Origin: Siphonodentalium dalli
Taxonomy: Eukaryota > Mollusca > Scaphopoda > Gadilida > Siphonodentaliidae
Assembly: GCA_032622095.1 (NCBI GenBank)
Contig: CP136068.1
Span: forward strand, 48,540,443-48,604,442
Direction of reading: 5' to 3'
DNA length: 64,000 nucleotides
Made by a program: the position numbers and the translations under genes. Each line of letters begins with the position of its first letter. Positions within the stretch are counted from its first letter, which is position 1. The notes below the pieces were generated by a model. The model was not told the origin of the DNA. It searched no databases and saw only the letters and a program-made list of their open reading frames with translations. Shown piece by piece: positions 1 to 64,000 of the stretch.

Positions 1-1600
1 AAGTAAAGGCAAGTTGAAGTTCATTCCGGCTTGGTTTGGTGATCGAGACTGTTACCTGTTCGATTGCGGACAGTTGTTAAAGACGGTCTGATTTCGGTTC
101 CTTTGATAACCGCACAAGTTTAAATTCTGCGGAAAAAAAAGGTTTATTAATCATTGACAATTTCCACTAAATTCATCGAGAGCAGAGATGCATGCCAATT
201 AATCGATGAATCATGACATGATCCATTCAATCGAATCAATGGTCTGACTTCATTCAGATGAACACAAGCTTCGATGTCAAGCAATAGTGACAATAATAAC
301 AACGACTCAACGAGCAGCTATTAATATTAGAATGTTGAAAATGCAGTTGACAGTACTTGTTCAGAATCTGATTCTTTCAGAGCACATTGACATGTATGTA
401 CAATTACGGTACAAGAGAGGATACCAGTGTAATTCACAGAGCTTCAATGTCAACAAAACACCAAAAACAATGAAACTGATGCCGTGTACGGTGTAGTGAT
501 GGATGATCACATATCTACAATTCCAACTTTACAATGACCAATTCATCTGTGTTCATCATTGTTCATTGAAATGTGTGGATATGAGACATTGTCATTATTC
601 GCCATGTTATCGTCAAGTTATCGGTATCACGACAATTTACCAGGAGTACACTGTTATTGGTTGGATGTTCTTATCAAACCATCTTCGGCTGATTCACTGA
701 TATTTCATGGAAAATGTGCGACTACGTGAGAACATTGTCGCCAAGTCATTGCGAACAGTTACATGTTTATTGCATTTGCTGTTGTCTTGAAGGGACCAAT
801 CCCAAATACCGGTAGCTGTTGTTGATATATACAGTAGTACAGTACCAGTCAAAAGGAGTGGTATATTAAGCATGCTATTTTCGCAAGTGGAAACACTTAT
901 AAGCATGTCGCTTGTGATATTATTGCAATATTTTGCGCTTAATATGGTGACACTTTGCGCTCAATATTGTGACATTTAAATCAAATATTGCGAGGTTTGT
1001 TTCCGCGATTCACTCAAAATGTGACCGCAACAAAGCGTTCATAATTGCATGCATTTCTGAAAACAAACATTCATTTGTTAAATAGGGGTATTCACCAAGT
1101 GCTATGTATGTGTGGATATGCACGCTTGTATCAAGCCAAGGCGGTGTTCCTGAAATTATTGTGACGAGTCTGAAGGCAAGTCGCGATCATGTGTGTCGGA
1201 AACTCCACCGTGGCTTGATACAAGCGCTCAGTTCCACACTGTAGTGGTGAAGATATTTATCATATAACTTTTCTTCTAAAAAACTCTTCATTTCCTCCGA
1301 TTTAATCTTCTATGTTGGTAGCTCGTTATCATTTTAATGTAAGCATAAATTTTTGTTTCAATTTGAAACAATTATCGACTGGTCAGATATTGAATGTATA
1401 TTCAATGCATACTAGTATTCTGTGATGAATAATTTTCTTTCAAGATAAAACATTGTTTATATTGTCTAATTGTTTCAATAGTTAATAAAATTTATGTTGA
1501 TACCTGTAAGTCATTATTTTCAGTTATTTTAATCTGCAGCTGCGATGTTCAGCTGAGGCTGCAGGGCTATGATAACCCCAATAATTAGGCCCAATCAAAT
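1..1600. other. No supported gene
   Basis: AT-rich sequence. Apart from the weak signal-peptide-like frame at 905 I see no coding pattern, splice pair or named repeat. The first exon of the lectin gene may lie here or outside the window. Confidence 0.5.
905..979 (+). CDS. Possible short signal-peptide-like reading frame upstream of lectin exons
   Basis: A 24-codon frame starts at ATG 905 (MSLVILLQYFALN..., then LCA) and has the hydrophobic profile of a signal peptide. It lies 1.9 kb upstream of the first recognised lectin exon on the same strand. The lectin needs a first exon leaving in phase 0. The nearest in-phase GT (ATG|GTGACA) is weak, and the sequence is locally repetitive (ATATTG/TTGCGC motifs). 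It may well be chance. Confidence 0.13.
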   Translation: MSLVILLQYFALNMVTLCAQYCDI

Positions 1601-1618
1601 GTACTAATGGATACAGTG

Positions 1619-1795
1619 ATGACTTAGTCAAGCCTTAGTTATTTCTGACTAAGGCCTTAGTCATTTCTGACTAAGGCCTTAGTCAGAAATGACTAAGGGC
1701 AACCTTAGTCATTTTGACTAAGCTAAGTTAGTTAGTTTTGAGACGGGGGTTCTGACTAAGGTAACTTAGTTACTTTTGACTAAGTTTTTTTTTTT
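1619..1795. repeat. Palindromic tandem array (TGACTAAGGCCTTAGTCA)
   Basis: Clustered copies of GACTAAGGCCTTAGTC and half-units (CTTAGTCA, TGACTAAG) in both orientations, ending at a T-run near 1790. Each unit can form a hairpin. No coding sequence. Confidence 0.6.
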
Positions 1796-2148
1796 CAGTG
1801 AGGTGGCGGATAAGAAACTTTGAAATCCAAGGCAATCCAGTGTCAATCGTAATATCTTTCTCACCACAATGTCTTTTGACTATAGGAGGCACATTTAATC
1901 TTATCAGGGGAGTTTTTGTATTGATGTTAACTCAGTTATTATCTACTTTAAAACAATGTTTGTTGTTGAAACAATTTATCAGGTCAGGGAAAACCCAAAC
2001 TCGATCTATTAAACCTCGTTTTGTCTATTTAACCTCGTTCGAGGTTTCTCAGATATTATACAATTCCATCTTAATTGCCTATTGTTTAGTTCACACCGAA
2101 AGTGACATTAGATAATGTGATTTCGAGCGAGTGCTCAACTATACATAC

Positions 2149-2464
2149 ACTGTTAAAAAAAATCCAATTTGAAAAGGAAGATAGTACCGGAAAATTGCTG
2201 CCGGAATTATGATCTGTAAAATCACGGAACATTGTAAGCATATTGGTACAATGTTCCGTGTGTTTCTGGAACAATGTTCCGTGAGATTCTGAAACTATGT
2301 TCCTTTAAAATGTTCCGATTTGAAACAGAACATAGTGCCGGAAAATTGCTGCGGAACTATGACCCATAAGTACGGAACAAAGTTCCGTGATTTTATAGAT
2401 CATAGTTCCGGCAGCAATTTTCCGGCACTATGTTCTGTTTCAAATCGGAATTTTTTTTAACAGT
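2149..2464. mobile_element. Inverted-repeat MITE (~316 bp, TIR ACTGTTAAAAAAAATCC)
   Basis: The ends are inverted copies: ACTGTTAAAAAAAATCC...TTTGAAA on the left and TTTCAAATCGGAATTTTTTTTAACAGT on the right. The inner arms repeat GTGCCGGAAAATTGCTGC and the centre holds several GGAACA/TGTTCC hairpins. No coding capacity. The flanks (TACATAC / ACATATA) do not give an unambiguous target duplication. Confidence 0.72.
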
Positions 2465-2840
2465 ACATATAATCTTGAATCTAAGGAGGGATCACATCAG
2501 CCATATTATCAATAACACACACGACTTTGTTATCATTTTCGTTCGATTCGCCATTATATTGGTCACCAATTTCTCTGTAACAAATGACGCCAATCCGACA
2601 GAATATTCAGTTGTATTCCAAACGCCATTTTTCATCGAAAGTTTGTAATTTCTTGTTCGAAAGGCTAGGTAGTATATCCGTTCGTGTATTAGCCCAAGCT
2701 GAAATTCGTTCGTAACTCTTGTAATGTTATATAGGTCTACTATAATAATGTTTGGCAACTTAATTTGTCAGAAGCAGTGGCTATTAGCAATCGGAAGGCC
2801 AATAGACGTTTGTCAGATGATCATCATTATTTGATTGCAG

Positions 2841-2919
2841 AAAGACGACAGTGAATGCAAATTTGACGAGTTGGAAATACCTACGTTATCCGGTGCACCT
2901 GCATGTGCCGCGCTACCAG
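2841..2919 (+). CDS. C-type lectin-like gene, internal exon (N-terminal linker)
   Basis: First recognisable exon of a plus-strand secreted lectin-like gene. It is 79 bp, preceded by a TTTGATTGCAG acceptor and followed by CCAG|GTAAGTAC, a near-perfect donor. It enters in phase 0 and leaves in phase 1, which matches the acceptor phase of the exon at 4167. It encodes a short acidic linker with cysteines (SEC..., PACAAL). The exon supplying the start codon and signal peptide was not identified, so the gene is partial at its 5' end. The following 1.25-kb intron carries a 24-bp minisatellite. Confidence 0.6.
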
Positions 2920-3006
2920 GTAAGTACAGCACGCGGGTGACACACCCAACACACACGCACACATACATTATTATGTATGTGGATCCAGTAACGCAGAAAG
3001 AGTCAA

Positions 3007-3165
3007 GTTACTACGAATCGGGCGGCTGGTTCGATGTCAGGTTACTACAAATCGGGCGGCTGGTTACTATGAATCGGGCGGCTGGTTACTATGAATCCGG
3101 CGGCTGGTTACTATAATCGGGTGGCTGGTTACTATGGTTACCACGAATCGGGCGGCTGGTTCGAT
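3007..3165 (+). repeat. Minisatellite, ~24-bp unit (GGCGGCTGGTTACTATGAAT)
   Basis: About six imperfect copies of a GGCTGGTTACTATGAATCGGGC-type unit in the first visible intron of the lectin gene. The locally higher GC stands out from the AT-rich surroundings. Confidence 0.7.
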
Positions 3166-4166
3166 TGGATCATTGGCGCAAGGACCAGTCTAATGCGCGC
3201 AATTCGGCAGCAAACGCTCTAAGTTTTGGTGTAAAAGTACATTTTAGTAACCGATTTGTGTCTCATGATTGATATAATTGCTAACTGAATTGACATTCAT
3301 ATCAAGTTGTTTCCTTACATCTCATATCTTATATCGTATAGTGATGAATAGGCGCGTGCTTCGGAGGATACTTGGCATCGCGCCAACAAAATAACCGCGC
3401 GGATTAATACTATTTCGAAATGCAGCGCATGGGACGATCACCAGACATTGCAAAATTGTCTCTATCTTCATTAAATTTAAATTATTGTCCAACTTTGTTA
3501 CACAATCGAAAATAGGCACAAAATTAAAGAGGCAAATTGGGGGACTATATTTTTCGTCGCCAGAGCGCGCAATTCTGTCGTATGCGCTTGTGAAGCGTCT
3601 CAGTCAATGCCGTGCATGTATGCAATTTGCATGCATTTTTTAGCTTATTTAAACGATTCTGATCTGTTGAAAAGGCATAAAGCTCTAGTTTTGTGATATA
3701 AAAGTTGTTCAAATCGTTATGTTGTGATATAATATTTTATGAAAATCGTTTCATAAATTTGATTCATAACTCGTCTACGACTCGTTGTGAATCAAATTTA
3801 TCAAACTCGTTTCATAAATTCTTAGATGCCAACATAACTTGTTGGAGATCTTCTATCTATACAGTTCAACACATAACAAAACATATCATTTCCAAGCACC
3901 CGGCTAATGATATCCCTCATTCCAACTATGTAATTATAGACCGAAAGTTCAAATGAGCAAATAACATTTAAACACCTGATAATGATGATGATGATTTTTA
4001 TATCTGTTCCTGGTTGAACTGCAATTTATTGAGTCATCAAATCAATTAAAAAATTAAGGGGGCAGCTGGAACTTGCAATTTGGACGCCCCAATGAGAATT
4101 GTCTGCGGACGTCCCTACGTCCAATTTCAAATGGTTTGATTGCCGTTACAAATATTTTATTTCCAG

Positions 4167-4364
4167 CTACCGAAGACGCCTGTCCCATTGGGTACTCGAT
4201 TAGTACATACGGCTCAGAAACGGCGTGCCTGTGGTATGATAGCTCTGAATCACTGGATCACTCCGCTGCCGAAAATCACTGTGATAATGACGGGGCGCAT
4301 CTGGTCAGAATATTATCAAATGATAAGCGCCTACTGTTGGTGAACGTCTTGCCACCCACAGTTC
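4167..4364 (+). CDS. C-type lectin-like domain, first half (exon)
   Basis: A 198-bp exon between the acceptor TATTTTATTTCCAG and the donor C|GTGAGTATG, phase 1 at both ends. It encodes the first half of a CTLD: DACPIGYS (extra N-terminal cysteine of the long form), a second cysteine in ETACLWY, and the AENHCDNDGAHLV helix/Cys motif characteristic of the family. The split codon joins in frame to the exon at 5831 across a 1,466-bp intron. Reading through the donor would add residues without CTLD character, which supports splicing here. CTLDs bind carbohydrate or protein ligands extracellularly. Confidence 0.82.
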
Positions 4365-4879
4365 GTGAGTATGCGGTCAATTGTTTCAACTTCCCAGCAT
4401 CAGTGCTTCGTTTATGGAAATGAATCGTTTATGTTGCCACACAGATTACCGAATACCAGTGACATTGTCATGACGCTGGGAGAGCGTTTGCTTAAAACAT
4501 ACATCAAAATGAGCATTCCGTCTACTATTCCTTGTTTTTCGTTTACATAATATGTCTCAAGACTTCCTGCCCAAAACCACACATCGCCTATGGCGGAAAA
4601 TCTTATCAGTTGAAAGGAGGTCGCCAGATAAAAACAAGAAAACCATAATCAGAAATGGTAACGCCCTCAAGATTATATTATTACGCATAAATATAAATTA
4701 TAAAAAAAATGTAAAATATATTGGTTACATGAATGCACTGCCTCAGAATTCCGTTAAAACAACTAATCCTTCAAATTATAACAAAAAACTACGCCTTATT
4801 ACTGCAGGTTTCTAATTCACCACATCAGAAGTCTCTAAATGCGGATAAAAAATCGGAGTCATTGTGTTCCTGCTATAAA

Positions 4880-5038
4880 TCGTGTCGTTATTTGTTTAGA
4901 ATACGTATCAATTGACATATACGCACCCGTTCCCTCATTAAAATCAACATATTTCGACAATTTTAGGGGAACTCCGCGAATTCAGGGAACCCCGCAAATA
5001 GACTTCCGCAAAAAGGGACCTACTGCGAATTGTCACAA
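4880..5038 (+). repeat. Direct duplication, copy A (~160 bp)
   Basis: Nearly identical to 5260-5418 (shared TCGTGTCGTTATTTGTTTA, GGGGAACTCCGCGAATTC and GACCTACTGCGAATTGTC). Both copies lie in the second lectin intron about 380 bp apart, so the duplication is recent and intronic. Confidence 0.75.
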
Positions 5039-5259
5039 CGGGCTCCCAATGGGTTATAAATTATTTTCAGGCTATCACTTGGTTGAATACTATTCCCATT
5101 TTACTAAAGTAAACAAGTAAATATCGAATGACGATACATATATTTGTAAACAAGCATTGCAAATAATTGTATTGGGACGAAAAGTCGAAAGACTTGTTCC
5201 GTATTATGATGACGATGATGATATGATATGATTGATAGAACAAACCACTATTATGATGA

Positions 5260-5418
5260 TCGTGTCGTTATTTGTTTAAAATACGTATCAACTGACATAT
5301 GTGCACCCGTTCCCTCATTAAAATCAACATATTTCGACAATTTTAGGGGAACTCCGCGAATTCTGGGACCTCCGCAAATAGACTCCGCAAATAGGGACCT
5401 ACTGCGAATTGTCAAAAC
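5260..5418 (+). repeat. Direct duplication, copy B (~160 bp)
   Basis: Second copy of the intronic segment at 4880-5038, with scattered substitutions and a few short indels. It lies 410 bp before the acceptor of the last lectin exon. Confidence 0.75.
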
Positions 5419-5830
5419 TGGAAAAACCGATTATCTATTTATAAAACGTCCATAGACACACGGCGCTCTAAAATTTGCCCACCAGTATACACCCGATGGG
5501 CGTTAATAATCATACACAGGCCAACTGGATGCTGAGCACTAGCTACTCAAAAAGCAGGTGAACTCAATACTCTACACCAACACCATGTCAACGGAATAAC
5601 AAGAAACAACGACCGTACATCGTACGATTTCGTCGAATTTTGTGACATCTGCATGTAAGAGTTTGTAAACAAGAATTTAGTTGTGTTAAGTCGTATTAAC
5701 TATATAGCTCATCACTGTGAGAGGCACCACACAGAGTGTAATCGATTGTTTCGATGATTACGTGACGTGATGCACGGGTGGTGCAGTGACTTTCCGTATG
5801 TGTATTTTGCCATATTCCTTTATGTTTCAG

Positions 5831-6030
5831 AAACAATATGGATAGATGGGGTGGACCTTGATGGTGACGACACATTCTGGACTGCTGATGACGAGGTTGT
5901 TACGGGGGTTACCACATCCGACTCCAATAATGACTGCTTGTGTGCACACAGTGTGGACGGTTACCAAATGCAAGACGTATCTTGCAGCAGCTCTCAAATG
6001 ACAAACGTTGTTTGTGAAATAAACTTATGA
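5831..6030 (+). CDS. C-type lectin-like domain, second half and C-terminus (last coding exon)
   Basis: This exon follows the acceptor CTTTATGTTTCAG, enters in phase 1 and ends at a TGA. It encodes the C-terminal half of the CTLD: TIWIDGVD (the WIGL-type core strand), DDTFWTADDE, then the cysteines CLCAHS, DVSC and VVCE that close the canonical disulfides. With the two upstream exons it gives 158 residues. No EPN or QPD sugar-specificity motif is present and the usual WND calcium motif is replaced (MQD before VSC). Classical calcium-dependent mannose or galactose binding is therefore doubtful, and a protein-ligand or non-canonical lectin is more likely. An AATAAA overlaps the last codons. No other polyadenylation signal was chosen before the inverted-repeat element at 6270. 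Confidence 0.82.
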
Positions 6031-6269
6031 TGGGAACAGTCCACGTGCCATAACATTGACATACATATTATTATCTACATTGATTTGGAGTCTCCATATC
6101 ACGTCTATTTGAGATGAGATCCAGCGTTAGACGAGTTGCCTGGGTAACAACGAGACGTGATACGGAGAAGGATGCCACTCCACTATATAAGGACACACCG
6201 TTTATTATATGATCCGTCTATAACTATAAATTATCAAATCGAACTGTCCTTGTTATGAGCGTAGATGAT

Positions 6270-7139
6270 ATATATGTTACAGTCAGATTGTGAAACCTGT
6301 TATTTCGTGAAATGACTAAAATTTTCAGTCATTTCCCGAAACCACTGTGAGGGCCAGTCACTTCATGAAAAGACTGAAATTTCAAGTCATTTCATGAAAT
6401 GACTGAAATTAGTGGTCAGACATTTCACGAAATGACTGAATGCTATTTTTGGTTCGGGGACTTCAATTGTGAACATAAAAATAGGACTTGATTTAATTTT
6501 TATTCATAATAATAAATCATAAATGTAATAGAAACATAAAATATACATTTAAATAGTTTGATTTCTTCTATTGTCTTAAATTAATCATCCTTGGGAATAA
6601 GGTATTTCGGACATTTACTGTACTTCTCAAACAAATCACTACAGAACCTAAACTCTATACTGTCTGACATTTTTATTGTAGGCAAAGAATAGTAGTTTGA
6701 GAAATAAACTGAATCAACAATGAAAATGAGCTAGATGATATGTCTTAAATACATGTACTGACCAAGTGACCACATTTCAATTGTGTTTTCTTAGTATCAA
6801 ACAGTTCACCTACATGTCTTAATTGTCATCGAGGGACTACAATTCATAAGTGTTTTCTTAAGATCAAACAGTTTGTCTATCTTAATATTGATCAGGTGAT
6901 TACAATTCATAAGTGTTTTCTTAAGATCAAACTGCTCACCCAGCCATTTTGTGAATTATAGCAGTATACAAGTGAAATTACACAAGTTGACTGAAATTAG
7001 TCAGATTGTGTAAAGAATATAACTAAATTTCAGTCATTTCATGAAGTGACTGGCCCTTACAGTGGTTTTGCGAAATGACTGAAAATTTTAGTCATTTCAT
7101 GAAATGACTAGTTTCACAATCTGACTGTAACATATATAT
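6270..7139. mobile_element. Long-TIR non-autonomous element (~870 bp)
   Basis: The left end (GTTACAGTCAGATTGTGAAAC, then repeated GTCATTTC.TGAAATGAC palindromes and CCACTGTGAGGGCCAGTCA) is mirrored at 7010-7139 (TGACTGGCCCTTACAGTGG ... GTTTCACAATCTGACTGTAAC). The arms are about 100-130 bp. The AT-rich middle contains a tandem block (ATTCATAAGTGTTTTCTTAAGATCAAAC) near 6780-6950. No transposase frame. It starts about 240 bp after the lectin stop codon. Confidence 0.75.
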
Positions 7140-7174
7140 ATTAGTGACCGAGACATATAGAATACACGCGTGGT

Positions 7175-7284
7175 GTTCTGAATACAAAATTTACACCACG
7201 AGCAGGATTGATGACTTAAAGCACGAGCTGTTGCGAGTTCAGTAAATCATCAATCCCACGAGTGGTGTAATTTTGGTATCAGAA
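7175..7284. repeat. Near-perfect palindrome (110 bp)
   Basis: The arm TTCTGAATACAAAATTTACACCAC...GATTGATGACTTAA is mirrored by AGTAAATCATCAATC...GTGGTGTAATTTTGGTATCAGAA around a short centre (AGCACGAGCTGTTGCGAGTTC). One of six such palindromes in the window. Confidence 0.68.
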
Positions 7285-7573
7285 AAACTAAACGTATGTG
7301 TTTTGTTTATACCATGCTCCTACCGATAAGAATAATATTAGAAAGTTACAATTTTAAAAGATCGATAAAATCTGTCAACACTGCAACCCTCCGTGGACCC
7401 CGCGGCAACCCGGTACATTAGTACTGTACTGTTACCTGGCGAAGGGATATGAAACTGAGGGAATAGTGAAAGTGTATAACAAAGCTATTGAAATCCATGA
7501 TAACATTTGTTTGGTCACATAATATCACAGATGTTACATAATATCACAAATTTATAGAAGTATAATTAACGTT

Positions 7574-8294
7574 TTGTTTATTAACGTGTCAACTTGGAAC
7601 TATATCATAAAATTGTCATTGAACATTAATAAAACAAATTACATACTCTTCCCTAATTGTTCACTACCCGAGGTATTGCCAGTCCTAACTGTAAACAATA
7701 AAAACGTTAATAAATGTTTAGGCGTCAATATTGAAGACAATTTATCCTGGGACAAACACATAAATCCATTATGCTCTAAACTTGCCAGTAATGTTGGAAT
7801 CCTGAGGAAAATCAGTGACTCTTTCTCCGGCAAACACATTGAAAACCTTGTACTTATCACTAATTATCCCATACTTGACCTACTGTAATGCAATATGGAG
7901 CTCGACTACCAAACATACCTAACCAAAATCATAAAACTATACAGAAGAATGCCCTCAAAATTATCTCAAATGATACAAGTGATATTTTGAGATATTTTGA
8001 CTACTAATATTTGATTATATTGGTAACATACAGCTCATTAGAATACTACATGATTATCATATGCATGCACTACCTGATTCATTATCGAAATTATTCACGC
8101 ATATTGCGGATATCCAAAGCCATAATACCCGCTCAAAAACAAAAGGTAATTTTTATCATGAATTTAAAAGGACTAAAAACAAAAAAAAGTTCAATCTCAA
8201 CCAAAGCTCGAGAATTGTGGAAATTTTAAACCACATTAAGATTGAAATTGTAATGATTGTTCTGATGTTCCAACCAGTAATTAGTGGTAATTAG
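7574..8294 (+). pseudogene. LINE-type reverse transcriptase remnant (C-terminal thumb region)
   Basis: A decayed non-LTR retrotransposon fragment. The first frame carries the region after the RT catalytic core (KLSLNINKTNYILF, CLGVNIEDNLSWDKHI, NVGILRKIS), followed by YCNAIWSST-like residues interrupted by stops. After a frame change it continues with LPDSLSKLF and the LINE hallmark QSHNTRSK. The catalytic FADD-type motif is absent, so the copy is 5'-truncated and broken by stops and at least one frameshift. CR1/L2-like by motif style; the clade is inferred. Confidence 0.75.
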
Positions 8295-8490
8295 TTTATT
8301 TTAGATCAACAATAGCTTATTTTTCTACTTTTGGTCTGAAAAATGCGTCAGTTCAACACAAGGGGCTGAAAATGGTAGTTCGTCATGAGAGTTTAATCTG
8401 GTTCAAGCGGGTGCAGTTATAAAATGCAAGGTTGACACGCCATCGGAGACCCTTTCACCACGTCCTTTATGGAAGTGGGTGGTAACTCAA

Positions 8491-8700
8491 TCATTTAGGC
8501 GCACGTTGCATTATGCTGCTGAAGCTGGAACGAATCCAGATAGGCTCGCATTGTTCAACCACACAAAGGGAGCATAATTTGATTTGTGTATCTGGGCAAG
8601 TTTGGCAGTTGCATTCCGGTGTGTCGGTAGTTTGTATGGACATTTCTTCATCTATATCATATACGGATGCGGTGTTCTCATTGTTGGTGTGCTTTATTTT
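8491..8700 (-). CDS. Candidate 3'-terminal exon, cytoplasmic-tail-like and Cys-rich
   Basis: On the minus strand a good acceptor (TGTTTGTACATTGCATCAG) is followed by 69 open codons and a TGA. The peptide starts with basic residues (KIKHT) followed by NNENTASVYDIDEEMS, which resembles the cytoplasmic tail of a membrane receptor with a YxxI-like motif. A cysteine cluster follows (CNCQTC, LCSLC). I do not recognise a family. It could be the last exon of the PAN/EGF gene, which is on this strand and unfinished at 31238, or of another gene, or a chance frame. Confidence 0.28.
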   Translation of the reverse strand, partial: KIKHTNNENTASVYDIDEEMSIQTTDTPECNCQTCPDTQIKLCSLCVVEQCEPIWIRSSFSSIMQRAPK

Positions 8701-8719
8701 CTGATGCAATGTACAAACA

Positions 8720-9890
8720 TGGATATTGAGAATCAGGAATCAGACTCACTGTGACTCATATCTTATTATGAATTGATATGGTGGATGCTCTTAGCGACCA
8801 CCAGGTGCGTGCATATAACTAATTTCGGTTACGGTAATTCACAATCTTGGCGTGACCTTCACATTCGAATCGCAACTATTTCGATTAATTTATTGACGAA
8901 TATCATTTTGTATATTACATGGTTACCATTTGTGACTGATTTAGTTATGCATGCTGTCGCTTGCATATTGCATACTTGCTTCTGGTCAGCGGTAATTTTG
9001 TTTTTCGATGTTTGAGGTCAAGGACACACAAATCGGACTGGCACGGTGGATAATTTTCTTCAGCATACCTAAGTTATGTAAAATGACAAGGGTTACCACT
9101 TTTCCGCACAAATGCCGTTAGATATCCACTTTTGTGAAAACACGTCTGGACTATCTTGGCTTGAACTAGCTATTATTAGTTTTGTCGGCAACCCCCAAAT
9201 AAACCTCGGAAGAGTTGTGATATATAAGCTTTCTATAAACGTAAGTTGCCAGCACGATCATGTGTCCAATGATTTATGCATTGTACACGAAGTTCATTTG
9301 GTCAATAACATAATGTTTAATAAAGTAAAGAGTTATCCCGCCTCGATCCGAGTCAGAATGGAATATGATCACGTTAGTGCATGACATGACCCGATATGGA
9401 TCACGAAACGTTCCCACGGCGGTATATCGTGTAACTAGACACGTTTCACATGAAGTACTACTGATAAGAATCACGATTAGGGTACTACGTCACTAGAATT
9501 TGTGTTCTTTCTATCAGTTGTCGTTTTGCTATATCCATAGTTACGGTTTCGAGAAGCCAAGCATAAACACGCGAGCTTTGCGTGCAACCATCGAGCCTAT
9601 CCCTATGGTGAGATAACTAACGATATAGTTTAGTACAAAATAACGGCCAACAGAACTATATCATCTTACAGCGAGAGGCAGGAAATTGAACGGCACTATG
9701 TTTCGCATAGGAGCTCGTAGTAGTCAATTCTGCGAAAAAAAGAATTGTCTGTCCGAAAAAGTGTACGACTACCATAAGCTATTCATAATTCGTATTAGTA
9801 GTAGTTCATTATACGAACGATGTCAACTTAGTTAACATTGCAAATTACGGTGGTGTCTTGGGGTATTGGTAATAGTCTCATCATAACGAG
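8720..9890. other. No supported gene
   Basis: Short frames only, none with domain character or convincing splice sites. Confidence 0.5.
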
Positions 9891-9896
9891 TAATTC

Positions 9897-10030
9897 GCAC
9901 ACTATCCAGACACACACCTTCACACACACACACCCTCTCACACCCCCTCTCATACACCCTCACTCACACACACAAACACACCCCCCCCCCCCACACACAC
10001 ACACACACACCCTCACACACACACACACAA
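9897..10030 (+). repeat. (CA)n/(C)n microsatellite
   Basis: An interrupted CACACA/CTCACA tract with a C10-12 run near 9980. Simple sequence only; the open frame across it is compositional. Confidence 0.85.
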
Positions 10031-10039
10031 AGGTGGCAT

Positions 10040-12420
10040 TTCGTTGAAGTTTATTAATACTCTTAGGTGGTTTATATTGAACGTCGTTCCAATCCCGCCT
10101 GCGATGACTGAACAAAACATATTGCACGTGGATGGTCTCATTAGCGCGCGCACCGCGTGTATACTGTTCGGCAATTTCTTGATAGCCGTGGACCCATGGG
10201 CATTTTATTTATAAATAATTGTTTTTTTCCGGTTTAAAATTCGAACTGCGCGACCAGGAGGCCGAGTCCGGTAAAAGGTGTAGTTGGGAATTTCAATTTC
10301 GTTTATTGTTAGTGTTGATTTTTGTTTTGTGACAAGCTATGTCAATTATTACCAATAACAGAAATTTAAAAGATAATTTGTAAGTCTTATATTTCAACTG
10401 TTATAGATATTTTTCGTACTGCAGCCCACTGATGGTTGTGGTCGGAGACTGCCGAGTCGGCCGCCGGTTCGTTAATTAGGTGCTGGTTGTTATTGTTATT
10501 TTAACGGAGTTGGTCATTCGCGAAACCAATATATTTTATATTCTATATAATTACAATCATGGGTATATATAATATATGACCTTGAGCGCGTTACCATTTC
10601 TGACTATGGTTGTCTTGTCATTTATGGCCTATGAATTTATATATATATGGTGGGGTGATATGGTGCACGGTTTTCGTGAACTCTATTAGAGCTCCAGAGC
10701 AACAGAAGAACCGATCGTTTACAATACAATACCGATGGCAGATAACCGAAAAGTATAGAACACATGATGTTGATAGTCAATGCCACCGTGTCTTCTGTGC
10801 AGTTCCGTATACCCTCACGCGTTCAAAATGAATCACAACAGTAAACAGGCGGCACTGCTGATGGTATGGTATATGGTATATCACTGTCATTGTGCGTGTG
10901 ACCTTCTGTTGCGTATTGTGCGCAAAACGAAGTGACGCAAAGAGTCATAATAGTATGGGGACAAATGTATCTTTGTATATTTTTAGTAGAAGCAAGCCAG
11001 TATCGTTTTAAACATTGTTGAGTTTGAGTTCCAATTAAATGGTTCGCTTGTAGTATAGAATAGACGATATGGCACCAGCATGATGGAAAAACTGCATATA
11101 AATCATCCATAACCTTCAAAACGGAAATCGCTAAATAACCCATAATGTTGACTCTGACCATCCCAAGTACACATGCCGTGTCCTGAACTAATAAACCATA
11201 AAAGAAAGTGGATTGGATGATTTGGGTACATACCACGACTGTTTGGGGTATATTTGTTCTGGACAGACACTTGCATAAATATTCGAAAATATGATGGAAT
11301 TTTGCTTCAAGATGGCAGCCAACTTGAATTTTGAAGTCTCGTGACATTTAAACAATTGGAATAGAGTTAAATTATTTAGCACAACCAATCCCGGTGTTAA
11401 AAATACACATGCCTTGCTTCTACTACAAAAGTATACAAGGCGTCAGTTTTTTAACATTGATTTTGCGGCCCCCACACTATATTATACAAACACGGAAGCG
11501 ACAACAAGTCTATAATGGCCTTCGGTATGGTATGAAATACTTAAACGAATACCAATATACAGCAAATTTTGTCAACATTGTGACCATTTGCCTCGTTGAT
11601 GATTATTTGAACTGAAATGCCATGTACATTGGTTGTGGTATTCTAAAACAAAATTCGTCGTCTATACTCACTACACGTTTTTGCCTTGACAATGCGCATA
11701 CAAATCTAAATCTCAGTGGAGCTATGGAGCTTAAACAAATCGGATCAGATCAGAGCATCTGTTCGCGTTATTTGCAAAAATTATTTGTCGAACAAATGAT
11801 ACTAATAATTTACAAATGCCGTCCCATGTAATTTACAATGAATACAAACAATCAGTCACCATGGAATCCAATAAGGAGGAAAAGAACTTTCTGATAGGGC
11901 TATACATGTGGAGTTGATCGCACGGTTGCCATTTTAATCAGACGATGACTCAGGTTCCAGCGGTTTCGACTAGAACGCCATAGTCCCGAAACCGTAATCA
12001 GGAGTGGGGCTAGTTTACAATCGAACATGAAATATCACAACTAAGATAATCGTCATTTTCTCAGCTGTTTGAACGAGATGAATCCTGTCGTCGTTGATAC
12101 ATGTAGTTGTTCCAACAAGCCACGTGGTTTGCCTATCTCACATAACCCACACAGACCATGTGTTTTGGTATCTCACAGATCCCACTACTGTTATCGTGGT
12201 CTGGTGCACGCGGTGTCCTCCCTTTCATGGAACTATGTTGACAGTGCATGATTGGAATGTTGCGACATTATCAACCACACGTAGTTCCCATTCCAGTATT
12301 AGTTTTCTGTCTGTTTCTATTAATCTAGGTGACAATCCTTCACAGTGATTGGTAAGATCTAAAAGAGAGCAAATGCACAACTTATATTTAATTCTGAATA
12401 TTCTGGTCTAGCCATCCACG
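10040..12420. other. No supported gene
   Basis: The longest frame (11347-10823, minus) has mixed composition and no domain. No long tandem or inverted repeats recognised. Confidence 0.5.
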
Positions 12421-12426
12421 CATTAA

Positions 12427-12819
12427 CCCTTTACCCAACAAACCGGCCAAAACCGGCCAAATAAAGCTTCAACAGCCTAAAATATCTTCGGTCTGTCTCA
12501 ATAGAACCATACAAATATGGATATCATTGGAACCGGCTCCTTGACCACATTGTGATAGTTACAGTTATACCCTGTGCCAATGCATTCTCTTATATATGCG
12601 AGTCGACCATAGGTCGCCTCGCATATATAAGAGAATGCATTGGCCTAACAAAAATCATTTTTTAACACTTTTTACCATTTTTTCCATACAATCTTTAACA
12701 ATTTTATAATTGTTAATGTGTTAAGCCAATGCATTCTCTTATATATGCGAGGCGACCTATGGTCGACTCGCATATATAAGAGAATGCATTGGCACAGGGC
12801 CCTTCTGTTGGGTAAAGGG
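12427..12819 (+). mobile_element. piggyBac-like MITE, copy 1 (393 bp)
   Basis: Flanked by TTAA on both sides (12423-12426, 12820-12823). Terminal inverted repeats are CCCTTTACCCAACA / TGTTGGGTAAAGGG, the start-with-CCC plus TTAA signature of piggyBac superfamily elements. There is no coding capacity. Inside are two 67-bp hairpins (12577-12643 and 12726-12792), each itself a palindrome around CGACC(A/T)TAGGTCG-type cores and inverted relative to each other, with an AT-rich spacer between them. It is in the opposite orientation to copies 2 and 3. Confidence 0.88.
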
Positions 12820-13724
12820 TTAATGCATAACATACATGTAGGAAGGGAATTGCTGTTGATTTTGTTATTTACTTTGAGTGTTTCACTGAAGCATATAGCG
12901 CTGTGGCTGATTGGACACAGCAAATGTGTCCCAGTGACGCTAAACCACTCAATTAAACACTCTAAACACTATGTTAATGTCTTATATTTACACAGCTGTT
13001 TCCTTATTAATTTATATAAGCCCAGCTAATTGTGTTTCTTCTGACATCTGGCTACAGTTTGGTTATTATATCATGTAGTTCTATAAGATTTCTCAATATT
13101 CTACCTGTGAGCAGAGGGATGTCCGAATATGGTTTCTATGCCATTCCACATGCCATCGACTGACTTTTGTTAAACAAAATATTGAGGTGCTGTCCCCAAT
13201 ACATTGTTTCCAAACACCACAATACCCCACTCAGATCCAAAATGGCCGCCGCACGGGTGCCTTTGTTATACCTTAAAACCAAATTGACTAATAAGAAATC
13301 AGTAGCGGATGTCACCTTCGTGAAGCAAAGTGAATGCGCGGACATATTATTATATTCAGACAGCCGGCCTAGTAATCGCATGGGTCTACGGAAAGTCGTC
13401 TAATACCAACTCTTTCTACACGACAAAAATTATTAGTCAATGCGACCTTTCCGAGAAAATTGCTTCAAATCAAAGCATTAACATGCACTCCACGGTTGGT
13501 GATTATTGGAATACGATAGGGGAACACTCCGACGTTCGTACTCAGATTTCACTAATGTTCCTACCTTGCTTGCCTGTACCAAGAAAATGACCAATTTGAT
13601 TCTATTTGTCGTTATATATATTTATTACCCCATTTGTTATTCATTTTCATAAAAATAAAATAAAACAAGCCGAAAATGATATGTTTAAAATGTCTTAAGC
13701 ATGATATTGGCGATAAGTTGTTAT

Positions 13725-14704
13725 TTTATAAGTCATAAATTACAAACTATGTATAACATTGTAAATCAGAGGGCCCCTACTTACCTCACTAAAATAATAC
13801 CACCCAGGATAGCCGATATATCCGAGTATGAATTCAGAATATGAATTCAGAAACCCCGAAATATTTTACACATACTTTAGCAATACCGAGCACTATAAAA
13901 AGTCATTTTTTCCCTCAACAATAAAAGCGTGGAACGACATGCCTTCCACAATAACAGAAGCTCCGACGATTTTCGATTTTAAAGAATATCTTAGAATAAT
14001 TGATCCCACCGCTAGACCTCCAATATATTTCTATACAGGTCGTAGGAAATATAATGTATTGCACGCAAGACTAAGAAACTATTGTAGTGATCTTCAGTCT
14101 GACAAATTTCAGAATTATATTGCAGGAAGCCCACGTTGTACGTGCGGCAACCAGTGTGAAGATGCCTATCACTACTTCTTTATGTGTCCCCACTACCAGT
14201 CAGAACGAACTGAGATGTTTCATATGCTACACAGAGAAGGAATTAAATTAACGCACATGAACAATCTACTTGCTGGCCTCCCGAATGCTCATAACAAACA
14301 AAATGTGAAATTATTCAAAATAGTCCAGCATTTTATCGCGGAGACTAAACGTTTCTAGTTAAATTTCAAGATAAGAAATTAGTTTATCAATTATCACATG
14401 TTTTCCTTTCGCCTCACCATAGAATGCAACTCGGCGTTGGCACCCCCCCCCCCCCCCCCCCCCCCACCAATCACTCTCACTGACTCACTCTCATCCTTCC
14501 TCAATGATTCGTTACAATCTGCCATCATCACCTTTCTCATTCACCACGTGCAGCTGTAAATAAGTTACTTATTGTGCCATTTTGTTAAACAAATTGTTTG
14601 TATCAATGTATACCGGAGAGGGGCTCATTAAGTTTTGTAACTTGTGCCCCAATCCATTTTGTATTATACTACAAATAAAATATGTTTAAAAAAAAGAAGA
14701 AAAA
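13725..14704 (+). mobile_element. 5'-truncated LINE insertion with 10-bp target-site duplication
   Basis: The insertion is bounded by the direct repeat AAGTTGTTAT at 13715-13724 and 14705-14714. Joining the flanks recreates a sequence found uninterrupted at about 28765-28870. The insert contains the end of a LINE ORF, a 3' UTR with a C-tract (about 14442-14466), the segment CTTGTGCCCC, and the tail AAATAAAATATGTTTAAAAA. Only the C-terminal fifth of the ORF is present, which is typical of aborted target-primed reverse transcription. Confidence 0.82.
13749..14358 (+). pseudogene. LINE ORF2 C-terminal region with CCHC-type zinc knuckle
   Basis: The coding remnant begins near ATG 13749 (MYNIVNQRAPTYLT), which matches the usual start of this LINE segment. 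A 13-bp tandem duplication (TATGAATTCAGAA twice, near 13826-13852) shifts the frame. After it come KSFFPSTIKAWNDMP, YFYTGRRKYNVLHARLRNYC and the zinc knuckle CTCGNQC..H....C, ending TKRF-stop. These are hallmarks of the C-terminal domain of CR1/L2-like LINEs. It is non-functional because the RT and endonuclease are absent. Confidence 0.8.
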
Positions 14705-14799
14705 AAGTTGTTATCAGAGTACGTTATACTTGTGATAGTTACGTTACGCACACGGTATTAGCAAATGTGACTCTTTCACATTGGTCAATATACACAATT

Positions 14800-16330
14800 T
14801 TTTTTTTCGGACCCTCATTTCGTAAACAAAGCCACGTGAATATCGGCCAATCAGAAGAGGGCATTATGTTGCCACGATTAATGGTGAATCGTCCCATGTC
14901 TATGTTTAGATTAGAAAGATTTCTAACACTTGAACGTGTAAAACAGCACTTTACATGGTAAGGAATGTTTATATCACTTTTGGAAGTAGCAATATACGCG
15001 ACAATACCGTTTATCCGAACAAAATCGGTGCAGTGAGTCAGAAAATCAACGTTGACGGCGTTCGGCGCTATTCCGTATCGAATTAGTGCCCCCCCCCCCC
15101 CCCCCCTGTTGTATGTATATGAGGTATATATTTCAATATGTTTTTGCTACAAGTTCCCCGTGCAATTGTATCCTCACGCTGTTGTTTACTTGTCATGTCG
15201 TCTAAACCTCCTCTCTGTCCAATTCCCCCTAAGCAATTCTAAAGGTTATGTTCTATCGGATGTATACAGTATAATGTTGTGCATATATTGCCATATTGTA
15301 CACATATTTCAACTTAATCTCATATATTGGAATAGTGCTCTATATGTTCAAGGCTGGTTTTGGAATTATGTTGCTATCAAATTATTGACTAGCTCACTGT
15401 TTGTTTCAAATTTCGTGTCGCATGCAAATGGCTTTTGTTATATATCTGGTTTGCTACCTATGTCACACTCGTTTGGTCTGTGGCATATGTCACACTCGTG
15501 TGATCGTATAACTTATTGATTGTGTGTTTAATTTTCAGGTTGAAAATAAACCAATTTAGACAACCTTGTCGTCGATTTCTTCCCCCGACGAAACAGGGGG
15601 GCAAATTGTGCGCGAAGTGACTTCACAAGCTTGGAATAGATTGGGACCAACAATTAACCAGATGATCCTGTTATTATGTCGAGCTCTTGTCAGACATTTT
15701 CTCTTCTCATTTATCCTTGCACTTCAGTTATCAGAATGTCGCCCACCACCTTTGTTATCGCGACGACGAATGCATGTGTCGCCTTCAAATAGGAGGAATT
15801 TTGCACGTAAAATATACTATTTGACAGCGACCCAAATATCCCGCTGGTTTGCCACAAAGCGAGAAATGGACGAAGTATAAAATCACTACTGTGATCGCGT
15901 CGTGGTCAGCGATTCAGTCGCTTGCAGGGTGAATATAAAACTCGCGCGCTTTGAACTGCTACGGACGACAGAAAACGGCCGTTATAATCGCGCGCTAGCG
16001 TCCGTTGTGGATTGACCTTTAGACATGTAATTGACGCGATTTGTGTGAGATACTTCGGAGATAAATAACAAAGCTGCCACTCATAACTTAGTTATGTGGA
16101 ACAATAGGTCATTTCGGTACCCTATATAACCTACGTGTCATCATTGTTTATAATTATTTGCAAGCAGACGAACTGTCTTGTAGACAATACGCCACATAGG
16201 CTATGTGTCGTTAAGCCAAAATGTCGCTTAGACTAATAGTTGTGTCAAGGAAGTGACTTTTGGACAAAGCTTATCTAGAAAGAGCCTAGTTTCGAGAATC
16301 GAATCGAACGTAGCTTGCTCTATATCCAAT
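14800..16330. other. No supported gene
   Basis: Contains a poly-C run at 15087. The 155-codon frame at 15052-15519 is hydrophobic low-information sequence starting in the C-run region and is not considered coding. Confidence 0.5.
15087..15106 (+). repeat. Poly-C tract
   Basis: A run of about 18 cytosines, similar to the C-tract in the LINE 3' UTR at 14442. No other support for an element here. Confidence 0.6.
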
Positions 16331-16335
16331 AACGT

Positions 16336-16500
16336 CAATGCATGTATACTATAGTGTTAACTTCTTTTCTGTGTAAGCTTACCCCACATTCCTCCACACT
16401 TAATGCTAATACATGTATAATATAGTGTTAACGTATGCGTCCTTACTTCCTTTCTGTGTAAGCATACCCCACATTCCTCCATAGTTAATGCTATTGATCA
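16336..16500 (+). repeat. Tandem duplication (2 x ~85-100 bp)
   Basis: Two adjacent copies share CATGTATA.TATAGTGTTAAC, CTTTCTGTGTAAGC and TACCCCACATTCCTCCA. The second copy has an insertion (GTATGCGTCC). Confidence 0.65.
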
Positions 16501-16722
16501 TCGTGCTTCCATAGCTTGTACTGAGATATTCCTTTGTAGGTAACCCCATGTACCAACTGGCTTCATTCTGTAAACAACAAACACAAAAGTCGATTTAACA
16601 TCGTCGACAATTCCTGGGCTTTAAATGTCGTTAACAAAATTAAAGAGAAATTAAAAATAATCCGTTCGTGTGTGTGAACCCCTCCATGACTGGAGCTTTC
16701 AGAAATCAGAAATTTTGCGAAG

Positions 16723-16854
16723 ACCCTGTGCCAATGCATACACTTATATACGAGATTGCATTGGCCTAACAATATGCACCATGACTTTGTAAACCAGAGC
16801 ATTCTCTTATATATTCGAGGCTCGCATATATAAGATAATGCACTGGCACATGAA
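16723..16854. mobile_element. Decayed piggyBac-like MITE core (hairpins only)
   Basis: Matches the hairpin portion of the three intact elements (CCTGTGCCAATGCAT..., then GCATTGGCCTAACA and the second hairpin GCATTCTCTTATATAT...). It lacks the TTAA-flanked termini and the central CGACC core of each hairpin, so only outer arm sequence remains. Confidence 0.65.
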
Positions 16855-17454
16855 GACTAAAAGTATTTCACCAGGACAAACTTTGAACGAAACCATCTCA
16901 AATTTATCGAAAAATATAAGAAATGACAACTACAGTGTACATGTATAAACTGCGACTGTCATATTCCTTTCACACGTGTAACCATGTGTTGCATATCAAA
17001 TGAATCAATTAATAATTATGTTTAAGCACCAAAGTATGTTGTATAGGTCGATGGTTTAAGATTGAGAGTAAAATATGGTTTACACCAAATGAGTAGCTAT
17101 TTATGATGTGACCAAATAGCCAGCAAAACTCAGGTATTAATCGATCCACACAAATATACAGCGTTATCCGCTGTATATCAAATCATATTATCATAACAGA
17201 TAACATCACCACCACAATACACATATAACATTTATCGCAGAGAAAATATCTCTGGTTAATGCCACCCAACAAAGCTTTGTTAAACATTTGGATACTTGAC
17301 TAGAAGGTTAATTATCAACAGTTTTATCGAGTGTGTCGTGGGTCATATGCGTACACATGCACTACATTACTGTCTGCAATAATGACAGCGGGTGGTCGTA
17401 CGTGTACCCAGCGTATATCGCAGGTTAAATTGTGGGGTGCTTGTCAGGGCGATT

Positions 17455-17940
17455 TATAGTGGAACCCAATCTAACCTCATTCTGTGTGGCCACTCTAACA
17501 GTATTATATAGGTGGACACTCTAAACGCATTCTATGTCGCCACTCTAACGACATACTATAATTATGTAATCACCATAACCTCATTCTACAGTGGCCATTC
17601 TAAACGCACTATATATGGGGTCACTCTGACCTCACTTTAGCGGCATGCTATGTGTTCACTCATATGGAATTATAGCTGATAGCTGGGCCCACTAAAAAAA
17701 CATTCTATGTGAATACTCTAATATCACTATAGCTGGACACTATAGTGGCATTCTATGTGGGCACAATAATGGAATTCTAGCTGACCACTGTAATATAGTT
17801 CTAGCTGGACACTCTAAAAGCATTATATGTGGCCACTCTAACCTCACTATAGCTGGCCACTCTAGCAGCATTCTTTGTGTACACTCTAATGAAATTCTAT
17901 CTGGCATTCTACTGGAATTCTAGCTGACCACTCTAAAACA
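17455..17940 (+). repeat. Degenerate minisatellite (CACTCTAACnnCATTCTATGTGGC-type)
   Basis: Roughly 20 imperfect units of 20-25 bp combining ACTCTAA, CATTCTA, TAGCTGGACA and TGTGGCCAC over almost 500 bp. Non-coding. Confidence 0.7.
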
Positions 17941-18484
17941 GTGAAAATAATCCTGAGCTCGGTCAATCATCGACCCACTGGCAAGGTCGTGATATTGAAA
18001 TGACACTACCGCCCAAAATAAACAAATTGTACTGATATATCCTATATATCTGATGTTGTCCGAAGATTTCTTAAAGTTCATGGTAGTCTTATTTTGTCCC
18101 ACATTTAAAAAATGTTAGACATAGAGATATTCCACTGAAACTGCTTTAGGTCATGACTGTGTTGTGGGCCTCGTGAGTTTTTGTACCAAATTTACTATGC
18201 ATCAAACCAACGCTGTGTATAGGTGGATTATATATCATTCACAGTTGTATGGTTATATCCATTTAGTCCAGGAGATATTGGTCGACCTCTGCACCCACCG
18301 GGACTCAACTTCACCCCACTAATTTTCTTTCTTAATGTCTCCTCTAATTTTGTTCGGTTGTTAACAAGAAACAAAAGTGGCCGCAGAGACTCCAGACAGG
18401 ATGACGTCCATCATGGCGGCCATTTTTTTAATATGCACCAGGTCTCTTTGATCGCCGTTATAGTGAAGATGATATCACATGCGG

Positions 18485-19003
18485 TCTTGTTTTCCGCCCG
18501 AATCATTATGCTAATATACAATCCTTACACATTAGCCAAATATCTGATACCAGAATCCAATATGGCGGCCAAGATGGCCGCCGAAGTGTGAAAATATGCT
18601 ATTTTTCTGACATGTTACCACCTTTCGTTTGTCTCTGTGGGAAAATATTGGCATCTTGGCGTGATGTTATACATTTATCGTATAGAAGAGTCATTGGCGA
18701 ACACATGGGGACCATCCTATATATTCATTGTGGGATATTTTTGTCCAATATCACGTTTTCCCAAATGCCGGTGCAATAGGTCAAAGCCGAATCTACGTTA
18801 ATAACGCGATGTAATGTTTCGAATCAATGAATGTTATTGCTATCATAACAACACCCATGCATATATATGTGCAGGATATACTCGAACTAGAATTCCTCTT
18901 ATACCTGAGTTGAGGAATATTCACCCAAATCCAAGATGGCGGCCAAAATGGCCACCAGAAATAGAAAAATCGCCGAAAATCGCTGATTTTAACATCTTGA
19001 CTG
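18485..19003 (+). repeat. Large inverted repeat, left arm (~520 bp)
   Basis: Reverse-complement match to 19256-19772 at high but imperfect identity along its length (for example TTGTTTTCCGC..., AATATGGCGGCCAAGATGG, CCAATATCACGTTTTCCCAA). Both arms contain AAGATGGCGGC sequences, which match the YY1 consensus core. The arm has no coding capacity, and the frames ending in NMAAKMAA are translations of this motif. Confidence 0.78.
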
Positions 19004-19255
19004 TGAGTATCAATTGCCAAACCATAATAAATACTTCATGTCACTATTCCATATCGACATGTAATGGTTGGTAGAAATCGCGAAACAATAACGCCCATCG
19101 TAAGAAAGTAAAGGAATGTAGACTTGTTTTCAAATTTCGGTCGCCATTTTGACGCCATCTTCGATTTGCAAAACCATTTCTTTTATATGGATATGGTACA
19201 AGGAAAGTGTTCACAACTCACAATAGTAAGCAGGTGTGGAGTTGCCTTGACAATA

Positions 19256-19772
19256 ATGCTCACTGATGTTAAATCAGCGATTTCCTGCGATTTTTTATTT
19301 CTGGTGGCCATTTTGGCCGCCATCTTGGATTTGGGCGAAATTCCTCAACTCAGGTATAAGAGGAATCCTAGCTCGAGTATCACCTGCACATATATATGCA
19401 TGGGTGTTGTTATGATAGCAATAACATTCATTGATTCGAAACATTACATCGCGTTATTTGTGTGGATTCGGCTTTGACCTATTATACCGCCATTTGGGAA
19501 AACGTGATATCGGACACAAATATTCCAAAATGAATGTATATGATGGTATCCATGTGGTCGCCAATGACTCTTCTATACGATCAATGTATAACATCACACC
19601 ACGATGCCAATAGTTTCCCACAGAGACAAACGAAAGGTGATGAAAGGTCAGAAAAATTGCATATTTTCACATTTCGGCGGCCATCTTGGCCGCCATATTG
19701 GATTCTGGTGTCGGTTTTTTCGCTAATTTGTAAGGGTTGTATATTGCATAACGAATCGAGCGGAAAACAACC
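19256..19772 (-). repeat. Large inverted repeat, right arm (~517 bp)
   Basis: Inverted partner of 18485-19003, separated by a spacer of about 250 bp that itself has one more GCCATTTTGACGCCATCTT block (19138-19157). The arms end abruptly beside ACCTGTCTGCAG on the right. It could be a fold-back element or an inverted duplication. Confidence 0.78.
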
Positions 19773-20083
19773 TGTCTGCAGTATAAAATTATTTCTGGTA
19801 GCTCCGGTCTCCGGAAAAACTTATATGTTTTATTGAAACATTCAGCTTGTCTTTCACAACGCAAAATCATGCTTGCTTTCTATTGTTAGTTATATATGTT
19901 AGACATCACCTGACTAACTTTAATGTGGGTGCGTTCCATTAGCCCGATAATATAGAGTATTGCACTTTTAGTAGAGTTGTCTTTCTTGGACACGCGCTGT
20001 TGGCGAATGTCAAGGTCAGACTGATGTGAATGGAGATTCCAGAGACATAAATCGAGATTCGAGATTGCGTCGGATTTTAAGAG

Positions 20084-20218
20084 GGAGGTCAAGTGACCAA
20101 TTTTTAATGGGGATTTCCATGCAAATCTGCGGAGCAAAAGTTACAGAGTTGCACATACTTCTGAGTGTGACTTGATGTGGTATTGAAAACAACAGGTATT
20201 TATCTGGCGGATCCGCTT
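20084..20218 (+). repeat. Inverted repeat, left arm (~135 bp)
   Basis: Mirrors 20351-20487 with few mismatches (GGAGGTCAAGTGA, GGGGATTTCCATGCAAATC, CACTTGATGTGGTATTG..., TATCTGGCGGATCCGCTT). The loop is about 132 bp and AT-rich. The arm contains the octamer ATGCAAAT. Separate from the 18.5-kb inverted repeat. Confidence 0.8.
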
Positions 20219-20350
20219 GAAACTTGTTACATTATAATGTTGGTATATTTATTTTTGAATTTTATATTGATTTTCAAATGTAGGTCAAATGATGTAATTT
20301 CAGAAAAACAATTCTCAAAAATGTATTAGTGCAAATTTTTATAATTTACC

Positions 20351-20487
20351 AAGCGGACCCGCCAGATAAATACCTGTTGTTTCCAATACCACATCAAGTC
20401 ACACTCAGAAGGATGTGCAACTCTGTAACTTTTGCTCCGCAGATTTGCATGGAAATCCCCCATTCAAAATTGTTCACTTGACCTCCC
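20351..20487 (-). repeat. Inverted repeat, right arm (~137 bp)
   Basis: Inverted partner of 20084-20218, beginning AAGCGGACCCGCCAGATA and ending CACTTGACCTCCCC. The high arm identity suggests a recent fold-back element or an ongoing homogenising process. Confidence 0.8.
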
Positions 20488-20716
20488 CATTAAAGAAACT
20501 GAGTTTATTGTTGTATAATTTGCTGAACTCTGATTATTGTTTTACATAAAGTATATGAACATCGACGCATTATACGTTCTAGCATTCGCGATATCCCGGC
20601 CATTGTGAAGTCACTGCCATGCTTATTTTACCGGTGACTGTACATCTTCACAAAATGTGCCCCCAATAATAGGTTTGCCCCACCCCCTGCCCTTCAGTCC
20701 TTCCGGTGGCCCTGTC

Positions 20717-20757
20717 TTTAAAGCTGCACCAGCGCAGCTCCCATCACGGAAGGGTTA
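20717..20757. repeat. Short interspersed motif shared with 37423-37465
   Basis: Contains TTTAAAGCTGCACCAGCGCAGCTCCC... followed by GGAAGGGTTAA. The reverse complement with a similar GCGCAGCTCCC core lies at 37423-37465. It is probably the end of another interspersed element; the boundaries are not visible. Confidence 0.35.
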
Positions 20758-21169
20758 AATGTACAGAAGACGTTCCCGGTGTGTAGAGTTGAACAAATAT
20801 TACGAAACTTTTCAAGATAATATTAACAAAAAGAACGTGAAATTGGACAGGCTTTTTTTTTTTTGAAATCTTTTACAGTAGAGCGAATTAACTAAGTCAG
20901 CAAACACCGCCGTTTTTACGACATCCTATTTTGTCGCTAATCAAAGAACAATAGCACTCATGAAAATCTTGCAAAATTTTCTTGTAATTACAGTAGTGAG
21001 TAATACAATTTCATTAAATTTAAATAGTGTAATAACTCAATTAATATAAGTCCCTCTGACATCGATGCCCTATCATTCCATCATACCACCCATATAATTA
21101 ATGGAACTATATATATATAATAGTACAAACATCTCTGTTTGACATTCTGGCTGTTGCCATCGTTGCGTC

Positions 21170-22163
21170 GTGGATCGTGCCCAATTTCCCATTTCAAATA
21201 TTTCAAATAACCATCATTTATCATCTCCATCAAGCAGTCGGACCTCCAGTGAGCTTGGATCGCCACCTCTCAGGATGAACACGCAACCGCTAATCCCAAT
21301 TAGTGTCACTAATATGCTGGACTCCATGCATGTCACGCCTTGTATGAGCTGGTCACTCCACGCTCACAAAGGCGGATACCAGTTGATTCTGGATTTCCAG
21401 GGTTTCCAGGGCTCTCTACCGGGAGTGGACCGGATAATACCAGATCAGCACGGAAGCCTCGACAAAAAATGAAGAAGAAGAAGAAAAAAACACCATCGAG
21501 AAACAAAGAGATGCCGCGAGACTCGCTGCATGGAAAGCGAAAAAGTCGACGGAAACTCCACCAGTCGACTCCGCCCATACAGCTGGGATCCCGGCCCAGT
21601 CTGCACAGGAGATGGAATCTCCACCACCATCACCACCACCATCACCACCACCATCACGGCCAGACGAGGATACTGAAGACGAAGACGATGACCCCTCTGA
21701 CTTCGTCCCCAAGACTCCGGAGTATACCGAGCCGGAGCCTTCATCCTCAATTGAAGCAAGAGCCGCCGAAACCATGAGAGGAATCGACTTAAAAACCATC
21801 GATATAGATATTATCCTGCAGAAAATATACGAAGATTTCACCGGACCTTCTCCGCCGATCTCACCGCTTCCTTCATCATCAACATCAACATCTTCTACTT
21901 CACCACCACCGAAGAAGAAGAAAAAGAAGGAAAACAAAAAAAAGAAAAGAATAACAGCTAGAATCCCATTTCCCCTGACCCACCTGAGCCACGGCCTAGA
22001 CAATCGCTGGTACTTACATGTCCAAAACAAATTCAAGTCAGGGCATAAGGGCGATCTTCGGATGAGCCCACCACCGTCCTCGTGTCGCCATTCGGGCGGG
22101 CACGCAAACTCTTTTCACGACGGCGACACATTAGGTGAAAATGTGATGCTAATTGGTGTGTGA
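21170..22163 (+). pseudogene. Low-complexity ORF in two frames, retroelement ORF1-like
   Basis: One frame runs 21170-21472 (Ser/Pro-rich, with SWSLHAHKGGYQLIL) and ends at a stop inside an A6 run (about 21464-21474). The next frame continues through EEEEKNTIEKQRDAARLAAWKAKK, a Pro/Ser run encoded by CCACCATCA repeats, an acidic run (DEDTEDEDDD) and a lysine run, to a stop at 22163. A single shift at the homopolymer would join the two. The WS-hydrophobic-strand block followed by a basic RD..R...WKAKK helix resembles ORF1-like proteins of invertebrate retroelements, but I recognise no domain with certainty. The opposite strand and a third frame are also partly open because of the composition. 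Confidence 0.38.
21607..21655 (+). repeat. CCACCATCA short tandem repeat
   Basis: About five units inside the low-complexity ORF at 21170-22163. They encode Pro/Ser in the longest frame and polyhistidine in another. Confidence 0.7.
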
Positions 22164-22169
22164 TATTCA

Positions 22170-23275
22170 TTGTATGTTTTGTTATTTAATAACAATATAG
22201 AAAAAATTTAATTTAACACACCGAAGAGCCAAATTGCACGACAAATGGGCCAGTGTGAGAATATAGTATAAGACGAAAACGCGGCCAACCATTACATTTA
22301 TTGGTATTAGACGTACCTTCGTGAGGAAAAACACATAATCACCTATTACTACAGTGTCTAGGAAAGCAGCGATGTTGGAATACTGTTCAACTTGATGTGT
22401 GTCGAATTTTCCGAGGGCAGTTTTCGTTCCCTGTAAATAATCCGTTAATATTATAATTTAGACAGTGAAATTATTAGTCAATTAATACCCTTTATGTTAA
22501 TACACCGACCATTTGATGAAATACACTCCACGCATAGCCTTCTTTTTTGTGGATGTCGGTATGGGTGCTACAATATGCCAAACGACCAAATGTTTGTGTA
22601 TACCCGTATGTGACGTTTACTTTTAACTACATCAAAGGTCCAGAAATTATACTTATATTTAAGCAATGTAGCAGTTTTAAATATGTCTACATGTAAACTA
22701 AAATAAAGCAGCATAAATATGTGATTACAACCATACGACGCCATAATGTAATTAATATGCACCCAATAGTCATCTTACATTATTATGGAACAACACGTTC
22801 TCGCAAATGGAAAACACAAGGCAACCAGCTAATATTTTCCAGATGGTAATAGGTGGTGGGCTGGTGTATATGATATGGTTACCGAGTTACTGGAAGGTGA
22901 CAGTCTCTTTAAAAAGCCGATGGTAATGTTACCAGATCTATTTCTCACGAAATCCAAATCTATCTTATTTATATGACGACGGGGGAGGGTTCTGTCCCAA
23001 TATCACGTTATAAATTGTTTCCAAATATAGATCGAGTAACTGGTGTAGTAAATGTTTGTGATAATCGTAGTACTCAGTTATAGTTCTACAAAAACAACAG
23101 GATGCGATAAAATAATCAGTATAATAAATAGCATTGACTGATCAAAACTCGAAGATTTTGTTCTCCTGGATTGCAATGAGTATTTTTATCGCATTCATTT
23201 GTGAATATATCGTCATTTATTTTGTGTTATAAAATGTGTCGTGTTTCGTATTCGTGGGGGAAATGGTCAGCACGC
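22170..23275. other. No supported gene
   Basis: AT-rich, only short frames, no clear repeat. Confidence 0.5.
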
Positions 23276-23279
23276 CATT

Positions 23280-23880
23280 GATCTCCCAAAAAATATAACC
23301 AATCACGAAGCGATGTTTATAATTGGCATCTACATTTTAAAGATACGGGCGGCGTTGGCGGTGGGTATGCTGTTAAAATATTCACCTCCGTCAAAAACCG
23401 CCATAAACAGAAAGAATAGTAAAATATAGACAGACTTTGTTCTTACACCAATCAGAAATATGGCATAAACAGTATGTTATTGTCATTTTTTTCCTTTGTT
23501 GTGTAAACAAAAGCAAAAAAACGTTACGTTACCTGTCTTTTGTTTAGATCCGGATATGGTAAACATAAAGAGCGCTATTGGCTACTATTTTCCTGATATG
23601 GAAATAATAAAGAGCGTTTATATAATTTGTGTGTGATTAACCAATAGAATTGCGCTGTGTTATGTAAACAGAAGCACAACTTATGTAACACGAGCAGGCT
23701 CTTGTCTACGTACACCATCGTCCGTCTTGACGACACTATACTATTTACGCGCTGATTATGTTTGGCATATGAACAAAACTATATATATTTTAATATTCAT
23801 TCTGTTGATGGCGATTTGAACAAATATGAATATTTCTTCAACGAACGCCGCCTGTGCCTTTAAAGAGATTTTATTTCGCT
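23280..23880 (+). repeat. Interspersed repeat family R1, copy 1 (~550 bp)
   Basis: Aligns in direct orientation with 45945-46440. Shared blocks include GGCGGTGGGTAT, CATAAACAGTATGTTAT, GGTAAACATAAAGAGCG, AATAAAGAGCGTTTAT and GTGCCTTTAA near the end. Non-coding; probably a decayed MITE or SINE-like element. Confidence 0.68.
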
Positions 23881-24239
23881 TGAACGGCGATCAGTCTGAG
23901 ACATGACTACTAGAATGAAGGTATAATCCCATCTATACAGAAATCAGATCTGAATAGCAGTTCTAGAGACGAAGATGTGATAAGATTATCACCAGTCATT
24001 TACAGATACTGGTCACGTGAATTGAGTTGATGAGGTATAATGTGTGAATGTACATGTACAGCCTAGTTAGCGCCATATAATGATACTTACTGATGTTTGA
24101 TCCAGTATATATATGTTGATGCCCCGTGCCCCCGAACCCAGGTTCTGGAAATAAATGAAACATAAGGTACGTATAGAGACAAGGTGATCAAATACGTTAG
24201 TCCACACTTCTGAGATATATATTTCTTATTTACAGGGTA

Positions 24240-25290
24240 TTTGAATATGATTTGTATATTATCTGTATATGATTTGTATATGATTTGTGTATGTATATGA
24301 TTTGTATATGATGTGTAAATGATTTATATATGACTTGTACATGGCTTGCACGTGGTTTGTAATGGTTTGTACATGAGTTGTACATTGTATATGATTTCTA
24401 TATGATATGTATGATTTTTGTATGGTTTGTATATTATTTGTATATGATTGTTGTATGATTTATATATGATGTGATATGTATATAATATTTGCATATTATT
24501 TGCATATGATTCGTAAATGATTCGCATATGATTTATACATGTGCATTGTGTGTATTTGACGTGTGTATATCGTGTGTATATGATTTGAACATTATTTGTA
24601 TATTGTTTAATATATGATTTGTAAATTGTTTGTATATGATTTCTGTAATATTGGTATATGATGTGTATATGATGTGTGTATATGATGTGTGTATATGATG
24701 TGTGTATATGATGTGTGTATATGATGTGTGTATATGATGTGTGTATATGATTTGAACATTATGATTTGAACATTATTTGTATATTGTTTAATATATGATT
24801 TGTAAATTGTTTGTATATGATTTATGTAATATTGGTATATGGTGTGTATATGATGTGTATATGATGTGTGTATATGATTTGTATATGATGTGTGTATATG
24901 ATGTGTGCATATGATTTGAACATTATTTGTATACTGTTTAATATATGATTTGTAAATTGTTTGTATATGATTTCTGTAATATTGGTATATGATGTGTATA
25001 TGATGTGTGTATACGATTTATAGATGATTTGTATGTGGTTTGTAAATGATTGTTATATGATTTCCATATTATTTGTATATGATTTATATATGATTTGCAA
25101 ATGGTATATAATACGTGTATATGATTTATATATGACTTGTATCTGATTTGTATGTGATTTCTAAATTATTTGTACATGATTTGTATATGATTTATATGAT
25201 TTGTACACGAATTGTATATGATTTGTATACGATTTGTATATAATTTGCATATGATTTGTATATGATGTGTATATTTGATTTGTTTTGATT
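24240..25290 (+). repeat. AT-rich satellite (TATATGATTTG units, higher-order)
   Basis: About 1 kb of 11-14 bp units (TATATGATTTG, TATATGATGTGTG). A longer segment (TTGAACATTATTTGTATA.TGTTTAATATATG... to GTAATATTGGTATATG) recurs near 24586, 24765 and 24916, giving a higher-order period of about 150-180 bp. Confidence 0.82.
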
Positions 25291-25299
25291 GATTATTAT

Positions 25300-26930
25300 A
25301 GCTACACAATGTCACGAGTGATTGCTTGTTGTTTCTTATTAAATATTTTAACGCTAATTGTGGGTGAATGTCATCTGAAAAACAACTTGTAGAATTTGGG
25401 TTCAACTCAAACCCTGCTCATATATGATAGCTATGTTTCAACGTTTTCGGTCTAGCGGGTAAACAAATTTCCACACAGAGAGTTTCACTGGGAAATAGTT
25501 CACTGCAAGAAGAAACGACCGACCACCAGAAAGAAGCCAACAAACCTGCCCAGATATGTGATTCAATTTAACGTCCGTGTTCGTGGATCACTGATATCGG
25601 GATTCGTTCGAGCTTCGTCATCGCCGGAAGTCTAGAGCTCTGCTGTACTTACCAATCCATTTCTCTGTACCTTTTCAATCCAATTTTGCACATGACCATG
25701 ATAGAATGGTGCTGGATTAAAAACACAGTAAACAATTGAGTCATTGGTTGGATACGTTCACATATACATTAATGACTTTGCGTAGATGATCATACACATG
25801 AATCGTCCCTATCGAATGGGCGCATATCGTATCGTGTCAATCCAAACTAATTTCGGTTAACGCTAAATATATATCTTTATTCCTCCATATAATGAAGAGC
25901 ATATATACATGTATACACATTATAAATAAATCGAGAACATACAAACACATCAGGAATTTGGCTATATAATATACAGGGTTATATAATTTGACTGACGACG
26001 AGATCATCAAGAACGCAGCATTTAGTGTATAAAAGCATGCGTATATTCACGACATATATATGCATGCATACACACATATATATATACACCTGATTATACA
26101 TATTTATATATGCATGTAAATAATCTTACATACACCATAGCATACGAGAAACCTTATGCGACACGGGTGTATGGCGATATATAGAGTATGAAACAGTTGA
26201 GGTTGTGCTGAAATGTGATGTTCGCCGAGCTCGTGACATATACTGTGTTAAAAGTTTATCTGACGTACAAACAGTTAACTCCAATTGCGGATATTGTATT
26301 TCTGAGTTCTATATTGTTCCAAGCATTTGATAGTTATGCGGCAATGGCATACAGCAATGCATATCCGATAAATGATGCAAGTGTTATTATGGATAGGGCT
26401 TGTACGGTAATGCATCCTGGAGAGTACTATGATGATTTTATGGATGTCATTTAAGGTGGGGTTATCATGAAAATATGTACGTATATTCTGTACTAATAAC
26501 GTACGACTGTATGGGTATGGAAATATGGGTAAGTGAAGTATATAATATATAGCATATATTCGTCGGAATGATGCAAGATATTGAATTGGCCATTATTGAG
26601 ACAGAGCTAATGATGGTAGTGATACCAACTGATTGCAAATGTATTAATAAAAACATGGCTATTCTGCTCTGAAAGAACGCCGATCGCTTTACTCAACCAT
26701 TATCAAAATGAAACCGTTTCCACATAAATGCGGCTGACCGAACCGGCAAGCGAGTCAGATTGGAGTGATCATCTGACAGTAGAGCGAGATCTCTTGGAGG
26801 AGATCACAGAAGGACAGACAACAGCTGCAAACGGGGTAATTGGTCCAGGCAGAGGAACCATTCAATACCATATTGGTAAAATGACATGATACCAGATGTC
26901 ATTCCGAATATGTAGCAATGACTGGCAGTC
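25300..26930. other. No supported gene
   Basis: An open frame at 26215-26454 (79 codons, hydrophobic start) has no recognisable domain. The rest is AT-rich with simple sequence at 26035-26115. Confidence 0.45.
26035..26115 (+). repeat. TA/TGCATG-rich microsatellite
   Basis: Interrupted TATATA/CACATA/GCATGCATAC simple sequence. Confidence 0.6.
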
Positions 26931-27170
26931 TAAGGCCCTTTCCAAACGACGGATTTTTGTCGACTCGAATCTAATACCAGACCCACAATTGTATTAAATG
27001 CGTCAAAATGCGACGCTTGAAACAATTAGATCTGTGTCAGACGGGGTGCAGGACCTGGTTTTCTGGACGTTTCGGCACCTGGGTTTTCGGCACTTGGTTG
27101 TTTCGGCCCAGGTGCTTGGACGTTTCGGCACTTCGCCGAAGACGTTTCGGCACTTTACTTGTTTCTTTTT
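26930..27170 (+). repeat. Repeat family R2 end with GTTTCGGCAC block, copy 1
   Basis: Begins AAGGCCCTTTCCAAACGACGG and continues TTTGTCGACTCGAATCTAA, a block also present at 28381 and, inverted, at 31027-31081. It is followed by repeated GACGTTTCGGCAC units (27065-27155) that recur in inverse orientation at 28195-28300. Confidence 0.62.
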
Positions 27171-27415
27171 GTTTTCTTTTCATATATGACATTGTCTTTG
27201 CTGTTGGTATAGCATCGAACGTGCAGCAGCGGAATTTCCCAATATGAATACCGACAGGCCAAGAGACAACAAACGCCAATCGACTTTACTTGTTCGTCAT
27301 GCCCCAACCTTGTATATATATTGATTTCAACTTGTTCTACCGTGGGTAGGGTTACCCAACCATTTTGGGTGTTCGGCCGCTTCACTATTTATGTGGTACA
27401 TTTTGTTTTTGAAAC

Positions 27416-27940
27416 ATCGTTATTGATGTCCCTCTTATATATCGCGAATTGATCGGATGGTCTGTTTTGAGAGCTATCATGTTATGACGTATGAGCTATC
27501 GACCAATTTGATTCTCACATCGACACGACATCAACAGCCCCTTGATAGAAGTGTCTGGACTTCATACTCCTCACTCGGGTGCAGTGTTTGTGAGTATATC
27601 AGGTATTGATGGACCTCTTATATATCGTGAACCGACAAGGCTATCTGTTCAGAGAACTATCATAATATGACGTAGCGAATCGACAAACGGAATTTTCAAA
27701 TCGACACCACACCACCAGACTGTTGATAAAAGTGCCTGGACTTCAAGCTCCCCCCCCCCCCCCTCGTGCAGTATGTGAGTATCTTAGCAATATCATTATC
27801 GATGACCCTCTTATATATCGCGAACAGACAATGTTGTCTGTTCAGATAGCTATCATAATTTGAATTGACCAACATAATTTTCACATCGACGCCGCAGCAT
27901 CAGACCCTTGGTAGAACGGCCACATGTCGATATATATGAG
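27416..27940 (+). repeat. Tandem repeat, three ~155-185-bp units
   Basis: Units start near 27416, 27602 and 27786. They share CCTCTTATATATCG.GAA, CTATCAT.ATGA, TTTTCACATCGAC and AGTG.CTGGACTTCA. The middle unit has a C-run. Diverged, non-coding. Confidence 0.72.
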
Positions 27941-28194
27941 TAAACATTGTGCATCTTGAAATACGCTACGTTAACCCATCCTATACATGGTTTGCGACAT
28001 GACGCTATGATTCCGTTAAACGAATCCACGATTCATGACCGTATTGCGCCTGTGTCAATAGCTGGTTAATTTGAATTTTGCCGGAGCCGATTTGAAGTGC
28101 GTCCAATCGCTTTGGGAGTCTATCACATTTATTGAAATAAAGAATACAAAAAAAAAAATTGTCTTCACTCATAATTTCGTTGGTCTGAAAATTA

Positions 28195-28415
28195 GCAGGT
28201 GCCGAACAGTCCAAGGTGACGAAAAGTCAGGTGTCGAAACGTCCAGGTGCCGAACGGCAACCACAGGTGCCGAAACGTCCAGGTGCCGAAACGTCTAGCA
28301 TTCGTCAGACGCATCACAGACAAACTCCGTCCAATTCAGACGAATCTTCGTAGGTGATGCGTCTGAAATCCGTTTTGGTTCAAACGACGGATTTTTGACG
28401 ACTCGAATCTAATAC
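28195..28415. repeat. Repeat family R2, copy 2
   Basis: Contains inverse GTGCCGAAACGTCCAG units (28195-28300), then CAGACGCATCAC hairpin-like sequence, and ends with CAAACGACGGATTTTTG and GACTCGAATCTAATAC, matching copy 1 in direct orientation. Confidence 0.6.
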
Positions 28416-28739
28416 TTGTGACGAGAGATCCGAAAGTTGCCGAAGTAACGAATGCAAATGATATGATAATGATATTTTAATGGTATAATAATGAGGGGTT
28501 TCCCCTTATCTGCGGAAATACCCACATGACGTCATTTGTCGCACGGTCTCTTTGTTATAAAGAAAGATATATATATATAAGCATTGTAGCTAACTTGATT
28601 AAACAAGTTAGCATCTGACCAATCACTAATAGCCATTTTATGTCGGGGGTTTCTATTCGTTGTGACCTAATGACTGTTTGGTGCATGCGCAGCAAAGGGG
28701 CCATGCATATGGCCTGGTGTTGTAAGCTAATAGTAGTCA

Positions 28740-28905
28740 GTGTTGCACGGTGTGGCTAGGGCAAAAAACAAGCCGAAGATGATATGTGTAAAATGTTTGA
28801 AGCATGAATTTGGCGATAGGTCGTTATCAAAGTACGTTATACGTGTGATAGTTACGTCATGAACACAGTGTTCCCCTATCGTTTTGCGATAATCGCCAAC
28901 CAAAT
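28740..28905 (+). repeat. Empty-site relative of the LINE insertion locus
   Basis: Matches 13655-13724 joined to 14715-14750 (ACAAGCCGAA.ATGATATGT, TTGGCGATA, GTTAT, AGTACGTTATAC, TGTGATAGTTACGT) without the LINE. This shows the 13.7-kb copy of the repeat before insertion. Confidence 0.72.
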
Positions 28906-28924
28906 TCACATTTAATAATGAATT

Positions 28925-29145
28925 GAATAGCGCTTAAGCGCAATTGATTGCGCTTAAGACGTTAAGTGTAATTGATTACAAGTACTTAAGCGCAAATGAT
29001 TGCGCTTAATCGCAAATACCACATATTGTGCTTAACCACAAATAGGGCATTTACGCTTAAGCATAATAAATTGCGCTTAAGTGCAATGATTTGCGCTTAA
29101 GTACAATGAATTGCACTTAAGTGCAATTAATTACGCTTAAGTGTG
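28925..29145. repeat. Palindromic array (GCGCTTAAGTGCAAT)
   Basis: About ten ~20-bp units built on CTTAAG palindromes (TGCGCTTAAGCGCA-like) with ATGAATT linkers. Each unit can form a hairpin. Confidence 0.72.
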
Positions 29146-29584
29146 AGTGTCACTACTATCTAAGAACCTACCTATTGTGTATCACCTAGCAACACAAGAG
29201 GAGCATTGGGCTAATTTTAACCTGTTTTAATTAGCATGAGTACTCAACAGTCAACTGTGACTATGATAATCCAATTACATATCAGCATCCCTATATCTGA
29301 AGAATTGATGTCTCCTTCCCGGAACTCTAGTAATTTTTTATATGATGTTTTTTATTGTATTTTATCACATATTTGGAATTTAACTAGTAGTATGGTCATA
29401 TGCCATAGCATGCATGTTGTGTCACTGCATGAGCGCTTGCCCCATATGTTTACTTATTGACTTAAATCAGGGGAAAAAACCCTATTTTAATATTATCAGC
29501 ATCCCTGTCCCAAAACTTCTATCGCGAGTAGTCCCAACCAATAGAAAAACCCGACATATAATGGCTATTGGTGATTGGTCATAT

Positions 29585-29958
29585 ACTAACTTGTTTAAAC
29601 AAGTTAGCTAACTTGATTAAACAAGTTAGTAACTTGATTAAACAAGTTAGCTAACTTGATTAAACAAGTTAGTAACTTGATTAAACAAGTTAGCTAACTT
29701 GTTTGAACAAGTTAGAAAACTTGATTAAACAAGTTAGCTAACTTGATTAAACAAGTTAGCTAACTTATTAAACAAGTTAGCTAACTGGATTAAACAAGTT
29801 AGCTAACTTGATTAAACAAGTTAGCTAACTTGATTAAACAAGTTAGCGAACTGGATTAAACAAGTTAGTTAACTTGTTTAAACAAGTTAGCTAACTAGAT
29901 TAAACAAGTTAGTTAACTTGTTTAAACAAGTTAGCTAACTGGATTAAACAAGTTAGTA
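29585..29958. repeat. Array of 21-22-bp palindromes (CTAACTTGATTAAACAAGTTAG)
   Basis: About 17 head-to-tail copies of a palindrome identical to the terminal sequence of the element at 28590. Unit ends overlap (GTTAGCTAAC junctions), with variants TTGTTTAAACAA, TTGATTAAACAA and TGGATTAAACAA. There are no spacers, so it is not a CRISPR array. Confidence 0.82.
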
Positions 29959-30094
29959 ACAAAAGAGGAGGTGTCGGTTCTACGCTGCCGTAGCATTGCT
30001 TTGGTAATATTGTGCAAATTGTAATTATTTTGGTAGTTTGATTTCTCAACGAACATGGCATGTCACTGACTCACATCTTATAATGGATATAGTA

Positions 30095-30650
30095 TCAATG
30101 ATTTATAATAATTCATATATACCGGTATAAGGGGTAGGGGTTGTAGCAACTGATTTATAATAATTAATATAGACCGATATTCCTTATTGTAAGGAATAGG
30201 GGTGGTATTCTCTGATGTATAATAATTAATATATACCGGTATTACTTATTATAAGGGGTAGGGGTGGTACCACTGATTTATAATAATATTCATATATACC
30301 GGCATTACTTATTATGAGGGGCATAAGGGTGGTAACCTCTTATTTATAATAATTCATATATTCCGGTACTACTTATTATAAGGAGCAGAGTGGTAGCCTA
30401 TGATTTATACTAATTTATATATGCCGGTATTCCGTATTATAAGGGGTAGGGGTGGTAGCCTCAGATTTATAATAATTCATATAAACCGGTATTACTTATT
30501 GTGAGGGGTCGGGAAGGTAGCCTTTGATGTATAATAATTCATAGATATCGGTATTCCTTATTATAAAGGATATAGGTGGTAGCCTATGATTTATAATAAT
30601 TAATATATTGCGGTATTCCTTATTATAATGGGTAGGGGTGGCAGTCTCTT
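30095..30650 (+). repeat. Minisatellite, ~60-bp unit, nine or so copies
   Basis: The unit is TGATTTATAATAATTCATAT.TACCGGTATTACTTATTATAAGGGGTAGGGGTGGTAGCC with point variation. The units are of fairly even length over 550 bp. Confidence 0.82.
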
Positions 30651-30959
30651 ATTCATACACATTATTGTATTCCTGTATTTACATGCATGGTATACACATA
30701 TATGGCAATTGGTTGCACGATATAACATTTATTTATTGCGCCTATTATAGTATATTATATAACTATATGTACTATATACATCCTCATATACATGTGTACA
30801 TATATTCGCGCTGCAATCGCGCATATATATATACATAATTTATACTGTATTTTAGTATATATATATGTATAACATACCGGTATATATAGGCCTCTATATC
30901 TACGAGTGGCCATTTTGTGACGGTAACCGGGAATCCACTTTTAAATAAATCGACCAATG

Positions 30960-31085
30960 TATTAGATTCGACGTGACGAAGATGCGTCCGTCTGAAACAA
31001 AATTGACCGCAGTCGCATCACCGACGGATTTAATACAATTAGATTCGAGTCGACAAACATCCGTCGTTTGGAACGGGCCTAAGAT
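30960..31085 (-). repeat. Repeat family R2, copy 3 (inverted)
   Basis: On the minus strand it reads AGGCCCGTTCCAAACGACGG, TTTGTCGACTCGAATCTAAT and TGTATTAAATCCGTC, matching 26932-26998 except for a 12-bp insertion in copy 1. Located directly downstream of the second EB-like exon. Confidence 0.62.
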
Positions 31086-31237
31086 GTGTTGTACTACACA
31101 CGAGTAGGTCGCTAAACCGTGTTTATGTGTGTCTTTGTCTCCGAACGCTGTATGTGCGATTGACTGCGAAGTCGTGTCAAGGGAAATACAAGGAAACAAT
31201 TGCAGAGGAATTTAGTTTAATTCTGATGATCACTTAC

Positions 31238-31375
31238 TTGAATCACATGTTCCAGGATAGGCTGTAGAAGTCTTATAGTACGGCATGCATTGACAGGTGT
31301 GAAGTATCTGGTCACACTGTGTCCCATCTGCCGAACAGTGCTGGTAACACACGGCTCCGTGTGTGGTGCCCACGA
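31238..31375 (-). CDS. Cys-rich EB-like module exon, copy 2
   Basis: Paralogue of the exon at 35649-35786 with the same 138-bp length, 1-1 phase and cysteine pattern (VVGTTHGAVCYQHC..., then CDQILHTCQC). The splice sites are CACTTTCTTGTAG and CAA|GTAAGTGATC. The conserved GTTHGAVC and LHTCQC blocks, with divergence elsewhere, indicate an old duplication under constraint rather than a recent copy. Because it ends in a consensus donor, at least one more exon must lie at lower coordinates; none was identified with certainty (see the candidate at 8491-8700). Confidence 0.72.
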
Positions 31376-31733
31376 CTACAAGAAAGTGTGTTCATTCTCG
31401 GTTATTAAACCTGGTTAAGCTGTCGGGCTATTAAGGGAAATTTATTTTGTTAAATATAATAGAACAAAGGGATAACAGACTTATATTTAAAACAAAGAGG
31501 GACACTAATTGTGGAATAACTTCCATGAATATCAGAAATTTGTAATTATGAATCAAGAAAACTAACAAAACAATATTTTATTGGAACTTATTCCATAATG
31601 TTTTAACAACGTAATACTGAATTATTACGGGAATAAGCCTCAACCTTCATATACATTGCTATTGAACTCATAATAATAGCTATAAAACGTACAAAAGTAG
31701 TACAAGAATAGATAATAAATAGCAAATAAATAG

Positions 31734-31896
31734 ACAGAACACAACGCGCATCTTAATCGAGACTCTTTTATCGAATAAGTTGCGGATGGCGTAAGGATAT
31801 ATTTCGCGAGATCGTAGCTCGAGCGAAATACATCTTTGGGACGTCCGCAACGAGTTCGATACAAGATTCGAGATTATGATGCAAGTTGTGTTCTGT
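31734..31896. repeat. Near-perfect palindrome (163 bp), ACAGAAC ends
   Basis: Ends ACAGAACACAAC / GTTGTGTTCTGT. The arms include TTGCGGATGGCG and its mirror, and the centre is CGCGAGATCGTAGCTCGAGCG. The same GCGAGnnCGTAGnnCGAGC centre occurs in the palindrome at 56787. Confidence 0.75.
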
Positions 31897-31984
31897 ATTT
31901 ATTCTAAACGGTTCAGTCAGATAAGTTAAATACATGAAATTCACCTTCATTGTTACTATAGCTACCTTTATTGTGATGTAAGTC

Positions 31985-32100
31985 TGACAAATAACCAGTA
32001 ATTATGGGGGGAATCACCAAAAGCAGATGGTCGACGTAATGCACGTCATCTTTCTTGGCGACAACGTCAACAAGAATAGTTCTGGCTTGTATTCCACTAG
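31985..32100 (-). CDS. Candidate coding patch between the two Cys-rich exons
   Basis: The minus-strand peptide SGIQARTILVDVVAKKDD followed by VDHLLLVIPPIITG looks protein-like and lies in the intron between the two EB-like exons. With an acceptor at ...ACAAG|CC and a donor at ACTG|GTTATT it would be phase 1-1, as that position requires, but both sites are weak. No family is recognised. Confidence 0.2.
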
Positions 32101-32119
32101 AGGTATACATTAATATGTA

Positions 32120-33260
32120 TTCAATGGCTGGGATTCCGTTGAATACATGTGACTCACGCCAATGGGTGTGGAATAAATAACAGGAAATACCAAGCAGGCA
32201 AATATGTGAAGTATCTTTTTAAATCAGTTTTTGCAGTGATAAGGTATTTATATTTGATGAATCGCGTACGAACCTTCATCAATGCGTCAAGCTGATGGTC
32301 GGGTGGGTGAGACAGAATTTTTGAGAGTCGAAACGTTTGAGTGACTTTAGCGATCTTTGTTTCGAAGAAACATATTTTTTTCTTTTGGATCAATAGGATC
32401 AACTTGCATAGATTGTTTCGGACGGCAGAAGTTTATCCATAACCTGCGCTTCATGTTCTGAAACAGGAATGATATCAGTCCCCTCAACTTGTGTTGCTAG
32501 TGATATACTGACGAGTTTGGTTTGACTCTGTGTCTGAGTGCTTGCATCAACACACTTTTTTGTCATGTGGAATAGATGGTCGAGGACCGACTATTTTCTT
32601 AGCATATTTATATGGTATACATCCAGAAGCCGAGCGACTTTTTGAGACAAGGTAAAAAATTGAAGCGCTGTTGTGGAACGTTTATGATTAATTCAGAGGA
32701 TCATTTCCTCCGCCCACAGAACGGAACAACAAAACACAAGATCCTGACAATTTGGTGAACTAACAAACTCCGTATAACGCAAACAATATCGTAACAGAAG
32801 TGTTAAACGACAAGCACAAAGCCTTTAGTTTAGCAAAGTCACTTGTCAAGTACATTTCACGGTTGAACACTACATGAAATACAGGTACATCTCAAAGCCA
32901 ATCAGAAGGCGGGAAAGTCCCGTGAGATACAACATTAGCAAATAAAGAATAATGACTTGATTTGATATTCAACAACATACTAAAATCAGCAAACATCAGA
33001 AAAACGGAGATTTCTGTTAAATAAATTTGGGGTAATTTGGTCAAATCATAATTTTTAAGATTTTCATGTCCATTTTGTCGATCTCATTTTCCTGATTAGA
33101 GAACTGAAAACCGTTCCTAGATTTGTTAAGGATTTGTCGAGTGATTTGCCTTCAAAACGGGACATAATCTTTTAATTTCGGAGACTCAATTTCTCAGAAT
33201 GATCTAAATTCCATATTACGCGTATTTTTTAAAACTAGAGAAAAAAGCGGGGCTCTTTAC
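32120..33260. other. No supported gene; intronic to the minus-strand gene model
   Basis: Lies between the two EB-like exons. Nothing coding recognised. Confidence 0.45.
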
Positions 33261-33266
33261 TGTTAA

Positions 33267-33723
33267 CCCTTTACCCAACAGAACGGCCCTGTGCCAATGC
33301 ATTCTCTCATATATGCGAGTCGACCATAGGTCGCCTCGCATATATAAGAGAATGCATTGGCTTAACACATATTAAAAATGATAAAATTGTCAAAGAATGT
33401 AGAAAAATATTATACAAATTGTTAAAAAATGTAAGAAAAAATTATAAAATTGTTAAAGAATGTAAGAAAAAATAGTAAAAAGTGTTTAAAAAAGATTTTT
33501 TTTAGGCCAATGCATTCTCTTATATATGCGAGGCGACCTATGGTCGACTCGCATATATAAGAGGATGCATTGGTACAGGGCATAACTGTAACCATCACAA
33601 TGTGATCAATGAACCGGTTCCAATGGTATCCATATTTGTATGGTGTTATTGAGACAGACCGAAGATATTTTAGGCTGTTTAAGCTTTATTTGGGCGTTTT
33701 TGGCCGCTTTGTTGGGTAAAGGG
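33267..33723 (-). mobile_element. piggyBac-like MITE, copy 2 (457 bp)
   Basis: The same family as the element at 12427, inverted. TTAA flanks at 33263-33266 and 33724-33727, CCCTTTACCCAACA termini and the same two nested hairpins. The AT-rich spacer between the hairpins is longer, because a short AT-rich motif (GTAAGAAAAAAT-like) is repeated there. Confidence 0.88.
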
Positions 33724-33862
33724 TTAAAGTAAATTGATTACTAGATTATAAACTGAAAATTATTAATTTATGCTTCTATGATTAAGAAGACATTATATGG
33801 AAAATTTCATATGAAATAGAACTCTCCATATGCATACCTTTTCTCATAACCTATCAATTATG

Positions 33863-33995
33863 TAGAGAGTAATCAATTGGTTGCGAGAATTACGTTAAAT
33901 AATTCACGAGAGGCGAGAGACGTCAGTAAGACAAAAACGTCTCTCGTCTCCAGTGAGTTATTGAACGTAATTCTCCGAACTAATTGATTACTCTA
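33863..33995. repeat. Near-perfect palindrome (133 bp)
   Basis: Arms AGAGTAATCAATTGGTT.CGAGAATTACGTT...GAGAGACG and their inverse, around an A-rich loop (TCAGTAAGACAAAAA). Located just 3' of piggyBac-like MITE copy 2. Confidence 0.7.
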
Positions 33996-33999
33996 TTTA

Positions 34000-35640
34000 T
34001 TACACTTCTGCAACAATTTGGTTCGCCAAATATGATTAAAACACACAGAATTAATGCATGAATGTCCCGATGTGGAGAAAGATCAACAATCGAAAATTCA
34101 GTTTAGATCAGTAAGCGACGTAACGTCAATGACGTCACGGGAAATGACATTATTCACTAGTGAAATTAACATTTTGAATTAACAGCGTTTTCAATGGAAA
34201 TGGCGCATAGGAGTGTAATAAATAGTTTAAACCTATATATATATTGATTTTGAGCGGACTTGTAATTTTCTTGAATGTGTTATATACGTCCTCAGACTAA
34301 ACGGCTAAGTAACCACCTTGAATGTGGTCAGATCGCAGTCATCATCGTAGTAATTTTCACTAAATCTGTGATATCTGTGTACATAAATGCTCCCTGCTGA
34401 TAATGGCTTTATATTGAAACGTCGATACTTGCCAAAATCTTGCCAATGATATTTTGCGAAAATTAACCGTAATTGTGGATGATGGGAGAGGAGTTACGTT
34501 ACCCATAAGTGAGACAACACTTATCTTCAAATCCCATTGTCTGAATAAAATTGGATGTGTTATATACCATATGCTATCAAAATGAGACAACTAATTATGT
34601 TTAAATTAAACCGTAATTTTACTTAGCAGTATCGCTTTGACCCAGACAATAGTATATCTAGATTAACAAGTCCCGCATTAGCCATTAACACTTTCTTTGC
34701 TGAATGGATTCTCCCACCCAGTTATAAAAATGTTAATTGGAAGGGTTTAATAATCATTTGGAGGGATGTTAAAGGAAAACAAAAGGCACACGAAAATGTC
34801 ATGCAAGTGCTGAAGTAATCATATTCTTTGTTGGGATACTAAGTTCAACATATTTGTGCGGCCTATGGCATTTGTTGATCTTATTATCGGAGATATGTTA
34901 TCCCAAATGGGGCCGGCCACAGAATAATGCATATAACACATCTCCCGTACCGTACCGTTCCAAACACTGGACGTATACATAGTTCTTCGATCAAGAAATA
35001 TTAACGCAATGCGCGTGTGTTATTGTGAATCCGTTCCTTGGTTGGCCAACACCACATTTGTGTTTTCGTTTTTTAGCCCACAAAGGACGTTACCCCTTCA
35101 AAGTTTGCGTTTGGGATTTGAATTCGGTTGGGCGCATTAAGCGCGCGGTCATAGACTGATATATCGATAATGCACAGGTAATGTATTGGGATAACTTACA
35201 ATGCTATATGGTATGATCTCCATATTTCCGCACAAAAATAATTTCGGTTGATTGTATGGATACTAATATTGTGGTGTGCGGTGCTACAGTAGTTACGTAC
35301 ATAGTATAATAATTAGCTTTCTGTTTCTTTATTTGCAATCAGTCAGCTGAAATAACTGTTGTAACTTTTTCCCAACTCTGCCCTTCTTTTGGATAGTATG
35401 CCACATAGCTCCAAATACAAGTTATAGATTTTTTTTCCATTTCTGAGTTTTGATTACGTGGTACCGGTTAGCTGTATGGGCTCTTTTAGTTTTGGTATGC
35501 AAACAGCAAGCAGTGTCTTCTTCTCACCACCATTATCAGTTACACATATCACTCATCAATGGAAATATTTGATATTTAGTTTGCTTTCGTGTTTTCGAAA
35601 CATCAGGTTGCGTCACGAAAAACTTATTGATAATCGCGCT
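34000..35640. other. No supported gene; intronic to the minus-strand gene model
   Basis: Nothing recognised beyond AT-rich sequence and an A-T homopolymer near 35430. Confidence 0.45.
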
Positions 35641-35648
35641 CCACTTAC

Positions 35649-35786
35649 TTGGCTCGCAGATTCCAGGATCGTCTGAGGAGACTATGTGGTATTGTATACA
35701 TTGACATGTATGTAACGTTTGGTCACATGTCGTCGCCGTGGCAGTACATTGTCGGCAACAGACAGCTCCGTGTGTCGTTCCGATGA
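35649..35786 (-). CDS. Cys-rich EB-like module exon, copy 1
   Basis: An exactly 138-bp (46-codon) exon, phase 1 at both ends, with acceptor ATATTCATTTCAG and donor CAA|GTAAGTGG. It encodes VIGTTHGAVCCRQC... with cysteines spaced C-x3-C-x6-C-x6-C-x-C and a last cysteine near the end (GICEP). The spacing resembles EB or EGF-like Cys-rich modules; I do not recognise the exact family. It has a clear paralogue of identical length and phase at 31238-31375, so the exon has been tandemly duplicated and can be inserted without disturbing the frame. Confidence 0.72.
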
Positions 35787-36648
35787 CTGAAATGAATATG
35801 ATGTACCACTTCATTCATTACTGAGGAAGGGGTAGCTTTCATGGTGGCTGTATTATAAAACTATATGGAGTGTATTATATGGAGTGTATTATATGAAGTT
35901 TGGGTTTTCGAGATTCGCATTCAGGTCGAGCTACCTTTCTTCATATATTTCTTCGTATATCGAGGAGTCCATCAGGGTGCGATTGACATGTAGAATGTAT
36001 GGACTAGCTTACAGTGTTAGTTTTGCATATCACCTAATAAGGAAAAAGCTATATAAATATAATAAATTAATGTAGTTTGGGTTATCTTTTTGGGGATATG
36101 ACTCTGTGACCGATGGAGAACATTTATTGCGTGAAGCAAGATACTACATTAATTTCTTTAAGTTATGTGAAACACTCATGTAGGGTGATCCAATAGAAAT
36201 GGGGATATAATCTTGCTTAAAGTAGTTATTTTTACCAATATTAATCCAGAATTACAACACATACCCTAATAATTCTTACATATTAATTAAATGCAATTAC
36301 TTTCGATGGCGAAATCATTTGCGTTGGTTGCGTCCCGAATCGATATGTAAATATTTACAATCGTGCTTAGTTCAGGCGATGTTTTCTATGGAGTTGTCTG
36401 GTTGATTTCTTTGAGATTTTCGGCGATGTTAGTAGAATGCTCCATTCCTCCTGTTGCCAAAGCGTCTGAATACTAACACATCAGTTTCACACACCCGAAC
36501 AAGTCCATAAAATGTCTTTAAATTAAGTAGTTATCGACCGACATTTTCTAATGGCCGGAATGTCAAAATATTGACACATTACTATACATGTTTATCTTGA
36601 AGCCTGCAATTTGTATGGGCCGATAACAATTTAAAATACATATCTCAC

Positions 36649-36754
36649 CCCAATTCTCCGAACCTAGGCACTGGTAACCGAGAGCGATGGATAAGTCCTG
36701 TGTACACGTAGAGTAACTTCCACATGGATATCGACTGCATGGGGTCGATGCTAC
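36649..36754 (-). CDS. EGF-like exon of the PAN/EGF/Cys-rich gene
   Basis: A 106-bp exon on the minus strand with acceptor TTTTTCACTTATTACAG and donor GG|GTGAGATA. It enters in phase 0, matching the PAN exon, and leaves in phase 1, matching the Cys-rich exon at 35786. The peptide STPCSRYPCGSYSTC followed by GYQC has the C-x4-C-x5-C...GYxC spacing of an EGF-like module. The usual CxC pair is reduced to one cysteine, so the domain is either atypical or completed by the next exon. Phase agreement on both sides is the main reason for placing it in this gene. Confidence 0.68.
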
Positions 36755-36849
36755 CTGTAATAAGTGAAAAACGTCATAAGACCTATTGCAACATTCTTCC
36801 GTAGACGGTCGTCGCCAGCTGGTTTGTGTCAACGCTTAGCTATTGTGTG

Positions 36850-36902
36850 ACCTTTATTTATAGAATGCCCTTTATTTATTTGTATGCCCTTTATTTATAG
36901 AT
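36850..36902 (+). repeat. Short tandem repeat ATGCCCTTTATTTAT
   Basis: Two to three copies immediately before the LINE remnant at 36903. Confidence 0.55.
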
Positions 36903-37345
36903 CAGAGAATTTACTTTTATCGAAATTTAAGTATTAATGGCTTTCAACCATTAGAAGCTAATCATTTCTTATATGGGGTTAAAGTTATATCAAACCACAA
37001 GCACACTACTCTTTTTCGCATTACTCAATCTTTTACAGCTAGAACAAAGCGGTTTGAACAAACCCATGTATGATAACATGGTAAATCTCGCCATTCATCA
37101 TTCAAACTCACTGAATTCTAGGCTTTTCTTCATAACCGAGATTGGAATACAGATGAAAACCCGACATCCGCAGCACACACACACTCTGCACTATTATGTA
37201 TAAACACTTTGTGCTATATCTGCTATGTATTTTATGTATGTTCCAGGTTTGTATTACAAGAGGGGCAAGTTTGTAAGTTTTGTAACTTGTGCCCCGATCC
37301 CTATGTATATTTTTCTAGATACATTAAAATATGTTTAAAGTAAAA
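36903..37345 (+). mobile_element. Second LINE 3' end of the same family (decayed)
   Basis: Reading from 36903 gives QRIYFYRNLSINGFQPLEA and then LFRITQSFTARTKRF, which aligns with the last ~45 residues of the LINE at 13725 (ERTEMFHMLHREGIKL and LFKIVQHFIAETKRF). The 3' UTR also matches (CTTGTGCCCC, then TTAAAATATGTTTAAAG at 37325-37342). The copy is more diverged than the 13.7-kb insertion, reads on past TKRF to a stop at 37068, and has no clear target duplication. Confidence 0.68.
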
Positions 37346-37461
37346 ATGTAAAGTAGTTATTGTGAACAATTAAGATACGTTAACATGGCATTTACTTTTG
37401 TTAGCTGTGTTAATGTAGCCTGGACCCTTTCATGGCGGGAGCTGCGCTATTGTAGCATTAA

Positions 37462-37605
37462 GGATAATGTACCAGTGCAGGAGCCTCGCATATATAACGA
37501 AATGAACTGGCTGACATGGTCAAGGTAAATAGTGTTAGGCCAATGTATGCTCTTATATATGCGATGCTTCATATAAGAGAATATGCATTAGCATAGGGTT
37601 TTCGT
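37462..37605. mobile_element. Decayed piggyBac-like MITE core (hairpins only)
   Basis: Two degenerate hairpin-arm segments (GCCTCGCATATATAACG near 37482 and GCCAATGTATGCTCTTATATAT near 37542) in the arrangement of the MITE interior, without termini. It adjoins a short repeat at 37423-37465 that is shared, inverted, with 20717-20757. Confidence 0.5.
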
Positions 37606-38303
37606 AAAAGTCACCTTCCCCTGCATGTATAACTAACAGCAGGAATTTAGTCACCACACAGATATAACAATTGTATTTGGTATCAAACATTCAAACCTAT
37701 CGAATAAGAACCCCATAAGTTACAAAGAAGCATATATTTTAATGTTAGTCGCGAACGTCCACGAACGTCCGACCAACGTCAAACTAAACGTCCACAGACA
37801 TCCGACGTCCAACCAATTTCTCACCGAATTTCCATGACATGACCAATATTTAACGTCAAACCAACTTATCACATCTTATGGTAGATCTTAAAACGTGAGT
37901 GCAACGGGTCTACACGGGTGATGTGTTTCAACCCCACTACAACTAAAATAAAAGTTGGAAGTAGCCAACTGCTATGATTTACCAATTTGGACAATATGTT
38001 ATTTATCTGAAGCAATTCACTTCATCCAGCACGGTCATTATACTGTTCAGATGTGAGCTTAATCATCGCCATCTAAACCACCGCGCTCTCACGGGTGTAA
38101 TAGTTGCAGCAATGACATAACAGGGTACATTTGTGCCTGATATATTCGTGAATATATCTTCTTGAAGTAACGTGTGGACATGCCATTAAATACTAGTAAA
38201 GTATGCAGAACAATTGTTCACAAAGTCATCAATTTCAGTCCGAAATCTAATTTGAAAATAAAAAAGAAATTGACCAACAATGTTTCCATTTGGTAAACAC
38301 AAG

Positions 38304-38457
38304 AGTAAATGTTGGGAAAAGCGGACCCTGGTAGTGATAGTGGTAAATGTTAAGACACGCGCACCCTGGTAGTGATAGTGGTAAATGTTAAGACACGCGC
38401 ACCCTGGTAGTGATAGTGGTAAATGTTAAGACACGCGCACCCTGTTAGTGGTCGTGG
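38304..38457 (+). repeat. Minisatellite, 38-bp unit, four copies
   Basis: The unit GTAAATGTTAAGACACGCGCACCCTGGTAGTGATAGTG is nearly identical in the central copies and variant at both edges (GGGAAAAGCGGACC, GTTAGTGGTCGTGG). Confidence 0.82.
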
Positions 38458-39239
38458 TATGGTAGTGAATTGATTGCGAATTATCTCAGTAATGTGGACT
38501 GGTCCAGTGACTTATTATTAAGAATCTATTCCCAAACAAATAAAGCCTTGAAACCAGTCCCCAGCAGAACAAAGCAGAATAAATTAATATTTAATCTCAT
38601 ATTTTATTCGATTGTAATTTCTCGGTTTCTGCGTGGGGTGTTCAATCGATTGTCGTTATATATAATTGAGGAACACATGTATATATACAAACATATATAG
38701 GGTGGATACACACATGCATGTAATGTCTGTATGTAAAATACATGTATTTTACATGGTCACACCAATCATTGATAGCATTAATCGCCTGCGCGAGATCGTT
38801 CCAATTCAACAGGCGAGACCGGTGAGTAGTTATAAGCCAAAATCAAACTAACTGTTATCAAGAGATATCAGGCCAGTCATAAACATGTCTTTTTTCATGG
38901 GTGCCGAAATGAATAAATCCTGTCTGATATATGTTGCTGTTTTTCACGAGTTTTAGTTCATTTCGAAAAGTGGATTTGAGTCTGTCGATTTTATACTTGA
39001 TTTGTTTCTCGTCATTTCTTGGAAACAGGGTCATCCAAAATAAAAAATAAATGTGTAGACTTTTGAAGCTATTTTAGGACGATTGTGATACATGAGTGTT
39101 TAATGCCCCACACACTGACTCCCAATTTGATCTCGTCCAGCAGAACCCGAACGGCTTTCTGGCTCCACATTTTGGAAGTGCTATATTAATACACATGGCA
39201 ATCAACTAACTCATACATGGTGAATTCCATGTTATAAAG

Positions 39240-39335
39240 TGATTTAGCCTAATTGGACAACGCCGAATCGAGTCAGGATAAGGGTATTTGTTCCTCGACT
39301 ATGCATGGCCTCAGTTCAAATTTTAACAATCCGAT
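39240..39335 (+). repeat. Possible decayed tRNA-derived SINE
   Basis: TTAGCCTAATTGGACAAC resembles a pol III A box. The segment AATCGAGTCAGGATAAGG.TATTTG is shared with 40614-40640 (GATCAAATCAGGATAGG.GCGTATTT). There is no clear B box at normal spacing, so this is tentative. Confidence 0.22.
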
Positions 39336-40539
39336 ATGGTGCTCTCATGCCTTGAATACAGGCATTGGAACATTAAGACAGACAATACCAGTTTGTTGAG
39401 ATTGCTCGGATAATTTGAGGGCGAGCTCATGTGATAACTTTCAATTGGGATTTCTTTGCATATATCCATTACAGCGCCAAAACATTAATGCAGGTACAAC
39501 GTTGAAAGAAAAAAGAGTCACCCCCCCCCCCATTTTAACCCAGAATTTACAGAGCAGTGTTTGTTTCTCAGGCCAAAGGATGAACAAGTTCCTAACTGTC
39601 ACCATTTTAGCCTGTACAGGATTGAATTATCACCATGATTGGGGGAGGGGCTGGTTCTCGAAAGTTTCGAATAACTAAGGGATTTAGTTGAATGTATCGG
39701 CCGGGATTATCTGGGCAAGAATGTACAACATAATGTTTTACTTAAATATTCCATAGTTGTAAATTGTGTGTATATAACACAAGAGAGGAAAGGTGGCGTA
39801 GTTGTGGACTCGTAGCTGGACAACCCTTTTTCCGAATGAAGACACACATGCAGCAACACCACCTTCTGTATACCTTCAAATTTAAAGCTGTAATAATATG
39901 TTCATAATTATATGAATAGCATCAATTGCTGCATATGAGATTAATCACTCGTAGCAAACAGGCACGGCAGATATGACTGTCAACTACAATATTTACAAAT
40001 CAGGAGTGGCTTCGTGGCTTCAGGGGGGTAGGCCTCATGTTGCTGCATGCCCCCCTCCGGTCGATGAAATATGTAATTGTCAGTCCGGTAGCTTCCGGTA
40101 TAATATAGCCCCTACATTGTGGAAATCCTGGGACCATCACTGGTATACAACCAAGAGAAGACTGACAATGATTTAAACAGAACGTCCAACATTTGGGTTA
40201 TCGCGCGAACAATTATTTTAAGCGGCCTGACGACTTCGTCCAGTCAACGACACTCTACACGCTCAGAGCGTTACTCACTGTGGTCAAACATAGCCGCAAT
40301 GATTGGGTTATCAGCAGACACATATTACATGGTCTGTATGATCCATGTAAAACGCCAAATACACGATATTTACAGAGATTACATGCATGTGTGTATCCAC
40401 CCATACACTGTACCAATGGCCACACATGATGAAATGCCAACATGTACACTACACATGTAGCAGGACCCAGTCATTATTAACATACAATATGAGTTCTTGA
40501 GTTTACCACATGTATGTATCCAAATTACATGCAACGCAC

Positions 40540-40645
40540 GGGCTCCCGGTGGCTCGGTTATAAAGGAACATAGCGCATTAGGCTATAATTAGCCGCACAG
40601 CACTAGCAAAGCTGGATCAAATCAGGATAGGCGCGTATTTCCAAA
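40540..40645 (+). repeat. Possible decayed tRNA-derived SINE
   Basis: GGTGGCTCGGTTATAAAGG (A-box-like) is followed about 70 bp later by GGATCAAATC (B-box-like) and the same GTATTT extension as at 39280. Weak, based on motif similarity only. Confidence 0.22.
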
Positions 40646-41414
40646 TCACATAAGGGAGACAAGCCTGGTTCGTTATCTGGACACATTTGTTAGTTGCTCA
40701 CCAGGGGATGGTTTCTAATTGCAGTGTTTGGATTAATTTCCCAATAAAATCTGCAATTCAATTAAATTATGTGCGGCCTTTCCTCCACCAAACATGTAAC
40801 GCCTGCATTCAAAGTCTGACTAACTTAATAAAAAAAATGTCCTATATATAATTGTGTCATTCTTTTGTGCCTGGTTCGCCCCCTCTTCGTCGGATCCGTT
40901 CAAAATGTAAATATTTGGCAAACAGTCGTCGAAGAAGCAATGAGTATGCCCTTATATAAGCTATAAGCCTCATATTACCAAATAGTCGGTGAGTAGTTAA
41001 CCCATATAGTTTGGTTACCTGTGTCTTCAGATTTTATTTTCATGGGGATCTTGGAAACCATATTGTTTTAAATGGTAATGCTTACAGAGTTTGGTAATTC
41101 ATGGGGTTTTTTTTTCGACGCCCCCGGCAGACATTTGGGATGTTTACAAATGGCCCCCAAATAATTATATTAACCTGTTTTCTCATTGTTTGGAACTACC
41201 CTATGGACAGATATACTCCAAAAAGTATACTTATTAATTTAAAATGGATCACTGACTAAGTCTGGGTAGACTTGTTTTCATGTTAACCAAACAAGCAGCA
41301 ATGATGAAAAGGCTATGGACAAATTATGGGTTTGTCTCAATATACACCATTACATGGTCAACCAATCAACTTGATGGCTCTGATTTACAAACAGCATCGT
41401 GATTGGCCGAATAA

Positions 41415-41450
41415 AGGCATGAAACTTAGTACATATGTTCTTTGAACCAA
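41415..41450 (+). repeat. Short block shared with 47990-48020
   Basis: GGCATGAAACTTAGTACATATGTTC here and AGCATGAAACTTGGTGTATATGTTC at 47993 are related interspersed fragments of unknown origin. Confidence 0.4.
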
Positions 41451-43529
41451 GCGCAATATTTTTTGATGGAGCTTTCCAGCCTACCTGACATTGGTAAGTA
41501 GTAATATGGTTTTTATGGCAACTGCATCTAAATAATTGGAAACAAAACAGAAAATACACGTTTCTGTAACACTAATTTGTATGTTTAGTGTTAGTATATA
41601 TGTTGGCATTGAAAGTGCAAGTGATTGTTCACATCATGGTCGACACAAGAGACAGTCACCCAGTTAAGTCAAGGTCATTGGTTGAAATGTTCATTTGTGA
41701 CAGGTAATTCTACATTCCCCTGACCATTGGTGTATATATTTCGCAAATAACACCGTGTGATTGCCGTAAAATCGCATATTCCTATAACCTTTAATTTGAT
41801 ATCAACTGTCTTATATATGTGTATTCAATTTTCAAGTTTTAACTTATCAGTGTCATACATGGGGCCTGACATTTCAGATTTTGTTAACTCAGCTGCCTAC
41901 ATTTGGAGCTGTGTGTGATCATCAAGGTGGTCTGGGAGAAAACATCGAACAGCTTGACAGATAAATAGACAGACATATCCTACACTTGTTTGTATATAAA
42001 TACACTTGTTTATATATAGTGAGATGCCTAGATCCAGCAATCGCATACCATGTATATATTATTGATTGTGTTTGCACACTAGTGGATCTAACATTCTACA
42101 TCTGACAAAACTTGTTGAGAGACCACTGCGCAACCGAGACATCATTGGAATAGCTCGGGATAGAACATGCATCAAAATTAGAAGAACAAATTTGCCCGAA
42201 ACTGTAAGGTTTTTTTTCTTATTTCCCCTGACGCATTGTTTTGTGGGGTGATTATGATTAACTACACTCAGTATGGGTTTCGTCGAAAGGGTAGACACTA
42301 AACTTAATTTCGTAGTTTTTATGACAATCGTACATTCGGGAATCTGAGAAATCCAAAAATCACACTAATGTGAATCGTACGTGTCACGTAGTGGAGCAAC
42401 CACACATGATGTGCCTCAAATTTGCCTTTTTTCGGCGACATAACGCTAAGAATAATTTATTTAACACCATGCAGTGGTCACGACGGAGACGACATGCCAA
42501 ATTGACAAGACGTGTCGTTGATTGTAAGATCTTGTCTGGATTATCGTCGTGACTTCTTCATTTTTCGTTTTCATTAAAGCTGACCAACGAAAATGGTCTA
42601 AATGAAATTAATAGAATTAAATCACATGTGAATTCTTCGTAAGTTGTGAAGTAGTTACTTTCATTTTTATCGCGATGCTACATTTCCAATTCCGCGTTTT
42701 TGCAATCTCCACACGGTTGCAAACCGGAAGTCAGTTGACAATTTCTCCTAATTCTATACCCGCTATCTTGAAAAATCACTGATGGATATATAAAAATATA
42801 TTTGACGTCATTCACTTGCCTTAGGTATAAGCACTCTTGGTGGTTGCTATAATTAAACGACGGGGATCCACCAACAGGAAGTTTTAAAACCCCAATAGGG
42901 TATAGGAAACTCTTCGCTTTGGATAAATAATTATAGAATATAAACTACCAACGTATTTACTACCAATGTAGAAGACAGTTATATGTTGTCGGTGGGAGCC
43001 GGGAGTATTTTATTGAAACTAAACACTATCTTTCGTTCCGCCGTGGAGATTCCCTCATAACTGGTTGGGATGCGATATGGCTATGCATATCCACTTTATC
43101 GTACTCATTCCGTCCATAAAATGTTCTCCATGTAGCTTTCCCAATTGTCCTAATTCTAGTAAACGACGCACGTTTCTATTCAAGTAATAGTAGGAATAGG
43201 ATATAAATATAGTTTATCAGATGCATATGACGTAGTTCTATGATAATTCCGTATTTAAAATGTTTATGTCAGTTTATGTTAGTTTTTATGAAATTTGTTC
43301 GCATGACCAACATTGTAGTGCCGACAACAGCCACATTGTACATCAAGTGTTTTGCATTACTATTTAACTGGAAAATACATATGTGACGTGATAAAGTGTA
43401 TTCAATCTGGACGTGTACACGTTGGTCTATAATAAAAATGTTAACCAATTTATTTCATAATCTGTTTTAAATACTCACATATTTGGTACATAATTTGTTG
43501 GTCGTGAAAATTAAAACATTCTAGATAAA

Positions 43530-44330
43530 TGTACAACTGACAAATTTCAAGTGTTATCCAAAACGTTCCTATACGGATTGAGAATGCAATTTGTGGATGT
43601 CTGCCTGTCCGCCACATAAATTAACGACGGACTATCTAGAAGTTGCTCCGTTCGAGTCAGATTGAGGGAGGGGACGGGCATCAAATTTATCAAATATATT
43701 TACCGCCGACTTCATTCAATTAATATATATTCGTATGCAATGCATCTAATATATGAGGGCTAAATAAAGGTAAATTGGTGCCGTTCGTGTACGGTGGAAA
43801 AGAGGGAATACAATTTATAAGAATCTTGTAGTCGCCGATTTCCACAATAATTATATTTTCTCAACTCCTTGATAGATGATTCCAATGAAATCAAAGTGGT
43901 CATATTCGAGTCAGGGATGGGGAGGGAAGGTGCACCAAATGTTAAAAAAGTGTTGTCCGTTAATTGTATTAACAAACTTATAGCTCATTATCTCTATGCT
44001 GCAAGGACACGAATGGTGTATCCTTAAAGGTGATGTCGTAGGACCTTGTTTGGAGAGATGAGTACAGCAACATTGATAATATATTTATCGTCAAATTCTT
44101 CCAAACTTAATACGATGTATAAATCTTAACGAAACAATAAATCTAATGGTGTACACGTTTTAAATTTCTAGAGTCAGGGTCAGGGATTGTGGTCAGTCGA
44201 TGGCACCAGAATTGATCAAACATTTTTCTGACATGCAATTATTACAAAAATAAGATTGGCTTCCCATGAGTCTGTTTCAAAGTTGGTGGAGCGGTGGCAG
44301 GGCCGGGAACCTTGTTAATATATCCAATAT
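43530..44330 (+). repeat. Degenerate tandem repeat, ~125-bp period
   Basis: Related blocks of the form GAGTCAGnnTGnGGnnGG...CACCAAATTTAT...CGCCGATTTC occur near 43663, 43785, 43910, 44172 and 44270, spaced about 97-262 bp (one to two periods of ~125). The same block recurs at 54217-54480, so it is a dispersed satellite family. Confidence 0.5.
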
Positions 44331-44839
44331 TTTCCAAAGTAAGCTGTTAGACTAACAAACTGTCAGAAGAGCTCATCCCTGTTAACTCAACAAATCGAAG
44401 ATGCAACATAAGAAGATTTTAGAGATCAAATTTCACAACCTCGAAAATGGTGATCGAAGTCACTTGAACTCGAAATAATTCTTCTCAACGGTGATATTTA
44501 TATATTTATACACGAGATTCATAGCCGACTAGAACAAATTGATTTCGGTTTAGTCTGTATCCTCCAATCCAATTGCCTGTATAACATTTTATTACACGCT
44601 TGTTCCTAGAAGTACAGCGTTATTGCTGTTCCATATTTACAAATCCGTATGGAACGTACGTTCCATGCGCATCTCGTTGACGTAAAATGACGTACATGAC
44701 GTTCGCCTCAACCATGAAACTGGAACTATTTAAATAAAAGAATCACCACACATGACAAACACGCCCTGTATGAGCCTAAATAAACCTTCTAATCATGTAT
44801 TTTTAATGCACGGATTCTAGGACCCGAAGCGTGTAATAA

Positions 44840-44996
44840 ACACAGAACGACACGGTGTGTAAATGAGTTTGTCGATATGGCACTCGTGCTGTCGCGGAAG
44901 GATAGAACTCGAGGCGCAAGCGCCTCTCGTTCTATCCTTCCGCGACAGCACTCGTGCCGTATGACAAACTCATTTACACACCGTGTCGTTCTGTGT
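44840..44996. repeat. Near-perfect palindrome (157 bp), ACAGAAC ends
   Basis: Ends ACACAGAACGACACGG / CCGTGTCGTTCTGTGT, centre CTCGAGGCGCAAGCGCCTC. The arms differ at only a few positions. About 45 bp downstream is an AATAAATATGTTTAAA motif like the LINE 3' tail. Confidence 0.78.
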
Positions 44997-45729
44997 ATGT
45001 ATGTATCATTTACTATATGTGTTATCAAATTAGACAAATAAATATGTTTAAACTAAAAACTTTATCCAATTTTCCGAATGTTCGTCTGTCTGTCCACTAA
45101 ACAATTCGCATTTTACAATATAGAGGCTTCCAAATGAGTTTAACTGCAAGAACCATTCCTGACTCCTATCCACGGGCATCTTGTTGTAAAATTTTAACTT
45201 GCAGCTTTGTATAGCTACCCCACGGCAAATGTGGACACCAATACCGATGAAATTTATTGTAACAAATTCCATTCAAACTTATATATATATCATCATCCAT
45301 CAGAGTTATGGAGTCCGTTCGTTTCGGCACTAAAATGTAGACCCGTTTTATGTAATAAAACGCCGCCCTCTGTGCTCCCCGAAGAATTGTGATGGGCCAA
45401 TCTCTTCTATCAGAATATTATATGAATATTAAAGAGCATTAAAGAGCATCATAGTCCCCACGTGCAAGGGCGTGCACACACCGGAAATACACTAGATACA
45501 TGTACATAATATATAATTATGTAAGAGTATAGTGTGTGCTTATGGTTTGCTTGTGAGCTAGAGCTTTATAATTCCGTCAATGATTTAACAGCTGGAAATT
45601 TTCAAAAAGTAGCTTCCACATATCGATCCAGTGAGAATCAATCGTGAAATTATTCAGTATAATCATGTCATAGTTGTGATCACACATGTAATATTTAGTG
45701 CACTTCGCGGTGGTCTGATGGTTAACATT

Positions 45730-46440
45730 TTAAAGGCGCAGACAAGACATATTTTTTTCTTATACTCATTGCCCCAATTTGGAGATTTTTGCGATCCTAG
45801 TCATCGTCTATTTTATAAACAATCACTGCATTTTATTGAAATTGGATGGCGTTTACTCACAAGCAATCATAAAATGTCAGCATCAAATCATTGTAAGTTG
45901 AACATTACAAATAAGTCCGTTCCGTGTAAGTACAAATTTTAACCCTCGGACCAATCGCGAATTAAAGACACGGTTGGCCTTGGCGGTGGGTATCCTGTGA
46001 AAATATCCCCACCCGTCAGAAACAGCCACAAACAGAAAGAACATCAAAATGTAGATAGACTTTGTCCGTATACAAATAAGAAATATCGCATAAACAGTAT
46101 GTTATGGTCATATGTTTGACCATTGTTATGTAAACAGAAGCGTAAAAAGTAACTTTTCTGGTGTTTGTTTATATTATGATGGTAAACATAAAGAGCGTTC
46201 TTTGTTGGTGAATACCTGATATGGAACTAATAAAGAGCGTTTATTCCATTTGTATGTGATTAGCCAGTAGCATTGTGCTGTCTTCTGTAACACAATCAGG
46301 CTCTTGCTTAGGTAAAATTACGCGATGGTCATGGTATATATGAACGGAATTGTATGCGTTTTACTGTTTTTCTGTTTACGGTGTTTGGAACAAAAATGAA
46401 TATTTTCGACAATTAAGGCCGCACGTGCCTTTAATGCCTA
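45730..46440 (+). repeat. Interspersed repeat family R1, copy 2 (~700 bp)
   Basis: Second copy of the repeat at 23280. Its outer ends look like short inverted repeats (TTTTAAAGGCGCAGAC at 45728 and ACGTGCCTTTAATG at 46425), suggesting a MITE with a TTAAAGGC terminus. Confidence 0.6.
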
Positions 46441-46449
46441 AAGTCGCCT

Positions 46450-49430
46450 TGATATGTGATTGAAAAGTATATAACTCGAAAATGCTGTATGGTATTTGCA
46501 AAACAATTATCAAATGAACAAACGGACAAAAGATACATTGAACGTTGTGTATAGTATCACTCGCGTACGTGCCGTTCTCTTTGTTCTGTTCTATCTCATG
46601 AAATGTGCAAATGCATTTATTATTTCTACGGGAAAGAAGAACCAAGTTTACCCCAGACTGACTATCAAAAGTTAAATAGTTCAGCACAAACACTGACCAG
46701 AAAGTTGAAAATCAGCAAATCAATAACATCGATGTGTTGTAGAAGCTGATTGCAATACAGTTGCTCGAAGAAATGCATTCGGAAATGGATTTTTAATACA
46801 ATATTATTTGAAAACTGAATACTGTTATAATAGCTTCACCAAACAGGGAAAATAGAACACAATTATATATCAAACTTTGACTCTCAAAAACACCTGGTCA
46901 AACAGAAACACAAGCACATTTGATCTGGTAATCACGGTAAACAATGAGATCGGGACAAGCCTTTTAACTTGGACTCGAAGCCCAGTTATATTAACTAAAA
47001 TGTTGTTCGAAATCGGCAACAGTTGAACCGATGAGCTAATTTTGCTCAAGAATACCAAGGTCGATAAAAAACATTGGATATAAATGACTTTAACAAATGC
47101 AATTATATACGCAAGTTGGTGAATCACAAAGCGAATTGTGTTCTAGAAGATCAAACTTAAACTCACAACAAAGATATGAAACTCTCAATTAAGTACGATA
47201 TTCATTATGCAAATCATAAAGCGTTCGTTTCATTTGTGACCGAACATCATAGTTGGACAAAACTATTACCACAAAACAAACATTATACCAAACACGAACA
47301 AAAATTGTTTCATAAAATTGTCTGTCGACCACTGGCAACCAGTGTATCATGCTTCGTATGTCGACAATGTTCTCCTTGGATAGAATATGTTTTGTCCATC
47401 GCTGGAGCTTCCAATAAAATGCTATCTGCTGTGTATGTAAACTGTCTCCCTTTGGTGTTGGGGATCAGATATACAATCGAGAATGTACCATCACTAACAC
47501 GCACGTTGAACGCACACTGAAATCAGTGCATGTGTCACTTTTGTGAATAGGACTAAACTGTAATTGATTATAGCAGCGTGATCTAATGGACACAAGTTGT
47601 AGTGTTGATTGCACTCAAATAACTCAAATATATTGTATTTCAGTGGCTGCAATGCATTGTTGTAGGTATCTTGCGAAAGTGTGCCAATTGTCTACACCCA
47701 TTCTCATACTGACCGATCGAAGTCGCTGAAAGGTCGCTTAAATTGAAACTCATCCCACTGGGCAACACAATGGAATATTTTACTTCAATGTACGGCCATC
47801 AGCTGAAATATCAAAGGCAAATATATCGTATTGTGTGAGTCAGTTTAAAGGAATGCGAGGCTATATTCTAAAATAATGAGTGTGATAAATCGCCTTGAGA
47901 GATCAATCAGATTGGTCCATTCTTGCCAGAACATAAGAATTAGTTCAGGCGCTTGGTGCATGAACTTGTAAGAATTGCACAAATTACGGTAAAAGCATGA
48001 AACTTGGTGTATATGTTCCTTTGACTGATCATTGTCAGATATAGACCCCATCGAGATTTGGCCCTGCTTATCAACGGTTGCTAGGCAACTACCCGAAAGT
48101 ATAAAATGTTCATATAAGGATGGATTACAGTATTTCATTCAAATTTAGTTGTGGTGAATTACATATTTGAGATCTAGTTGTGACATAGGAATCATTAAAA
48201 GGCTTGTCCATATTAACAGTTGCTATGCAGATACCCATCGATACAATGTATCTTTGGTACTCTTCTTGGTGAAATTTTTGGAACATTATTGATGGTAAAT
48301 TAATCTGAAATACATTTGACATGTGCTAATACTTCACATAGTGTATATTGCATAGGGATGGATAGTTTCTATACAGATTGAAGATGTCCTTGCGACCGTT
48401 CTTACGAGACCTACCCGTTTTTGCTTTATATCAACATCATCAATGATCACAACGCGAAATGGTTGGTGAAAATAGTGTAGTCATACCCTGGGTAGAATAT
48501 GTTCATTATTCAGTAGTGAAACATGATCCTCCAGAATTAAAGCCTTAATAAAAATTACAATCATAGATTATTATATCCAAACTAATTGACAATATTGATG
48601 ACTTCTAAAGTTTTTGGAGTGGGAATAATAGAAGAAAATAAAGCAAGGTAAGTTTGTTACTATATTAAGTCCTTGGACCCACTGTGTGTGGACGGAAGTG
48701 AACGCTGGTTTGCGGTAAACACCCATAAATAAAAGTCGCTCACCTCAGACTGACTACGATACGTATATTTCCGTCTTTTCCTCCAATTGTGTAAAAAAAC
48801 CCATCCCGGGTAACAATCTGCCTCGATGAGGGGTGCGTTCCACTACATTTTCGTGCTAATTACGTTTCAGTGTCCTGGCTACAATGTACTCTCGTAAATC
48901 AAGGTTAAACATCCTGTTTTCGTGCTAAAAACACGTCACGTTTGCGATCAAAAGCACATTTTTTTAAACTATACGATGTCGTATTTAATAACAAAGACAT
49001 GTTTTTGATGCCTTAATATCCCATTGAAAGCCACGCTTAACGTTTAGCCCCTGTTTCCTGTGTTTTCTAACTTGATTTTCACATGTCACAAATGTACATT
49101 TTTACATTTCCACAGCCAATATTGCTACTTGTGCTAACAAATGTTTATTAAAATGGTCAAATGTCACAGTCAAGATATGAGATGCATTATATCATCCTAC
49201 AAATGGTCCTTGAATGTCCATTGTTTGAGATTTTCCTTCGTTTGTTATCTTAACTAGCACTTTAACTATCATGAGTAACCATGAAAACCCCACACTCTTT
49301 TGTCAATGGTAATCTTTTATATTTTAAAACTATAGATTAACTATAGTTTACAATGTGCTATAATTTATCCAAAATACGACAAATTGTATCTTGGTTTAGT
49401 GAAAATAAGTCACATTTTTTGAAAAATTAC
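46450..49430. other. Large intron region, candidate coding patches only
   Basis: Apart from the patch at 47395-47520 and a short interspersed block near 48000, no coding or repeat structure is recognised. Confidence 0.4.
47395..47520 (-). CDS. Candidate coding patch of unknown family
   Basis: On the minus strand the acceptor-like CACTGATTTCAG is followed by CAFNVRVSDGTFSIVYLIPNTKG, which has the alternating hydrophobic pattern of beta strands. No clear donor or known domain was found. It lies in the large intron of the minus-strand gene. Confidence 0.17.
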
Positions 49431-49439
49431 GAATAGGCG

Positions 49440-49610
49440 CCTTCTCCCAACCCCATACCTGACCTGGTTGGCATCTGTAGGTAAAGTTAAACAACATAAG
49501 TTTCCTCTTTCCATGGACAAAAACATCTCTCCCTTTTCCACCGTATACCGTGACAGAATCATCAAAGAAGTCTTTGACCTGCACCGTGATCTTCCTCAGA
49601 AAATGATGCC
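49440..49610 (-). CDS. Candidate exon of unknown family within the 18-kb intron
   Basis: A coding-looking minus-strand patch reads RKITVQVKDFFDD, then VTVYGGKGRDVFVHGKRK and NFTYRCQPGQ. It has protein-like composition and a phase-0 donor (CAG|GTATGG), which would suit insertion between the PAN and EGF exons. The acceptor is unclear (GTGCAG|GTC is possible). I cannot assign a family. It may be a real exon, a pseudogene fragment or an open repeat. Confidence 0.25.
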
Positions 49611-49693
49611 CTTGTTAGACCCCTTAGTGGCCCCATAGGTCGACCCCGTTAGTTTATACAGGGAACATACAGACATTCGCAAATATATATATA

Positions 49694-50200
49694 CTAGCAG
49701 GTGGACCCGACTTCGTCCGGGCTGTTTCCCCTCTGCTTTTCGGCGAATTGCGCGATTTGACCTTGAATTGTCATATTTGAAGGTCAAGGTCAGGTGGGGT
49801 CACGATTTGACCGTCCAAAACACTGCCCGGACAAAAGTACCCGACAAAAGGACCTTGAGTTGAACATTTTGAAGGTCAAGGTCAGGTCGGGGTCACGATT
49901 TGACCCGTTCAAAACACTCAGTGGACAAAAGTAACCCTATGTATCAAAATTCGTCGAAATCCCATCAAAATTCGCGATTTGACCTTGAATTGACCCGATT
50001 TCAAGGTCACGGTCACGTCGCACGGGCAAATGAATAGGATTATGACATTCTCCGTACGAAAGTATCCCTAGACACTAAGTTTCATCGAAATCCCGCAATA
50101 CTCGGGCGTTTTACCTTCAAATGACCCGATTTCAAGGTCAAGGTCACGTAGCAACACCGGGCCGAACCATGGTCGGCCCGGTGTGTCACTGTCCCTCCCC
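49694..50200 (-). mobile_element. Helitron-like 3' end with AAGGTCAAGGTCA-rich body
   Basis: On the minus strand the sequence ends with the hairpin CCCGGACGAAGTCGGG, a short spacer and CTAG followed by T, as expected for a Helitron 3' terminus (hairpin then CTRR before a host T). The body (49740-50155) has about four degenerate repeats of GACCTTGAATTGACC...TTTCAAGGTCAAGGTCACG. A near-perfect palindrome (ACACCGGGCCGAACC/GGTCGGCCCGGTGT, 50154-50185) lies at the far side. No Rep/helicase frame; the 5' end is not identified. Confidence 0.5.
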
Positions 50201-50611
50201 CGTGACCAATACTAAACTGCTAATTAGTTTAACAAAACAATAGTTTAGCACATTCGGTCAAACTTGTGGACTGAAATGGTCATCAGTTGGAGAATTTTCC
50301 AACCTAAGAGGGAGTATGAGGTTTTAAATTTCCAACTCTAGGGAAGCTTCAGTTGAGGCCAGTCTAGATGCTAGGATTTGCGATTTTCTTGTATAGTTTT
50401 CCAAATTTTCTCACACCGGGCTGAACAAACATGGACGGACACAATGTCCTGGTGTCTTACCCTTAGCCGTGTGCATTTGTCTGGAGTAGGCTACTTGATG
50501 TTAGGATTTATGCAATTCTCAGGTTAAAGTATCTGAATTTTCTTATACCGGGCATATAGAACAACATAGTTTATGAATACATAGGATATTAGGCATGAGG
50601 ACTGATGTGCA

Positions 50612-50815
50612 AAGGGGTGCAAATGGAATTATGCAAAACGTGTGTTTGGTCTGTGATTCTGATTCAAGGGGGTGCAAATGGAATTATGCAAAACTTGTGT
50701 TTGGTCTGTGATTCTGATACAGGGGGGGGGGGGGGTGCAGTTGGAATTATGCAAAAAGTTGTTTTGGTGTGATTCCGACTCAAGGGGGGGTGCAGTTGGA
50801 ATTTCCCAAGGTGGA
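50612..50815 (+). repeat. Minisatellite, ~57-bp unit, 3-4 copies
   Basis: The unit GGGGGTGCAAATGGAATTATGCAAAACTTGTGTTTGGTCTGTGATTCTGAT..., with variable G-runs between units. Confidence 0.75.
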
Positions 50816-50909
50816 CACCCCCCACCAAGGCGTTACCATCTCATCGCGTTCATATTATTGGAGCAATGAAATATGCCATTCATAGCCCCTTCCGAGCCCT
50901 CAAAAAGTT

Positions 50910-51620
50910 GAGTGTGTGTATACATGGAATGACGTGGGATGCTGTATTGTCATGGGTGTATATATATACATGTTTTGGCTGAATGATTATGGGTGTGGTG
51001 TGTGGATAAATAGAGAGTGTGTAATATTGGTAATGTATATACGTGTACATGGAATGATTGAATTGTCATGTTTGTTGAATTGTATATGATATATGTATAG
51101 CTGGATGGTCATCGGTGGGCGTGTGAATATTTTGGAAGTGCTATTGTGGTATGGATGTATGTGACATGTTTATACATAGCTGTTGCTGATACATTGTCAT
51201 TTGTGTGTGTATATGTGTAAAGGGAGTAGATGGATGGGGTTTATGGGTGAATTGCTATGGGTGAGGTTTATATGCAAGTGTACAAATGGCCGTGTGCGAG
51301 GGGTATTGGTATGTCCATTCAATGGTGAGATGTATATGTTGATTTGGAGTTAATCTATGGTGTGTGAGGTGTATACGTATATACTGAGTGCCTATATGGC
51401 TATGGATGAGGCAAATAGTCTAATAAGGAGTGACCATATGGCCAATGGTGGAGTGAATAGGTATACAATGCGTGACTGTATGGTCACAAATATGGTGTAT
51501 GATTGTCGTGGGTGATGTGTATATTTGAATCTGGACTGTATGAATGGCCGATTGTGCGTGTATTGGTATATATATGCATGTATAGAAGGGTTGTATGGTC
51601 ACCGATGGGGTGTTTATTTC
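50910..51620 (+). repeat. GT-rich degenerate minisatellite
   Basis: Loose repeats of TGGATGGTCAT.GGTG.GTGTG, TATATGTGTA and TGAATGATTATGGGTG over 700 bp. Period about 40-60 bp but very diverged. Confidence 0.5.
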
Positions 51621-52074
51621 TTCATCTGTCCTTATTATTTAAAACTAGCGAGAACTGGACTGCATGTAGTACACATTGATCAGCTACCAGACGGTCCAAC
51701 CAGCGTAACCAATGAAAAACATTATTTTATATTCAGCTCTTCAAAACTATATAATATCATCGAAACGTTAAAGCAACGATGAAATAGATTGGATCAATAA
51801 AACGGAACCCACATAATATCAGTCTGTAATTTTTACACCTGCATATAACATTTTTTCTGTGATTTGAATCCTCTTACCTCCGAACCAACCCAACTTTTAC
51901 TAATCATTATTATTCTATTTGTTTCAGCCTTGACATATCCCTATGAGTATTGTATATACCCATTTAACTTTAGCATCAGTTCTAATCCGTTGCTGTTAAT
52001 TTGGTCATCATTGAGGAGAGAAGGGCTTTTCTATGTTGAAATAACTTGTGTTTCCCATCCCCATTGTTCTCCCT

Positions 52075-52243
52075 ACTGTCTGTCTCTCACTCTACTGTCT
52101 GTCTCTCACTCTACTGTCTGTCTCTCACTCTACTGTCTGTCTCTCACTCTACTGTCTGTCTCTCACTCTACTGTCTGTCTCTCACTCTACTGTCTGTCTC
52201 TCACTCTACTGTCTGTCTCTCACTCTACTGTCTGTCTCTCACT
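52075..52243 (+). repeat. 19-bp minisatellite (CTACTGTCTGTCTCTCACT)
   Basis: Nearly perfect head-to-tail copies, about nine. The three overlapping open frames encoding SVSHSTVCLSLYCL-type repeats are a by-product, because the 19-bp unit cycles through the frames. Confidence 0.9.
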
Positions 52244-52685
52244 TGTAAACAATTATGTATGAATCCATTTTCGTTTGACATTTCTAATACATTTTGTCAT
52301 CAATCATGGTAACGTCGGCGATGTTGAAATGTTTGTAAGTAATAAACATATTCGAGCTTGCATATGCACCACTCTGCGCGGAATGCCTCCGTGACCAAAC
52401 AGTCTGAGTTAGTTATGTCATCACAACCCGCAGCCAAGATTGATTTTTCTGAAGTCAGCTGCGTGGTTCTCTGCTTTCGAGTTTATCTCATTGATGTCCA
52501 ATACATAACTATTTCAATATAATTAGCTGGAGCATATAAACATCCCATCGTCGTAACAAACTGATGATGCAGTGATGGTCTACAGTATGTAGATCCGCCG
52601 TGATCGTGTTTAATATATACATTTGTCTTCAGCAACGATAAGAATTGAAAATGTCATCAGATCCAAGACTTTTTAAAAGTATTTC

Positions 52686-52752
52686 TGTCAGTTTTGAATT
52701 CGCGCAGCCAGGTGCGCGAATTTAAAATGCGCGAATTCAAAACTGAGCGAAA
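52686..52752. repeat. 19-bp perfect inverted repeat with GC-rich loop
   Basis: TCAGTTTTGAATTCGCGCA and its exact inverse around a 21-bp loop that contains a third GCGCGAATTtaAAA half-site. Confidence 0.65.
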
Positions 52753-52935
52753 AATAGTACTGCGTAAATTTAAATACGAGTAAGGTATTGGTATCTCCGT
52801 TATATGAGGAATTCAATTGTATCGTTTGTGTAAACATATTTACAATCCCAAATTAACATAAACATACATGTATATCAATTCAGATAAAAGCAATATAACG
52901 AAATACATAAATGAAATTCTTGTAAAGGGCCTTAA

Positions 52936-53327
52936 CCCTTTACCCAACAGAAGGGCCCTGTGCCAATGCATTATCGTATATATGCGAGTCGACCATAGGT
53001 CGCCTCGCATATATAAGAGAATGCATTGGCCTAACACATTAAAAATTATAAAATTGTTAAAGAATGTAAGAAAAAATTGTAAAAAGTGTTAAAAAATGAT
53101 TTTTTTTAGGCCAATGCATTCTCTTATATATGCGAGGCGACCTATGGTCGACTCGCATATATAAGAGAATGCATTGGCACAGGGCATAACTGTAACTATC
53201 ACTATGTGGTCAAGGAGCCGGTTCCAATGATATCCATATTTGTATGGTTCTATTGAGACAGACCGAAGATATTTTAGGCTGTTGAAGCTTTATTTGGCCG
53301 GTTTTGGCCGGTCTGTTGGGTAAAGGG
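52936..53327 (-). mobile_element. piggyBac-like MITE, copy 3 (392 bp)
   Basis: TTAA flanks at 52932-52935 and 53328-53331, with the same termini and nested hairpins as the copies at 12427 and 33267. Close similarity across all three copies, including the hairpin arms, indicates recent amplification. It lies within the proposed large intron of the minus-strand PAN/EGF gene. Confidence 0.88.
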
Positions 53328-53741
53328 TTAAGTTTGTTCCCAGCTGTGTTGTTTGAATGTGCTAAAGTAATACTATGAGTCCCAATGGGAGTTGGAGGAG
53401 GACCACCAAAATCGATAGCTAAATTTATTGAATTTCAACGAAACATTAATTCAGTAGAGAAGGGGTTCACATATAAGTTGATGTATCCGTGAGAAAAGGA
53501 ATATTTAGCGATTAGTTTCAGCTTCGAAAGTGCGTGCAGCACCACCCCACCCACCCATGACACAGACAATGTTTGTTTAAGGTAAAATTGTAAGTGCAAG
53601 CTTTGTTTGTCAAGAAATGTCTTGTAGGGATATATGTGCATGTTATCCGAGAGTAAGCACGGTCAAATGCGTGGTATTCATGTTACATACGTATTTGTAT
53701 TTTACATGCATTTTTGATATTATAATATGCTGTACGATATG

Positions 53742-53872
53742 CACACTGAATCTGCATACTATATCATATATATACACACTGAATCTGCATACTATATCAT
53801 ATACACACTGAATCTGCATACTATATCATATACACACTGAATCTGCATACTATATCATATACACACTGAAGC
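53742..53872 (+). repeat. Minisatellite, ~28-bp unit (CACACTGAATCTGCATACTA)
   Basis: Four to five copies of CACACTGAATCTGCATACTATATCATATA; the last copy is diverged (GAAGCTACATACG). Confidence 0.8.
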
Positions 53873-54199
53873 TACATACGTTAACATGTCTTTCTAGATT
53901 AAAACTTAGTTCCTAGAATTCGTAGTTGTTATTCTGTAAATAATTTATTATTATTCGAGTGAAACGATTAAAACATATAAAGACATCTTATCGCAGATTT
54001 TCTCCAAACGTATTGACATCACATCGAATGGTTGATATAAAACATTTCCGAAATTGCGCCTTCTGAATCAGGGATGGATTACGGAGCAAGGCATCAAAAT
54101 TTCAATCAAATGTTACAGCCGCATTTTTTACATGATATATAGGTATAGATATCTATATATATTTCCACGATTCGAGCATTCTAATTGTGAGCATGGATT

Positions 54200-54480
54200 T
54201 AAATTGATGCCACTGGAATCAGTGACGATGCTTGGTGGAAGGCAACACAACTCTACCGAGCTCTCTAAGTATACAATGTGCATTATTTTCATCTATCTAA
54301 CGGTGAAGTTTATAGTTGAGCAAGTGGTGCTGTCCGAGTCAGGTAATGATGACCAGTGGAAGTGGCACCAAACTTTATTAAAAGAACTCTCGCCGATTTC
54401 ACCGATATGGATATCTTCATGATTCGACATATAGCGTTGTTTAATTTTCTGAATTAGTCGCGCTGAGTCAGGGGGGGGGG
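54200..54480 (+). repeat. Degenerate ~125-bp repeat, second locus
   Basis: Blocks at 54217, 54337 and 54465 (GAATCAGTGACGATG..TGG, GAGTCAGGTAATGATGACC..TGGCACCAAACTTTAT, GAGTCAGGGGGGG) are spaced 120 and 128 bp and match the family at 43.5-44.3 kb. Confidence 0.5.
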
Positions 54481-55140
54481 GGGTATCTGTGAACCATAAT
54501 AGTTAGGTGCTCGGCTTATTCTTTCGAATTAATTAAGAACACAGAACTATTTAGCCAATTCGTATTGTGCATATTTACTATAGTCGGTATACTGGTACAC
54601 GTATGGAAATATCAAAGCTCTGATTACTTGTTTACATGGACAGCGCCAGATAACCCTGCCGGGACACAATGTATACATAAATTAGATACAAGTACGTACC
54701 CACCCTAGATGGCATAATCTACCGGTATGCGATTATTCATTCGTTTTTCTCTTTTTGCTGTGACAATTTAAAATTGAAGGTTAAGAGAATCGGAATATCA
54801 AAATAAAATTGAATCGAAAATCACCTAGCATAACGCGAGATATCTCCCTATACAGTACTATGGATAATACTGATTAGAAGATAATTGTTTTAATACTGTA
54901 AGAAAATAGATTAACATAGCACATGTTTGAGTATATGTGTACTTAAAGTTTAATGATAAGATGTCAATTCATGAAATAATATAATACAAATTAGTTTTCA
55001 CTTAATTGGATAAGGTTTATTAGAATAGGGCCATAAGTTATGACTGAAACATTTGAAGCCAAATTTACTACACCCGTTAAAAAAATTGTCTCCAAACTTT
55101 CGCAACAAGGGTAATTTCTTCAGTAGTACAATGTACCTAC

Positions 55141-55425
55141 CGCGGGCGCTTTATCGGCGTATTCATACTGTGGACCGACGGGGAAATTTCCTGTTCCAAA
55201 CTCCACGAAGTAGCACATTCTGGTTGCGACATCGAATGTCACGGACTGGCATCCGACGGTGTAGACACATGACTTTTGACATCGCCGAATGTTGAGAGTT
55301 CGAAATGTAGGGTAAGCTCGTAGACCCGCCCCGGGTAAGTAATTGGCACCACAGTCACTTACAAAAGATGTATAAAACATAACTGCTAAAATTCTTAAGG
55401 AGCACAAGTTGAAAGTAGAACTCAT
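55141..55425 (-). CDS. Secreted PAN/apple-domain protein, first coding exon (signal peptide + PAN)
   Basis: First coding exon of a multi-domain extracellular gene. The ATG at 55425 starts a hydrophobic signal peptide (MSSTFNLCSLRILAVMFYTS, cleavage near residue 23). A PAN/apple-type module follows, with C25, C49, C53, C59 and C71; the C-x3-C-x5-C-x11-C spacing with an SVTFDV strand after the third cysteine is the family signature. The exon has 95 codons, ends in ...KAPA and is followed by GCG|GTAGGTAC, a good donor in phase 0. The next in-phase exon on this strand is the EGF-like exon at 36754, implying an intron of about 18.4 kb loaded with repeats. PAN modules bind proteins or carbohydrates. 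An alternative with an acceptor at 55358 is possible, but the in-frame signal peptide makes it less likely. Confidence 0.7.
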
Positions 55426-55616
55426 GATGTAGATTGATGTAATATTCTCCCGGCAACGTTCTGTACTACCCTTAAGTAGCCACAGAACAAAAACCCTCAC
55501 ATTGATTACTTTTAAGGCAGCAACAACTTAAATTAAGCGGCACATAATATTCATGTATGTATGTCATTACATGGATCAATATAGCTGTGAATGCCGGGAA
55601 GCGGTTTGGTCCATTT

Positions 55617-55624
55617 TATTTATA
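55617..55624 (-). promoter_or_regulatory. Candidate TATA box of the PAN/EGF gene
   Basis: On the minus strand the sequence reads TATAAATA, about 190 bp upstream of the ATG at 55425. This is compatible with a start site near 55590 and a 5' leader of about 165 bp. About 60 bp further upstream lies a 130-bp (GA)n tract on this strand (55682-55815), which could bind GAGA-type factors. Start-site evidence is absent. Confidence 0.35.
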
Positions 55625-55677
55625 CCATATGTATATGCAGTAATGGTGTAACAATGAAACACCGTATATTGACATAG

Positions 55678-55681
<4 letters not shown>

Positions 55682-55765
<84 letters not shown>

Positions 55766-55782
55766 CCTCTCTATCTCTCTCT

Positions 55783-55815
<33 letters not shown>
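55682..55815 (+). repeat. (CT)n microsatellite (~130 bp)
   Basis: Long CT repeat with a C9 interruption. On the minus strand it is (GA)n about 60 bp upstream of the candidate TATA box of the PAN/EGF gene. Confidence 0.92.
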
Positions 55816-55817
<2 letters not shown>

Positions 55818-55829
55818 CTAAAATGTTTG

Positions 55830-56780
55830 CATATCGATATGTCTACTACTTATTTTGTGCTGTTATATTAATTTCTAAATCAATTAGTTTAATAAATTTT
55901 AAATATAAGGTGTTCATCAGAAAAAATTCTATCAAACAGGAAGACTCCTCCAGCTAAAGTTTAATGGATGTTTGATCTTATTTTGATTATACGATTTTCT
56001 CCTTTCTTAGCATGCAGTGATTAGATGAATAATGTGTTTCCATTCATTCTGCAAGTTTATGGAAGAATGTGAAAAACCTACCAAATATTTTTTGAATTTG
56101 GAACTGAATCCAAAGGACTTTCAGAAATGATAGACAATTCTGGACAACGAGTCACAAAATCAGACGATATAGTCAAATCCACACACATTTATTTGTCAAG
56201 AACTATATTTATTTTCCGCAGCACTATTCGTAATGATATCCCAAACAGTCTTACTGTCCGACGAACAAAGGTCACCAATAGAAGGTCCCCTCGTGTACGA
56301 TCAGCTGACACAATCCCTCAGTAAACTAAAAATGGAAAGTCGCCTGGACCTGTCAGATTTTTCGCACATCATTTTTTTATTCTTCTGGAAAAATGTATTT
56401 GTTTTAAACGCATTAAACAGTTCACTAGAAACACCGGAACTATCCATCCGGCAAAAATAAGGCATTGTTATGCTTATTCTGAAGAAAATCATAGCTCGAC
56501 AATATTTTTAAAAAATGGCGTCCGATCACATTGTTGGACGTTCCATTCATATTGGCTTGAGCGTGTATAACAAATAGACTCTAGAAAGTTCTTCCATTTA
56601 CCATCCGTCGGGACCAATCGGGTGTCATCACATGGGGAAATCGATCGAAGGCAGCTCCGAGAAATCGGAGGCGACTCCGAGCAGCCAACGAGGCGCACCG
56701 AGTTTTTGAGTCATTTTTGGAGACATGAATTTACAATTCCGCACTAAAACAAAGATTCAGGACAAATGAAGAGGTATGTA
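55830..56780. other. No supported gene
   Basis: Upstream of the PAN gene on the minus strand. Short frames in several phases, none domain-like. Confidence 0.45.
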
Positions 56781-56786
56781 TTATAA

Positions 56787-56926
56787 GTTACGGGATGCTT
56801 AGTGATCGGATATGGTGTCATGTGATGCGAAGTGAGATCAATATTAGGCGAGGCCGTAGGCCGAGCCTAATATTGATCTCGCTGAGCCTCACATGACACA
56901 ATATCCGACCACAAAGCGTCCCGTAA
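56787..56926. repeat. Near-perfect palindrome (140 bp)
   Basis: Ends GTTACGGGA / TCCCGTAAC, inner arms GAGATCAATATTAGGC and the mirror, centre GGCGAGGCCGTAGGCCGAGCC. It shares its centre pattern with the palindrome at 31734 although the arms are unrelated. Confidence 0.78.
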
Positions 56927-56929
56927 CGT

Positions 56930-58740
56930 ATTTATTATGTCAGTGGACAAAATCCAACATATCCCTTTAATTAATCGTCGCTGTAATTTATTTTAATTTG
57001 GTAAGTTAAATGTGTCTGTGGCCATTAACTTATGTAACGTCACAGTGACGCGTCATGGGCGTTGAACTCCAACGTATTGAGTCAATGGCTAATCACAATA
57101 AGTAGGACAACTTTTTGAGTTTGATAGTTAATTTAGGAGTCTTTAGAATTCCTCAAATATATCGCATGCAGGTTTTGGTACATGGTACTATGTCCTTAAA
57201 TTCGCAGAAAATGATTTCCGCCATTTCTTGGCGCCCAAATATACAAAAAAATATTCCCGAGGCGACAGAGATTCTGAAAACAATATTGTGGACCTAATAT
57301 GGGTTCATATACCGTCACTATTTATCGACGCTGATTGGCTAATCGCAAGAGCTGACATAATAATATCATATTTAGGTTTGCCCAGTGATATGGTTATTGT
57401 CCAGCGGCTGTGCGTGGTGGAACTACAGAGAAAACGATATATAACGCCGTAGGTGTGTCAGAAAATGGTCACACAGACTTGCTATTTGCGATTAAGGGCG
57501 CGTACACATGGCGGGCAAGAAAATATCAGGTATGCCCCATGTGACTTACTTGACCAATCAAATAAATAATACCGGAAAATATCCGACGAAGGCAGCGCGC
57601 TGATTTTGTATCGCCAGTTAGTGATATGTGTTCACCTTGATTGGTGGCCATCGGTATCCGTTTACTAATCTCTATAAGGGACACGCTGGTAACCGTTCAC
57701 GCACTCGAGTTATGATCCATCAATATTATCGCCTGTTTCAACAATTGACTTCGTAATTCCATTTTGGATTGTTTTACATAATCGCTGAGCTATTATATGG
57801 ATATGTGTGGGGACATATATCTTTTTGAGGGCTTCCGCTGACGGAATCCGCTGATACAGGAATCTGGCAATTATCGGTGATGGTGAACATATCTTCCTCG
57901 ACCACAGCCAGACTCTTTGGCATTTGGCTAGGTTGCCTTGATATCAGAAAGTCTCTCGACTGAATCAAGAATGTTGAGAGCATCATGGAAACTAGTTTCG
58001 CTACCATCGAGGATGAGCTTGGTATCGTTTGCTTATTGATTCATTTTGCATTCTGTCCTGTCAAGAGGTATCCCTATTATGTTTCTGTTTTCTGTTTGAT
58101 CAATGTGGCAAACACAATATACTATGAGTCGTGTCAGTTTAGGCCAGACAAAAAAAAATCAGCTATCAGCAGACCAAAGCAGTTTATTCTTACACAAGTT
58201 GATAATGGTTCGAAAAAAGAATGAAAGGCGCATGAGAACAACTCACATATGAATACACAATGAACAGTGTACATGTACACAAATAGAGATAGGGCTACTT
58301 CATCTACCAGTACACAGGTTCTCGCTTACACAGTGTGAAATACATGGGTTGAAATGACAAAGAAATATTAAGAGTTCACATTCGCCAAGCCCGAGTAACA
58401 ATTAATCAAATCAGATTTGCCTGTCTCAATGCATCGGTGTTGACCGTGACTTATAACGGACACGATTTTTGCTCACACGAACGAATACCGTTTTCTTTCT
58501 GTGTGCATTTCTATATCAACCCGTTTACACTAATATGCGTGTAGAACTGTATACAGATCTACAGCAATGTAAACACACCATAAGAAGGGAACACAGGAAA
58601 TCATAATGTTCTTAATGACAATGCATTTCACATGTTGGCATGCATAGGTCCAGTACATGTACTGATTTTTACAACGGATGGCTCTCAGCAGTGACGACTG
58701 ATCAACACACTTGAATATTCTATCCTTATCTCATCGAAAC
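56930..58740. other. No supported gene
   Basis: Only short frames. No repeats recognised apart from a few dispersed CCAAT/ATTGG motifs. Confidence 0.45.
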
Positions 58741-58751
58741 CCACTTAACGT

Positions 58752-58985
58752 ATGGCCGATATGGGAAAGGTTGCAACTAATTGGTACACATCACTCCTCG
58801 AAGTACACGAATATGGCTCGACTTTGAACAGAACTACATTTGTGAACAGCTCACCGTGTGCACTGTGTTCTACGCGGTACGAAAACGAACTGGTGCACAT
58901 AATGTTTTCCTGCCAATCTAGTTTATTAATAAATACTGGGGTTTCATTCTCAACTGCTTCGGTATTCAAACATTTCTATTCATGT
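58752..58985 (+). pseudogene. Probable LINE C-terminal zinc-knuckle remnant
   Basis: The frame contains VATNWYTSLLEVHEYG and the motif PCALCSTRYENELVHIMFSC, a C-x2-C-x8-H-x4-C knuckle placed as at the end of non-LTR reverse transcriptases. No RT motifs adjoin it. It is a different subfamily from the 13.7-kb LINE, whose knuckle is C-x-C-x3-C. Chance similarity is possible because the match is short. Confidence 0.42.
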
Positions 58986-59257
58986 TTGAATTATAACCGG
59001 TGAATTTATATGCTCTGTTCTTCGGATCTAGACTTCAACATGCGACATCCAACTTTTCTATGAACCAACAAAACCAAATAATACATTCTACAGCCACATT
59101 CCTTCTATGTGCAAGCGATTCATTGAGATGAATTCAGGAATGACAAACATGTTAAAACAAGTGGCAAGAAAATTTAATGTAAACTCACACGACAAAGCCA
59201 ATGACCGTAGCCACCAAATTCAATAACATGCCACTCTGATATTGCTTTAACAGTTTA

Positions 59258-59500
59258 TTGGGTGGGCCATTTCCATGTGACATTACATGTGTTTATTATA
59301 TTACCTGTGTATAATAATTGATACATTTGTCCATGATCGCACATTAACACAAGTCTAAATCACAACACTGCGAGTTGTATAGTATATAAACCACACACAT
59401 GATATATTAATATATTCCGTATATATTGTAATAGTTATACTCTATTGATTGTGGTACATATATATATATATATATACCAGTTATACTATACTGATTGTGG
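59258..59500 (+). repeat. Direct repeat R3, left of the Crypton gene
   Basis: Shares TGGGTGGGC.ATTTCCATGTGA.ATTACATGTGT, ACACTGCGAGTTGTATA and AGTTATACTAT..GATTGTGGTACAT with 63500-63690. About 200 bp at moderate identity, same orientation, 4.2 kb apart. Confidence 0.7.
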
Positions 59501-59509
59501 TACATATAG

Positions 59510-59645
59510 ACAGAACTGCATTCCCGTTCGAACTGTCATTTTTTCCTGCACGAGATCGATTTTGGCGGAAGGATAATATTATCCTTCCGCCAAAATCGAT
59601 CGAGTGCAGGAAAAATTGACAGTTCGAACGGGAATGCAGTTCTGT
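59510..59645. repeat. Near-perfect palindrome (136 bp), ACAGAAC ends
   Basis: Ends ACAGAACTGCATTCCCG / CGGGAATGCAGTTCTGT, centre AGGATAATATTATCCT. It lies next to the direct repeat that flanks the Crypton gene. Confidence 0.78.
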
Positions 59646-59649
59646 ATTT

Positions 59650-60960
59650 AGTTCACGCCGGCGGAACTTAAAAAATGCTAATGATTTGAGAAAACTTAAA
59701 TAATTATGAAAATGAAAACGAAATCACGGCAGAAGAGGAGTTAATCCGTTGGAACTTAATTTTTGCCGTGGAACCAGTCTACCAATGTCTCGGTATGCGT
59801 CCTTCAACTTGGTGACGGATGCCGCCTCGAATGTAAATTGTTCGCAATTTCACAATATTTAATGTGTAAAATTAAGTATTTTGGGACATGACAGGAGATG
59901 GTTATGTATCTTTTGGATTTAATGAGCAACGAACTTCGATAATCTGTATTTCTTCATGGAGGAGTGACTCAAGTTGACAACTTATTCCGAGAATTCTAAA
60001 ATGGAAAGTTTGTGATTTAGTCAATGTTTGACTTCGAGCGTGGAAAATTCGAGTTCACACGGTGCAACAAAGCTAAGAGAGAACGTTTACTGACAAAATG
60101 TCTATGATCAACTAAAATTAAATTCTTGAATCTATCGAACGGATCTAGATATGGAGTTGGAGAATCTCCATCAAACTTGCCACATCATGGCCAATTCTGA
60201 CTCGAAATTCTGGAAAACTAGTGATTTTCGAAAATACAAAGTCAAAATGTTTCAACTTTCACTTTCACTTTCAGGTAAGTTTTTCTTTTCTTTAAATAAA
60301 TCAGAAAAAAATACATGTAAATTCCTATTTCAAGAGTTAACAATCAAAATTCCAATCCATTTGTCATTTGAATGATTTGTCAATGAATTATTCAAATTTT
60401 TGAAATATAATTAATAAGTTTTTTCAGTTTATTTTTTTGAAATTTTTACTATTCACTAATTCAGGCATATTTTTCTAACTAGTGTCTAGTACCAGCTGAG
60501 TACTACCAGTAGTGGTGCAGAAGAAAAATTTAAATTCCACATATATCAATATTAGGACTGTTTGTCATTCGACATTACCAAATACCATACGGCGTACAAC
60601 GATTTTGAATAAAAAAAAAAGGCTGATACTAGAACAATTTAAACCATTTTGTTCAATACAAAATTGGAATATATAAATTTATAATATGTGTAGGCCTACA
60701 TGTATTTCTCTCTGATTTTAGCATATAATGATTAGTTCGGCATTTAATTAATTTATAAATTCAAATGTTAAATTAGTGTTACTTCCAAAAAATATTTGGT
60801 CAGTTTTTCATACTATTAAAATAGTAGAGGGAAAGATTGCCTATTTGCTGTCCCCAGGGAAGGGCATAAAATTACATTTGAAATACAAGATCAAAACATT
60901 TTCTTCTTAAATAGAATATCAACATGTACATGTATGTAATAACAATTAGTGAATTTTACA
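59650..60960. other. 3' flank of the Crypton gene
   Basis: Very AT-rich, with no frame of interest. A minus-strand AATAAA (plus TTTATT near 60431) lies about 530 bp beyond the recombinase stop codon and is a possible polyadenylation signal. Confidence 0.35.
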
Positions 60961-60964
60961 ATAA

Positions 60965-62926
60965 TTAGTCTGTGTCGCTGTCTGATTCAATACGTGCAAT
61001 TCTCCTGTATTTGTTCTTGCTGTGCCTATTAGAACTTTCTGCATCTGAATCACCACTGTTGGCCCTGGGCATTTTAACGGTTATTTTAAATGTACCACCA
61101 GAAATGTTGGCATTACTGAAAACACCTTGCATCAATCTTTCTTCAACTGTGTTACTAGTAGCTACTTTGCTCAATGTTGTACTTGTACTGGTACCTGTGT
61201 TGGGGACTACTTCCTTCAAACGAGTAGTGGCCTCACTGTAATAAGTGTTTCTGATCCCGGTACTAGTACTTGGCAGTAAAGCCCTGCAATAACTTTCACT
61301 GATGGGTATTTCATTGGCTACGGGCATCAGTGGTTTGAAATTATGAGAACCGGTAGTCGCTGCATTAGCTGAACACAATGCTCTGGGAACAATCACATTT
61401 GTATTACCGGTATTTGGATTGTTGCCTTGCAGAATAGCACACATCCCTTTCTGCTGATTTATGGAAGCTGTGGCATAGTTATTCAAGCTGTTCACATTTT
61501 TATGACCCGATAATTGGGAGATAATTTGGGGGTTCACACCAGCATGGAGTAATTGTGTGCACATCGTCTTCCTCAGCGAATGATTGGTTTTATTTCCAGG
61601 GATTCCTGCTTTTGTGCACATGTCTTTCACCATAGATTTCACTTTGTTTACACCAATAGGCTGAGCCTTGAACCATAAAATGTTCGGTCCCGTTGTCCAA
61701 TGCATATTGCCAGAAATATAAAAAGGAGATCCAGAATCCATCATTTTTTGTGGTCGGTTTCTTGCATAGAGTTTGTACATTTCTATTGGGCATCTGTTTT
61801 TGTTGACTTCATTTGGAAATATTTTTGGACTGAATGGCCTCGTTGTTGAATTTCCATCTCTTGTTTTGCTAAGGCGTTCATTGAACTCAAGATATTCTGT
61901 CCCACTACTGTCCACTTTCAATTCAATATCTCCAAATTTTAATTGTGAATTTTCATGTGACCCGCGGAATCCTAGCAGTTTTGTATTGAAAAACCACAAA
62001 GTGTTCAATAGTGCTTCTGGTGTACTGCTCCCCAACTGCCCTGTCTCCCACAGTTTCTCTTCTTCCTCCTCTGTCAATGGCTCCGCTTTGTTCGGTTTGT
62101 TCCCAAAACCCCGTTCTTTCAACTCTTTTCGCTTCGATTTCAGTACATCTCTGCTCATTTGAAATTTATCAGACGTCAATATTTCCTCTCCATATTCTGC
62201 ATCTTTCAAATGTCTCTGAATTCCTCTGTGCAAAGCTGTTAAGCTATCTGGCTCGAACTCTGATCCATTTTCTTTACGTGCCGTCAACAAGAAACCACCG
62301 ATATATGTATCCAGTTCAGTCGGTGGAATCTGTTCTGGTTCCCTGCCCTCACCATTCACTTGCAACCATTTTGTTAGCTTTCTGATGCAGGACTCAGTTT
62401 TTTTAATTGTATTGGGGTTTCTTTTACTCGCCACATACTTCTTCAGATCAGATACATTGCACACCGGTGCGAACTCAGTATTACTTGACATACTTGTATT
62501 TGAAGTAATATTCTCATCATTTGTTTGTTGATTTTCTTTATTTTGAACTTCTTCAGTCTCAGAATTATTACTAGTACTGTCTGCTTGCAACTCTGGCACT
62601 GTATTACACGTACCTTGCACTTCAAGTTCTTCAATCTCATGCCGCTGACTTGCTATGTAGTTTCGTAAATCCCTTATGTTGTTTGTTGCTATTGATGGTT
62701 CAGATACTTCATGCTGATCATTGGAGTCGTGTTGACTTTCACTTTGTGTCGCTGTCACCGGGACAGAGGCAGTCACAGTGGGCACCTCTTGGTCTGATTG
62801 AGAATTTTCAACGAAATAAAAGTCATCAGCTAGGATGCTTTCAACGAACCGTTTGTCACTTTCAGTCAGCGATTCATTTCCAGATTCACAAATATAAAAA
62901 TCTCCCAACGGGAAAGGTGAATTCAT
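60965..62926 (-). CDS. Crypton/DUF3504-type tyrosine recombinase, intronless, 653 aa
   Basis: Tyrosine recombinase of the Crypton family, whose relatives include the KIAA1958, ZMYM and QRICH1 domains of animals. Residues 1-150 are acidic and Ser/Thr/Gln-rich and probably disordered. Residues 160-270 form the SAM-like core-binding region (YVASKRNPNT..., SCIRKLTKWL, LDTYIGGFLL). Residues 300-500 are the catalytic domain, with R321 in GFRGSHE, a lysine candidate in SKTR (353-356), H449-x-x-R452 in NHSLRKT, H475 in SGHKNV and nucleophile Y484 in NNYATAS, so the full R-K-H-R-H-Y set is present. The Ser/Thr-rich tail ends in a basic stretch (NKYRRIAR) that could be a nuclear signal, followed by an acidic end. 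A motif is duplicated at 86-96 (DLRNYIASQR) and 160-169 (DLKKYVASKR). The frame is uninterrupted with no introns, which fits a recent transposon copy or a domesticated gene. It would cut and rejoin DNA through a phosphotyrosine intermediate. Confidence 0.88.
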   Translation of the reverse strand: MNSPFPLGDFYICESGNESLTESDKRFVESILADDFYFVENSQSDQEVPTVTASVPVTATQSESQHDSNDQHEVSEPSIATNNIRDLRNYIASQRHEIEELEVQGTCNTVPELQADSTSNNSETEEVQNKENQQTNDENITSNTSMSSNTEFAPVCNVSDLKKYVASKRNPNTIKKTESCIRKLTKWLQVNGEGREPEQIPPTELDTYIGGFLLTARKENGSEFEPDSLTALHRGIQRHLKDAEYGEEILTSDKFQMSRDVLKSKRKELKERGFGNKPNKAEPLTEEEEEKLWETGQLGSSTPEALLNTLWFFNTKLLGFRGSHENSQLKFGDIELKVDSSGTEYLEFNERLSKTRDGNSTTRPFSPKIFPNEVNKNRCPIEMYKLYARNRPQKMMDSGSPFYISGNMHWTTGPNILWFKAQPIGVNKVKSMVKDMCTKAGIPGNKTNHSLRKTMCTQLLHAGVNPQIISQLSGHKNVNSLNNYATASINQQKGMCAILQGNNPNTGNTNVIVPRALCSANAATTGSHNFKPLMPVANEIPISESYCRALLPSTSTGIRNTYYSEATTRLKEVVPNTGTSTSTTLSKVATSNTVEERLMQGVFSNANISGGTFKITVKMPRANSGDSDAESSNRHSKNKYRRIARIESDSDTD

Positions 62927-63420
62927 TTTAAATATTATTTTCTTCTATTTCTGAATTACGCCTATTTACGGAAAATCTGAAGAAGTAAATAGTTGCAGAC
63001 GATAACATCGTCATAAAACGCTTTTTAAATAAACAAAATTAACGTATATTGCACTGTAAGAGTGTTGATAGCATGGAATTTATTTTTTTATTTCTATTTC
63101 AGCAGTTAGTCATATTTTATAACGTTTATTTCTTTAGTATTTCAATTTTAATCGTAATTATTTTCTTCGAATCACCGAAGAATTTGACAGTTCAAAGGTC
63201 CGCCCACTCGGATTTTACAACTCCACTACGAGTGCGCTCTGATTGGTTGAATGCGTTTGCATTGGTCCAATCCGCTTTCGCGAGGGAGAACCAGCTTAAG
63301 AATTGCGCGAAAATGCACGTGTTAAATAGTTCGTTGTCAGTTTTGTATTCTTCTAGAAGAAGACAGATTTTTTTATTGAACGTTTCAAATATCCATATTT
63401 TTAGGCGTATTTCGGGCAAA
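62927..63420 (-). promoter_or_regulatory. Putative promoter region of the Crypton recombinase
   Basis: The 490 bp upstream of the ATG at 62926 include a GC-richer block at 63195-63330 with clustered CCAAT/ATTGG boxes (GATTGGTTG near 63240, CATTGGTCCAATCC near 63258). It contrasts with the very AT-rich surroundings. This is the only promoter-like composition near the gene; no TATA box or start site is evident. Confidence 0.3.
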
Positions 63421-63439
63421 TAAAGCTACGGCGTGAAAT

Positions 63440-63775
63440 AAATATCTATACCACACGCATGTGATAGATATTTACAATCGGACACGAAATTATTAATTTA
63501 ATGGGTGGGCAATTTCCATGTGATATTACATGTGTACAGTAAATGATACATTGTCCAAGGTCGCACAATAAGGCGACACATGTCTATTTCGTGTAACAAA
63601 TATAAACACTGCGAGTTGTATATAGACCACACGCAGGAGATATTTATCTATTTCGTATATCTGTAACAGTTATACTATAACGATTGTGGTACATGTTTCT
63701 AGACCGGACGCATGTGACATAGATACATTTGCAAAACATTTACGATATTGGATACTGAAATTATTAAATATCATA
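63440..63775 (+). repeat. Direct repeat R3, right of the Crypton gene, partly tandem
   Basis: Contains the counterpart of 59258-59500. It begins a second unit at about 63705 (CGGACGCATGTGACATAGATA..., ACTGAAATTATTAA matching CACACGCATGTGATAGATA..., ACGAAATTATTAA at 63445), giving a ~265-bp tandem period. Confidence 0.6.
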
Positions 63776-64000
63776 ACATAACCATGTGTGTGTGTGACAT
63801 GGCATCGTCAGTGCAATGCACGTGCCATCGCGCGCCAATATGACACATAACTTACCATATAATTAGACGTGTCTTATAATGTCTAATTCAATAATGTTCT
63901 GTGCACACAAGTTGTTTTGTGTTCACATATTGTCATACATACTTATATATGTACATTTGTCACTTGTATATATGCTCTCCAAATTTGATGGTGATGAACA

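Follow-up and report, generated by a model that had tools for sequence, protein, structure and literature searches.

A probable minus-strand gene for an exported protein that joins a PAN domain to two paralogous cysteine-rich modules

Four exons on the minus strand of the window (the whole 64-kb stretch of DNA that was analysed) probably form, at roughly 60%, the 5' and middle part of a single animal gene, perhaps molluscan by general resemblance, whose modular product would be exported. The evidence supports a modular extracellular-type gene of a known kind, which combines a PAN domain with two paralogous cysteine-rich exons. Read in order, the protein would begin with a signal-peptide-like segment, followed by a PAN/apple module, a four-cysteine module and two tandem disulphide-rich modules of ~46 residues with EGF-like cysteine spacing. 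Export is suggested by the hydrophobic N-terminus, and a membrane anchor may follow later in the protein. This reading and two of the alternatives weighed below, namely a pair of adjacent genes and a gene ending in exon 4, are not all mutually exclusive. As known now, the locus is a normal animal gene fragment.

All four exons proposed in the first-pass annotation were recovered on the minus strand, with lengths of 285, 106, 138 and 138 nt for exons 1 to 4, GT and AG at their borders, and junction phases of 0/0, 1/1 and 1/1 in the same order. Their join reads through 222 residues without a single stop, which bears out the claim of four exons with consensus splice sites and matching phases. The exons and the proposed first intron are located as follows.

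55141..55425, minus strand: exon 1, starting with ATG and a hydrophobic, signal-peptide-like N-terminus, with PAN_1; 285 coding nt, GTAGGT donor in phase 0
36649..36754, minus strand: exon 2, 106 nt, phase 0/1, a four-cysteine module
35649..35786, minus strand: exon 3, 138 nt, phase 1/1, copy 1 of the cysteine-rich module, with seven cysteines
31238..31375, minus strand: exon 4, 138 nt, phase 1/1, copy 2 of the cysteine-rich module, with six cysteines, next to a GTAAGTG donor
36755..55140, minus strand: proposed intron 1, 18,386 nt, carrying one MITE copy along with several tandem repeats

Scored with a rough splice-site matrix, the donors of exons 1 to 4 are equalled or bettered at 39, 26, 22 and 22 of the 3786 minus-strand GT sites, respectively, and the acceptors of exons 2 to 4 at 4, 122 and 180 of the 3021 AG sites. 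We also scanned both strands for internal exons, retaining every open candidate of 80-250 nt over thresholds of 1.5 and 4.2; these thresholds were placed just under the scores of exons 2 to 4, which makes the scan a check of specificity and not an independent discovery. The minus strand gave eight rows in six intervals, three of which are exons 2, 3 and 4, and the plus strand gave five rows in five partly overlapping intervals. A fourth minus-strand interval falls within a recombinase ORF. When further copies of the four exons were sought in the window by tblastn, exons 3 and 4 matched each other; among the matches listed, the best other rows had E values of 0.57 and 0.86 for the modules, 0.98 for the PAN exon and 0.30 for exon 2. 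Rfam at the gathering threshold and ARAGORN returned no matches.

Exons 3 and 4 are a genuine coding-exon duplication. The two exons are identical at 90 of 138 nt, compared with a mean of 36.6 identical positions (27%) and a maximum of 65 in 20,000 random pairs of 138-nt windows. Changes at third positions dominate, as shown by identities of 36/46, 35/46 and 19/46 at codon positions 1, 2 and 3, and the similarity fades at the splice sites, the adjoining 100 nt on each side being identical at only 34/100 and 33/100 positions. Both exons have the donor GTAAGTG in common, and the introns behind them have diverged. Furthermore, protein-level constraint acts on both exon copies. The NG86 method gave a dN of 0.30 and a dS of 2.56, the latter saturated, and none of 5000 neutral simulations with an equal number of changes attained the observed identity of 26/46 residues, a count in which the split first codon is taken as identical. 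A stop was present in 4101 of these 5000 simulations.

Growth of mosaic proteins through duplication of symmetric phase-1/1 exons is well known. Here, a single such exon, whose addition or skipping leaves the reading frame intact, was duplicated to give exons 3 and 4, and selection on the protein has since kept both module copies. With matching phases, strong constraint and diverged introns, the pair offers a clear small case of protein growth via symmetric exon duplication. The same features could also fit alternative exons, mutually exclusive or optional, that do not both enter one mRNA, since exons 3 and 4 are paralogous, equal in length and phases, and each skippable in frame. However, we saw no sign of exclusivity, and tandem modules are in general the commoner result of such duplications, so that we consider this use of the two exons improbable. 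It is more improbable still that the gene has decayed and that its exons are mere remnants: the introns are big and repeat-rich and the 3' end was not recognised, but all four exons are without stop or frameshift, their splice sites are intact, and the constraint between the exon 3 and exon 4 copies is exerted at the level of the protein.

The PAN/apple module that had been claimed for exon 1 was confirmed by a match to PAN_1 (PF00024), which scored 26.5 bits against a curated Pfam cut-off of 21.4, although the match spans only part of the profile, from position 20 to 58 out of 76. The score remained above the cut-off in exons 1 and 2 joined (25.9 bits) and in the full 222-residue join (23.7 bits), and the score of PAN_4 fell under its own cut-off. 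The exon thus resembles PAN/apple proteins in its PAN_1 match and in its core cysteine gaps of 3, 5 and 11. Unlike those proteins, the predicted product has a single PAN followed by small cysteine modules, and neither a protease nor a kringle was recognised in the visible part of the gene. The PAN domain would be the extracellular binding part of the protein, and the cysteine modules may serve as a stalk or as an additional contact surface.

A search of PDB sequences with the PAN exon returned micronemal protein 4 (E 0.44) and hepatocyte growth factor (E 0.89), neither of which is significant. The structural model of this exon, built from a single sequence, was poor (mean pLDDT 44.1), and no significant fold match was present among the best 50 of 589. 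The Sarcocystis lectin SML-2 appears among these 50 with E values of 0.99 and 1.6; we take it to be an apple-domain lectin, and it is the sole apple-domain protein that we recognised in the listed fold matches.

At its start, exon 1 is hydrophobic (best 9-residue mean of 2.12), and by eye this N-terminus lacks an ideal cleavage site. The best of the 12 acceptors near the start of exon 1 scores 0.3, compared with 1.57-6.06 for those of the accepted exons, which makes the ATG at 55425 plausible as the start. Four hydrophobic initial-exon candidates were found upstream, with donor scores of 3.3-3.6, and all of them end in phase 2. They may provide an alternative 5' end, since this phase fits the weak acceptor at 55393 (score 0.3).

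The splice from the PAN exon to exon 2 would span 18.4 kb and is the weakest link in the gene model, since we infer it only from phase and splice sites. The same arrangement could reflect two adjacent genes, one at 55.4-55.1 kb encoding a short PAN protein, from a single exon or with some other splicing, and the other a cysteine-rich protein in which exons 2 to 4 are attached to another first exon. Read-through of the PAN exon meets a stop six codons past the donor, yielding a 101-residue protein, and AATAAA/ATTAAA signals follow at 55021, about 100 nt on, and at 54954 and 54894. Furthermore, phases would agree across the 18.4-kb gap by chance in 1 case in 3, and the gap contains one phase-0 hydrophobic initial-exon candidate (46778-46698) with a hydrophobicity of 2.34 vs 2.12 for exon 1. 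Conversely, the donor of this candidate is weaker than that of exon 1 (3.3 vs 4.3), just 39 of the 3786 GT sites reach the score of the PAN exon donor, and the exon 2 acceptor is among the top 4 of 3021 and fits in phase. We regard two genes as unlikely and retain the single gene in what follows.

Exon 2 contains four cysteines, separated by gaps of 4, 5 and 11, and its likeness to an EGF domain ends with the fourth cysteine of that domain. Its earlier designation as an EGF module is borne out only as this partial resemblance; the six cysteines with a C-x-C pair and the Pfam match that the name implies are both lacking, and the exon differs from EGF-like proteins in having four cysteines only. 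Exon 4 contains six cysteines with gaps of 3, 6, 6, 1 and 13, and exon 3 contains one additional cysteine. These two exons had been labelled EB, a module with eight conserved cysteines. Like EB modules (PF01683), they are short, cysteine-rich and in tandem. In contrast to EB modules, they have six or seven cysteines, in an EGF-like layout, and no Pfam match, and we do not maintain the label.

The likeness of the exon 3 and exon 4 modules to EGF-like proteins lies in their C-C-C-C-x-C-C arrangement, to which exon 3 adds its extra cysteine, and in their phase-1/1 exons. Exons of this phase are typical of many shuffled extracellular modules. Both modules agree with the order and spacing of the six EGF cysteines, but a match to an EGF profile is absent and the last gap is 13 residues long. 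By eye, the PROSITE EGF signatures do not fit them. No Pfam family was found in exons 2, 3 or 4 up to an E value of 10, a limit at which the HMMER filters still drop most weak matches, and the Pfam search of the joined exons accordingly yielded the expected PAN_1 and neither of the expected EGF and EB families. The NCBIfam search gave no family for any of the four exons, and the search of PDB sequences gave no match for exon 2 or for the alignment of the exon 3/4 modules.

AlphaFold modelled the exon 4 module, from a two-row alignment, as a short helix and a hairpin with a mean pLDDT of 71.9. Foldseek returned 12 rows for this model, none of them significant; the top four are Pfs25 (best E 1.6), an EGF-domain protein. 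A search of viral contigs for relatives of the module gave 57 pattern matches, none of which was confirmed. Exons 3 and 4 could represent an undescribed, lineage-restricted family of disulphide modules with the pattern GTTHGAVC...C...C...CQC...PG.C, joined to PAN in a family of receptors or recognition proteins that is confined to the lineage and varies in its number of duplicated phase-1/1 exons, a proposal that we consider speculative and doubtful. If the module family were limited to one lineage and differed in copy number, its members could be recognition proteins of interest for comparisons across individuals and species. For the order of a PAN domain followed by cysteine modules, no description was found in the titles and abstract openings of the domain literature, which were covered in part and give weak evidence. 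In animal extracellular proteins, unfamiliar module orders are unremarkable by themselves.

Exon 4 is probably not the final exon of the gene. It is probably spliced onward because it shares the GTAAGTG donor with exon 3 despite the divergence of the introns, and one or more additional exons probably lie below 31238. A search for the next exon downstream gave 28 candidates with strict thresholds and, between 3.0 and 31.2 kb, 74 with looser ones, none of them convincing. Two terminal candidates from the looser search, at 26416-26334 and 25991-25837, have the hydrophobicity needed to span a membrane; they were rejected for weak acceptors (1.5 and 0.7, respectively) and a lack of other support. 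The nearest candidate with a good acceptor, at 30991-30900, lies in sequence that seems repetitive by eye.

Alternatively, the gene could end in exon 4 by read-through of the donor at 31237, and would then encode a complete secreted protein. Read-through meets an in-frame stop two codons past this donor, AATAAA/ATTAAA signals lie at 31221 (ATTAAA), 31034 and 30737, and 3.0-31.2 kb holds no convincing later exon. The 64-kb minus strand has 124 AATAAA/ATTAAA sites, which gives an expectation of ~1.2 per 600 nt, and three were found in each of the 600-nt segments searched past the PAN exon and past exon 4. In contrast, only 22 of the 3786 GT sites match or beat the donor score of exon 4, and GTAAGTG has been kept in exons 3 and 4 while their introns diverged. 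An end at exon 4 is in our view quite unlikely, and onward splicing from exon 4 is preferred.

The introns of the gene carry repeats and mobile elements. Satellites had been reported in the largest intron, and several tandem repeats were found there. The LINE fragments reported for intron 1 were not confirmed in the nine ORF segments chosen for the search, a subset that gave one chance-level Pfam match (E 0.037), below the cut-off. The MITE reported for the largest intron was found again as a MITE-like element at 52931-53332, and it belongs to the following set.

33263..33727, strand unassigned: MITE-like element in intron 3, with the ends TTAACCCTTTACCC / GGGTAAAGGGTTAA
52931..53332, strand unassigned: MITE-like element in intron 1, of the same family as 33263-33727
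12423-12823: third MITE-like member, 97% identical to the copy at 52931-53332

The ends of this family (TTAACCCTTTACCC and its inverse) would presumably fit a piggyBac-type TTAA target.

Other features of the window.
60965-62926, minus strand: recombinase-type ORF with DUF3504 and Phage_integrase profile matches
4073-4423, plus strand: candidate lectin segment 1, matching Lectin_C when joined to 5758-6027
5758-6027, plus strand: candidate lectin segment 2, matching Lectin_C when joined to 4073-4423
13828-14358, plus strand: LINE-like ORF, 176 residues
12423-12823: MITE-like family member
33263-33727: MITE-like family member
52931-53332: MITE-like family member
24239-25274: long tandem array, 11-nt-based ATTTGTATATG, ~94 units
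29586-29960: long tandem array, 22-nt unit CTAACTTGATTAAACAAGTTAG, ~17 copies

The recombinase-type ORF runs for 653 residues without interruption and is, by its sequence, Crypton-like. It scored 113.3 bits against DUF3504, 46.7 bits against Phage_integrase and slightly below the QRICH1 cut-off. Judged by eye, it carries the tyrosine recombinase residues R, HxxR, H and Y, in the motifs GFRGSHE, HSLRK, SGHKN and NNYAT. In contrast, PMC3212892 reports a preserved catalytic site in none of seven domesticated DUF3504 genes.

Joining the two lectin segments gave a Lectin_C score of 30.4 bits (cut-off, 22.6), and neither segment alone returned a profile match at E 0.1. These segments are probably exons of a C-type lectin gene, as predicted from sequence.

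The LINE-like ORF resembles the C-terminal end of LINE proteins; its zf-RVT match stayed under the cut-off (E 0.095).

The three MITE-like copies form one family with TTAACCCTTTACCC termini and internal palindromes, of which further incomplete pieces lie at ~16.8 kb and ~37.5 kb. The 22-nt unit of the shorter tandem array is near-palindromic.
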